From Boothiomyces macroporosus (taxonomy: Eukaryota; Chytridiomycota; Chytridiomycetes; Rhizophydiales; Terramycetaceae), in contig JADGKB010000102.1 in the NCBI GenBank assembly GCA_027604185.1, forward strand, positions 1 to 49,954: 49,954 nucleotides of DNA. Reading direction: 5' to 3'. Shown piece by piece: positions 1 through 49,954 of the stretch; positions within the stretch are counted from its first letter, which is position 1, and each line of letters opens with the position of its first letter. The position numbers and the translations under genes were made by a program. The notes beneath the pieces are model-generated. The model was not told the DNA's origin, ran no database searches, and saw only the letters and a list, made by a program, of their open reading frames with translations.

Positions 1-2264
1 AAGCTACTGCTACACTAATTCGGTCTTTACCTACTATGATCTTGTACGACGACAAAGGGCTTGAAATATTCGACAAGATTACCTACGACAAGGACTACTA
101 TCTCACTAATGCTGAAATTGAAGTCCTGCAAAACAATTCCGACGAATTGGTGGGAAAGTACGTCAAAGATGGCGATGTGCTTGTCGAGCTCGGTGCTGGG
201 TATGCTCGCTGCTAACTGTAGTGCCATGCGAAAGACCAAGTACATCCTGGACGCTATTACCAAGGCTGGCCGAAAGATCACTTACTATGCGGTAGATTTG
301 GCCGAAGCGTCGCTCAGACAGTCGCTCGAACCCCTGGCTGCCACCTATCCTTCAATCAAGTTTGTTGGGCTGTGGGGAACCTACCACGACTCGCTCAGCT
401 GGATCCAAAAGAACCAGCACAACGCACGCAAGCTTTTCCTGTGGTTGGGCTCGTCGATTGGCAACCTGACCAGAAAAGAAGGAGCAGACTTTTTGCTCAA
501 CGTGCGCAACACTGCAATGAGGGACGGCGACCTGTTCCTGTGTGGGATCGACAAGCGCAACTCGTTTGAAACGGTTTCGCTCGCTTACAACGACCGCAGC
601 GGCCTGACCAGAGATTTCGCAATGAACGGCTTGGTCAACATCAACAACATCTTCAAGTACACCGTGTTCGACCCTTCCAACTTTATGTATGTTTCGATCT
701 ACAACGAGGCCGATGGCAGACACGAGGCGTACTATGAATCCACCAAAGACCAGACTGTTGAATTCAGGGAAGAGAAGGTCTCTGTCCACTTGAAGAAGGG
801 CGAGCTGATTAACTTCGAGTATAGTTATAAATATTCACCAGATGAAGTATGCGAGCTTATACAAGGAGCCAAAATGTCTGATTTAGGCAAGTGGACTGAA
901 TCCAAGAACCTCTACAGTGTACATATGTACTTTGTATTTAATTTAGGTTTTATCGATCTCCAATCTATTTTGATACCAAAGTCGGTGTTGGTGAACAAAA
1001 GCTGCCCACAATTCAAGAGTGGAAAGAGTTGTGGAAAGCTAGCGATGCTATTACTACAGTAATTATTGATCCTTCTCGGTACATGAACAAACCCATCTCC
1101 CTAAGACATCCATATATCTTTTATCTTGGGCACTTGCCTGCTTTCCTTGATATTCAATTATCTAGGGCTGTAGGATCTGAGCCGACAAACAAATACTTTG
1201 CCGAAATTTTCGAAAGAGGAATTGACCCAATTATGGAAGACCCATCAAAATGCCATTCCCATTCTAAAGTTCCAACCGTTTGGCCAAAGGTCCAAGAAAT
1301 CTTGGATTTTACTGCTGGGGTACGAAATAGGCTGGAGTTGTTGCTCCAAGAGGGTAATTTGACAAAGAAACAGATCAGGGCAATGACTATGTGTTTCGAA
1401 CACGAGGCCTTGCATATGGAAGTAATTTCAACTTAATTGTAGACCCTTTTATACATGTTTATGCAAGACAAACCCATTTCAGACTTTTCCCTGTTCCCTG
1501 TTCCAATTTTCGAACCTTTGGCTGAAGAAATTACACCTGCTTCTTGGGTTAAAGTCAAGGGTGGTGACTTTAAGATGGGCTTGAATGATTTCGAATCAAA
1601 GGATAATGATCCTAATTCTCCTGCAGTAATGTTTGGGTGGGATTGTGAAGTCCCAGAAGTTTCTTCCTCTGTTAAACCCTTCGAAATCCAGCACCGTCCT
1701 GTTACAGTACGGGAATATTTAGATTTCCTTGTGGCGGTTAATTTCCAAGAGGATTTGGTACCTTCCTCATGGATTAAGGTTGATGGAGAGTATTTAGTAC
1801 GCTCCATTTATGGGCCAGTATCACTGAAACACACTGGATTGTGGCCGGCTGCCACTAGTCAAGTTCAGGCAATGGCATATGCAAAGCATCACAATTGTTC
1901 ACTCCCTACTGAAGAGCAATTGTCATTTATCAAAAACACAAGCAATTCCAGTTCATTAAACTACACACATTCTTTCAAAACCTTGCATCCTCAACCAGTG
2001 ATTCTAAAGTCAAATCAAGTTGAAAACATTGTCGGAAACGGGTGGGAATTGACAAGTACTGTGTTCTACCCGTTTGAAGGCTTCGAGCAAAGCAAGATTT
2101 ATCCTGGCTACTCTTCAGACTTTTACGATGATAAGCATTACGTTGTTCTTGGGGCATCTTGGGCTACCATTCCTCGTATTGCTCATCGCAAATCATTCAG
2201 AAATTGGTACCAGCCTGGCTACCCATATGTTTTCTCCAAGTTTAGACTTGTCCGCAACACTTAA
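1..2264 (+). CDS. egt1: Ergothioneine biosynthesis protein Egt1-like (5' partial)
   Basis: Bifunctional Egt1: an N-terminal SAM-dependent histidine methyltransferase (EgtD-like) joined to a C-terminal iron sulfoxide synthase (DinB-like plus FGE-sulfatase-like, EgtB). The upstream part lies outside the window; the frame is open from base 3. Exons are ..199, 222-926, 947-1421 and 1443-2264, with introns of 22, 20 and 21 nt. Splicing restores three family motifs: the SAM-binding ELGAGAMRKTKYIL, the linker YSVHMFYRSP, and the metal-site helix HEALHMETLLYM (HxxxHxE). The FGE-like end carries GNGWELTSTVFYPFEGF and closes with FRLVRNT, normal for the family. Roughly the first 820 bases are clearly richer in G+C and use different codons from the rest of the gene. 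The product should make hercynine from histidine and couple it to cysteine in the cytosol. Identity is very likely; intron borders follow from conservation. Confidence 0.93.
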
Positions 2265-2430
2265 TATATCATTTTTTCTCTTTTCACCCCAATGTAAAAC
2301 TTAAACTTACTCTTATCTCCTGCCAAACCTGAATCTTTGTTTTATCTTGAACTGTGTACCTGGCCGCTAGAACTAGCGTGCATTCATTTCATGTTATGAC
2401 GTATATCAATTTCTTTACACGCTCCCCATC

Positions 2431-5400
2431 ATGCCAGATAGACAGAACAGTGGCGATTTTCGTATTGACATGACTGGTATTAGAGGCAGGAAGAGATTTT
2501 CGATATTGGGGTTAGGCACCTCTGGAATGCTCGCAGAAACTAAAAAGAGCAGTCAAATTCAGTTTTCAACCTTTCTATCAGACACTATACGGCTGGATTA
2601 TATCTCTACTGTTCGAAAAACAATGATAGACGGCTTACTAGCTTGCTCCAATGTTACCATGGAAAAGGAAGAATACCATCCAAATTCCCCACAAACACTC
2701 CAAATAAAGCAAAAAATGGAATTCATTCAACTGGTTGCTCTTGAAGTGGAAAGCTGGCTTATTGAAAGAAACAAGAATCTAACAACTTACTTAAAGTCCA
2801 ACTTCAAAATAAAATGTAATTTGGTGACAGATATGGAGAACTTTCACTGGGTAATACTAAACCAGATAAACGAATACGACGAAGAAGTGAATTCTCAGCT
2901 GTGGGATAGATACGCCGTCAAATACGAAGGACAAACAGGAGATTATCTGGACGCAGATTATGAAATAACCAAAAAAATGAAAGTAAAGGCGATTAAATTC
3001 TTTACAGAAAAGTTTCTAGAGACGTTGAAGATATCATCTGGGAAGGATCTAATCAAAGCTCTGTATGCCGTTACAAAGTTTTCAACTGGACCCGATTTGC
3101 TGGATTACCTTTTACCAGACTTGATCAAGAAAGAAGAAAAGGAATTGACTAATGAAATAATACCAAAGTTTCTCTTATACTGCGCTACATCCAAGGATAA
3201 ATTTGTGATTCCTACTATGGAGGCTTTTCTAAACAGAACCAACGATCTGGTTACTACACAAGTAATTAATTCAGTTTTGGAATTCGCATCACACAATCTT
3301 GATTCCGACTGCGGTTGTACACTGCTATCTAGCCAAAAAGACAAAATTACCAAGGAAGGGTTGATATGTGCTTTCATGGTAAGTTCAATCAAAGGAAATG
3401 AACAGCTTGTTGCTCTACTTCAACTACAGGCCTCTGACTTTTTAACTGATTTAAATCCCAATGTGAACATCAGCTCCAAGCCTTGTACGGATGCCATTTC
3501 ATTTCAAAGCTTTTTCCCGCCGTTCATCTATGTATTCATGGCGCTAGCAACTGCAACTACCCACTCTAGGCAGAGTGTTATTGGAGAACTGATCTCATAT
3601 TATGAGCAAAACAACTTTGAAATTGATTTAGCAGATATCGGAATTCATGAAAACGCTCACAAAATGTTCATGGAGTATCTTTTCAACATGTCTTGTCGCT
3701 TAAATCATTCCAACGTCGTAATAGCATTAATTGAAAAGGAATGCTTTCCTGAAAACTTGGTACCTTCAATATATGACTCGGTGGAGCATGGCCATCAAAA
3801 GATTTTGCACTTGATTTTAGAGACACTACTTTTCCCCGACAAGTGTATAGAGACTGCTTCTGGAGCTGTACCGATTCTATTTCGTAAATCACAGGTGCTA
3901 AAATACCTTCCATTCATAGCAAACAGATTTCCGCAAGAGGTGTCGTGGTTTTTTGATGAAATCTCAAATATTCCTATCCCTAGTTGTGTGCCTGTAACAG
4001 AAGATAGAGACCCCTTTGTGCGATCTAGACTAGTAAAGGGTGTGAAACTTGGAGCTACTTCTTTAAAGACAGTGGTTAAGCCACCAGAGCACGCATCACC
4101 AAACGAAATATGGAATGATCTTCAATTCGAAGGCCAGCTTCGGAATGCGAGTTCAAAGAAAACGGATAATTTATATGAAAGCGAATCAGTAATTTGCATG
4201 ATCCCGCAGATATTAGTTACGGAGCCTGCTTTTAGAGAAACATGGCTCAATGATGGAACAAGGCAGACAAACTCTTTGATTCGACTGTTAAGCACTGGGG
4301 ACGAAAGTATTATCTTGTCGCCGGCAGTGCAATCCTTAATGGAATACCACTGGGCTTTTGGATACTTTTGGCTCAGGTTTTCTATACAATTTCTAAGTAT
4401 GATATTGTTCATCATATCTACCGCATCCTTGTACTTTTTAATTGCGGTAAAGAACAACAGCCCAAATGCCTATTCTAATTCTCCAATCTACGCATTGTCT
4501 GCTTTGACGCTGTTCTTTTCATTCATATTTGTTATTCAGGAAGCAAGACAGTTTGTCGATGATATGAATAACTATATACATTCAACCACGAACGTAATCG
4601 ACTTGTCAATTCTTATGCTTGTACTTTACACCATTGTATCTGATGTATTTCTAGGAGTTAGCGTGGAGCCCCTAATTATGGCACTGGTTATAGTATTTGC
4701 TTCCATGCGATTACTTCTCTATCTCCGTATCTTCCCGTCTGTCGGACCGGTAGTCAGAATTACCAGCTCAGCTCTCCTCAATGTTATTCCAATTTTAATC
4801 CCCATGCTGATATTAATCGTTGCCTACACGTCCGCATTCTATATTCTCTGTCAAAGTATTGTTGGCCCTACAACTATATTTACTAGTTTTTGGAAAAGTA
4901 TGCAGTTTACTTTAACCATGATGACTTTTGACTATTCGTAAGCTATACTTAATGCTAGCCTGTTGAACGATCAGGAACAAATATTTTCGATATTCTTTTG
5001 TCGTATAATGTTCCATGCCACTTTTCTAATTTGCTTCATCAATCTCATTGTAGCCTTGATGACAGTAAATGTTGCAGATGTCACCTCCAATATGCGCGCA
5101 GCATGGCTTGTTGAAATATCCGAATTGATGGTAGAATTGGAGCTATATTGGCCTTGGCCATTCAACTATCCTAAATGGATCAGGGAGGACCTGGCTGCAT
5201 ATAAATCTTCAAGCACCAATGTTATTGAAGACGGAGGAGCAGGGGAAGCAAGTTCCTACATTTCAAAGGAAAAGAGCGAAATCGACAACGAGATTGATAA
5301 TATTATTGTGGTTCTTTACACCGCGCCAAGAGATGTTGTAATCAAAAAGTCGTGGTGGAATGACTATCCTAAAATACTGCAAGCAGCACCTATTGGGCTA

Positions 5401-6441
5401 GACACTTTGAAACTATCACATAACGTTGACCTTGAATACAAAGGGACCGTTCAAGCAAAACCAGAAAGTATTTTTAACCAATATATGGAGTTTCCAAAAG
5501 TTGAGGAACAAATTCCAGAGCGGGAAGATGATTACCTTCTACCAGTATTTCCCCCTCCAAGACGGAGCAGTTTCAAATCAAATGATACACCTCAAAGAAA
5601 GAACAGCACCAGTGCGACAGATTCTCCGTTTAGAGTCCCTGAAGCAGGAAACCCTCCTCCTGCCATTGGGAATATACAGAAAAGTAGTTTCAAGAAAGGT
5701 AGCGAAGCTCCTATTAGCCATACAATTAAAGAAGAAACACAGGATAGTGGAAATTCCATTACAAACCTTCTGCGAAGAAACTTGGAGGTGCAAGAAGATC
5801 CTGCAAAGTCAAAGTATTCTGCCTCGGCGATTGCACTGGATTCACCTTCCTTGCTGAGAAATCAAACAAAGGCAAGAAAAGAATTTGGAAGGAGAGACTC
5901 TGCATACCGTGATAGAATGCAGTCTGTAAGTGCAATGCCAAGCGCTCAAGAAGCAAAGTTTGAAGGTTTACGGCCAAAAGGCAAGATGCGCTCATTAGCA
6001 TTCGAAACAGCAAACAACGATTCATTCTATAACAATGAAAATACTTCGCAAGGACAGATTTCGAATAACATGCAGCAATTGGAGACACTTATAAGATTTG
6101 AAATGAAAAAATCAAGAGAAGCCGTCTCGAAACTAGAAAATATGATGCAAAAAACGTTACATTACTCTAATTCTGGTGCTTCTGGCGGGCCAACTGATTC
6201 CGATCCAAATTTGAAGGCTCTGGTTGCTCAGGTGGAAAAATTGACCAAACAAGTACAGCGACTATCTGCGGAGAATGCAAATAACAATAGATCATTTTTT
6301 AGTAGGCTTTTTGGCGGTCCGGCTGTTTATAACTCTCGAAGCAGGATTGGAAGTATCGGGTATGAAAACTTGGGGTCGAGAGGCTCATCAAAGAAAACGC
6401 AAAAGACTTATCCAATGGTTGGAGACGATGCTATGGACTAA
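2431..6441 (+). CDS. TRP-like six-transmembrane cation channel
   Basis: Predicted 1,329-residue channel with two exons (2431-4937, 4959-6441) split by a 21-nt intron that falls right after the pore region. The N-terminal ~630 residues are soluble and look helical, perhaps degenerate ankyrin-type repeats, though I see no clean repeat. From about residue 640 come six hydrophobic helices: S1 near LRFSIQFLSMILF, S2 near ALTLFFSFIFVIQEA, S3 near VIDLSILMLVLYTIV, an S4-like segment near MRLLLYLRIF, S5 near IPILIPMLILIVAY, a pore segment FTSFWKSMQFTLTMM, and S6 near FLICFINLIVALM, which has the NLIVALM signature of TRP/ion_trans S6 helices. A helix like the post-S6 TRP helix follows. The C-tail (~350 residues) is Ser/Thr/Pro-rich with two coiled-coil stretches near its end. 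Location is likely plasma membrane or vacuole. The ion-channel class is well supported; the TRP subfamily is not. Confidence 0.8.
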
Positions 6442-6513
6442 TACAATGTTTAATAGAATTAATTAGATTAATTTATTGGAGATTATTTTGATCCAATTAT
6501 TCTTGCAACATTC

Positions 6514-9500
6514 TCATTTTCCATCTTTATTGATTCTAATGGAACTGTCAATTAATCTTTGATTACCTTTACGTAGCTTTTTGAGCGCTGCTACTTCTTC
6601 TGCCGTTGACTCGTGTGTTTCAATTTCATCTCTTGATTTGGCAATACCGCTATCAAGTCTTGCGAGATCAATTTTCTTTTTCAATTGTTTCAAATCATTT
6701 TCAGTAAAATTCAATTCGTTTGTAAACATCATTGTGCGAATTTCTTCGGTTTTCTTGTTTTTCAATTCGAATTGCTCACTCTTTCGTTGGTTCTTTGCTT
6801 TGGATTTTGCAGATTTCCGTTTGAGCTTTCTGACAGCATCATAAGTGGTAGAGAGAACTGCAGCGAGGGCCAGTTTAGTAGAAGAGGCACTGCTGGAAGT
6901 TGTATCGCTGCTTGGTTCTAATCCGCTCGAAGAATGAACCAAGCGATTCTGCTCTTCAATCCAACGATGCAGTTCGCTGTTGTTGGATTTCTTTCTTTCA
7001 GGCAGAGTCTTTTCAGACCGCTGTTCTTTGTTGAACTTTTTAATGTTTTCCTGTAGATGCAAGAGTTTTTGATTTTGTTGAAGGTTTCTCTCTGTTCTTA
7101 CTTTTAATACCTCTGCTCTAAGTTTTGCATTTTCTTTCATAATAGCAGAAATGTTTGCATCCAACAAATCGTCTCCACTGGTAGATTCAACTTCTGGTAT
7201 TTCAATTCGTGGAATATTCAAACTTCTTCTGCGAGTGGTTTGCATTTCGTGAGCTGAGTTGCTGCTAAATTTTCTATTTCCTTTGGATTTCCCGTCTTGA
7301 TTTGGATTTGAATTTTTACCCAGCATTTTCAAAAATCCTTCCTTTGCATTAACCAGCATATCGTAGACAGATGCACGTGGTTTTGGGCGATCTTCTTCAA
7401 ATGTTACTGAAGACGCTCTTCGTGGTAATGCTTTGCCATATTTGGGAGAGACATTTGGAAATCGAAAATGCTGATTGTAAAGTGCATCTAGTTCATCCAC
7501 ATTAATAGAATTTCTCGGTATATAATAATTTTCCGCTGCAGATGGAATTCTTGAAAATGATGGAGATCTCTTGAAAGAAGGAACTCTTAACAGCGAAGGC
7601 TTTCTCAACAATGGAGGAGTTTCGACAGGCGGTTCCACGATATCGTGTATTCCTTTCCAGAAATTGATAAAAGTGTCTTGGTGGTGAACCATTTTTTCCA
7701 AAGGCAGGATTAAAGCGTCTGTTAGACAATCCTTTAAAGTTTTGGTATCCGTATGTTCTGTTGGTTTAAAGCTTTCAACGTGTCCATCTTTTTCGTTTTG
7801 AATAATCTTTAGCACATATGGGTCTTTTGGAGCATCAGTACCTTTTAGCAGAAAATCACGATCATCCTCATACTTCAATTCTAGACATAGATATAATGTA
7901 CGGCTTGACTTTTTTCTGTCGTGAACCAGTTTCTAACATTAGCATTAATTACCTGGACGTCTTTAATCAAATCTTGCTTGAAAGCGAGGGCTTTGGCAGT
8001 TGAATTGTGAAAATCACCCACGATTTTTGTCTGGTTACTCAATTCAGTCAATCGATTGTGAACGGATAGGATCGATTCTTTTTGCCCCTATCGTCAATTA
8101 AACCATACAGCTATTCGCTTTACACAGCCTTCTAGAGCTTTGGACGTTTCCAATAGCTCAGCTTCGATGGACTTTATATAATCCCTTCTGGTTTTAATGG
8201 CGTCAGCAATGCTGACAGCTCTCTGTTTTGTCCAACCATCTGTGTTAAATCCAACTTACCAAATGGCAAATTTTTCAATTTTGGGAGTAAGCCTTCCGCC
8301 TTTGCCAATAATGCTTTCAACACATCTTTATCCTTATCAATTGCCAATGAAATTTTTTCCCAGGATCCCTTAATTTCATTGAAGGCAGACTTTCCACTTT
8401 CTTCAAGCACAGGAATAATCACGCTCAACTTGGCCTTTTGTTGAAAATAATTTACCTTTGTCCATTCTGTACTGTCAAAGGCAGAAATCTCCTCATTGAA
8501 TTTAACTCTGTACTTTTCAATCATATTCAAGTGCTCAGTGTGTTCTTCTTGCTGTTCTTTAATATTGGAAAGCATCGATTTCAATGTGATGATGGTTGAT
8601 TGTTCTTCCTTGTTCCTGGTCTTGTCAGCTATCAAAGTCCCCAAAACTTCAGTGCATGCATCAAGATTGCATTGAATGTAACTCTCAACTTTTGACATTG
8701 AGAGCAGTAGATCTCTGGTGCTCAATATTGCCTCATCATCTTGCAGTTTCTTTACTTCATCGACAAGCTTACTGGCATCTTCCTTTAATTTTTCAAACTT
8801 TTTTTCGTCAAATACGTCGTTTGGCATTGGGCCAAGTTTTACATCCCTACAATTAATAAGAAATACACTGCGAATTGCTTGAGCAGTCCTTCAACTGTTG
8901 CTTGTCCTTCCGTACTTAATTTTCGTGAATGTTCTAAAACTTCTTGTAACGCCATGTGATTTGTGTTTGACATTATACCTTCCAAGACATCTGGGAATAG
9001 AGTTATTGTTGTTAGGATATCAGTAGCGTCAATTGGATTAACTAGGGCATCAGTTGGTCTTCTTAGCGGTGCTAAAAGCCGATGATCAAACGGAGTATGA
9101 TGAATTATTTCATGGTTGGCCGAATCCAAACACAAATGCGCAGTCGCCAGATTTTTCGCATATCCGGTAACCAAATCGAGCAAGTACCCTCCAATTTCTT
9201 GGGCATACCCCAAACTAGCAGTAATAAACTTTTTGGCAACATTCAGCCTGGTCAATCGTTCGGCTACAGCTCTATCATTCGACGTACTTGGAGCTGTATG
9301 AAAGTGAGCAATCGCTCCATACAAGTTATACTTTGCCTTCATGTGGAGGATAGCGCCTCTTGGGAATTTCTGTTTTAAAAGGGAGCAGTGCTCGTTGGTA
9401 TATCTATTTGCAACATCATACAGATCAGATACATAGATTGCAATGACAGCAGTTACAGCACTCATCTTTTTTTCTAATTTAATCAATCAATTTACCATCG

Positions 9501-10506
9501 GTAGCTTTTTCGTAAAAGCATTCAGCAGCTTGAGCAAGCATGAGGGTAATCATTGCAGACAGCGTAGTTTCGTGCAAATCTGAACAAGCGTCAAGATTCA
9601 CTTTTAATCTTTGAGTAAGGGAGTCTCGAATATAGGTTAGAATTCCAGCCGCTTTTTGGAAATTCGCCAATGCTCTCTTTTTACCATCTGGACTGGAGAG
9701 CCTCTCTTTTGCAGCAAGCTGAGAATAAATTGCTGCAATGTTGTATAATGTAGCTGCTTTTTCATACTGGATGCAATTTGTAGAAACTAAATTAGCAATA
9801 GTTACTTTGATCGCTAGGGTTCCATGATTCGTACCAGACAAACCCGATATTTATATTTCCAGTTTCAAAAGAAAACTTGTTTTCCAAATGCTGGAGCTGG
9901 GCAAAATAGCTGGGTTAACTAATATTACTTTGCAAGTCTATTAATACCGGCTGCTGATCTCTCTGGACATCCAGCATGAATTCTCAATTGATTCAAAGCA
10001 TACCATTGAGATTTTTGTGGCATGTTTGACAGCACCAAATGATTATCAAAAGTCTTGTTTTTCAAAGCTTCTTTAGTTTGTTGAATTTCAGGCGTGATTG
10101 AATCGACATAGTAATCATCTAATTTCAACTTTTCTTCGTGTTCCAGCAAGATTCGAAGTGTCTGTGCCGAGTCATCTGCGGTAGTTGAGAGTATATATGG
10201 CATCAACGCTTTTTCATAATCCAAAAAAGTGTATTGCTCTTGCTCATCAACCAAGTTGGGATTAGTTACAGCCAGTTTCAAGGTAGTGATAATTGATTTC
10301 CTTGCTTGGTTGCCGATTTTTCTTGCGTTTCGTTTTATCGGCAATGCAATAAATGTGGTCGCTTCTCCAGCGCCATCATTGTAGTCTGGTTCGTGATTGA
10401 ATGGAAGATCTGATGGGTTGATTGCTTCGTAAAGCTCTTTGAATGAATGGTGGACGTCGAACTGGAAATCCATTTCTTTCAAGTAGAAAATATTCGCGTC
10501 TTTCAT
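6514..10506 (-). CDS. BRO1/V-domain (ALIX/Bro1/Rim20-like) protein
   Basis: Eight exons on the minus strand: 10506-9929, 9909-9806, 9786-9496, 9473-8867, 8846-8260, 8239-8109, 8087-7953 and 7932-6514, separated by introns of 19, 19, 22, 20, 20, 21 and 20 nt. Spliced, they give one open frame of 1,283 residues. The N-terminus is a BRO1 domain: the start FIALPIKRN, then NYFAQLQHLENKFSFETG, the hallmark helix YEKAATLYNIAAIYSQLA, and MLAQAAECFYEKA. DVKLGPMPNDVFD marks the end of BRO1, followed by a helical V-like domain. The last ~450 residues are a Ser/Arg-rich, low-complexity tail with proline-rich patches (PPVETPPLLRKPS) and coiled coil. The family binds ESCRT-III and ubiquitin or signals in alkaline-pH responses. 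Which of Bro1, ALIX or Rim20 it matches cannot be decided here. The start at 10506 is the first ATG after an in-frame stop. Confidence 0.85.
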
Positions 10507-10662
10507 GACCTCATTCTACCTAATTAAGTAATGCAATTATAAAGAGTGCTTACGGCACTAGCTGAGGGATTTTTAGAGATTTCGATGAATGTTGTAATGA
10601 ATAGAATGTTTACGATTGACCAAAGAGCAAAAGTGACTTGTAAACAGCTTTATTTCGGCTGC

Positions 10663-11257
10663 TTAGAGCTTTGCCTTTGAGTTTGGAACATCATTGGCGG
10701 TAATGTAATAAGCCATTTCAAATTCCTTTTGCTTGAACCCGCACTTTTCATAGAATGGAACATTCTTGTCGGAACAATCCAAAATGACTATGATTAGCAA
10801 TCATTACTCTTGTAGCAGCCAGTTTGTTCCCCAATGTATTTCAAAGTTTCGATTACTAACCAGCCCAAGTTCTTTCCGCGGTATTCTGAATGTGTAACAA
10901 TATCTTCAATGTGGCCAACCAGCCCATTATGATGAACAAATTTGCGTTCAACAAAGATTGTTCCTGCACCAACAATCACTTGCTTTACAGTATCTTCAAT
11001 TACGATGGTGAAGTATTCGTGATTATGTTTCTTGAGGTAGTTGTAGCGGTCTAATCAGTAATCGCCTACCTAAAAAGTCCTTCTTTGGCATGTTTCCAAC
11101 TGAGGTAAGCATTCCTAGGCATTTCAAGAAGCCTTGTGAGAGCGATCTTACCTTTTTCGTAGTCGGTAGGCGCCAATGGCCTGACAGCGAACCCAGGCTT
11201 CAAGGATTTAATAACAGCCGGAGAGATTAATTTTGAAGAGAACAATTGCTCACTCAT
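10663..11257 (-). CDS. gna1: Glucosamine-6-phosphate N-acetyltransferase
   Basis: GNAT-fold enzyme that acetylates glucosamine-6-phosphate with acetyl-CoA in the UDP-GlcNAc pathway, the precursor supply for chitin and glycans. Four exons (11257-11152, 11132-11070, 11050-10808, 10787-10663) and three introns of 19, 19 and 20 nt give 178 residues, a usual Gna1 length. Diagnostic stretches after splicing are RPLAPTDYEKGFL, RYNYLKKHNHEYF, VGAGTIFVERKFVH, GLVGHIEDIV, the acetyl-CoA loop YRGKNLGWLVIETL, and CYKIILDCSDKNVPFYEKCG. Without the first intron the exon reads KGKIALTRL and the frame fails downstream, so that intron is needed. Start chosen at the ATG at 11257 (MSEQLFSS). The BRO1 gene begins just downstream on the same strand. 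Confidence 0.93.
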
Positions 11258-11375
11258 TTTGCACAAGTTTTTTCATCAACTGAAAGAGGTATATTGCCCA
11301 AGCCACATTGAGTGTGGATATCAGCACCAAAAGGTCCTTAGAACCTAACTCATTGTTCCAACCGATTATTTAAAA

Positions 11376-12195
11376 ATGTCAGCTAGCAGCCCAAGTGCCA
11401 AGCTTTTATCTTCCAAATTTGAAAAGATGTCGACTCAAGTTGCTTCCAACACCCAGTCAACTCCAGTAGGAGAGGTAAAGAAAGATATGTGTGTTATGTG
11501 TCAAAAGGTGGTGTATCCTATGGACAAACTGACTGCGGATGACAAAGTACTTTTTGCTGATCCAGATTTTCCACAAGACATGCTTAAGGTGTGGGCATTG
11601 TAACAAGACTTTGCAGGTGCTTTTTAACTAATTCAGCTTGGTAACTATGCCGCATTGAACAATGTCTTTTATTGCAAAGTAAAATATTCCTTATATAGCC
11701 TCATTTCAAACAATTGTTTGCTGTCAAAGGAAACTACACTGACGGGTTCCAAAAAGCAGAAGCTGCCGCGCATGGCAGAACAGAATCCACCCTCTCTAAT
11801 TACTCTACATCTAACGAAAGAAAGGAGGAATCAAGTACCATCCAGCAGCTCAAGAACCAAATCAATGAAGAAGAGAGAGCTTCATCCATTGAACAATTAA
11901 AGAACCAATTTTCCAACAGTGAGGTAAAGACCGAAGAGAAATCAAAGATCCAGGTTGGACAGGACGAAAAGCCTTCCACTTCTATTCAGCAACTAAAAAG
12001 CCAGTTTTCTGAAGAGCAAAAACCACAAAAAGGAAACTCTGTTCTACTGAGCGTAAATTATTACTAAGTTAGATTCGCCAAGAAGAATTGGATCAGATGA
12101 AGATCAACATGGAATCGTTGCAAAGACAAATGGACCAACTAAAGACGGACATTGCCAACAAGGAACAAGAAATTGCCAAATTAAAGGAAGAATAA
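11376..12195 (+). CDS. Single LIM-domain protein with QLKxQF repeats
   Basis: Five exons (11376-11546, 11566-11616, 11637-11678, 11699-12052, 12073-12195) with introns of 19, 20, 20 and 20 nt, all phase 0, giving 246 residues. Splicing builds a complete LIM zinc finger with ligands C39, C42, H60, C63, C66, C69, C87 and H90, exactly the C-x2-C-x17-H-x2-C-x2-C-x2-C-x17-C-x2-H spacing. After it come three copies of a short motif, [ST]IxQLKxQ[FI], near IQQLKNQINEE, IEQLKNQFSNS and IQQLKSQFSEE, in a charged, Ser/Glu-rich linker. The protein ends in a ~40-residue coiled coil. LIM proteins of this type usually bind actin or cytoskeletal partners; that role is inferred. Nothing suggests a DNA-binding domain. 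Confidence 0.9.
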
Positions 12196-12215
12196 AACCT
12201 CATTATAATCCACAT

Positions 12216-12506
12216 TTATTTTATCAACTTTTGTTCCAATTCACTGATTCTCTGTTTAAAAGTTTTGCTTCCTCCTAATGCAATATAAGGGTCCAGTCCT
12301 ACCCATCTTCCGACTGTGATTTTAGCGAATCCTTCTCCTAAGCCGTAGAATAACCCTTGAAAGAATGGAGCAATGAATAGCGCTACTACTCCTCTTACTG
12401 AATAATAGTCTGCTGGTTCAATTAAAGGCGGTAGCGCCGGTCCCATCATATCGTTGAGTACTTTATCCAAAGGCGGCTCGTCATCCAGATACTCTTTTTC
12501 AGACAT
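12216..12506 (-). CDS. Small membrane protein, possibly Mim1/Tom13-like
   Basis: Intron-less ORF of 96 residues. An acidic, proline-rich N-terminus is followed by one hydrophobic, glycine-rich segment (VALFIAPFFQGLFYGLGEGFA), then GRWVGLDP and a short charged C-terminal helix. The single helix with a G-x-x-x-G-x-G-E-x-F-A pattern resembles fungal Mim1/Tom13, which helps insert outer mitochondrial membrane proteins, but I base this only on the motif. The stop lies 20 bp from the stop of the convergent LIM gene. Its coding status is well supported by composition; its function is tentative. Confidence 0.6.
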   Translation of the reverse strand: MSEKEYLDDEPPLDKVLNDMMGPALPPLIEPADYYSVRGVVALFIAPFFQGLFYGLGEGFAKITVGRWVGLDPYIALGGSKTFKQRISELEQKLIK

Positions 12507-12599
12507 TTTGGATTTGAAAAAAGTTCAAAGCCTCAGAGTAACTTTTGAGCAACGAATTATCGCGCATCAATGAGAGTAGTTGAGAACCCACAATTGTTT

Positions 12600-14195
12600 T
12601 TATTGTTTGCTTATCTTGTCCATATCGAAATTGGCAAACGTTTGTGCTTCTGAATTCTGCTTTTGAATTTTACACTCTTCCAAAGTCTTGTCTGGTGATT
12701 TGATGGTAGGAGGTAAAGATGAATCAGCATTCTGTTCAATTATTTTTTTAGCGGGGTTGGTCTTGCCTTTGAATACGATCAGATTGGCAAACTGAGCCAT
12801 CCACTCGTAAATCAACACTAGCAGTATACACACTGCTGCATCAATACCGCTAACGATTGCCGAAAGCAATGCTACATCTCTGTCCGAGGTTAGAAAGGCA
12901 TCTGTAACATTAAATGCAATTTGGAGCCCAGCATTGGTAAAGACTACCAAATCCAACATAATAACTGCCGCTAATAACTTTACGAGTTGGATATTCCCAA
13001 AGGTCTGTAGGGTAGTGTCCAATTTGTGTTGTTGTACCTTCCAAACGCTACTCAGTTTATACATCAGTAGAGATGGTGGGCAAACCAACATCAATGTTCC
13101 AAAGAGATCCCAAATCAATCCAGGAATAAAATAGTAGCTTAGCAACTGCAGCCCTAACGTTTCATTTCCAGAAAACCCAACTATTTCCCCTGCATAGTAA
13201 AAAAAGTTTAGTATGAAATGCAGACCTACTACAACAGCAAATACAATTATCTGGTTCCTTTTTGTGTTATATTCTCTAAACTGATCGAAAACTAATATTA
13301 CATTTACATAGATGGTGAAGATTGATGCCAAGTTTAATAAATTGTTAAGCAGCACAATTACAGACAGCTCTGTTATATCATACCACAGAGTAACGTAAGT
13401 AAGGATTATTTTAAAAACGTTTCTAGTCAGATGTACGAGCATCACATTACAGAAAAACACGTATTTCCAGTGCTTGGAATGCTTGACCTTCCAAATGTAA
13501 AATCCAGATGTACCAGTCAGTGATATTAAACATAGTACGTACAATAAAAGTATCAAGTAATCAATTTTCTCTGTAAAGTTTGGAGAAAAGGAGAGAGATG
13601 GTGTGTAGGTTTGCCATGTCGTTGTGATTTCCCCTTGCTCAAATTTAACAATGTCCAAAGAAACATTCCCCAAAAAATACGATTCTACTACTGGCTGGTT
13701 TGGTGTAATTGCAAGAGTTTCATAAAATCCAGAGCAATCACTATTGTTGAAAATATAAAAGTTGTTCAAATCACATTTAAAGTAACCTTCAACACACCCA
13801 GAATTTCCAAGGAAATACATTGCTTCATATCCTCCTAGAGTGTACATGGGAGATCCGTCTGGAGAGCTCAATTGACAATACTCGTATCCATTCGCGGATA
13901 CAGGTGCTGAGTGCTGTATTGACACTTGATCTGTCAAATTATTAAACATGTACGAAGTGTACCCAACTGTAATATCTTTACTCAACGAGTTATAACAACA
14001 TCCAGTAGGTTTTGGAAAAGCTGCTTTTCCACACACAGGCAACGGTAAATCAAAATAATATGAATAATTGTACAAAGCAGTTTGATATACGTTTGAAAAC
14101 AGAACCATTGTAGTTGGCGGACCTGCACAATAAGTACTGTTTATCCATGCTGATTCGAATATTAGGTACTCCATTTGTAAAGATTGAAACGTCAT
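12600..14195 (-). CDS. Seven-transmembrane protein with Cys-rich ectodomain
   Basis: Intron-less ORF of 531 residues. The first ~210 residues are rich in Tyr, Asn and Cys, carry several N-glycosylation sequons (NST, NYS, NLT, NNS, NVS), and look extracellular. Seven hydrophobic helices follow, near YLILLLYVLCLISL, YVFFCNVMLVHL, LLNLASIFTIYVNVIL, IIVFAVVVGLHFIL, IPGLIWDLFGTLMLV, LLAAVIMLDLVVF and GIDAAVCILLVLIY, then a ~65-residue hydrophilic tail. No signal peptide is visible after the ATG at 14195, so a small upstream exon may be missing. The layout is that of a GPCR-like receptor, but I see no rhodopsin, Dicty-cAR or STE3 signature. Ligand and function are unknown. Confidence 0.75.
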   Translation of the reverse strand: MTFQSLQMEYLIFESAWINSTYCAGPPTTMVLFSNVYQTALYNYSYYFDLPLPVCGKAAFPKPTGCCYNSLSKDITVGYTSYMFNNLTDQVSIQHSAPVSANGYEYCQLSSPDGSPMYTLGGYEAMYFLGNSGCVEGYFKCDLNNFYIFNNSDCSGFYETLAITPNQPVVESYFLGNVSLDIVKFEQGEITTTWQTYTPSLSFSPNFTEKIDYLILLLYVLCLISLTGTSGFYIWKVKHSKHWKYVFFCNVMLVHLTRNVFKIILTYVTLWYDITELSVIVLLNNLLNLASIFTIYVNVILVFDQFREYNTKRNQIIVFAVVVGLHFILNFFYYAGEIVGFSGNETLGLQLLSYYFIPGLIWDLFGTLMLVCPPSLLMYKLSSVWKVQQHKLDTTLQTFGNIQLVKLLAAVIMLDLVVFTNAGLQIAFNVTDAFLTSDRDVALLSAIVSGIDAAVCILLVLIYEWMAQFANLIVFKGKTNPAKKIIEQNADSSLPPTIKSPDKTLEECKIQKQNSEAQTFANFDMDKISKQ

Positions 14196-14351
14196 TCTCC
14201 AAAGGATTCCTCAAAAAATAACGAATGCTCGCGCGATGAATATACTATTATTACACTGGTGCTTAAATGGAAAATTTGATTAATGATTCATTACAAAGTT
14301 TGCTCTATTCAGTGCGTGTTTGATTTTGAAAAAGGAATTTCTGAGATCTAG

Positions 14352-14435
14352 ACAGCTCTTTGATTATAGGGCAATAGAGATGAGCTGTACAGCTCTTTGA
14401 TTATAAGGCAATAGAGATGAGCTGTAAAGCTCTTT
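14352..14435. repeat. 37-bp tandem repeat with palindromic junction
   Basis: Two full copies of a 37-bp unit begin at 14352 and 14389, differing by about one base, and a degraded third copy starts at 14426. The junction of copies contains the perfect 14-bp palindrome GAGCTGTACAGCTC. It lies between the starts of the 7TM gene and the 3' end of the SelO gene, so it could be a promoter element of the 7TM gene, or a recent slippage duplication. Confidence 0.85.
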
Positions 14436-14473
14436 TTGACTTTGAAATAATAAGTAAAACAAATGTTAATATA

Positions 14474-16114
14474 TTAGGATGAACAGCTACATTTGATGTC
14501 ACGATCTTTAACAGGCACAGGCTTTCCAAACAATTCATATTCCTTGTCCGTCCATTCTTCATACGGGTTTTGCAACACTTTTAAATAGTCGTTAACAAAC
14601 GTGTAATCACCTTGTTCAGCCTTTTCAATAACTTTTTGTAATACATAGTTTCTAGGAATGAACTTTGGATTTGTCTTTAGCATCAACTCTTTTCTTGCAC
14701 TCTCGTCCCTTCGTTCATGTGCTGATTTGTACTGGAGATACCAGATTGAAAACTGAGTGGATAATGATTGTCCAGTTTCAGAGTTTGGATCGACAGTATC
14801 AAAGGCTTCTTTAGGCAACAAGGAATATGATTTCCATAATTCCAAAGTTTCTTCTGGAAGATGGGAATGCGAGAGTGAAAGGTTTGATAAGGACCTAAAG
14901 AATAGCGTATAATCCATTTCAGAGTCCTGTAATAATACAAGCAACGGCTGTACAATTGTAGTCATTAGCTCCCTGGAAGGTTCATCAAAGCCAAACTTTT
15001 TGCACATCAATTCATTGTACTTTTTAGCTAGTTTTGGATTGTATTGGCCAATTATAGTCTGTAACTCCTTGACAACTTCCTCGGTTGGATCTTCAAATAA
15101 TGGCTGAAGGGCTGAAGCAAACCTGACTAAATTCCATATGCCAATCTGTGGTTGATTGTTGAAACTATATCTGCCCATTTCATCAGAATGGTTGCAGATA
15201 TAGAACGGATCATAGGCATCCAAGAATTGAAAAGGTCCATAGTCAATAGTTAGCCCAAGAATAGAAAGGTTGTCTGTATTCATCACTCCGTGACAAAATC
15301 CAACTACTTGCCAATGCGCAATCATTTCAGCAGTCTTTTCAAGTACAGATTTAATGAATTCATAGTATTTTTTTGGACTGTCTTTGATTTCAGGAAAGAA
15401 ATTGCCAATACTATAATCTGCCAATAACTTTAACGATTCCGTGTCACCTCTTGAGTAAAATATTTCAAAGTTTCCTAATCTAATCCAGCTTGGAATCACT
15501 CTGCATACTACCGCGCCTTGTTCTTCCTGTTCTCGCTGTACAACCCTTGAACCAGCAATTAGTGAGAGAGATCTAGAAGTCGGACACCCTAATGCATGCA
15601 TCGCTTCCGCAGCAAGATATTCTCTTATTGAAGATCGTAGTACTGCATATCCATCGGCGAACCGCGAGTATGGTGTTAATCCAGCACCTTTTAGTTGCAA
15701 TTCATATAGTTTGTCATGCTCAAACTGAACAAGCGTAATTGCTCTTCCATCTCCTAGTTGTCCAGCCCAACTTCCAAACTGATGCCCTCCATAATTCAAT
15801 GCCCAAGGGTTTGTTCCTTCCATCATTTCATTCCCAGAAAGAATTTCAATCACCTTATTCGATACTGATTTTCCGTCGTCTCCATATTCAATTCCCAACT
15901 CTTTTGCTAATCCGTAATTAAAGGAAACTAATTTTGGTTCTGGTAATGGTGTTGGCTGAACATAGGAAAAATGTGCATTGTGTATTTGCCGAGGTATCCT
16001 GGAAGCTTTTGACGGTGCGGATAGAGTAAAAGGACTCCCCGGGGTTTCCGCATCTGCTTTCAATGTACTAGTGAGTATATTTTTTATTGATTTTGGATTC
16101 AACATTCTTTTCAT
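14474..16114 (-). CDS. selO: SelO family protein adenylyltransferase (AMPylase)
   Basis: Intron-less ORF of 546 residues. SelO is a pseudokinase-fold enzyme that transfers AMP to Ser/Thr/Tyr of target proteins, usually in mitochondria, under oxidative stress. The sequence shows the family blocks NPWALNYGGHQFGSWAGQLGDGRA, LQLKGAGLTPYSR, LRSSIREYLAAEAM, CRVIPSWIRLGNFE and CHGVMNTDNLSILGLTIDYG, with active-site-like N-T-D-N and D-Y-G. The N-terminus (MKRMLNPKSIKNILTSTLK) is basic and Ser/Thr-rich, consistent with mitochondrial import. The C-terminus ends CSCSS: cysteine stands where vertebrate SelO has selenocysteine. The stop of the upstream esterase gene lies only 40 bp away on the same strand. 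Confidence 0.95.
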   Translation of the reverse strand: MKRMLNPKSIKNILTSTLKADAETPGSPFTLSAPSKASRIPRQIHNAHFSYVQPTPLPEPKLVSFNYGLAKELGIEYGDDGKSVSNKVIEILSGNEMMEGTNPWALNYGGHQFGSWAGQLGDGRAITLVQFEHDKLYELQLKGAGLTPYSRFADGYAVLRSSIREYLAAEAMHALGCPTSRSLSLIAGSRVVQREQEEQGAVVCRVIPSWIRLGNFEIFYSRGDTESLKLLADYSIGNFFPEIKDSPKKYYEFIKSVLEKTAEMIAHWQVVGFCHGVMNTDNLSILGLTIDYGPFQFLDAYDPFYICNHSDEMGRYSFNNQPQIGIWNLVRFASALQPLFEDPTEEVVKELQTIIGQYNPKLAKKYNELMCKKFGFDEPSRELMTTIVQPLLVLLQDSEMDYTLFFRSLSNLSLSHSHLPEETLELWKSYSLLPKEAFDTVDPNSETGQSLSTQFSIWYLQYKSAHERRDESARKELMLKTNPKFIPRNYVLQKVIEKAEQGDYTFVNDYLKVLQNPYEEWTDKEYELFGKPVPVKDRDIKCSCSS

Positions 16115-16154
16115 GAAGCGGAAAAACCTGGAACAATCTCCTCAAAGGCTTGAA

Positions 16155-17615
16155 TTATTGGCCAACTTGTGATTGCCAGAATAAACATTTCGCAAGTCGA
16201 GAAGTGTCTGGTACAGCAGAAGTGGCAGAGTCTATGGCGACCATTGTCCCGTTATACACTGGCCAATCTAATTTTCCTAGTACAAAGCCAGTCCAACTTG
16301 TGCCTATAAACTTTGCGATTTGCCTTTCATCTTTGGTAAGCTTTGGTTCATAATACCAAGTAAACGGAATATCAGACCCGTGTGCTATTCCAACTCCATC
16401 TGGAGCAGGGAGGTAAACCGATTGATGAGTAAAAACAGACTTGTATACCGGATAGTTTTTGATCAATTGCGCTGTTAGTAACGATGGGCACTGGAATCCC
16501 AAGTCGCCGTACGCGTCCCCAACAGATTCAAAACTAAAAGTGTTGTTGGGTGGATAGTAAGTTTGCAGCTGGTTAATACCCGATGGATTCATAAAGAAAA
16601 ACACTTTTTGCTCTACTGGCTTGATGTAGTAAGGAGATTTTACTATCGGTTGCATAAAAATATTTCCTTCATTCAACACATTGTTCAATAGTACAGGCAT
16701 CTGTTTGAAATTACCAGACAGCATGCTTGATAGTGGTTGTTGTCTTATCAATGTACCATCCAGTACCGGAAAGAATTGATAGTTTTGAGTAGCTTCATAC
16801 AGTAACTCTGGTGCAACCATCTGCAAACAAGTGATTGTATCAACAGTGCAGTTTAGCGACTTTACTACTGAATCAAAATAGTTTTGGTCGTCGGAAGGCT
16901 TCTTCAACAAGTACGGCGGCCCACCAGAATGCATGATAGCTTTACCAAACAAATCACTAGTTGTCATCAAAGTCCCAATCGAAATTGCCCCGGCACTCTG
17001 TCCAAACGCCGTAATTTGATTAGGATCACCGCCAAACTGTGAAATGTACCTTTTCACCCACTCAAACGCCATTATTTGATCTAGCAATCCTGGATTCAAG
17101 TACCCTTTGTCCTGTAATTCTGTAGAAGACAAGAATCCAAACGGGCCAACTCTATAATTGAAGGTTACTATAACAAGATCAGATTGAATGTTTGACAGGA
17201 TATTCCTACCATCATAGTATGGATTCGCAGCATACCCTGAATTGAACCCACCGCCAACTATATACACTACAACTGGTACCAATCCTTTACTTTTTGTTGA
17301 CTTGTAAACGTTCAAGTTTAAGCAGTCTTCACTTGTAATCAGGTTTGTACCATTGTTACCACCAGAAGTTGGGTTTTGGATACACCCGTTTCCAAAATTG
17401 GTGGCATCTTGAATACCTGGAAGAAGATCTGGGAGCTGGGGAGGAGCAAAGCGGAGAGAGCCTAAAGGAGGTTTGGCATAAGCGATGTTTAGAAATGAAA
17501 TCGTTGATGTTGCTGAATCATATTTCCCTTTAAACGTTCCGTAATCCAACGAAACAATCGTTGAACAAAATGTTGAACTGAGCAAGTAGCAAAACAAATG
17601 CACAATGGAAACCAT
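16155..17615 (-). CDS. Secreted type-B carboxylesterase
   Basis: Intron-less ORF of 486 residues in the alpha/beta-hydrolase carboxylesterase/lipase family. It opens with a hydrophobic signal peptide (about residues 1-22). Seen in order: FKGKY..FLNIAYAKPPLG, SEDCLNLNVY, the oxyanion loop GGGF near 121-124, VTFNYRVGPFGFL, the nucleophile elbow GQSAG with Ser207, and HGSDIPFTWYY, which supplies the catalytic His. The elbow has Gln where most family members have Glu (GESAG). An acid residue probably sits around the LNEGNIF or YGDLGF region. At 486 residues it is slightly shorter than the typical ~530. Substrate is unknown; a secreted nutrient or wall esterase is likely. Confidence 0.92.
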   Translation of the reverse strand: MVSIVHLFCYLLSSTFCSTIVSLDYGTFKGKYDSATSTISFLNIAYAKPPLGSLRFAPPQLPDLLPGIQDATNFGNGCIQNPTSGGNNGTNLITSEDCLNLNVYKSTKSKGLVPVVVYIVGGGFNSGYAANPYYDGRNILSNIQSDLVIVTFNYRVGPFGFLSSTELQDKGYLNPGLLDQIMAFEWVKRYISQFGGDPNQITAFGQSAGAISIGTLMTTSDLFGKAIMHSGGPPYLLKKPSDDQNYFDSVVKSLNCTVDTITCLQMVAPELLYEATQNYQFFPVLDGTLIRQQPLSSMLSGNFKQMPVLLNNVLNEGNIFMQPIVKSPYYIKPVEQKVFFFMNPSGINQLQTYYPPNNTFSFESVGDAYGDLGFQCPSLLTAQLIKNYPVYKSVFTHQSVYLPAPDGVGIAHGSDIPFTWYYEPKLTKDERQIAKFIGTSWTGFVLGKLDWPVYNGTMVAIDSATSAVPDTSRLAKCLFWQSQVGQ

Positions 17616-17833
17616 ATTCTATTCTTGGAATAAAATATTTTTTTGGTTTTAAAGTTTTTCATTGTGTGCAGTCAACCGAGAATTCATTGGCTCAACTCTT
17701 TGAACGACAATGACATGCAATGAAAAATTAAGATGGGACAGTTGGGCACATTTTGCTCAACATGAATTAAATGCTGGCTGGAATAACAAAAGAACTTGAA
17801 AGTTAGAATGCAAGAGAAACTGTATTAATACAA

Positions 17834-18925
17834 TTAGTCAAAGAGACCCATTCCAAAGTCGTCATCTTCCTCTTCTTCTTCTTCAGCAGCGGCAGCTGGG
17901 GCAGCAGCAGCAGCTGGAGCAGCTTCAACAGCAACAGCAGTTGGGTTAGCAATAGCATCTTTGATCTAAAGAATTAGTCCTGTTCAAATAGTTGCTCCAC
18001 TCATGAAAAAATTAGAGTGTACGGTTTTTAGAAATCATCAAGGTCAAACCAAAATGTTTTAATCCTTGTGGAGCACTAGCTATTTAAAATAGCGGGTATG
18101 TTACTTACTCTTTCAAGGGCATCAAAGGTGTAGTTTTCCAAAGTCATACCAACAGACAAAACGTTCTTGTATCCGTTAACAATCAAGTGTGGGACAGCAG
18201 CAACGGTTGGGTAGTTGATAGCAAGGGAAATGCAGGTGATTTGGCTGATTCCGTTAACGTATTCCTTGACCAAGTCTTCATCGGAAATGTCCAAAACGGA
18301 AGCATCAAACAAGTTTCCATTGTCAAAGACGGCAAGAATGGTCATACCGTAAGTGAAAGGAGAAATGTTGAGCATGTTAAGCAAGGTAGCTTCAGAAGCA
18401 CCAACCTTAGTACCAGCCTTGATAATATCAACATCGTTGATGATTTCAATGGTACCACGGGAAATCTTGGTTGGGACACCAAGAGCTTGGAAGAAAGAGG
18501 TTTTACCTGGTTCCATACCAGTGTTACCGGCTGGAATGGTGACATTGTCTGGAGCAAGAGCACCAGCCTTTGCAGGAGCCTTGACACGGTTGGACAAGAT
18601 GGCAGTCTTGGTGTCCTTCAAGTCACCCTTGGTGAAGATGAAACCAATGTTTCCTTTGATGGTGGTCAAGAGCTTTTCAAAGTGTGGGTTGGAGTTCAAT
18701 CCGTTTCTCAAAGCACGGCGAACCATGGTGTTTTTACCTTGAATTAACCAATCATTTACCCATCAATACGACAGAGTTTCCTCTCAAGCTTTGACGGATT
18801 TGGTGCATTTGGTTGGAACCGACATTGTCAACGTTGACAATGAAGACAGTCTTGTATTCGTCCAAAAGACTGTAGAGTTTAGCGAAATAAGCTTCCTTTT
18901 TGATACGACCTTCTCCCTTTGACAT
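17834..18925 (-). CDS. rpp0: 60S acidic ribosomal protein P0 (uL10)
   Basis: Stalk-base protein of the large ribosomal subunit that anchors P1/P2. Three exons: 18925-18760, 18737-18109 and 17965-17834, totalling 308 residues. The first intron is 22 nt and the second is 143 nt. The first splice restores [15 protein letters not shown], the second joins TFDALER to [10 protein letters not shown]. The start [18 protein letters not shown] is canonical. The tail is an Ala-rich hinge, then an acidic stretch and the terminal [10 protein letters not shown], which binds elongation factors. Codon choice is strongly biased to C/T-ending optimal codons (GTC, TTC, GGT), unlike neighbouring genes, as expected for high expression. 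An AG lies directly before the ATG, so a 22-nt 5'UTR intron is also possible. Confidence 0.97.
17966..18108 (-). other. Exceptionally long intron in the P0 gene
   Basis: This 143-nt GT-AG intron is about seven times longer than any other intron placed in the window. It starts GTAAGTAAC and ends near ACTAATTCTTTAG, a normal branch-to-AG spacing. Inside it, an 8-bp perfect inverted repeat (TGCTCCAC at 18075-18068 on the sense strand and GTGGAGCA at 18000-17993) could form a stem that loops out ~67 nt and brings the splice sites closer. Confidence 0.85.
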
Positions 18926-19401
18926 CTCCAGTTAAACCGATTAGTACCTTAATAATTGTGACCAAAGAATTTAAAGCAGGTTGAAATTAGAGTAAGAAAT
19001 TCCACTTGCAAATTCCATCTTGGTTTTTTTTTCTGTAAGCCACTTTCGGAGAAAAAATAGCCCTAACCCTAGTGAGCTATTTTTGCGAGGGTGGGATAGT
19101 TCTTGTATATACAACTACATGGTGTTATTCAAGTTCTTGTATATACAACTACATGGTATTATTCAAAAGTATCTCAGGATATCTTGTAAGGTCTTTACCC
19201 CACGATATGTGCCTAAATAAACTAAAACCCAAATCCCAATGTCAATTTAATCGAACCAGCCTACTGATGAATGAGCAAGTACCATATCGCAATAGTCGGC
19301 CTAAATCAATGTTAATGATTATCGGCCATTTTAGGTCCAAGTTTAAGAGTCGTGTGACTTGCTAAAAATAGCTTTAAGCAGATTATGAACACTATTTCGC
19401 A
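18926..19401. other. Intergenic region between divergent P0 and SPRY genes
   Basis: This 476-bp stretch must hold the P0 promoter (leftward) and the SPRY gene promoter (rightward). It contains the 34-bp tandem repeat at 19098-19165 and one CCCTAACCCT motif at 19061. No RNA gene or convincing ORF is seen. Confidence 0.6.
19098..19165. repeat. 34-bp tandem repeat, two copies
   Basis: Two adjacent copies of a 34-bp unit begin at 19098 and 19132 and differ at a single base. Each copy contains the 12-bp palindrome TTGTATATACAA. It lies in the promoter region shared by the P0 and SPRY genes, so it may be a regulatory element or recent slippage. Confidence 0.9.
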
Positions 19402-20976
19402 ATGCTAGGGTTGTTCCAATCATCGCCTGTCCTAACAGCGCTTGCTTCCAACAACACTTTTACCAATTCGATACTGAATTATACCGTGTACCCGTCAAGA
19501 TCAGAAGTGCGATATGGAATGAATGTCCTCGGGTTTCCATTGAACGACTCTTTCACCGACATTTCTACACTAAACTACATTGTATACCAGTCATTCTTTG
19601 GTTTCAATAGCAGCTTATTTGACAGGTTTCTTGAGCCTTCCAGAGCAACTTTTTACTCAAATTCATATGCATTCCAGGATGATTACAACACTCAAGTAGT
19701 AGACTATGTAAATTATAACGGTTATATAAGTGCGCAAGGATCAATAGATGCAAAGTTTAGATCTACAATGGAAAATGGAAACGCAAACGATCTCTTTAAA
19801 GAGTTGATGACTCGAGGTTCACTGGTCGAATTAAACTGTTCGCTTGCTGGGATAATGAACGGAACAGTTTATTCCAAGAGTGATTTGGCAATGTATTTTG
19901 GAGATTTAGCGTTTAACGCGACTACAAGTGCTGTAATTACTAGTCTTAATCTCAATTTAATAGATAATGTAGTTCTAAACGACCCAATAGTCGAAAGACA
20001 GCAGGACTATATTCGCATCTCATCACCAATGTTTTCACTCAATAGCAACATCAACCTAACTACATTCGCCAATTTCACATCAAATGGTAAACTAAAGCTC
20101 ACTGGTACTTTGTCATTCCTCACTAATATCGATCCATTCGTTGAATCCGAGACCTTATATGCCATCAAAAATACCATAACCAATATCTCCATTTTGGCAT
20201 TCATCAGCATTATCTTGACTGTAATCGTTATTAAATGGAAATCAAAGCCAAAATGGACCAATCGTGCAATGGAAAGAATAGAGCGGGAACAAGCAGAAAG
20301 AGCAAGCAATTTCATTGAAGCTTATCCACCAAACACTGAATTTATGGAATTAACCAAGCTGCCTACTTTTACACTTCTCAATATCAAAGATTACGAGTTT
20401 TATGAACCAGTGCCCAAAGTTATTGTTGGAGGGCTATATGGAAATGGAAAGCAGCGAATAAGGATAAAAACAAGGCAAGTAGTGACTCTGCAGACCAACA
20501 GAATGTTAAGCCAAGCAGGAATTACTCCGCCGCCCTCGTTTGTATCTGCTGGATTCAATGAATACTTTTATGCCGTAAGAATTGATTCTATGGATAAAGA
20601 TGCAACCATCGGAATTGGATTCGCGACTAGACCATATCCTCCGTTTAGATTACCTGGAAATGAAGATGTATCAATAGGATATCACTCCTCCGGATGCATT
20701 CTGCACAAGAAACAGAAAATCGAAGCACCAAGTGCTAAACAAGACAGCGTAATTGGCGTTGGATATCGAAGAGTCGAACGCATTAAAGTATTTAATCATG
20801 TGATTTACGACTTTGTCTTCTTTTTCGTTGTAGATGGCGTACGAATAGGAGATGAATATGTTTGCGACGGAGAAAAGTTTTATCCTACAATCGGAACAAA
20901 CGGCAACTGTAAATTGATGGTAGATTTTGGATCAGCAAGTGTATTCGAACAGGCTTCGATAGCCGATAATAAATAG
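19402..20976 (+). CDS. Membrane SPRY protein, paralog 1 (Ssh4/Ear1-like)
   Basis: Intron-less ORF of 524 residues and the first of six paralogs in the window. Order: N-terminal hydrophobic start, an Asn-rich, glycosylatable ectodomain (to ~255), one transmembrane helix (~257-278, NISILAFISIILTVIVI), a basic stop-transfer, the family juxtamembrane motif RASNFIEAYPPNTE, then a SPRY domain (~350-515) with PPPSF, GIGFATRPYPPFRLPG, SIGYHSSG, VVDGVRIGDE and FYPTIGTNGNCKL. The RLPG-Y/W..S.GYHS pattern matches the SPRY of fungal Ssh4/Ear1, Rsp5 ubiquitin-ligase adaptors on endosomes and vacuoles. Unlike those I see no PPxY motif, so that role is unproven. In this copy the NDR loop of its sisters is replaced by a Lys-rich HKKQKIE segment, making it the most diverged of the set. 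Confidence 0.85.
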   Translation: MLGLFQSSPVLTALASNNTFTNSILNYTVYPSRSEVRYGMNVLGFPLNDSFTDISTLNYIVYQSFFGFNSSLFDRFLEPSRATFYSNSYAFQDDYNTQVVDYVNYNGYISAQGSIDAKFRSTMENGNANDLFKELMTRGSLVELNCSLAGIMNGTVYSKSDLAMYFGDLAFNATTSAVITSLNLNLIDNVVLNDPIVERQQDYIRISSPMFSLNSNINLTTFANFTSNGKLKLTGTLSFLTNIDPFVESETLYAIKNTITNISILAFISIILTVIVIKWKSKPKWTNRAMERIEREQAERASNFIEAYPPNTEFMELTKLPTFTLLNIKDYEFYEPVPKVIVGGLYGNGKQRIRIKTRQVVTLQTNRMLSQAGITPPPSFVSAGFNEYFYAVRIDSMDKDATIGIGFATRPYPPFRLPGNEDVSIGYHSSGCILHKKQKIEAPSAKQDSVIGVGYRRVERIKVFNHVIYDFVFFFVVDGVRIGDEYVCDGEKFYPTIGTNGNCKLMVDFGSASVFEQASIADNK

Positions 20977-21005
20977 CTCTTTTTTCATTTTCTCAGATTG
21001 TCGGA

Positions 21006-21143
21006 ATGGATGATTGGGAGACGAGGTCGCTCAAACAGCGAGTCTACGAAATACTCAAATCGCCCTCGCTTCTACAGAAACTGGCGATAAAGAACAACCA
21101 AACAGTAACACAAACAAGAATGTTTTTAATAAAATCACTTTAA
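21006..21143 (+). CDS. Small hypothetical ORF
   Basis: A 45-residue ORF starting MDDWETRSLKQRVYEILKSP, shorter than normal thresholds, with a plausible amphipathic, basic composition. I do not recognise it. Its stop overlaps the stop of the convergent PIERCE-like gene by three bases. It could also be transcribed spacer. Confidence 0.3.
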   Translation: MDDWETRSLKQRVYEILKSPSLLQKLAIKNNQTVTQTRMFLIKSL

Positions 21144-21615
21144 ATATTCAACGAATAGTTTCTGTACGGACCAGCGGTTTCCAAATGCTGAATTAAAGCA
21201 ATGTTACCTCTGAAAACTTTGCGCTTTGTCCTTGGAATGTAGTTGGCATGTCATGGATTGTTGGCTGTTGCGATCCGTAGGTATTTGCAGTGGTAGAAAA
21301 CATTGGATGTTGTTTCTTTACATTGTACTTCCAAAGGTCTTGTTAGGAATAAATACCTGGCTCTTCGAATCTCCTTGGGAGCGGACCCTTTGTTCGGTAT
21401 ACATCTGAAGTTCTTACCTTGCTGCTCTCTTCTTTGGCTGGTTCAATAGTTTGAGTGGATTCTTTAGGTTTGTGTTCCTGGTTCAGTTGTTTGATTGAAG
21501 CTTCTAGATCTTCAATGTGCTTTTCCAAGCAGTGAATCTCCTTTTTGATTTGCGGGACTCTCAAGACATTTGTTCTAACTGGTTCTAATTCTAGAGGGAA
21601 TGCTGCAAAGCTCAT
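21140..21615 (-). CDS. PIERCE-like microtubule inner protein (flagellar)
   Basis: Three exons (21615-21357, 21338-21208, 21187-21140) with introns of 18 and 20 nt, giving 145 residues. The N-terminal ~65 residues form a coiled-coil extension (QIKKEIHCLEKHIEDLEAS). The rest follows the family pattern of 'piercer of microtubule wall' proteins (PIERCE1/2): RTSDVYRTKGPLPRRFEEP, then HPMFSTTANTYGSQQPTIHDMP, a Phe-x-x-x-x-x-x-FSE stretch and the terminal GPYRNYSLNI. These proteins bridge tubulin walls inside doublet microtubules of motile cilia. This implies that the organism makes a flagellated stage. The coiled-coil start is not typical and may be lineage-specific. Identification rests on motif memory, not a search. 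Confidence 0.75.
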
Positions 21616-22123
21616 TTCAAAGAAGTGACGTTTTAACGCGAACGAAATTGGAAACTCTCCATTAGGAAATCAAACTAGTTATTAACCTAGCGGATTCTGG
21701 GATAGAAATACTAGAAAGAATTCCCTAGTGATCTAATATGGTCGACAACCGCGAGTGAGGCAGATGGAGTTATCCAATCTAAAGACTCGAGCTTGCTTCT
21801 CTAGTAGTCAAGAATACAAATAATTTCCGGCTGCTTTGTGCTTGATGCTTTATTGGTACGGCCACAGTGTTAGCACCTTGCTTTCAAATGACCCTTCTTT
21901 AAATTTCAAGGAAGCAACAATGGAAAGATATTCTTTCGATCAGCGATGCAGTCAAGTGGTGAATCAGGTTGAATCATTGAGATAGGAAAAGCGATAAGCG
22001 TATGACTGCAAATGACCACATCTTGAAAATGCCCTTCCTATTTCGGATTAATGAAAAAGTGAAAAAGGATTACTCATTATTACTTGTAACAATATAAATA
22101 TAAAAAGAAAAAGCCGCGGGACA
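21616..22123. other. Divergent intergenic promoter region
   Basis: 508 bp between the start codons of the PIERCE-like gene (leftward) and the CNB-dehydrogenase gene (rightward). The right end holds a TATA-like run at 22093. I see no repeat, RNA gene or convincing ORF. Confidence 0.5.
22093..22106 (+). promoter_or_regulatory. TATA box of CNB/D-LDH gene
   Basis: TATAAATATAAAAA begins 31 bp before the ATG at 22124, so the transcript leader should be very short. Confidence 0.5.
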
Positions 22124-23629
22124 ATGTTAACTGATAAAACAACTCAAATGGGCCAAGAAATTCTCAATTCACTCCCGCTATTCAAAGAACTCGACAAGAA
22201 GACCACCGACCATCTCTTGGACTTGTTCAAAGAAAAGACATTCCTCAAAGGCGATGCTCTCTACTCGATTGGCGATATCCATCGCGAAGTGTTTATTCTA
22301 AAGTCGGGTCATGTTGCCATCTACAACAACAAAAAGGAAAAGATCAAGACTCTAGACAACATTTCTGCTTTCGGATTCACGTCGCTATTTATTGACAAGC
22401 CTACTTGTTCACACACTTTGATTGCTGAAACCGATGTAGAAGTGTTCTATGCCACTCGCCAAGAATTTGAAGACCTTGCGTATCACAACCCAGCAATCAC
22501 ATCTTGTATCTTGAAATACATTGCTTCTGAATTACGCTACTGGAGAGACGGACCAGTCGACTACATTCAATCCAAAGAAAAGCACGTATTCATGGTGTTC
22601 GATGCCAAGTCATATGACCGCAAGTACTTTGGATTGTTGGAAGAACAATTCGCTGCAATCAACTATGAAGTAGTGTACATTGAATCCAAGCTTACTAGGG
22701 AAACAGTAGCATTAGCAAAGAAAGCAAAGGTAAATTTGAAATAACAATAGATTGTATGCGCGTTTGTTAATGATGTTATTAGTGAAGATGTTGTACAAAG
22801 ATTACACGCATTCGGTGTAGAAATGATTGCTATGCGATGCGCAGGATTTAACAATGTTGATTTGAAAGCTTGCGATCAAGCCAAATTGTCTGTTGCTAGA
22901 GTACCTGCATACTCTCCATACGCCGTTGCAGAACACGCCATCACATTGATAATGTCACTAAACAGAAAGATCCCACAAGCATACAACAGAACTCGTATTG
23001 GTGACTTTACCCTTTCAACTGCTCTAACCGGTTTCGACTTGCATGGAAAAACTGTTGGTGTTATTGGAACTGGAAAGATTGGAAAGATTCTCTGTGGAAT
23101 CTTGATTGGATTTGGATGCAAATTAGTCTGCTATGATATCTTTAGAGATAAAGAGCTGCTTGCAAACCCAAATGCCCGCTATGTAGACGAATTAGACGAG
23201 CTGTATGCTGTAGCCGACATTATTTCCCTCCATTCACCATTATTGCCTTCAACTAAACACATGATCAACAAGGAAAGTATAAACAAGATGAAGAATGGTG
23301 TCATGTTGATCAACACATCCAGAGGTGGCTTAATCGACACTTTGGACCTTATTGACGGTCTAAAAACTGGAAAGATTGGGTACGCCGGGTTGGACGTATA
23401 CGAAGGAGAAGGAGAATACTTTTTCGAAAACTGGACTGCCCAAGTAATCAAGGACGACTTGCTATCCCGTCTGCTATCATTCAACAACGTGATCGTAACC
23501 TCTCATCAAGCCTTTTTGACTCATGAAGCTTTGGAAAATATTAGCCATACTACTTTTACCAATGTGCAAGAATTTGTTGCTGGTAAAAAGTTGGACCAGC
23601 TTACCAATACTTGTAACAATATGAAATAA
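22124..23629 (+). CDS. Cyclic-nucleotide-binding-like domain fused to D-lactate dehydrogenase
   Basis: Two exons (22124-22729, 22751-23629) joined across a 21-nt intron give 494 residues. Residues ~13-140 form a Crp-type CNB fold (LPLFKELDKKTTDHLL, GDALYSIGDIHREVFILKSGHVAIY). Its phosphate cassette reads FGFTSLFIDKPTCSHT, where binders normally have FGE...PRxA; the key Glu and Arg are missing, so cAMP binding is doubtful. Residues ~150-490 are an LdhA-like D-2-hydroxyacid dehydrogenase: RCAGFNNVDL, VAEHAITLIMSLNRKI, Rossmann GVIGTGKIGK, NTSRGGLIDT (Arg), YEGEGEYFFE and the catalytic His in HQAFLT (about residue 454). The enzyme should interconvert pyruvate and D-lactate with NADH in fermentation. 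The fusion is unusual. The splice restores KAKIVCAFVNDVIS exactly in family register. Confidence 0.9.
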
Positions 23630-23694
23630 AGCATTTGCACTCTTAACCACATGATGAGTTGAATCGTACGAAATAGTCAACAATGGCAACTTCT

Positions 23695-26031
23695 TTATTC
23701 CGTTTGTAGTTTCAAGACAATTTGGGAGCTTTCTACTTGCTTGTCATTTTCTGTGTGGTTTATCATGCTTGAAGTAAGATTATCTAGGTTGTCGTTGTTT
23801 GCTTCAGATGCGTTGATGGATGGATTTTCTTTTGAATTTGAGGTTATCACAGATATTTCACCGTGTTCATCAACCTGGACTTGCACAGTGTCACTTTCTG
23901 GCCCTTCAAAGATACCATTTTGAGCCTCTTGTGTTGATGTATTTGTTGGATCGCTTGGTGAAACTGAATTTAAAGGCAACTCTTCTACTTCTCTAACAGA
24001 ACCTGCCGCGGTAGCTTGATCTGTAGGATGCTCCAAATCAACTTCAACTATTGTATCATCCACTTGAAAGACAGTTGGAGAATTAAATACCAAATCCGTA
24101 GGACCAAAACTTAACTGCAGTTTACAGGATCCTGTCGTTCCGATTGTGGGATATATTTGATCTGGATAAAATCCGTCAGTTACAAACTCATCACCGATAC
24201 GAATGCCGTTATGAGTAAAGTAAAATACCGTTTGGTTTAAAATGTGGTTTCCATAACTTGGCAAATCTACAATACGATATCCTATACCAAGAGTGTCGCC
24301 AACTGAAATAGGAGTGCCACAAAGTGTTCCACTCTCTCTGTTGTTCAAAAACACGTTTCCAGAATCAGAGTGATATGCTATCGAAGTGCTGTCCTTTCCA
24401 GGTAGCCTGAATGGAGGGTATGGACATGTCGCAAATCCAAATGCCATTACTGCATTTTCCTTGTCTTTTGAAATTATTTTTACTTCATAGTAGCATTCTA
24501 GAGATGCACCAAACGTGTCAAAGGACGGAGGTGGTTGTAGTTGTTCACTGCCAAATAGCCTAGGTTTTAGGCAAGCGTTAGATTGAATACTGCATTCTTG
24601 ATAGGCAACAAACTCTATTTCTTGCTCTCCGTTTTCCATCTTACCAATTTTAACGGTTGGTTTGACTCCAGTAAAATCAAAACCGTCAAAATTTCGAATC
24701 AACAACATAGACGCACCATGGTCCTGGTCAGACACTGTCGGCGGAGTAGCATTATCAGCATTTAGTGCTAGATGTGCAGCTTGGGAGCTTGGTGGAAAAT
24801 TCGACAGGAATCTATCAGCACGAGCGTCAGGGTTTCCTAATCCATTCAATTGAATATCTCTTTGCCCGTTTTGCGACCTTCTGAGGCCCATTCGCAGGGC
24901 AATTAATCCAACTGCGGCAGTAACTAGTACGATTGGAATAATATACGGTAAAAGTTTCGTGGCATCGAGTGGTGCTGGAATAAAGGCAACAGCATAATTG
25001 CAAGTACCAGAAAAGGAAACCGACCCAGAACTAGTTGCCAAAGATCCCAGCTGTGCTTGAGTAATATTCAAAGAGCTGAACTGTAGCAATCCTTCTTGAC
25101 TGGTAAATGTTAGTTGTTGATTGGATATTGACAGGCCAGATATTCCAGAGAAATAAAAGTGAGAATCGTTTGCAAATCGGCCAACTGTTGAATAATCCAC
25201 ATTGGTGAATGTTGCATTTTGTGTGGTAAACACTCCTTTATAAATTGCAGCACTGTTCACAGATGCAACTGCTCCGGTGAATGTACCACTGAGATTTGAT
25301 ATTGAGGATGAGCTGTATATTACTGCATTTGACGCCCACAGCTGCTTCAAAGCCTCGCTGTAGGCGCTGTAATTTGTAGTAGGAGCCGACAATGTTTGGT
25401 TCCACTGATCAATAAATTGGTTCGCAGTATTAATATCTGATATGTTGAATGTGATTGAAATGCTGGTAAAGTTGAAACTCGAGTCTCCATACAGCATCAA
25501 TGTATCTTGAAAGAGAGTAGACTCCAGACTGACTGAATAATTATCTTTGGGAATGAAATACAAAGCTATTTGATTGTTCGATATCGGCCAGTAGAATTTG
25601 TCATCGCTGCCCCTTGGGTATTGCGAGCTGTTGTACAGATTTGATAAAAAGCTAATCACGAACCACAGCGACGGAACACTTTCCGCTTGGAATACAAACG
25701 TTGTGAAAGATCCGGGCGATGAAGCATACTGATATCCGGCATTGGATTGATTAGGAAACTGAAGGGTTGTGTTTGGAAAACTTGAATACACCTGGCCCAT
25801 TTGGTAATCTGCTATTCTTAGCGCCTGCGAAGTATTTGTAAAGGAGTAGATTCCCTTGCCATACACTTGAAGAATATTTACAAGCTGAAGGAATCGAATC
25901 ATGGTAAAGAAAGGTTGCCACCATTTGATTTTTCCATTGTCAGTTCGGGCTCCATCATGATTAATGCTGACTATGAATTCTGGTTCAAAAACAATTAACC
26001 GTGTCTGACTGACAGCTCTATCAGATGCCAT
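23695..26031 (-). CDS. Membrane SPRY protein, paralog 2 (largest)
   Basis: Intron-less ORF of 778 residues. The ATG at 26031 gives 43 residues with no signal peptide; the ATG at 25902 (MIRFLQLVNILQV) puts a hydrophobic segment before YGKGIYSF, which lines up with RGLFSF and RGLFEF of the sister proteins, so 25902 is the more likely start. The ectodomain (~45-350) is Ser/Asn-rich with GTFTGAVAS..AAIYKG, a motif shared with paralog 3. A transmembrane helix (~355-378) precedes RADRFLSNFPPSSQAA and a SPRY domain (~470-645: AFGFATCPYPPFRLPG, SGNVFLNNR, FYFTHNGIRIGDE, IYPTIGTTGSCKL). The extra ~130-residue Ser/Thr/Glu-rich cytosolic tail, absent or shorter in the others, has no PPxY motif. It is tail-to-tail with the dehydrogenase gene. 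Confidence 0.85.
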   Translation of the reverse strand: MASDRAVSQTRLIVFEPEFIVSINHDGARTDNGKIKWWQPFFTMIRFLQLVNILQVYGKGIYSFTNTSQALRIADYQMGQVYSSFPNTTLQFPNQSNAGYQYASSPGSFTTFVFQAESVPSLWFVISFLSNLYNSSQYPRGSDDKFYWPISNNQIALYFIPKDNYSVSLESTLFQDTLMLYGDSSFNFTSISITFNISDINTANQFIDQWNQTLSAPTTNYSAYSEALKQLWASNAVIYSSSSISNLSGTFTGAVASVNSAAIYKGVFTTQNATFTNVDYSTVGRFANDSHFYFSGISGLSISNQQLTFTSQEGLLQFSSLNITQAQLGSLATSSGSVSFSGTCNYAVAFIPAPLDATKLLPYIIPIVLVTAAVGLIALRMGLRRSQNGQRDIQLNGLGNPDARADRFLSNFPPSSQAAHLALNADNATPPTVSDQDHGASMLLIRNFDGFDFTGVKPTVKIGKMENGEQEIEFVAYQECSIQSNACLKPRLFGSEQLQPPPSFDTFGASLECYYEVKIISKDKENAVMAFGFATCPYPPFRLPGKDSTSIAYHSDSGNVFLNNRESGTLCGTPISVGDTLGIGYRIVDLPSYGNHILNQTVFYFTHNGIRIGDEFVTDGFYPDQIYPTIGTTGSCKLQLSFGPTDLVFNSPTVFQVDDTIVEVDLEHPTDQATAAGSVREVEELPLNSVSPSDPTNTSTQEAQNGIFEGPESDTVQVQVDEHGEISVITSNSKENPSINASEANNDNLDNLTSSMINHTENDKQVESSQIVLKLQTE

Positions 26032-26193
26032 CTGTGTTAATATGCTTGACAGCTAAAGTGAGTTGGTGAACGTGGTAGGTATCTGTCGCCTCAACTCAAT
26101 ATCAACAATCTACTGTATAGTGAATTCAATCTTGCTGCTTTCAACTTCAACTCCAATTTTCGTGCTCATACAAAAATTTAAAAAACTAATTTT

Positions 26194-28170
26194 CTATTCT
26201 ATTTCATGCTCTTCTGAAACTTGCGAATCTGGCACTTGAGCAGCTTCTGTTTGTAGAGTGGGTCCATTAGCATCTATAGCAATTTGAACTTCTTGCAGCG
26301 ACGATTGCGGAAGACTGAATTTGGTTGGTGGTGCAAACACTTTGCTACTGTCACCAAAAATAAGCTCCAATTTACAGTTTCCTGTACATCCAACCGTAGG
26401 ATATATTTTGTCAGGGTAGAACCCATCTGCGACACACTCATCGCCAATACGGGTCCCGTTATGAGTAAAGTAAAAGACGGTTTGGTTAAGTATGTGATCT
26501 CCAACTTTTGGAAGTTCAATAATTCTATATCCTACACCAAGAACATCTCCTATATTTACCGGTGGACCGCACTGTATTCCTTTTGTTCGATCATTCAGAT
26601 ACACTTTGCCGCTTTCGGAATGGTATCCGACTGAATCGTAGTCGTAACCAGGCAGTCTGAAAGGCGGGCAAGGACATGTGGCAAACCCAATACTAATCTT
26701 TGTACTTGAATCTTTTTCCAAGAGTCTAGCTTCGAAATAGGCTTCGTTGAATTCTACAGATTCATCATCAAAAGAAGGCGGTGGTTGTGGCAAGTCGTTT
26801 CCAAACTTGCGTGGTTTGAGACAAGCGTTTGTTTGAATCGAGCATTCTTGAGTTGTAACAAATCCTACAATCTGGGTTCCACTTTCTGTGTTCATCTTTT
26901 GGATATCAACAGAAGGCTGGATTCCCTCAAACTCGTGTCCGATAAACTGTCGAATACACATGAATGTAGGTCCATCAAGACCTGACATTGATATTGGCGT
27001 AGCGTCATGAGAATTCATTTCTAAAATTGCAGCTTCTGAATCTGGAGGAAAGCTGCTTGAAAAAGCATCTGCTCGTGTTACAGTATTCATGAGTGTCATT
27101 TCCATCCTATTTGCAATTCTCCTTCTCCTTTCCTCCATCTGCTTTCTTCTACTCTTTATCACCCAATAAAACATCAGGAATGAAACCAGGACAGTTGGGG
27201 CAAACCTAACTACGATAGATAATATTGTTTCTTTGGCAGGTTTGTAGACTACCATGTAGCCAGCTTGTCCTGAAAAATTGACTTGACCTCCATTTGTAAA
27301 TATTATTGATTCAGCAAGAGATACAGCTAGCGGAGCACCTTTTGGGCCTTTTATAGATGAATTACAAGTAAAAAGTAAATGAGAAGTCTGATCAACGTAG
27401 ATGTTTGACAATCCAGAAACTGTAAATTGAATAGAGCTATCCAAACTGTAATTCAAGTAAATATTTGAAAGAGAGAAATTAATATTGATCAGTCCAAAGT
27501 TCCCGTTGTATATACCACCAGTGTTTCCAGAGGCAACTGCACCTGTAAACTGACCATTCATTCCAGTTATATTGGCACTAGTCAAATTAAGGGCTGGTAT
27601 CCAATTTGAAAGCTGTTGGTTGAATTGTTGGTCAATATCCTTACTTGTCCCAGCAACTAACGACTGATTCCACTTGGAAACTGCATCTTTGATTAAGGGT
27701 AAATTCCCGCCAACACTAAAGTTAAAGAAACTCTTTTCAGTTGTTATCCCTACATCACCATTTAACTGAATACTATCCATTAAAAGAGTGGCATTTGGAT
27801 TGCTCAGACTTTGATTGAAATTTTCATTATTATCAGCAAATACTGTGATTGAGCTTGGATAGTTGGTCCAGTAATTCGTATCATCCGTAGCTCTGGTTGC
27901 GTTGGTGTTTGTAACCAACATTCTTGTGAAAATTGCCAATAACGAATCCGAAACTGGTAAATTCTTTGAAGTGTACACTTGAGTGTTGTATTGAGTGCCA
28001 TTAATCGAATACGGGACAAGGAATTGTTCGTCATTGTTGAACTGGTACTGGCTAATACTGAGGAATGACAAGTCGGTGGACATGTTGATTGCAGCTAGTT
28101 GCTGATATATTGAAGTAAATGAAAACAGACCTCTACTGTACACACTATCCGCCAACCAATATATCAGCAT
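26194..28170 (-). CDS. Membrane SPRY protein, paralog 3
   Basis: Intron-less ORF of 658 residues beginning MLIYWLADSVYSRGLFSF; the short hydrophobic start acts as a weak signal or is preceded by an undetected exon. The ectodomain (to ~310) has many sequons and the block GQFTGAVASGNTGGIYNG, close to paralog 2. One helix (~314-338) leads to a strongly basic stop-transfer (KSRRKQMEERRRR), RADAFSSSFPPDSEAA, and a SPRY domain (~437-607) with SIGFATCPCPPFRLPG, HSESGKVYLNDR and FYFTHNGTRIGDE. It is the nearest relative of paralog 2, arranged head-to-tail with it, pointing to tandem duplication. Confidence 0.87.
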   Translation of the reverse strand: MLIYWLADSVYSRGLFSFTSIYQQLAAINMSTDLSFLSISQYQFNNDEQFLVPYSINGTQYNTQVYTSKNLPVSDSLLAIFTRMLVTNTNATRATDDTNYWTNYPSSITVFADNNENFNQSLSNPNATLLMDSIQLNGDVGITTEKSFFNFSVGGNLPLIKDAVSKWNQSLVAGTSKDIDQQFNQQLSNWIPALNLTSANITGMNGQFTGAVASGNTGGIYNGNFGLININFSLSNIYLNYSLDSSIQFTVSGLSNIYVDQTSHLLFTCNSSIKGPKGAPLAVSLAESIIFTNGGQVNFSGQAGYMVVYKPAKETILSIVVRFAPTVLVSFLMFYWVIKSRRKQMEERRRRIANRMEMTLMNTVTRADAFSSSFPPDSEAAILEMNSHDATPISMSGLDGPTFMCIRQFIGHEFEGIQPSVDIQKMNTESGTQIVGFVTTQECSIQTNACLKPRKFGNDLPQPPPSFDDESVEFNEAYFEARLLEKDSSTKISIGFATCPCPPFRLPGYDYDSVGYHSESGKVYLNDRTKGIQCGPPVNIGDVLGVGYRIIELPKVGDHILNQTVFYFTHNGTRIGDECVADGFYPDKIYPTVGCTGNCKLELIFGDSSKVFAPPTKFSLPQSSLQEVQIAIDANGPTLQTEAAQVPDSQVSEEHEIE

Positions 28171-28235
28171 TCTATTTTTGTGAAAAGCTTGAAAGGGAAA
28201 GCGACCTCAAAGTCGGGGCATCATACATATAGACT

Positions 28236-29240
28236 TTATTTTTCCATTGGAGGGATTTCTACAATACAAGGAGAAGGTTCATTATCATATACAGGAATAG
28301 GATTAAATACAACTTGCGGGTCACCAAACTCCAACATAATTTTGCAGTTTCTTGTTGTCCCAACAGTTGGAAATATATGTTCAGGATAAAAGCCGTCAGT
28401 CAAGTATTCATCTCCAAACCTACTACCATTGTGAGTGAAATAGAAAACGGTTTGGTTGAGGGTGTGATTGCTGATTCTGGGCAAATCAACTTCTCTGTAC
28501 CCAATTCCAACAGTATCTCCCACTTTGAAAGGAATGCAATCTTTTCCTCGATCGTTGATAAACACCTTTCCAGAGGAATGGTATCCAATAGAATAATTGT
28601 CATAGCCAGGCAGTCTAAAGTTTGGGTGTGGACAAGTAGCAAAGCCAATTGCAATGACAGCACCAGGATCCATCTGGATTACTCCTAGTTGATAAAAGCC
28701 GCCTTTGCATTCTACCCTATTGAAAGAAGGTGGCGGTGAGACATAGTCATCAAATTCTCTTTGCTTCAATCCTGCATTGCATTGTAGACTGCATTCACGT
28801 TTAGTCTTGATTTCAAGCACTTGAATCCCTACAGATTCAATCATTTCAGAAATGTAAATATCCGGTGAATTGTCAGATTCAAATCCATAGAAATTTCGCT
28901 GTACCATGCTAATATTTGGGATTTGCTGGTTTTTCAATTGTTCGTTGGCTGCCTGCGAATCTGGCGGATAAGCAGCTAAAAACGCATCCGCTCTATATTT
29001 CGCAGTCTGTTCAGTACTATTTTGCAAGTCTTCAAGATCATGGTCATTTCGTTCAAGGCAAAAGTATAAACGAAACAGTATAAAGAAAACTAGCCATACA
29101 CATGCTTGGGGTAATATAACAAACAGATATCCCGGTACATCACCGTCTGATCGCTTCTGAAATCCAGCAAATGTATCGTTGGCTGACATGGAAATCTTGA
29201 AGAATTTCGTCCAGTCATGCAAATCTCTATGCGCCATCAT
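28236..29240 (-). CDS. Membrane SPRY protein, paralog 4, lacking the ectodomain
   Basis: Intron-less ORF of 334 residues. Only ~37 residues precede the transmembrane helix (YLFVILPQACVWLVFFILF, about 38-60), so the ~250-residue ectodomain of its sisters is missing. The juxtamembrane motif RADAFLAAYPPDSQAA and the SPRY domain (~135-310: AIGFATCPHPNFRLPG, GYHSSGKVFINDR, FYFTHNGSRFGDE) are intact. The bases just upstream hold no open remnant of an ectodomain. It is either a functional cytosol-facing variant or a decayed copy; the clean SPRY argues for the former. Confidence 0.8.
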   Translation of the reverse strand: MMAHRDLHDWTKFFKISMSANDTFAGFQKRSDGDVPGYLFVILPQACVWLVFFILFRLYFCLERNDHDLEDLQNSTEQTAKYRADAFLAAYPPDSQAANEQLKNQQIPNISMVQRNFYGFESDNSPDIYISEMIESVGIQVLEIKTKRECSLQCNAGLKQREFDDYVSPPPSFNRVECKGGFYQLGVIQMDPGAVIAIGFATCPHPNFRLPGYDNYSIGYHSSGKVFINDRGKDCIPFKVGDTVGIGYREVDLPRISNHTLNQTVFYFTHNGSRFGDEYLTDGFYPEHIFPTVGTTRNCKIMLEFGDPQVVFNPIPVYDNEPSPCIVEIPPMEK

Positions 29241-29670
29241 GAGTAATACCGACTTTCAAAAAGTTTAATTATGAGGAATTATTACTCTTTGTAGTAGCAA
29301 CTTAATACCTGGTCTCAATATATTTGGCTAAATCATATACCATATTTGGTGTTGTCGCAATTTCCAGTTTGGATATAACCAAATGATTCATCGACACTTT
29401 TAAATCATTCGGGTACAGTTTATTTGGTTGCGGATATCAATCAAGCAAATAGTATCACAACGGCCTTTGTGTAGGAGACAGTGAATTGACTGCAACAGTA
29501 TCCGGAATGGCGACGTAAACAGTGCCGTGAATATCCAAGTGATCTGATTGCATACAAATTTAATTCAGAGCTTGTCTCTGTAGAGGTGAATACCACCTGT
29601 TAATCTCTAATCCATGGACAAATTTTGGCCCACCGAACATGGTCGCAGAGTTCAACAAACATAATAGTAA
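29241..29670. other. Intergenic region upstream of paralog 4
   Basis: 430 bp without a gene I can support. A short minus-strand frame from 29640 (MFGGPKFVHGLEIN) is protein-like but ends quickly and I cannot extend it by splicing. No tRNA or repeat seen. Confidence 0.4.
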
Positions 29671-29793
29671 ATGCTTTCAAAAAGTGGTAAATATAAGAGC
29701 GCGAGATTATTAGCTGGTAAGATAGGATATATCTATGGGAATGTACCTGGGTTAGTCGCTGGTGCAAGAATTGGGTATCATTTATCACAATAG
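29671..29793 (+). CDS. Glycine-zipper micropeptide (40 residues)
   Basis: A short ORF, too small for usual thresholds: MLSKSGKYKSARLLAGKIGY continues into YGNVPGLVAGARIGYHLSQ. The basic N-terminus is followed by regularly spaced glycines (G-x-x-G, G-x-x-x-G) and a PG, the look of small glycine-zipper proteins that insert in or pair at membranes. The codon before the ATG is a stop, so no in-frame extension without splicing. I cannot name a family. It may also be the last exon of a longer gene. Confidence 0.4.
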   Translation: MLSKSGKYKSARLLAGKIGYIYGNVPGLVAGARIGYHLSQ

Positions 29794-29921
29794 TTTATTC
29801 ATTTATATCAATTTCTGTTCATCTGTTTCCCTCTCTAATTAGATTCAACTTTTTATCTACCATTTAAATTCAAAAATTACTCTCTAGTTTGTCCCATTTT
29901 CAGTTCAACAAAATTTTTGAA

Positions 29922-31121
29922 ATGGAGATCGAAATCCGTGCTTATGACGATGATGAGGAAAGTATCCATAGCACACACACAGAAGATAGCACAGTCCAAA
30001 TGGATGATGAAGAAACAGCTGAAAGTGACGACATAGCCTTGCGCTTTACCCAAAATGAACAATTCATGGAAGGTGAAATTGAGCAGTGGGAAAAGAAACC
30101 ATTGCCAAAAAAAACAAAGGCTGGGTTGCCTATTATATTAATAGTTAAGCCAACAGCATCAAAAATGTCGCATAGATTATTGAATCCCTACATTTACAGA
30201 AACATTAATGATGTTGGTGGTTTAGCTGGTTTGTCAACTATGTTGAATACATCGTCTAACTGGGAGGAATTGTACAATCAAGTTGTGGAAAAAAGGTCTG
30301 TAATTGAATCATTAGATGAACTGCGTAATTTACCAACAGGAACTCATGAAAGTGATGTTCAAGCTCAGTTTGGTTCCCTAGTTTCTATCATTTCAGGGTT
30401 TCTCGATATTGGACTTAAAGTCAAATCAGAAACCAAAATAATTGTAGGTGGCATTTTTACGAAAAATGAATATGATGTTAGGTCAAGGACGGACCCACAT
30501 TTTTTGAATAGAAGAGGTCGACATTTAATCGCTTCTGAGGCTAAAAGGAGTGAAACTTTCAGGGAAAGAGGAGTTTGGTATTACAAATCAAGAGGGATTC
30601 AAACTTTATGCGCATTGTATAGATATGGCTGTCCAACATTTTTGTTTACCCAAAAGATTTTCAAAGTATTTGTGGAAAATGCTGAACGAAATGCTATCTA
30701 TACTTATCCTTACAATGATGACATTTCTCTTTCCGAACATGTAAGGTCAACACTGGTTCAACCCATGGGGAAAAATTTGATTAAAGCTATCGTTATTTGT
30801 CTGTTGTCGGAAAAGAACAACACAGAAAAAGAAATAGACGATGAAGTTAAAATCGAATTGAAACACGAAACTCCAATTAAAGCGGGACCAATTCCACCAC
30901 AATACTATGTTTCAACCCAAAAACCACCAACAAGGAAGTCAGAAAGAAGTTCAAATCAGAACAAAAAGCCTCGATATGTATCTGGGTATGTTGATGGGCA
31001 ACCTGTCTACACAGAAATCCGCGTTTGTTCTGCAGATGAAGTTGAAGAAATTGAAGCAGAAATAGTTGAGGAAGAAAAGCGTTTTAAAAAAGAAAACAGT
31101 GATAAGACATTAATTGAATAA
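29922..31121 (+). CDS. PD-(D/E)XK nuclease-like protein, Crinkler-type (tentative)
   Basis: Intron-less ORF of 399 residues from the ATG at 29922. An acidic N-terminus (to ~50) is followed by a mixed alpha/beta core. EYDVRSRTDPHFLNRRG...LIASEAKR places a conserved-looking Asp before E-A-K, as in PD-(D/E)XK nuclease folds found at the C-terminus of many Crinkler (CRN) proteins; a CRN-type header domain is not seen. WYYKSRGIQTLCALYRYG and a C-terminal charged, Lys/Glu-rich tail with KPPTRKSERSS follow. Composition is more AT-rich than flanking genes and it lies inside the SPRY cluster, so transfer or transposon origin is possible. The nuclease assignment rests on motif spacing only. Confidence 0.45.
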   Translation: MEIEIRAYDDDEESIHSTHTEDSTVQMDDEETAESDDIALRFTQNEQFMEGEIEQWEKKPLPKKTKAGLPIILIVKPTASKMSHRLLNPYIYRNINDVGGLAGLSTMLNTSSNWEELYNQVVEKRSVIESLDELRNLPTGTHESDVQAQFGSLVSIISGFLDIGLKVKSETKIIVGGIFTKNEYDVRSRTDPHFLNRRGRHLIASEAKRSETFRERGVWYYKSRGIQTLCALYRYGCPTFLFTQKIFKVFVENAERNAIYTYPYNDDISLSEHVRSTLVQPMGKNLIKAIVICLLSEKNNTEKEIDDEVKIELKHETPIKAGPIPPQYYVSTQKPPTRKSERSSNQNKKPRYVSGYVDGQPVYTEIRVCSADEVEEIEAEIVEEEKRFKKENSDKTLIE

Positions 31122-31370
31122 TAAAAATAGGTGTAATTATGATTGTATTTAACAATTGGACACCAACTATGTTTCTGGAGGTGAAAAGAATAGATTGTGA
31201 AGTACGACGGAGGTTGATATATTTTGAAAACATATGAGAGCATATTATGGTGTCAAATGTAATGTACAGCATCTTCAAAGCAAAGTCAGTATTGAGACCA
31301 TCTGTATTACACAGAGCTGGAGCCCTGTCGGGTGCAATCATATGATGCCATTTTTCCGCTGAAAAAAGTT

Positions 31371-32702
31371 ATGATAATTACGCTCATACTAACAGCATTG
31401 ACATTCAGTATGCAGATATCAACTCGCCATGTACTATATTCATCCAATATGACAGTGGAAACTTTATATCTTGGGTACAAGGTCTTTATTTCAAAAGGAA
31501 CGCTTGATGGGAAATATATAGAAAATTCATCCATGACGGTGGATCAGTTCAATATCACTGGCAATTACACTAGTGCCAGCTGGCAGAACGCTACCATCTA
31601 TGCGGGCAATATCAGTTTGACGTTTAGCAGTTTAAATCAACAGCAAAAAGACAGTAATGACTGGTGGCTAAGTACCCAAAATGGATTCCATAATACATGG
31701 ACAAATGTCTTTATTATAGTTGGAGCGGTATTCTTCTTCAGTCTCATCTGGGTGTATGCATACATTAAATACCGAAAGAATCCTTACATTCCACCACCTC
31801 CACCACCAGAAATGACAGAAGATGAAATCTTGCAGAGAGCAGATTCGTTTCTTGTAACTTATCCGCCAGACACCGAATCAACTCTCCTGGTCCTTAAAAC
31901 AGTGAATATCTTGCCAACATCAATGGAAAATGCCAATTCCCCTAGTTTCCTGTTGATTAGACAATTTGAAGACTTTCCTATTAAAAAACCATCTGCTGTG
32001 GAAATATCTGCAATGACAGATAGCCAGACTATAGAATTCATTGGCAACACTGAATGTTCGATACAAACGAATACTCCATTAAAACCCCATGATTTATCTA
32101 TCAGCGCACCTATTCCTCCACCTTCATTTGTATCTACTCCAAACACAATCATTCTTGAACAGTGCTACTATGAAATCAAAATCATTCAATTAGAGCCAAA
32201 AACAACTTTTGCATTTGGGTTTGCTGCATGCCCATACCCGCCATTTAGATTGCCTGGATACGACGAACACTCTATAGGCTATTTTTCATCAACAGGGAGG
32301 GTTCATTTAAATAACAGAGGTAACGGGGTTGGCTGCGGTCTACCTTTAATTCAAGGAGATACAGTTGGAATAGGATACCGCATTATTCATTTACCTAAAA
32401 TCAGGGACCATGAATTGATTGAAACAGTGTTCTATTTCACACATAATGGGGTACGAATCGGTGATGAGTTTGTAGGAGACGGCTTCTTTCCTGATAGAAT
32501 ATATCCTACTATTGGTGCTACTGGGAATTGTACAGTGCAAGTTACATTTGGTGACCCTGATGCAGTATTCTATCCTTTACCTGTTGAGGAAATTACAGAT
32601 ACCATTGACCAAGCAAATGTCCACGCACCAGAACAACCGGATGATATAGAAATGACCAATTTACAATCTACTATAAACGAATGCTCGATTGAAATGGATT
32701 AA
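31371..32702 (+). CDS. Membrane SPRY protein, paralog 5, short ectodomain
   Basis: Intron-less ORF of 443 residues from the ATG at 31371. A clear signal peptide (MIITLILTALTFSM) is followed by a ~95-residue Asn-glycosylatable ectodomain, about a third of the length in paralogs 1-3, then a transmembrane helix (~112-134, VFIIVGAVFFFSLIWVYAYI). The cytosolic side opens with a run of six prolines (PPPPPPEM), then RADSFLVTYPPDTEST and a SPRY domain (~220-410: AFGFAACPYPPFRLPG, GRVHLNNR, FYFTHNGVRIGDE, IYPTIGATGNCTV). The TGNYTSASWQNATIYAGN block keeps the ectodomain motif of its sisters, showing that it is shortened, not replaced. It lies on the opposite strand to its neighbours. Confidence 0.87.
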   Translation: MIITLILTALTFSMQISTRHVLYSSNMTVETLYLGYKVFISKGTLDGKYIENSSMTVDQFNITGNYTSASWQNATIYAGNISLTFSSLNQQQKDSNDWWLSTQNGFHNTWTNVFIIVGAVFFFSLIWVYAYIKYRKNPYIPPPPPPEMTEDEILQRADSFLVTYPPDTESTLLVLKTVNILPTSMENANSPSFLLIRQFEDFPIKKPSAVEISAMTDSQTIEFIGNTECSIQTNTPLKPHDLSISAPIPPPSFVSTPNTIILEQCYYEIKIIQLEPKTTFAFGFAACPYPPFRLPGYDEHSIGYFSSTGRVHLNNRGNGVGCGLPLIQGDTVGIGYRIIHLPKIRDHELIETVFYFTHNGVRIGDEFVGDGFFPDRIYPTIGATGNCTVQVTFGDPDAVFYPLPVEEITDTIDQANVHAPEQPDDIEMTNLQSTINECSIEMD

Positions 32703-32774
32703 AGTATTTTGTGTTTGTTCTACGTGGCAAGCAACGTGGCAAGGAAATAAATATGACAGCCATTTCTAATACTT

Positions 32775-33611
32775 ATGCTTCAGTGTATAACTAACGAGCT
32801 TGCTATTCTTGCGCCTTACTTGTCGTTTGATGATTACCACCAATTGCGGTTTGCATTCTATAATAATTTGCAACTACACCACCATGTATACCAACAAGAA
32901 CTATTTGAAACCTACGATAAAGATTCAGCAAACAAGGATATTTCTGAATACATGACTGTTATTGGTGATTTTGATACCAACCAATTAGCCGTGTTTCTTG
33001 TAAAAAAGGAACAATTCAACCTCTTGTTTCGACTAGATTTCAGCCTGTTTTCAATTGGCACATGTTTGCAGCTATCACAGTACCTTTTAACTGACAACCA
33101 AACACTGGAATTACTCTGTCGCATCAATACATCCAACTTGAAAATGATTGTAAACTCTGTAATGTTTTATGTGTGCAAGAATGGACACTTGAACTCGCTA
33201 AAGCACCTCGTGGAACTAGAATACTTTGATTGCAGAAAAGCATTAACCAAAGTCCTGGAACATCAATCCGCAAACCAAATTAATTTAATCAAAGTGTTGG
33301 TAGATAAGCTTCAGGTAAACCAAGAGTTGGCTAGATTCGCCGTTCAATCAAACAACAAATATCTAGTTAAAGATTTGTGTGATCGTAGCAGAGATATATG
33401 GAATGATGTTGTATTCTGGCTGCCTTGTGCGAGGGGAAGCACTGAAATTGTCGAGTTGTTGTTGCGCACAAATGCCAATCCAACTCAAAATAATAATTAC
33501 GCGATTAGATGTGCAAAAGAAAAGGGATATTCTGATATAGTAGATTTACTTGTCCATGATCCGAGAGTTTCGGTGTTAATAAATCAACATCAAGTTTTTT
33601 GCTTGTTCTAA
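32775..33611 (+). CDS. Ankyrin-like repeat protein
   Basis: Intron-less ORF of 278 residues. The first ~130 residues are helical with no recognisable motif (an F-box-like start is possible, but not convincing). The C-terminal half holds degenerate ankyrin-type helix pairs; the last one (NNYAIRCAKEKGYSDIVDLLV) is the clearest, preceded by GSTEIVELLLRTNANPTQ. Ankyrin proteins of this shape, with repeats reading A-x-x-x-G-x-x-x-I-V-x-L-L, are abundant in chytrid-like fungi (established). Partner unknown. The start ATG lies 72 bp after the stop of paralog 5. Confidence 0.65.
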   Translation: MLQCITNELAILAPYLSFDDYHQLRFAFYNNLQLHHHVYQQELFETYDKDSANKDISEYMTVIGDFDTNQLAVFLVKKEQFNLLFRLDFSLFSIGTCLQLSQYLLTDNQTLELLCRINTSNLKMIVNSVMFYVCKNGHLNSLKHLVELEYFDCRKALTKVLEHQSANQINLIKVLVDKLQVNQELARFAVQSNNKYLVKDLCDRSRDIWNDVVFWLPCARGSTEIVELLLRTNANPTQNNNYAIRCAKEKGYSDIVDLLVHDPRVSVLINQHQVFCLF

Positions 33612-33675
33612 TAGTAACCATTGTTCAAGTATTCAGATGAAAGTGTTGATGAACAGTAATCCAATCAACCAGTTA

Positions 33676-34039
33676 TCACGGATAGAGTTTTACCGACTGG
33701 TATTTCAACCTTACTCCTGGTGAAAGCGGCCAACATTGCACAGGTCTGCGAACAGTCTTACAAATAGTTGGCTCAATTGTTAATGAAGCAGCCCCTGCTA
33801 TATAGTTTACCTCAAAAGAAACTATTGGAGTGCTTCTACCATATCCAATTAATCTTAATGCCAAGAATGAAAAAGCCCATGCAATTAATGAAAGTCACGC
33901 CCGTGATTGTTGTACAGTTCAGAACATCATTTGTGGTTTTTTGCACTTGTTGACCATTTTGGGTAAAGGAGTGCAAAGCATTTGCATGACTTTGCAAGTT
34001 GTCTGACATTGAAGCATTTACTGATTTCACTCTATCCAT
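33676..34039 (-). pseudogene. Small single-TM protein gene with a frame break
   Basis: Two overlapping minus-strand frames look like one protein. The first runs from the ATG at 34039 (MDRVKSVNASMSDNL) to about 33870, the second from there to the stop at 33676 (ending CWPLSPGVRLKYQSVKLYP). A single hydrophobic helix spans the junction. No GT-AG intron joins them, but dropping one base from the A5 run at 33870-33874 (on the plus strand) would do so. It may be a sequencing error, a recent frameshift, or a wrongly joined pair of exons. Function is unknown. Confidence 0.4.
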
Positions 34040-34214
34040 TCGTATCTAATAAAAGCTTCATTATACCATAGGATACATTGGTTGTAAAATTATATGCAAT
34101 TTTGGTTTGAGTATTTTATCCTAATTTCCCTTGCCACATGCTAGCGTTTGGACAATTTCAAGAGACCCCATTCGTAAACTTGGGCATGATAATAGTTCCA
34201 CTGCCACAGCACAC

Positions 34215-34221
34215 TATAAAT
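34215..34221 (+). promoter_or_regulatory. TATA box of secreted-protein gene
   Basis: TATAAAT lies 48 bp before the ATG at 34263, the same spacing as the expansin promoter at 39880. Confidence 0.5.
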
Positions 34222-34262
34222 CGGCACAATAACTGCTCATCACTACCAGAAAATTAGAAAGA

Positions 34263-35555
34263 ATGAACTTTTTGACTGTTACTGCCTGTACTTTGCTCGT
34301 TGCAGCACAATCTACCTTGAACACAATGTCTACCGTGCCAGTTCCTAGAGACGGTTACCATCCTCTTTCTCAAGTTCAAACTTTGTTTGAAATGACAAAG
34401 CACGACAATAGCAAAATTGTTGCCGGTATGCAAATCACTCCTACTGTACCAACTGTCAATTTGGCTAATTTGCCCCAAATTCAAATAGCTTGCTTGAAAG
34501 ACTCCATCAAGCTCACTTTTAAAGATAGCCAATCTGCAAAGGAGGCCTACAACACGTGGAAGCCTTACAATGACCTTCACTTTATGGTTAAGCATGAACT
34601 TAAATGCCACGGATTTGACGAAACTGGGGCTTACCATGTGAAATCAGTCACTAACAGCGGGTCAACTGTTTCAGTTGCATTTGCTCGCAAACAAGTCGAA
34701 GAAATCTCTGATGAATTCAGCCTGCAAATATCTCATTTGGGTGCACCAGATAACAAGCGTGGGGTTACTTCAGGCAGTTCTCCAATCCACATCAACTTTG
34801 ATGGTGGTCATGTTACCAATCCAAGTGTTCCAATTTTCAAAGGAGACGAGGCCCAATTATTCTGCAGCAACTGTTATGTATCTGGCAACGTTGGGTACCA
34901 AATCACGGTCTCAGGGACTCGCATGTCACTCTCTGATTACCAAGTCACTGCTAATGGAAATCTACTCGCTTCAATGGACCTAGATGCTCGAATTGTATCC
35001 AACAATCAGATGCTCAAACAATTGCAAATATTTAGCAAATCGTTGGACCCAATTTCAGTTAGAGGTTTATTCAACGTTGGACCATCATTTACTGTTGACG
35101 TGGGTGTATCTTACAGTGTGACTCAGCCAATTGATTTCGTTTACGGGTTTGAATTATCTGATACTTTTTCAGTTTCCGCTGTTGCTCATCAAAAACCAAC
35201 TGTTAGCCAATCACCAAACTTTAAGCAACATCCATTGACCATCTCCAAAGATATTCAAGCTTCTGTTTCTGCCCATTTGATTCCTTCCATTAACTTGAAC
35301 TTGGAGGTTCTTAAACGCTTCACGTTTGATGCTGGTCTTCCACTTGACACATCTATTGGACTGGAATACGATAGCGGTGTGTTCAACAGCTGCTCAACTG
35401 GTACATTTGGTGTTGCTCTTATTGCTCAAGCAGATTTGAGTCTTACTGCACACGGTAAATCTTCATGGCACTTGTTTAAACCGTTCGACGAGTCTTTTGA
35501 GCTCTACAATACTGGAAAGGAGACTCTTGCTACTTTCTGTCACAAGTCTTCCTAA
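34263..35555 (+). CDS. Secreted protein of unknown function
   Basis: Intron-less ORF of 430 residues with an N-terminal signal peptide (MNFLTVTACTLLVAAQS). The body is beta-rich with few cysteines (LKCHGF, FCSNCYVSG, FNSCSTG, TFCHKSS), consistent with a folded extracellular domain. The layout resembles fungal secreted DUF7029/DUF7223-type proteins, but I only recall this loosely. Codons are biased toward C/T-rich synonymous forms, suggesting strong expression. A TATA box sits 48 bp before the ATG. No transmembrane helix or GPI-like tail. Confidence 0.75.
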   Translation: MNFLTVTACTLLVAAQSTLNTMSTVPVPRDGYHPLSQVQTLFEMTKHDNSKIVAGMQITPTVPTVNLANLPQIQIACLKDSIKLTFKDSQSAKEAYNTWKPYNDLHFMVKHELKCHGFDETGAYHVKSVTNSGSTVSVAFARKQVEEISDEFSLQISHLGAPDNKRGVTSGSSPIHINFDGGHVTNPSVPIFKGDEAQLFCSNCYVSGNVGYQITVSGTRMSLSDYQVTANGNLLASMDLDARIVSNNQMLKQLQIFSKSLDPISVRGLFNVGPSFTVDVGVSYSVTQPIDFVYGFELSDTFSVSAVAHQKPTVSQSPNFKQHPLTISKDIQASVSAHLIPSINLNLEVLKRFTFDAGLPLDTSIGLEYDSGVFNSCSTGTFGVALIAQADLSLTAHGKSSWHLFKPFDESFELYNTGKETLATFCHKSS

Positions 35556-35739
35556 TCTGTGTATTTCAACCCAATAAAACTCTTTTAAGAAATTGGCGCC
35601 AATCACATAAAACTGGGAGGGTGTGTTTGAGGGCTTTGCGTGAATTGAACAAGCAACTGTGATCAAATAAATCCATCCGCAATGTTTAACTAGATTATAC
35701 CTGAAGGTGTTCAAATAGGGTTAAGCGAGATTCTCTGGT

Positions 35740-36067
35740 ATGTCTAATCAGCTCTATATCAACAATTCGGCTAAAGAATTCTATGGTACTATCAATTTTT
35801 CAAGTAATCACAGAAAATCGGGTGTTTCATTTTTCTCGGACCTTCTGTTTGGTTTGCAGTCACAAAATCCTGAAATCAATTGAAATAAAAATCGATCCCA
35901 TCTGCCGCAAGAACCATTTAAGGCAGCAATTCAAGCAAGTTTTTGTTGATCGGACAGTTCCCTCTTTCACTGCGAATCAGTTTTCTTTGGTGTTTTATCG
36001 CAAATTAATAGTGACCACAAGCCGTTTTTCAAAAGGCAAAAGAAATACAGGGTATAAAAACAACTGA
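35740..36067 (+). CDS. Hypothetical small protein (two exons, tentative)
   Basis: Exon 1 from the ATG at 35740 (MSNQLYINNSAKEFY) and exon 2 at 35805-36067 join across a possible 19-nt GT-AG intron (35786-35804), giving ~102 residues. The second exon is open on its own for 94 residues and is basic, with CLVC. The intron lacks the usual TAAY branch motif, so the model is weak. The 3' end overlaps the TATA box of the next gene. No family recognised. Confidence 0.28.
36053..36059 (+). promoter_or_regulatory. TATA box of the 36083 gene
   Basis: TATAAAA begins 30 bp before the ATG at 36083. Confidence 0.4.
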
Positions 36068-36082
36068 ATGAATCAAAAGTAA

Positions 36083-36748
36083 ATGCCATCCATGACCATA
36101 GAAAAGCAGTTTGCATTGCTACTACATATCCGCAAAGACATTAAAATATCATATTATACCACCAACCAAAAAATCTTGCTGGCGACAAAAATCAAGCAAC
36201 AGATTGAATACAGTTTAGAGAAACATTCTCATTTTGATGACGAATATCCAGATATAAATGCTTTGGAACGTATAGATATCATCATTTCCCACATACCAAT
36301 CCTGTCAGACAAAGAATTCCACTACCACATATCAAACTTGCTCCAAGCTATAAGAAACATTTACACCCCATACAGCATACCAGGCAATCATCGCTGCTAC
36401 AAACTGCACCTAGCCGTACAATTCAAATTGCGAAAAAACGAATTGTACATTAGTAAATTCTCGTCGATAATCAGAGTACTGCGTTACTCCTCAAACGCAC
36501 TGGATATTAGTGTTGGCGACAAAGTCTTGTTGATTAATGGAATCGAAACGATGGATTATGTTAATCAAAACAAGTGGGTTGAAGCACCTGTAAATTCATT
36601 TACCCAGTCAATCATTAATGCAATGTCGTTTCGGGATTGTGCTCGAATGCCTTTGCCTGAAACTGATACAATGGAATTGGTACTTGAAAGATTGAATGGA
36701 AAGGCTTATACTGTTGATCTTCCTTGGGTAGCGGAATTTAGTCAATAA
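36083..36748 (+). CDS. N-terminal part of an S41-like peptidase? (truncated)
   Basis: Intron-less ORF of 221 residues. LLHIRKDIKISYYTTNQ, RIDIIISHIPILSDKEFHYHI and GDKVLLINGIETMDYV recall the N-terminal and PDZ-like half of the S41-type secreted peptidases common in chytrid fungi; this is memory of pattern, not a match. The catalytic half (Ser-Lys) is missing: the frame ends at 36748, 75 bp before the end of the convergent paralog 6. There is also no signal peptide. It may be a truncated relic or a separate non-catalytic protein. Confidence 0.45.
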   Translation: MPSMTIEKQFALLLHIRKDIKISYYTTNQKILLATKIKQQIEYSLEKHSHFDDEYPDINALERIDIIISHIPILSDKEFHYHISNLLQAIRNIYTPYSIPGNHRCYKLHLAVQFKLRKNELYISKFSSIIRVLRYSSNALDISVGDKVLLINGIETMDYVNQNKWVEAPVNSFTQSIINAMSFRDCARMPLPETDTMELVLERLNGKAYTVDLPWVAEFSQ

Positions 36749-36823
36749 AGATAGCCTTTATTTGACTAAACTAGTCATTTATCAAATTGCAATGATAAAG
36801 AAACAAAATGATTATAAAAATGT

Positions 36824-38470
36824 TCATTTATGTCTAGTTAAATCGCCAAAATTGACTTTAAATGAGCAATCAGAGTCACTACCACAGATAAAGTACAAAT
36901 CAGCAGGATCCACTCCTTCAACAACTACTTCATCTCCTACCCGAAGTCCATCAAGACAAAAGAAGAATATAACTTGGTAGAGCACATGATCGTTATAAGT
37001 GGTTTCAGTTACTCTGTAGCCTATCCCAATCTTTTTTGCAGTGCCATACGACATTCCAAATCTTGAATTCAGGTATACTTTTCCGTCTCTTGTATGGTAT
37101 GCAATTGATTGTGTTTCGTATCCAGGCAGTACAAACGATGGATATGGTAGTGTTGCAAAGCCTATACAGGCATCTCCTTCGCTAACTATAACCTCGATGT
37201 AAACATTTGGGTTAGATGTAGGCTCAAAAGATGGTGGTGGGTTATTAAGCAGCTGCAGCTGTGGTTGAAATGGTTGACTGCATTGGATAGAGACTGGCTG
37301 ATTAGTCTTGATTGTAATATTCTGCACCATTGTTCCTTCAATATCTATTCTAGGTGGTGGGTATATCGCGAATGGGAATTCAGGAAAAACAATTGGTTGA
37401 AGCATAGTTATTTCATCAGAATATAGTATTTCTTTGGCAAGAGTTTTGGCTTCTGAGGTGTTTGGTGGATACATTTCCAGGAATCTCGAAATTCTAGAAT
37501 TCATGTCCAGGTTTTCGTAGCTAATCATTGGTATAGCAGATATGGGAACAACTCTTCTTTTATAATGCCGTCTAACTACACCAAGGGATATTATTGTGAC
37601 CAAGAGTGCCATGCCCAAGGATACAGCCAACACAATTGGTAGAGTAAATGAGAACGAATTTCCATCATTTGCATCGCCAGTCACAATTCCATTAGTACAC
37701 TTTAGCAAATATGAGGAAAGCCCTCCAAAATCAACAGAGCCTGATATTGGATATAGCTTGATGCTCGAGTTTGAAGCAAATGAATCGTATTTTATCGTGC
37801 TATTGAGAATAGTCAAATACATCCCATCATTGTTTTTGGTAAAATTGAAGCGAGAGTTGCTCAGTCCTTTGAAGGAAGAGTTGATTGAGTTGTAATCAGC
37901 ATGGAAGGATACACTGTGCAAGTCAAAGTTTCCAGCGTAAATCACATTATCAGAATTAGAGTACAAATTGCCTCTGACCAATCCGCTGGCATTAGTAACA
38001 TTCAATTGCGTAATAGTGGCGTTCTTCAAAAGGTCGTTGACTGTTGTATTGTCTGTTGGTATAATGTTTGGGTTTTGAATGATTAAATCCATCTTTTCCA
38101 TGGTTAAATTCAACGACCCCTGAAAGGAAATATAGTCGAATATCAGTTCGGTTGAATTCTCCAAAGCAACAGAGTAAGAGTCCTGTGGGTTGGTGAAGAA
38201 CGCCATGCACCGTACATATATGCGAGCCAAATCGTACGTCCCATTCGAGCGATACAGCGCTACCAAATCAGTTATTCTTGAAATATAATCGTTTGAAAAA
38301 TCCTGTGGTTTTCCAACTGTGGTGAAATTGTTGACTACAAGAATTGATTCGCCAACAGAGTGGTTGAGGAATACAGAATGGTCTCCGACATAGTCTGGAT
38401 ATTTTTGGAGATATTCAGTCACTGGCTGGAATTCAAATAATCCTCTTGCGTTCACCAATGGGAATATCAT
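36824..38470 (-). CDS. Membrane SPRY protein, paralog 6
   Basis: Intron-less ORF of 548 residues starting MIFPLVNARGLFEF. The ectodomain (to ~270) carries sequons and the shared block GLVRGNLYSNSDNVIYAG. One helix (~274-299, LPIVLAVSLGMALLVTIISL) is followed by a basic stretch, SRFLEMYPPNTSEA and a SPRY domain (~390-545): PPPSFEP, CIGFATLPYPSFVLPG, AYHTRDGKVYLNSR, FFCLDGLRVGDE, CSFKVNFGD. The TVFYFTHNG of the other paralogs is changed to VIFFFCLDG, which links it to paralog 1 (FFFVVDG). It has no cytosolic tail beyond the SPRY domain. Confidence 0.86.
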   Translation of the reverse strand: MIFPLVNARGLFEFQPVTEYLQKYPDYVGDHSVFLNHSVGESILVVNNFTTVGKPQDFSNDYISRITDLVALYRSNGTYDLARIYVRCMAFFTNPQDSYSVALENSTELIFDYISFQGSLNLTMEKMDLIIQNPNIIPTDNTTVNDLLKNATITQLNVTNASGLVRGNLYSNSDNVIYAGNFDLHSVSFHADYNSINSSFKGLSNSRFNFTKNNDGMYLTILNSTIKYDSFASNSSIKLYPISGSVDFGGLSSYLLKCTNGIVTGDANDGNSFSFTLPIVLAVSLGMALLVTIISLGVVRRHYKRRVVPISAIPMISYENLDMNSRISRFLEMYPPNTSEAKTLAKEILYSDEITMLQPIVFPEFPFAIYPPPRIDIEGTMVQNITIKTNQPVSIQCSQPFQPQLQLLNNPPPSFEPTSNPNVYIEVIVSEGDACIGFATLPYPSFVLPGYETQSIAYHTRDGKVYLNSRFGMSYGTAKKIGIGYRVTETTYNDHVLYQVIFFFCLDGLRVGDEVVVEGVDPADLYFICGSDSDCSFKVNFGDLTRHK

Positions 38471-39928
38471 TTCTATTTCTTTTAGGAAACTTGTTTCAAG
38501 TCACCGAAAAAATTAAAGCAGTTTGATGAATCCGCCATTCAACCTTATTAGTGCCAATGTGGTTTCCGATAATAACAGTCAAGCTATCTCGTAGCCATTG
38601 CTGTGCACTCAAGTTTCTTTTTCAGTATGGGATATCAAAGGTAATATCGTAGGGACTTTGAGATTTCACATTGCTGCAACACTAAATGTGTCTGCTTCCC
38701 AAGGACAAGCGCTCTTTCATATTAGCTAGATTGCCTTGTTCTGCTGCCCAATCGGGGTAAAGGATTCAGTGACTTTCAAGTTCAGATTGTAAAGTCGAAT
38801 AGTCAAGTAGTTTGAGTGCTACTTTCCAGACAAGTTTACTTTGCTCCAGAGTGACCAACAGCAAATGGTAAGAGTTATACTGAGTTGGTTCTTGTTGTCC
38901 CCAAGTCTTGGAACATTCTCAAAGGTTTGAGTTTGGTGCATGATAATAAAGTTGTTGCTTGGTTGACTTACGAGATTCCAAGATTGATCTCTGTATATTT
39001 TGCTCTATAGTTTGAAACTGCCATGGTGCAAAAGACTGTTTAAAAGTCATTCTTTACCTTGGCCCTATCTCTTTAAAATACTCTTATTTTCGACTTAGGA
39101 TTGGTACTAGTGATCAGAGGTATTTAGTGATTGGCTGAACCAGCGTATAAGCACGCAATACCGATGAGATTCCGTTAGTTTTTGTGGTGATGAAATCATT
39201 TAAATCGTGGCACTACATTACGCAACATATCGGATTAATAGTTCCTTTGAGTAGCGCGGAGCAAAGCTTCTGGAATATAACAATGAAATTTGCAAGCACA
39301 GAAGTTGAATTAATGTGATCTCTACTTTTTTGTTGCATGATCATGAGTAAAAACATGACTATCGTGGTACAGGTAGAAAGAACGTATTCCATCATGGTTT
39401 AATTTAAGGGTTCCTTCAACAGGTTGAATATAGTAATATCGGAATCCTAAAATGGTCCTAAAACCACTGGTTTCATCTCTTTACCTTAGTTACTCCGCAC
39501 TAAAGGGACTTCCATATTTGTTTCAAAAATAAGGAATTTAAAAAAAATTAACTGTGCCACAGCGTGAAATTAAAAAAATTAATTGCGGTTAAACAAAGTT
39601 AAACTCTAGTACATATATGGTACACTGCTGATCTAGATCAAATCACGGTTTTTGCGAGTCCTGATGATCGATAGTCGTTATAATTCTTCAGATCGGTGAT
39701 TATTTCAAGCGAATTCATCGGATATTGATATAAATTCTCGCTTTGAGATATTTCTATAGTTTGTTCACTTTCTATGGTGGTACAAGGATTACTCACCGAA
39801 ACTCGCATTCATTATTTTAACAGTTCCCGATTCGTACATTTGGAAAAAAAATTATTTTAAAGAATTAAGAGTGGCAAAGTATAAATAGCCGATCGTTCCC
39901 CACACACAAAGCTTACAACATAGCAACT
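38471..39928. other. Long gene-poor intergenic region
   Basis: This ~1.46-kb stretch is the longest without a supported gene. Both strands hold stops in all frames; the longest candidate, a minus-strand hydrophobic frame of 60 residues ending at 39213, has no family signature. Its right end is the expansin promoter. AT-rich runs near 39540-39600 (A/T homopolymers, repeated AAAAAATTAA) might be a regulatory or scaffold region. No tRNA seen. Confidence 0.5.
39880..39888 (+). promoter_or_regulatory. TATA box of expansin gene
   Basis: TATAAATAG lies 49 bp before the ATG at 39929. Confidence 0.55.
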
Positions 39929-41083
39929 ATGGCTGGATCTCTTATTATATATACTGCTCTATCTCTACTACAAACAGCCGCTGCATATTCTGGTTCCATG
40001 TCTTACTATGGACCACCAGTTGAGACTTATGGGCCTTGGGGTATCGATGGTAACGGAATTGGAGCTTGTGCGTTGGATTGTGTCAACCACAATTACTTTG
40101 TTGCAATGAACACTGGAATGTATCAACCTGGCATGTGTGGGTTGTGTGTCAAAATCAGTTACAATGGAAGAACTACTATTGGGCCAGTCGTTGATAGATG
40201 CCCTGGATGTCCTAATCAGGGATTAGATCTCTCTCCTGGCATGTTCACTGAGCTAGCTGGATCTCTTACAGTTGGAAGATTTGATGCCGACTGGGAATTT
40301 ATCACTTGCCCATCATCTGTTCAAGCTGTCAACCTTGCAAACTTCCCACCAAATGCTGGTGTCTGCTCTATTCCTGCTGGATCTCCACCTCCAGTTGCCA
40401 GTGGATCTACTGCTATCTGTTCTGGATCATCGTGGTCTTCTGGATCTACTCAACCTGCGCCAGTGCCAGTCCCTGCTGCTGGATCTACCACTCCATCCAC
40501 CGGATCTTCTACCTCTGGAACTTGTGGAGTTAGTGGTGTCAACTGTGGATCTGCGTGTTGCTCTAGATGGGGATACTGTGGTACTGGACCTGCTTACTGT
40601 GGTTCAGGTTGCCAAGCTAATGCTGGTACGTGCGATGGATCTTCACAGCCAGTTACCAACCCAGCTCCAGCAACCAATCCAAGTTCCGCTCAACCAGACC
40701 CTGTTCCACCAGTTCAAGTCACACCTCCTCAACCATCGGGGTCAAACATTTGCGACCATGCTGGTATGAACTGCGGAAGTTTGTGTTGCTCCCAATACGG
40801 ATACTGTGGTAGCGATGCTCGTTTCTGTGGTGTTGGCTGCCAACCGCTTAAAGGATCTTGCACTTCTTCCCAACCTGTAGCTCCAGCACCAGTAGTAGTT
40901 TCTCCACCAAGCAATCCAGCACCAGCTCCTCCAATCACCAACAGCAATGGATGCGGTGGAAGTCTGGTTACCTATTGCACTGCCGACAAGACTGGCTTTG
41001 CTTACTGTTCCAACAATTTTGTCCAAAAATGTGCCGGTGGAACCACTTGCCATGATGGTGCTTTCTGGGCATCTTGTCTTTAA
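39929..41083 (+). CDS. Secreted expansin-like protein with chitin-binding modules
   Basis: Intron-less ORF of 384 residues. A signal peptide (MAGSLIIYTALSLLQTAAA) is followed by an RlpA/expansin-type double-psi beta-barrel (~20-135): SMSYYGPP, GACALDC, CGLCVKIS, GPVVDRCPGC, then GLDLSPGMFTELAG, which holds the conserved Asp. Two CBM18 (hevein-like) chitin-binding modules come next, each C-G-x-x-C-C-S-x-x-G-Y-C-G, near SACCSRWGYCG and SLCCSQYGYCG, separated by Pro/Ser/Ala linkers. A last ~50-residue Cys-rich part (CGGSLVTYCT...KCAGGTTC) may be a third, different carbohydrate-binding module (CBM19-like). Expansins loosen wall polymers without hydrolysis; with chitin-binding modules the target is probably the fungal's own chitin wall or an insect/fungal host. 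Linkers use many GGATCT/CCAGCT repeats. Confidence 0.92.
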   Translation: MAGSLIIYTALSLLQTAAAYSGSMSYYGPPVETYGPWGIDGNGIGACALDCVNHNYFVAMNTGMYQPGMCGLCVKISYNGRTTIGPVVDRCPGCPNQGLDLSPGMFTELAGSLTVGRFDADWEFITCPSSVQAVNLANFPPNAGVCSIPAGSPPPVASGSTAICSGSSWSSGSTQPAPVPVPAAGSTTPSTGSSTSGTCGVSGVNCGSACCSRWGYCGTGPAYCGSGCQANAGTCDGSSQPVTNPAPATNPSSAQPDPVPPVQVTPPQPSGSNICDHAGMNCGSLCCSQYGYCGSDARFCGVGCQPLKGSCTSSQPVAPAPVVVSPPSNPAPAPPITNSNGCGGSLVTYCTADKTGFAYCSNNFVQKCAGGTTCHDGAFWASCL

Positions 41084-41357
41084 TTATTTATTGTATTTAC
41101 ATAAAATAGAGTTGATTATTGCAATCTTTTTTCTACTCGCAGTTGAATGTCTAATAATTTGAATCGTGTCTCTGGTAATTTGAATCGTGTCTATGTGGAT
41201 GCTACTCAACACTTGATGCCATCGTATCCCTATGGACAACTGAACAGTGAAGGCCTCCATTATAAATCAAGAATGGAATCGCACAAGTCAATTGTGATGC
41301 TCAAAGGCTCATTTCAGGTCAAGAGACTAAAAAGACTTTTTGAGTTTCCAAAATTAA

Positions 41358-42817
41358 ATGGAAAACAAAATCCCAGTTTTTGAAAAATCAGCTGTAGATG
41401 AATTCTATCCAGTTGATAGAATCAAACGACTAAACAATCAATTCGAACAGTCGTTCAAATCCAGCCCAACTCACTACTGCAGATCACCAGTAATCATTAC
41501 TAATTCAGGGTCGTCTAAATATCATTGGAGAGCATATCGATTACTCTGGATTCTCTGTTCTTCCTATGGCAATAGATAGAGACTGCTTGATGGCGTTTTC
41601 ATTTCAAAAGAGCGACAAGCCAACAATCAAAATCGCAAATACAAACCCAAAGTATAAGAGTAGCGAGTTTGGCACGGATTTTACTATTGATTTGAAGGCG
41701 CATGATTGGACCACTTACTTTAAATGCGGATTTAAAGGCGTGTTGGAAACGTACAACGTGCACAGTGTTAGTGTGCAAGTTGTTGGTAATTCCTTTTGAT
41801 TCTAGTTGATGGAACTGTTCCTACTGGGAGCGGATTATCATCCTCCAGTGCTTTTGTCTGTTGCTCAGCTTTGTTGACCAGTTATATTCACAATTTATCT
41901 CCAACAAAAGGAGAATTAACTCAAATCGCGATAAAAAGTGAGCGCTATTGTGGTGTTGAAAGTGGTGGCATGGACCAGTCAATCTCTATTGTAGCAAACA
42001 AAACCCCACTGTTGATTGATTTTGAACCAAAGTTGAATGCTACTCTGGTAGATTTCAAATTAAACGATCTTGTCTTTGTTATTGCTAATACTCTAGTTGT
42101 ATCCGATAAAGCAGTTACTGCTCCTATTCATTACAACCTTAGAGTAGTAGAGTGCAGGTTGATTGTTGCGCTATTGGGATTCTATTTGAAGAAAGAGTAC
42201 AAGAATCTATGGGATTTTGTAGAAAAAGAAAAGGATTCATCCGATAGTAAGTTGCATTGACCGTAGACGTTGATAAATTTGAAAAGCCTCTAGCGTTAGT
42301 CAAGCAACACCTTTCCGGCGATTATACTCGCCAAGATATTGCCAAAATCTTGGATATTGACGTTTCCAAAGTGGAAGAAGAATATATCAAGCCAATTCAA
42401 ATCAGAGCCACCGAGTTTAAGCTTTTGAAAAGGGCCGTGCACATACTAACAGAAGCTCAGAGGGTTTACAAATTTGTCAAGGCTTGCCAAGTAGGTGATC
42501 CTGTGGTACTAGGGAATTTGATGGTAAACTCTTTTTTTATACAGAATGAATCACAAGCTAGCTGCAGAGATTACTTTGAATGTAGCTGCTATGAAATTGA
42601 TAAAGTATGTGAATTAGCCGCAAAGAATGGGTCGCTAGGTTCACGATTGACTGGTGCTGGATGGGGAGGATGCACCGTTCATTTGATAAGAAAGGACAAC
42701 TTGAGCTCTTTTATGGATGGAATGAAGGAATATTACTCTGAAATTGGATACGAAGGCGACCTTGGCCAAGTGTTATTCAGCAGTGTTCCCTCAATTGGGG
42801 CAATTGTCTTTCAATAA
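41358..42817 (+). CDS. gal1: Galactokinase
   Basis: GHMP kinase that phosphorylates galactose to galactose-1-phosphate in the Leloir pathway. Four exons (41358-41489, 41509-41785, 41806-42246, 42267-42817) with introns of 19, 20 and 20 nt give 466 residues. Splicing restores the galactokinase signature GRLNIIGEHIDYSGFSVLP, the ATP loop VDGTVPTGSGLSSSSAF, the SGGMDQS motif, and the C-terminal GSRLTGAGWGGCTVHL. The start MENKIPVFEKSAVDEFYP has no strong competitor. A separate ATG-initiated frame at 41147-41383 overlaps the start in another frame; it has a repeated AATTTGAATCGTGTCT and may be an upstream ORF in the leader. Confidence 0.94.
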
Positions 42818-43081
42818 AGAGAATATTGAATCGTCAAGTGGAAAATTTCTAGTTTAGACCTTATCACTCATTACCCGATCCATCCCGTCCACATCATTAC
42901 AGCACCTGCAAAAAAAAGACTTTGCATTGGATTATGGATAACTATATGGATCTACTACCGCCGACTTTAACCAGCAAGTAATAGAGGCTTTAATTTTTTC
43001 CGATTGCAATTTAATCTGCCTACCAAAAAAAGAAAAATGAACGCCAAAGTGAGGAAAGCCAAAAAAAAAAGTTAGACAAAA

Positions 43082-43880
43082 ATGTCCACCAAAATTTCAT
43101 GGAACGAAGGAGGATCAAATGTAAGAAGAATTAATTGTAGGTAATAGTCACAGGCGATTTTGATAACTGGCAAAAATCCATCGTCTGTCAGCATATGGAT
43201 GGTGAACACTCTGCGACAATTACCGTATCCTCCTTTCCCATTGTATTTAAATTCATAGTCGATGGTGACTGGACTCTATCAAAAAAGTACGAACGAGTTC
43301 AAGTACTTGTAATTAATCTTAGGATCACCAAGGCAATTGGAACAATATCATAAGGGTGCCTGATATACTTGAAAAAATGAACCAATTGGAAACCAAAGTA
43401 GCCAGTCAGAAATCCTTACTGGAATACTTGGAACAAGAGCACAAGAAAGAGCTGGGATCTTTAAACAAGTCAATTGTCGAATATGAAGAAATTATTTCTA
43501 GGCTGATCTCTTCCAACAGCGTATCATTGGAAACGCTGGAGGAATTTGCTATTGACAGTGAAGGCAATTCATTGCAGTCCACCAGCCAAAAGTCCCTCAA
43601 GAGCTCATCAGACCGTATTGACTCTGCGGTCGACCTGTCACTAAACGAGATCAAACTAGAAGCAGAGTACTACCCAGATGAAATGTACTCTACCACTGAA
43701 GAAGATGATAACCTAGATCAACTTCAAAACTTGTATGAAAGTTTATCCCAAAAGCGTTTCCAATTGATTGAAATGGCAAACGCTTACACTATTCAGATGC
43801 AAACTATTTTGGACTATTTTGAACAAGCTGATTTGGCTCATCATTTACCTGCTGTTGATTTTGACGTTGAATTGCTCTAG
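43082..43880 (+). CDS. CBM48 (AMPK-beta type) domain protein with coiled coil
   Basis: Three exons (43082-43120, 43141-43302, 43323-43880) with two 20-nt introns, both phase 0, giving 252 residues. The N-terminal ~80 residues form an AMPK1_CBM/CBM48 glycogen-binding domain: SNVIVTGDFDNWQKS, the core KFIVDGDWTLS, and DHQGNWNNIIRVPD, the family's terminal Asp-Asn loop. Trp in DNW and DGDW are the starch/glycogen contacts. The rest is helical with a long coiled coil (MNQLETKVASQKSLLEYLEQ), acidic Ser-rich linker and a second helix pair. Similar to Crp1/Mdg1-type proteins in layout, but without kinase or SNF1-binding parts visible. Likely cytosolic, role in glycogen or signalling unknown. Confidence 0.85.
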
Positions 43881-44255
43881 TTTTTTTATTTGTTAATAGA
43901 ACCTCATACCTTTTATAATGCATAGTTTTTACTTGTTAAAGTGTCTGTACCTAAAGTCTGACAGATATTGGACTTCTTATCGCACCTTTGAACTTGTGAC
44001 AGACTTGTAGAAACTCTATATTCAAGTGTAGGGAAAGAGTGAAGGTATGCAAGCTCTATTTTGCCAGCATTGAGCTGACATTCTCAAACCTGTTGCTATA
44101 TAAGAGCACTTTGAGACTATAGATCTTGGAGATTTTACAAGCTATGGATTCAATCGAAAGAAGCGGTTACGAAAAGGTAGTATTTCTGAACCAAATATCA
44201 TATTTTGTGGCTGAACAACAATAGTTATTCAAAACGTTGCGGAAAATTTAACCAA
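43881..44255. other. Intergenic and putative leader of the DM9 gene
   Basis: A TATA-like site lies at 44097 and an ATG at 44144 (MDSIERSGYEK, 47 bp later), the same spacing as other promoters here. The frame from 44144 stops at 44210. A 48-nt or 18-nt intron ending at 44210 would join it to the next gene, but the phase does not fit, so an exon there is unproven. Confidence 0.4.
44097..44104 (+). promoter_or_regulatory. TATA box near the DM9 gene
   Basis: TATATAAG lies 47 bp before the ATG at 44144, suggesting that translation of the downstream gene might start there. Confidence 0.4.
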
Positions 44256-45717
44256 ATGACTATCCGACAATTTCGAAAAGTAGGAAAGGAAGGATACAAA
44301 TTACGACCATTCGATTTAGTATTGTTCAAGGGAAATGATCCGGTCGGGAACTTGATTCAAAAGATTGAGAAAAAGTATGTTGATCCCAGTGACGCCAATG
44401 TTGAAGGAACGTTATGGACGCATGTGGGAATTATAGTAGACAAATCCGTGTTACCGCTCGATTGCATGGAACCTGATAAACTGTATCTGTATGAATCAGT
44501 ATTTTCAGGGTCAGTGTTGGGCTACACCTACTGCAAAGTTGGACCAGTGGACCATCCATTTGTAGATGGGAAAAAGAATCATTCAGGACCTCAAATCAGA
44601 CCATTCGCTGATGCTATCATGGAAGCAGCAGCGGACATTGGAATCAGTACCCTTACAGACGCAGAACGAGAAAAGATTTATGCTAGAGGGCTACCTAAAA
44701 TCCAACAAGAGTTTTTGGAGTTGTACAACAAGTACAAGGACTACGGATATCCATATAGCATTGTCCCGCAGTTGGCTTCAGCTTCCGATTCTCTGTTGTC
44801 CTTGTTCAACAAGACTAAACAGATTGCCAAAGATTTTGGCAAAAGGGTAGAGAATACTGTCAAAGAAAAGCTAAACAAAGATATTGGAGGTGGGTCAGGG
44901 AAAAAGACTGTGTTTTGCTCGCAATTCGCTGCCAAAATATATGCGCATTTTGGAGTGACTGGTTTTGAAAACTCGGAAGGTTTATTTGGTTTAATTGTAG
45001 CTGGGAAATTCACTCCAATCGAACTCGATTCAGCTCCAGCATTCAAAACGGATGATTACTATGCCAAGATTGGTGGAATGCATATGCTTACTCCCGATGG
45101 GTTGACATTGCAAAACGTAGGAAGCCCATCAATGATTAAATCATATGAACAGCCATTGACTGAAAAAATATGGGAAGAGCAAGTAAAGCAAAGAATTCAA
45201 GAGTATAATCACTTTACGGAGGCAGGGGAACCAATGCCTCCGTTATTTTGGAAGTATACGGAAAAGAATGATATTCCTAAAGAAGCAATAGTACTCGGAC
45301 ATGATGCTGATGGGAGCAATTTGTATGGTAACATTCTCTAATTCAGCCGCCAGAGCCTTTTTCAAAAATGGTGTTCATGTAGGTAAAGCAGGACCAGCAA
45401 TTCTAGGAGCGTCAATTCCCTGGGGAGAAAAAGAAAACCTTGTTGAAAAGTATGAAATTTTGTGTGGAGATCAGGATAAAGTCAAGTGGGTACAAGTTGA
45501 GAACGAACTGAATTTCTACCTTGAACATCCATTCGTTTTTGGAGGTAGCAGTGACGGAAGACCATTATTTGTTGCTCAGGCTGAACATGAAAATAGTCTG
45601 GTAGTTGGAAAAGCTGGGCCAGGGCATACTGGTGGTGCTTATATTCCCATCAACGGAAAAGAAATCTCAAAGCCAACTTATAGAGTGCTGGTCGAAGCTT
45701 CTCCACATTGTCAATAA
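44256..45717 (+). CDS. Papain-like (YiiX/NlpC-type) hydrolase fused to DM9 repeats
   Basis: Two exons (44256-45327, 45347-45717) joined by a 19-nt intron give 480 residues from the ATG at 44256. The first ~270 residues look like a permuted NlpC/P60 (YiiX/DUF830-like) cysteine-peptidase fold: LRPFDLVLFKG, WTHVGIIV with the likely catalytic His, and VFCSQFAAKIY with the likely catalytic Cys, in the order seen for the permuted group. The C-terminal ~130 residues carry DM9 repeats: LGHDADGSNLYAARAFFKNG, HVGKAGPAILGASIPWG, and again FGGSSDGRPLFVAQAEHE...VVGKAGPGHTGGAYIP. DM9 domains in other organisms bind sugars or are induced by pathogens (established). Upstream exon status is uncertain (see 43881-44255). 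No signal peptide, so cytosolic. Confidence 0.75.
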
Positions 45718-46113
45718 ATTCAAGTTATCATTGGTGTATTACCGAGAAATACCAATGGTCGAGTAAAATCTATTTTCTGGGAATCCGTTATCTTTTTTCA
45801 GATAAAGTAGTCTGCACTACTTCAAGAGAGACCATAAGATATAACACTGATTTTCTGAGTCATCCAACCTACGACACCAGAAAAGGAAATTCTTTAGGAT
45901 GTTATATTGAACACAGTGTATCTCAAACTATTATAGGCTGAAGTAAATTGCGAATCAACAGCGCAACCATCTGACAAGCCATGCGAATGAATGCGAGATA
46001 GTTACCAGTCTTTATTGTTATTTGAAATGAATTTCGGTGTAAAACTGTAGGTTGTAACAAAGAGGTCCCGATCTATTTTCTTTTATAAAAACCCAGAAGC
46101 TGACAAAGAAACA
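45718..46113. other. Intergenic region upstream of aspartic protease
   Basis: 396 bp, no RNA gene or convincing ORF. A TATA box at 46084 serves the protease gene. Confidence 0.5.
46084..46090 (+). promoter_or_regulatory. TATA box of aspartic protease gene
   Basis: TATAAAA begins only 30 bp before the ATG at 46114, leaving room for almost no leader. Confidence 0.5.
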
Positions 46114-47319
46114 ATGCTCACTCTCTTATTTCAATTAGCTGAAGCCAGAAACTGGAAACACAATCCTGCAAACAACGAAAGGGGTGAAATCAAGGTCTCT
46201 TTCACGACCAAATTGCAGAATTCTGTTACTTCAACTGGAGCCTTGAATGCGAACCAACAGGCTTATACTCTGCAAGGAAATGTTGGTGTGGGAACTCCAC
46301 CACAATTCTTTAATGTGTTGTTTGATACCGGCTCTGATTTGTTTTGGATTACAAACAAAGACTGCATTGGTGAATGCGGAAATAATATGTTTGACTCAAT
46401 GGCTAGTTCGACTTTTAAAAAAAATGGATCTGATACTTTTATTTCATACGGTGATGGCACAACAGTTGACTGCGCTCTTGCCCAAGATACCGTTCAAATT
46501 GGAGGTACCGTAATGAACAATATTCCGATTTGCTTGGCTTACGACGTTTCCACTCAAACTGGTATCACTGATGGGTTAATTGGACTTGCTGTTCCTGGAG
46601 ATAAGCCATCTGGTGCTGATATTTTTTCAGCCCTTACACAACAAGCTGCCAGTGGCAAAAACCTTGCTTCATTCTGGTATGACAGATCTGAAAATTTGGA
46701 CCCTAATGGAAAGGCTGGTGAGATTATGGTACTTTATTTCTAATCATAGTTTGGCGGAATCGATTCGACTAGATATACACCGCCAATTAGTTGGATTCAA
46801 GTTGATTCCAAAGAGAATTGGTTCACTGATCTAGAATCTATTTCATACAATGGCCAAATTGTGTATTCCCTTCAAACCTCTATTCTATTTGATACTGGAA
46901 CCACAGTTGCTATTGTTCCATATGAAGTATTTGCTCAACTTAACCAAACCATGAATATGGATGAAAATAATTTGGTGGATTGTTCCAAAGCAAAGTCCTT
47001 CCCGCCAATCACTTTTACTTGGAAGGACGCTTCTGTAACTTTGACTTGGGACCAACAAATTATTGTCGATATGCCAACAAAATCGTGTATGTCAATCTTT
47101 TATCCTGGACGAGGTAGCACTGACGATCCATTAATTCTTGGTGCACAGTTTTTGAGAAACTTTTACTCTATTTTTGATTATGGAAGTAACTCTACTGGAG
47201 CAAGAGTCGGGCTAGCAAAACCATCTGATTCATTCACCATGACTTTGCCAAACTCTAGTGGTGCTGTCAGGTATTCAATGCTTGCTGCTTGTATTTCCAT
47301 TTTTGCTATTTTAATATAG
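46114..47319 (+). CDS. Pepsin-like aspartic protease, probably GPI-anchored (copy 1)
   Basis: Two exons (46114-46728, 46750-47319) around a 21-nt intron give 394 residues. MLTLLFQLAEARNW is a very short, moderately hydrophobic start, then a short propeptide and VGVGTPPQFFNVLFDTGSDLFW with catalytic D71. The Tyr flap region is YGDGTTVDC and the second active site is LFDTGTT (D253). GAQFLRNFYSIFDYG is the usual C-lobe end. The last ~15 residues (MLAACISIFAILI) are hydrophobic after NSSGA, a typical GPI-attachment signal. The protein should be exported to the surface or wall and digest proteins at acid pH. Copy 2 lies tail-to-tail 68 bp away. Confidence 0.93.
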
Positions 47320-47387
47320 AAATACAATTATTTTATTTAAACGATTCTTTTCAATGTAAAATCAAGACGAATCAAAATTATATATAT

Positions 47388-48602
47388 TTATAGAATCATG
47401 GTAGAGACAAGCACAGCATAGAACACTGCCAATGAATAAGCAGCTGCTGAACCTGGAACAGTAACAGTAAAAGAGTCTGAAGGTTGGGCTAATCCAATCC
47501 TTGCATTTCCAGTGTTGTTTCCATAGTCAAAGACTGTGTAAAAGTTGCGCAAGAACTGAGCACCCAAAATCATCACATCAGTTGGACCAGCAGGTTGGAA
47601 TATTGTGGAGCATGTGTTGCTGTTCAAATCAATAATGACTTGCTGTTGCCATGTGAGGTTGATTACAGTTGAGCCCCATGTAAAAGTCATTGTAGGAAGA
47701 CTCTTGACAACAGAGCACGGCATATTTCCATTTTTATCTACATTCATTATTTGATTGAGTTGGCTGTAAACTTTGGATGGAATGATGCAGTTTGTGGTGC
47801 CAGTATCCAATAGAATTGATACAGAGGTAGCCAAGACTTGATTATTTACAGCTATAGAATCCAAATTCGTGAACCAATTCTGCTGAGTTGAATCTACAGG
47901 AATATACTGGAAAGGAGGAGTAAATCGAGAAGTATCCACCCCACCGAACGTAATTTCTCCAGCTTTGACTGAAGGGTCAGAGAAATTGATTGTTTCTGAT
48001 CTGTCATACCAAAAGCCAGCAATAGCTTGGCCAGTTGTTGCTTGCTGAGTTATTGAGGCAAACAAATCAGCACCAGAGGGTGAATCGCCAGGAACAGCGA
48101 GTCCTAATATTAAATGGATGTTACCAATAATCCCATCTGTAGATCCTGTAGTGGTTTGAATGAAATTTGCTAGACAGATTGAAATGTTTTTAAAGTTGTG
48201 CCCGCCAATTTGGATACTATCGCTGGCAAGTGTACATTGCACTTGAGTTCCATCACCATACGTGATTCCAGTGGTTTTAGTTCCTGCCACAAAGGTAGAG
48301 CTGGCGGCTGAATTAAACTGATTCTGCCCCACACATTCCTGTGCTTTGCAGTTGTTGTTTCTAATCCAAAACAAGTCTGAACCAGAGTCAAACAAGACAG
48401 ACATAAATTGAGGGGGAGTTCCGATCCCAACATTTCCAGTAAGTGTGTATGCTACTTGGTTTGCATTCAAGGCACCGGTGGAAGTGACAGAGTTGGTGAG
48501 TTTGGTTCTAAAGACAGCTTTGATTTCGCCTTTGTCGTTCAGAGCAGGGTTCACTTTGAAATTCCTGGCAGCGACAAGGGAAATGAGAAAGTAAGAGTGC
48601 AT
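47388..48602 (-). CDS. Pepsin-like aspartic protease, probably GPI-anchored (copy 2)
   Basis: Two exons (48602-48125, 48103-47388) around a 21-nt intron give 397 residues. The ATG at 48602 (MHSYFLISLVAARNF) aligns with the start of copy 1; an in-frame ATG at 48659 would add 19 residues that copy 1 lacks. Active sites are LFDSGSDLFW, where the usual DTG is DSG, and LLDTGTT; the flap is YGDGTQVQC. The tail (AAYSLAVFYAVLVSTMIL) is hydrophobic, as in GPI signals. The intron 48104-48124 has a length divisible by three and no stop, so the unspliced ORF also reads through with NIHLI inserted before GLAVPG. Copy 1 has an intron-free TDGLIGLAVPG here, which supports splicing. Confidence 0.92.
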   Translation of the reverse strand: MHSYFLISLVAARNFKVNPALNDKGEIKAVFRTKLTNSVTSTGALNANQVAYTLTGNVGIGTPPQFMSVLFDSGSDLFWIRNNNCKAQECVGQNQFNSAASSTFVAGTKTTGITYGDGTQVQCTLASDSIQIGGHNFKNISICLANFIQTTTGSTDGIIGNIHLILGLAVPGDSPSGADLFASITQQATTGQAIAGFWYDRSETINFSDPSVKAGEITFGGVDTSRFTPPFQYIPVDSTQQNWFTNLDSIAVNNQVLATSVSILLDTGTTNCIIPSKVYSQLNQIMNVDKNGNMPCSVVKSLPTMTFTWGSTVINLTWQQQVIIDLNSNTCSTIFQPAGPTDVMILGAQFLRNFYTVFDYGNNTGNARIGLAQPSDSFTVTVPGSAAAYSLAVFYAVLVSTMIL

Positions 48603-48863
48603 TGGATTTGGAAAGTCAACTTTTTTGAAACCGCAGTTGTTTATGAATCGTGGGCGCATACATGAGCCTATCTGAAACAGTCTCCAGCCAGCCCCAAGTT
48701 TAATTGGATAAGAGCTCCGATAATTAGGTTAATCAAAAAGGAATCTAATTATTGCGGTGTGAATAAAACTTTGGATTTCAAACTGTCAAAATCTTGGTGT
48801 AACGATTTGCTTGGTGAAATCAACCTTGATCAAACACATTAATTTCAGATTAGAAAGTTTATA

Positions 48864-49954
48864 TTACTCATTCAACTGCGGAGTAAAGTTCCATAACGAG
48901 TCAATCTGATCGTTCTTCCAAGAGATACAAACACGAAATTCTTCAGGATCCAGGACGTATACAAATGTTTCAGCGTGCGTATCATTTACAACTGATGAGC
49001 CTTCTTTGAGTCTTGGAAAGAGCCATCTGGCAATCTCTGCATTATACGCTTCAACTGTGAGCAAAACACAATATCTAAAATCATTTGCAGGATCCTGGTT
49101 TGCTGAGACGTGCTTGATCAACAACTTGAAGAAAGGGATCTTTTCACTGCCATTTGAACGAGCCTCAAACCAACTATGGACTTGTCTGGTCAATGCCAGA
49201 AAGTTGTTTTCATTGTCATGGAACTTGGCAAAACGCTTTCCCTTCTCGCAGAGGGATTTCTCAATCAAATGTGCCCTGTTGGCCTTGTAGAGACTACAAA
49301 AAAACCGCTCATCCCCCAGGCGTTGGTACCGAAACACTGTAGACGTAGTGTCCAATTCGGTTACTCCAGACATTGCTTTGGGAGTCACTGAGAGAGATTC
49401 ATCAACTTGAATAAAATGCGCTACCAGGATCGTGCCATCCAGAACAGCCTTTGAATCGTAGTTAACTGACAGAGAAACAGCCAATTCGCTATCAGGAGAT
49501 AACGTGGAAAACTTTTCATAAACAGCAGCCCGAAACTGAACTGCGTTTCTTCTTTGGTCAAAAAGCACAGTGATGGCCAAAGTTCCATTATCCCGGTAAG
49601 AGAAGGGATCCAGCTTGATTCCTTTGCGCTTCTCGTAAAAACCAGCGTATGGTTGAGCAGCTCGATACATCCAATGTCGACAACCTGGCTGCTTGGCTCC
49701 TGTAATAAGCCCAGTTGCTCTCCATACCGTTGGGGTTGAAGGATGCGTATAAAAATGGTTCACAACACGGATGAATAGTGGGTTATCACAGTCATTTATA
49801 GAATACCCAGGTTGAGAGGGAATTTCGGTTAGTGGAAGGCCAGAACCAATAGCCTCTCCTCCTTCAGTAGTGGAAAGTGTGAGTTGATTGGCATCGAATG
49901 ATTCAAGTTGATTCTTGAATGTTTTCTTACAAGCTTTTAGAAACTTGTCTACAT
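48864..49954 (-). CDS. Crinkler-like protein (5' partial)
   Basis: Minus-strand frame open from the right window edge to the stop at 48864, about 362 residues, with the start missing. The first ~60 residues (KACKKTFKNQLESFDANQLTL, then GEAIGSGLPL and DNPLFIRVV) look like the end of a Crinkler (CRN) ubiquitin-like header, which usually ends ...NPL[FI][IV]R[VY]. The remaining ~300 residues include FYEKRKGIKLDPFSYRDNG, RLGDERFFCSLYKANRAHL and AEIARWLFPRLKEGS, a helical/beta domain I cannot name. CRN proteins are found in chytrid and oomycete parasites, often as cytoplasmic or nuclear effectors, and also in free-living relatives. Header similarity is by pattern only. Confidence 0.5.
   Translation of the reverse strand, partial: VDKFLKACKKTFKNQLESFDANQLTLSTTEGGEAIGSGLPLTEIPSQPGYSINDCDNPLFIRVVNHFYTHPSTPTVWRATGLITGAKQPGCRHWMYRAAQPYAGFYEKRKGIKLDPFSYRDNGTLAITVLFDQRRNAVQFRAAVYEKFSTLSPDSELAVSLSVNYDSKAVLDGTILVAHFIQVDESLSVTPKAMSGVTELDTTSTVFRYQRLGDERFFCSLYKANRAHLIEKSLCEKGKRFAKFHDNENNFLALTRQVHSWFEARSNGSEKIPFFKLLIKHVSANQDPANDFRYCVLLTVEAYNAEIARWLFPRLKEGSSVVNDTHAETFVYVLDPEEFRVCISWKNDQIDSLWNFTPQLNE

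What the first reader, a model, noticed from the sequence alone, without database searches (positions are those of the whole stretch)
200..48124. Genome-wide ultra-short introns of 18-22 nt
About 29 introns can be placed by restoring family motifs in at least 12 genes (for example 200-221, 9910-9928, 11547-11565, 21339-21356, 42247-42266, 48104-48124). All but one are 18-22 nt long, mode 20. Such lengths are known from nucleomorphs of chlorarachniophytes and from some ciliates; I know of no chytrid-type fungus described with this size class. If real across the genome, its spliceosome must work at close to the lower physical limit.
Basis: partly seen in the sequence, partly recalled or inferred. 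Interest (0 to 1): 0.92.

Follow-up and report, generated by a model that had tools for sequence, protein, structure and literature searches.

The report
20-nucleotide introns across a fungal genome
This chytrid fungus appears to carry many thousands of introns only 19-22 letters long, close to the shortest that cells are known to splice, while keeping ordinary splicing factors, which makes it a promising system for asking how small an intron can be.

Summary
The window is a contig of Boothiomyces macroporosus (Chytridiomycota, Rhizophydiales). I place 34 introns in 13 window genes: 33 of 18-22 nt (mode 20) and one of 143 nt; all six examples are among them. Twenty 10-kb stretches from other contigs each hold 4-28 introns of 19-22 nt. 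A gene model asking only for GT...AG with a flat length prior of 10-150 nt peaks sharply at 19-22 nt; eight decoy dinucleotide pairs do not (128 versus 8-22 in the 18-22 bin). A motif-trained model gives 326 introns in 250 kb against 53-91 with scrambled motifs, so roughly 14,000-20,000 per genome by extrapolation. The typical intron is GTA..., a yTAAY-like branch site with its A at +14 to +16, and AG 4-7 nt later. Genes for U1-like, U2 and U6 RNAs, SF1, both U2AF subunits, Slu7 and Prp18 are present, so ordinary spliceosomal splicing is inferred; no RNA reads were available. Lengths of 15-21 nt are known in nucleomorphs, heterotrich ciliates and mikrocytids. My searches of open-licence papers showed no report in fungi.

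The parts
200..221 (+). 22-nt intron, Egt1-like gene (histidine methyltransferase + FGE domains)
   Evidence: gene model; Pfam
927..946 (+). 20-nt intron, Egt1-like gene
1422..1442 (+). 21-nt intron, Egt1-like gene
4938..4958 (+). 21-nt intron, ion-channel-like gene (name by eye, not tested)
9910..9928 (-). 19-nt intron, BRO1-domain gene
   Evidence: continuous in Terramyces protein P0122
9787..9805 (-). 19-nt intron, BRO1-domain gene; same-length read-through inferred in the Boothiomyces sp. JEL0866 protein
9474..9495 (-). 22-nt intron, BRO1-domain gene
8847..8866 (-). 20-nt intron, BRO1-domain gene
   Evidence: spliced in public model P0123
8435..8455 (-). 21-nt intron, BRO1-domain gene; public model P0123 reads it as KVNYFQQ
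8240..8259 (-). 20-nt intron, BRO1-domain gene
   Evidence: spliced in P0123
8088..8108 (-). 21-nt intron, BRO1-domain gene
   Evidence: spliced in P0123
7933..7952 (-). 20-nt intron, BRO1-domain gene
   Evidence: spliced in P0123
11133..11151 (-). 19-nt intron, glucosamine-6-phosphate acetyltransferase gene
11051..11069 (-). 19-nt intron, glucosamine-6-phosphate acetyltransferase gene
10788..10807 (-). 20-nt intron, glucosamine-6-phosphate acetyltransferase gene
11547..11565 (+).
   Evidence: restores LIM ligand spacing, (by eye)
11617..11636 (+). 20-nt intron, LIM-domain gene
11679..11698 (+). 20-nt intron, LIM-domain gene
12053..12072 (+). 20-nt intron, LIM-domain gene
18738..18759 (-). 22-nt intron, ribosomal protein P0 gene
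17966..18108 (-). 143-nt intron (the exception), ribosomal protein P0 gene; GTAAGT...CTAAT..TTTAG
   Evidence: restores an acidic tail ending [16 protein letters not shown]; also picked
21339..21356 (-). 18-nt intron, PIERCE1/2-domain gene
   Evidence: Pfam PF14892
21188..21207 (-). 20-nt intron, PIERCE1/2-domain gene
22730..22750 (+). 21-nt intron, D-2-hydroxyacid dehydrogenase gene
41490..41508 (+). 19-nt intron, galactokinase gene
   Evidence: spliced in public model P0001
41786..41805 (+). 20-nt intron, galactokinase gene
   Evidence: spliced in P0001
42247..42266 (+). 20-nt intron, galactokinase gene
   Evidence: homologue has one extra residue beside it; spliced in P0001
42524..42544 (+). 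21-nt intron, galactokinase gene; public model P0001 reads it as VNSFFIQ, absent from the four other proteins fetched
43121..43140 (+). 20-nt intron, AMPK-CBM-domain gene
43303..43322 (+). 20-nt intron, AMPK-CBM-domain gene
44980..45000 (+). 21-nt intron, DM9-repeat gene
   Evidence: no homologue check
45328..45346 (+). 19-nt intron, DM9-repeat gene
   Evidence: no homologue check
46729..46749 (+). 21-nt intron, aspartyl protease gene
48104..48124 (-). 21-nt intron, second aspartyl-protease-like gene (similarity to 46114-47319 by eye)

Best explanation
The segments are ordinary major-class (U2-type) spliceosomal introns shrunk to little more than their recognition elements, throughout the nuclear genome of Boothiomyces macroporosus. 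SHOWN in sequence, for the typical intron: exon ...AAG | GTAA; a few T-rich bases; a yTAAY-like branch site with its A at +14 to +16; AG 4-7 nt further on. The total of 19-22 nt is the sum of two nearly fixed distances. SHOWN: one U1-like, one U6 and two U2 genes with canonical-looking recognition stretches, plus SF1, U2AF65, U2AF35, Slu7 and Prp18 genes whose own models contain such introns. INFERRED: U1 and then U6 engage the GTAA end, U5 the exon AAG, and U2 the branch site. With the branch A at +14 the U2 duplex would begin near +9, leaving about two free bases after the U6-paired +6, so the introns would sit at the floor set by packing two snRNA duplexes side by side. The branch-to-AG gap leaves no room for a polypyrimidine tract there, so U2AF must act differently on these introns or mainly serve the rare long ones. 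Deletion bias down to this floor, with selection against shorter introns, would explain the narrow lengths.
For: Length peak without any motif assumption, and no peak in decoys. Motif census peak only at 19-22 nt. The branch-site and 5' profile appears in introns chosen with no branch-site model. Motif-trained model 326 against 53-91 in controls. All 20 other contigs sampled hold such introns. Branch A at +14 to +16 in 287 of 320, and 4-7 nt to the final G in 289 of 320 (best A per intron); 273 and 274 of 319 in a wider search. 14 of 16 junctions checked against solved-structure homologues have no gap within three columns; at the other two the homologue has 1 and 2 extra residues, which is not what a retained intron would look like. 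All 8 BRO1-gene junctions are continuous in the Terramyces protein and all 3 Slu7 junctions in its Terramyces homologue. The public B. macroporosus models splice 3 of 4 galactokinase and 4 of 5 covered BRO1 introns. Splicing parts.
Against: No RNA data. The U5 search found nothing, but its control genomes rang nowhere either; U4 was not searched. The U1 hit is 68.8 bits against a cut-off of 69.5. The U2AF65 hit in the raw genome is below its family cut-off (230.7 against 310.3 bits, read across introns), though the spliced protein matches solved U2AF65 well. Taken at face value, the controls allow 16-28% false calls; in the window two model introns were wrong by inspection. Some introns predicted in splicing-factor genes look weak, for example two of five in the incomplete U2AF35 model and the first in Prp18 (by eye). 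In the JEL0866 BRO1 protein the stretch between the first two junctions does not align (read as mis-annotation there). The role of each snRNA and of U2AF on these introns is inferred, not tested.
Confidence: 0.95

Rival explanations
1. The apparent introns are sequencing or assembly errors (indels) or pseudogene lesions that a model mends by skipping about 20 nt.
For: The assembly's quality is unknown, and no reads were available.
Against: Errors would not share GT..AG, a branch motif and a fixed length. Several of the genes are conserved housekeeping genes, including ribosomal protein P0, Slu7 and U2AF65. A 19-nt read-through at the same place is inferred in the JEL0866 protein.
Confidence: 0.01
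2. The segments are bypassed in translation or removed by a non-spliceosomal route rather than spliced.
For: Other routes exist for unusual introns; I tested none.
Against: The elements fit canonical U1, U2 and U6 recognition stretches, and the genome keeps the splicing genes I searched for apart from U5.
Confidence: 0.02
3. Ultra-short introns are only one class; a comparable number of longer introns was missed, so the genome median is far above 25 nt.
For: One convincing 143-nt intron; long-intron candidates exceed controls by 7-9 in 250 kb. UTR introns and introns over 600 nt were not sought.
Against: 22 long candidates against 13-15 in five controls, beside 327 short ones; lengths above 22 nt are fewer with GT-AG than with any of the eight decoy pairs.
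Confidence: 0.03
4. The same introns, but kept short by selection for translation-dependent quality control, as reported for Paramecium (recalled), rather than by a packing floor.
For: A UPF1 zinc-domain gene is present. 21-nt introns carry an in-frame stop in the true phase in 57 of 79 (0.72) against 0.57 in the other phases.
Against: With strong motifs only (n = 56) the difference shrinks to 0.68 against 0.60, and 19- and 20-nt introns show the reverse; my gene finder itself favours stop-bearing 3n introns. No depletion of 21 nt is evident.
Confidence: 0.1

Closest known systems
Bigelowiella natans (chlorarachniophyte) nucleomorph introns
   Same: Same length band, 18-21 nt, narrow, many introns per genome (PMC10245619 section 7; 19 nt in PMC2483917); 5' site largely GT(A) in both.
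   Different: A relict endosymbiont nucleus with more than 800 introns in about 300 genes. Irimia and Roy report no branch-point signature there (PMC2483917 section 15); here a branch motif is clear and the genome is a 15-Mb fungal one.
Mikrocytid introns (Mikrocytos mackini)
   Same: Narrow length class with conserved sequence.
   Different: 16-17 nt, 224 introns, reduced spliceosome of 17-19 proteins, intracellular parasite; here 19-22 nt, an estimated 14,000-20,000 introns, and all five splicing proteins I searched for were present.
Heterotrich ciliate introns (Stentor, Blepharisma; genus names recalled)
   Same: Ultra-short introns of 15-16 nt in free-living eukaryotes (cited).
   Different: Shorter; ciliates, not fungi. 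Branch-site layout not compared here.
Fungal and microsporidian introns
   Same: GT-AG introns; density 1.7 per kb of coding sequence in my gene models lies within the fungal range of 0 to 4.5 per kb (PMC8476143).
   Different: Means or medians quoted in the passages I read run from 35.8 nt (Encephalitozoon cuniculi) and 45 nt up to 469 nt; none near 20 nt.

Membership tests
U2-type spliceosomal introns | GT...AG ends with a branch-site A upstream of the AG | tested here: met
   GTA 289 of 321, AG required by the model; TRAY in 254 of 321; the branch signal is seen also without a branch model (204 introns)
U2-type spliceosomal introns | Genome encodes the matching snRNAs with canonical recognition stretches | tested here: inconclusive
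   U2 (2) and U6 (1) over cut-off, U1 just below it; recognition stretches canonical by eye against recalled motifs; U5 not found, control silent; U4 not searched
U2-type spliceosomal introns | Removed from mRNA via a lariat | not testable with these tools
   no RNA data
Ultra-short (under 25 nt) genome-wide intron class | Narrow length peak below 25 nt holding nearly all introns | tested here: met
   coding regions only
Ultra-short introns as characterised by Irimia and Roy 2008 | No branch-point signature | tested here: not met
   at fixed distance from the AG, columns -9 to -7 of the intron carry 0.83, 0.57 and 1.02 bits without any branch alignment; higher when aligned on the best A, which inflates it
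Ultra-short introns as characterised by Irimia and Roy 2008 | 5' site largely restricted to GT(A) | tested here: met
   +3 has 1.41 bits, +4 to +6 only 0.44, 0.19 and 0.39
Mikrocytid-type reduction | Reduced spliceosome accompanying short introns | tested here: inconclusive
   SF1, U2AF65, U2AF35, Slu7, Prp18 all found, which speaks against it; the full protein set was not surveyed
Paramecium-type quality-control constraint (recalled) | 3n introns depleted or enriched in in-frame stops | tested here: inconclusive

The most novel reading that the evidence does not exclude
Boothiomyces, and perhaps its family Terramycetaceae, runs a full, U2AF-containing fungal spliceosome almost entirely on introns that are just abutting snRNA docking sites, a 'two-ruler' architecture of branch A at +14 to +16 and AG 4-7 nt later. 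U2AF tract binding is dispensable for these introns and reserved for rare long introns such as the 143-nt one in the P0 gene, giving a naturally two-class splicing system within the fungi.
Probability: 0.3. Interest if true: 0.88.

Novelty: new variant of a known kind. Interest (0 to 1): 0.78.

Why it matters
The shortest-intron genomes named in the papers I read are nucleomorphs, ciliates, dicyemids or parasites. A chytrid fungus (saprotroph, recalled) with an estimated 14,000-20,000 introns of about 20 nt and every splicing protein I looked for would separate 'very short introns' from 'reduced machinery'. It also runs against one half of a published generalisation, that short-intron lineages lose their branch-point signal (PMC2483917, section 15), while agreeing with the other half, a 5' site reduced to GTA. 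The spacing rules give direct tests of the minimum 5'-site-to-branch distance and of whether U2AF needs a polypyrimidine tract. In practice, the two public gene models of this species that I examined each read one intron as exon, and one lacks the first 327 residues of my model, so proteomes of this group may need re-annotation.

Tried and rejected
The first gene-model settings (intron penalty too heavy) found no introns at all on the first 10 kb, because codon bias here is weak, about 0.15 nats per codon; settings were relaxed and judged against decoys. A small RNA in the 143-nt intron was considered; Rfam gave nothing credible (no hit, and only U2, U6 and one tRNA). A 3n/in-frame-stop constraint was tested and left open. 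A class of longer introns was sought and found rare. My own model's 11589-11607 and 18080-18104 were rejected by inspection. The Prp18 alignment was not entered in the junction count; 7 of the 23 short introns of the six genes counted there were not entered because they fall outside the alignments printed and used. The genome paper for this species (Amses et al. 2022, attribution recalled) is not held, so what it says about introns is unknown to me. DNA of relatives was not available; inference on them uses their proteins only.

Papers: PMC10245619 (passages and section 7), PMC2483917 (abstract, passages, section 15), PMC8476143 (passages, section 14), and passages only of PMC5364385, PMC11649378, PMC7181583, PMC13391722, PMC12075339; PMC10470594 was searched for 'intron' with no match. 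All other papers were seen only in search listings, which were capped.
Full report
WHAT WAS CHECKED. The window is contig C102 of a 15.2-Mb, 216-contig assembly. A galactokinase predicted from it matches, at 98%, a protein of Boothiomyces macroporosus on a contig of exactly 49,954 bases, and a second gene matches HK103_000359 at 99% on a contig of that length. The species is Chytridiomycota, Rhizophydiales, Terramycetaceae.

IS IT THERE? All six named segments are GT...AG on the coding strand. To avoid choosing introns by eye I took 20 stretches of 10 kb, one from each of 20 other contigs, and worked on 249,954 bases. A census of GTA..TAAY-N2-4-AG gives 67, 79, 53 and 20 hits at 19, 20, 21 and 22 nt; an order-3 Markov model expects 12.2, 9.2, 11.6 and 13.0, and no other length from 13 to 60 nt exceeds 20 hits. 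Without the window the counts are 63, 70, 46 and 15. A semi-Markov gene model that knows codon usage only, requires just GT and AG, and gives all lengths 10-150 the same prior, picks 33, 52, 31 and 11 introns at 19-22 nt; in the 18-22 bin it has 128, against 8-22 for eight decoy dinucleotide pairs. A motif-trained model gives 326 introns over 141 gene models (with and without introns): 85, 121, 81, 26 and 7 at 19-23 nt and 6 others. Four scrambled-motif controls give 53, 61, 79 and 91, so 16-28% of the calls might be false. Every one of the 20 stretches holds introns of 19-22 nt, 4 to 28 each; the window, with 34 raw calls in 50 kb, is poorer than the 292 in the other 200 kb. Net density of 0.9-1.3 per kb extrapolates to roughly 14,000-20,000 introns per genome. 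Of 135 gene models with score at least 10, 101 have one or more introns; the mean is 2.4 per gene and 1.7 per kb of coding sequence, false calls included.

HOMOLOGY. Of 16 junctions that fall inside alignments to solved-structure homologues (galactokinase, glucosamine-6-phosphate acetyltransferase, ribosomal protein P0, BRO1 domain, U2AF65, Slu7), 14 have no gap within three columns; at two the homologue has one or two extra residues. Retention would add six or seven residues here or shift the frame. Seven further short introns of these genes were not entered, being outside the alignments used. All 8 junctions of the BRO1-domain gene are continuous in Terramyces sp. JEL0728; in Boothiomyces sp. 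JEL0866 the six later ones are, while the stretch between the first two does not align. All 3 of Slu7 are continuous in its Terramyces homologue. In the two public B. macroporosus models examined, 7 of 9 covered introns are spliced. They read the 21-nt intron 42524-42544 as VNSFFIQ, absent from the four other proteins fetched, and the 21-nt intron 8435-8455 as KVNYFQQ, absent from the three others aligned; the BRO1 model also lacks the first 327 residues of mine. The JEL0866 protein contains VKNTNIV exactly where read-through of the 19-nt intron 9787-9805 would give VTIANLV here. I infer a 19-nt intron at the same place in that species, from protein letters only.

ANATOMY. Among 321 introns of 18-23 nt, GTA begins 289; the commonest hexamers are GTAATT (48) and GTAAAT (28); the ends are TAG 215, CAG 67, AAG 33, GAG 6. 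In the 204 introns of 18-23 nt from a run that knew only GT, AG and lengths 17-24, the same profile appears without any motif model: exon -1 is G in 48%, +3 A in 86%, +4 A in 60%, +5 T in 43% and G in 17%, and a T-then-A ridge stands in the bases just upstream of the 3' end (68% T, then 77% A two bases on). Taking the best branch-like A per intron, it lies at +14 (130), +15 (130) or +16 (27) in 287 of 320 and 4-7 nt before the final G in 289 of 320; a wider search with a threshold gives 273 and 274 of 319. Base frequencies around that A (T at -2 in 98%, A at -1 in 78%, Y at +1 in 93%) are inflated by choosing the best match.

MACHINERY. U2 has two genes over cut-off, U6 one, U1 one at 68.8 bits against 69.5. 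U6 carries ACAGAGA, U2 GTGTAGTA and U1 begins ATACTTACCTG (comparison with canonical motifs is recalled). U2AF65 (below family cut-off when read across introns; spliced protein matched), SF1, U2AF35, Slu7, Prp18, a Methyltransf_10 gene (METTL16 belongs to that family, recalled, but the family also rang in 5 of 14 control genomes) and UPF1 are present. The models of the U2AF65, U2AF35, SF1, Slu7 and Prp18 genes themselves contain ultra-short introns, though a few of these look weak and the U2AF35 model is incomplete. U5 did not ring, but neither did any control. U4 was not searched.

EXCEPTIONS. One intron in the window is long: 17966-18108, 143 nt, GTAAGT...CTAAT..TTTAG. Removing it gives an acidic tail ending [10 protein letters not shown], as expected for P0 (recalled), and picked it independently. 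Across 250 kb, long candidates number 22 against 13-15 in five shifted controls, beside 327 short introns: true long introns are about 2-3% by excess, 6% if every candidate were real. UTRs and lengths over 600 nt were not examined.

HOW IT LIKELY WORKS. Shown: the layout above. Inferred from known spliceosome chemistry (recalled): U1/U6 cover about +1 to +6, and U2 pairs around the branch from about -5 to +1. With the branch A at +14, the two duplexes are about two bases apart, so the length floor is set by packing them next to each other. The 4-7 nt branch-to-AG gap excludes a polypyrimidine tract there; U2AF may read the T-rich linker upstream of the branch, act without a tract, or serve mainly long introns. 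This is untested.

COMPARISON AND NOVELTY. Lengths of 18-21 nt (chlorarachniophyte nucleomorph), 15-16 nt (heterotrich ciliates) and 16-17 nt (mikrocytids) are known (PMC10245619, section 7). Irimia and Roy state that short-intron lineages show weak constraint, 5' sites largely GT(A) and no branch signature (PMC2483917, section 15); this genome fits the 5' part and not the branch part. A survey of 644 fungal genomes describes fungal length diversity without mentioning such introns in the section read (PMC8476143, section 14). My literature searches showed no report of this size class in a fungus; they cover open-licence PMC papers only, several listings were capped, and the genome paper is not held. 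I therefore file it as a new variant of a known kind.

Noticed in passing
G000:C76:70924-71272 against window 500-848: A 99% identical copy of part of the Egt1-like gene lies near the end of another contig; possibly an uncollapsed haplotype or a recent duplicate.
   Followed up: no
window 17966-18108: The one long intron of the window sits in the ribosomal protein P0 gene and contains a predicted stem (GTGCTCCAC...GTGGAGC); it may host a small RNA or be regulatory, but Rfam shows nothing credible.
   Followed up: partly
window 19402-38470: A run of apparently intronless genes for membrane proteins with similar C-terminal parts (19402, 23695, 26194, 28236, 31449, 36824); SPRY was confirmed by Pfam only for 26194-28170, the others by eye. 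The window is poorer in introns than the other stretches pooled.
   Followed up: partly
L023, L024 and L026 around 1440-1740: The two U2 genes and the U1 gene share TATAAATA shortly upstream and ATTAAAATGAAA just downstream, a candidate shared snRNA promoter and 3' box (by eye).
   Followed up: no
introns genome-wide, +5 position: T is commoner than G at +5 although U1 looks canonical, while +4 A is 60%; a Methyltransf_10 gene is present, which might fit a U6-methylation-dependent 5' site class (recalled idea).
   Followed up: partly
window 42524-42544 and 8435-8455: Two public protein models of this species each read a 21-nt intron lacking an in-frame stop as seven extra residues.
   Followed up: yes
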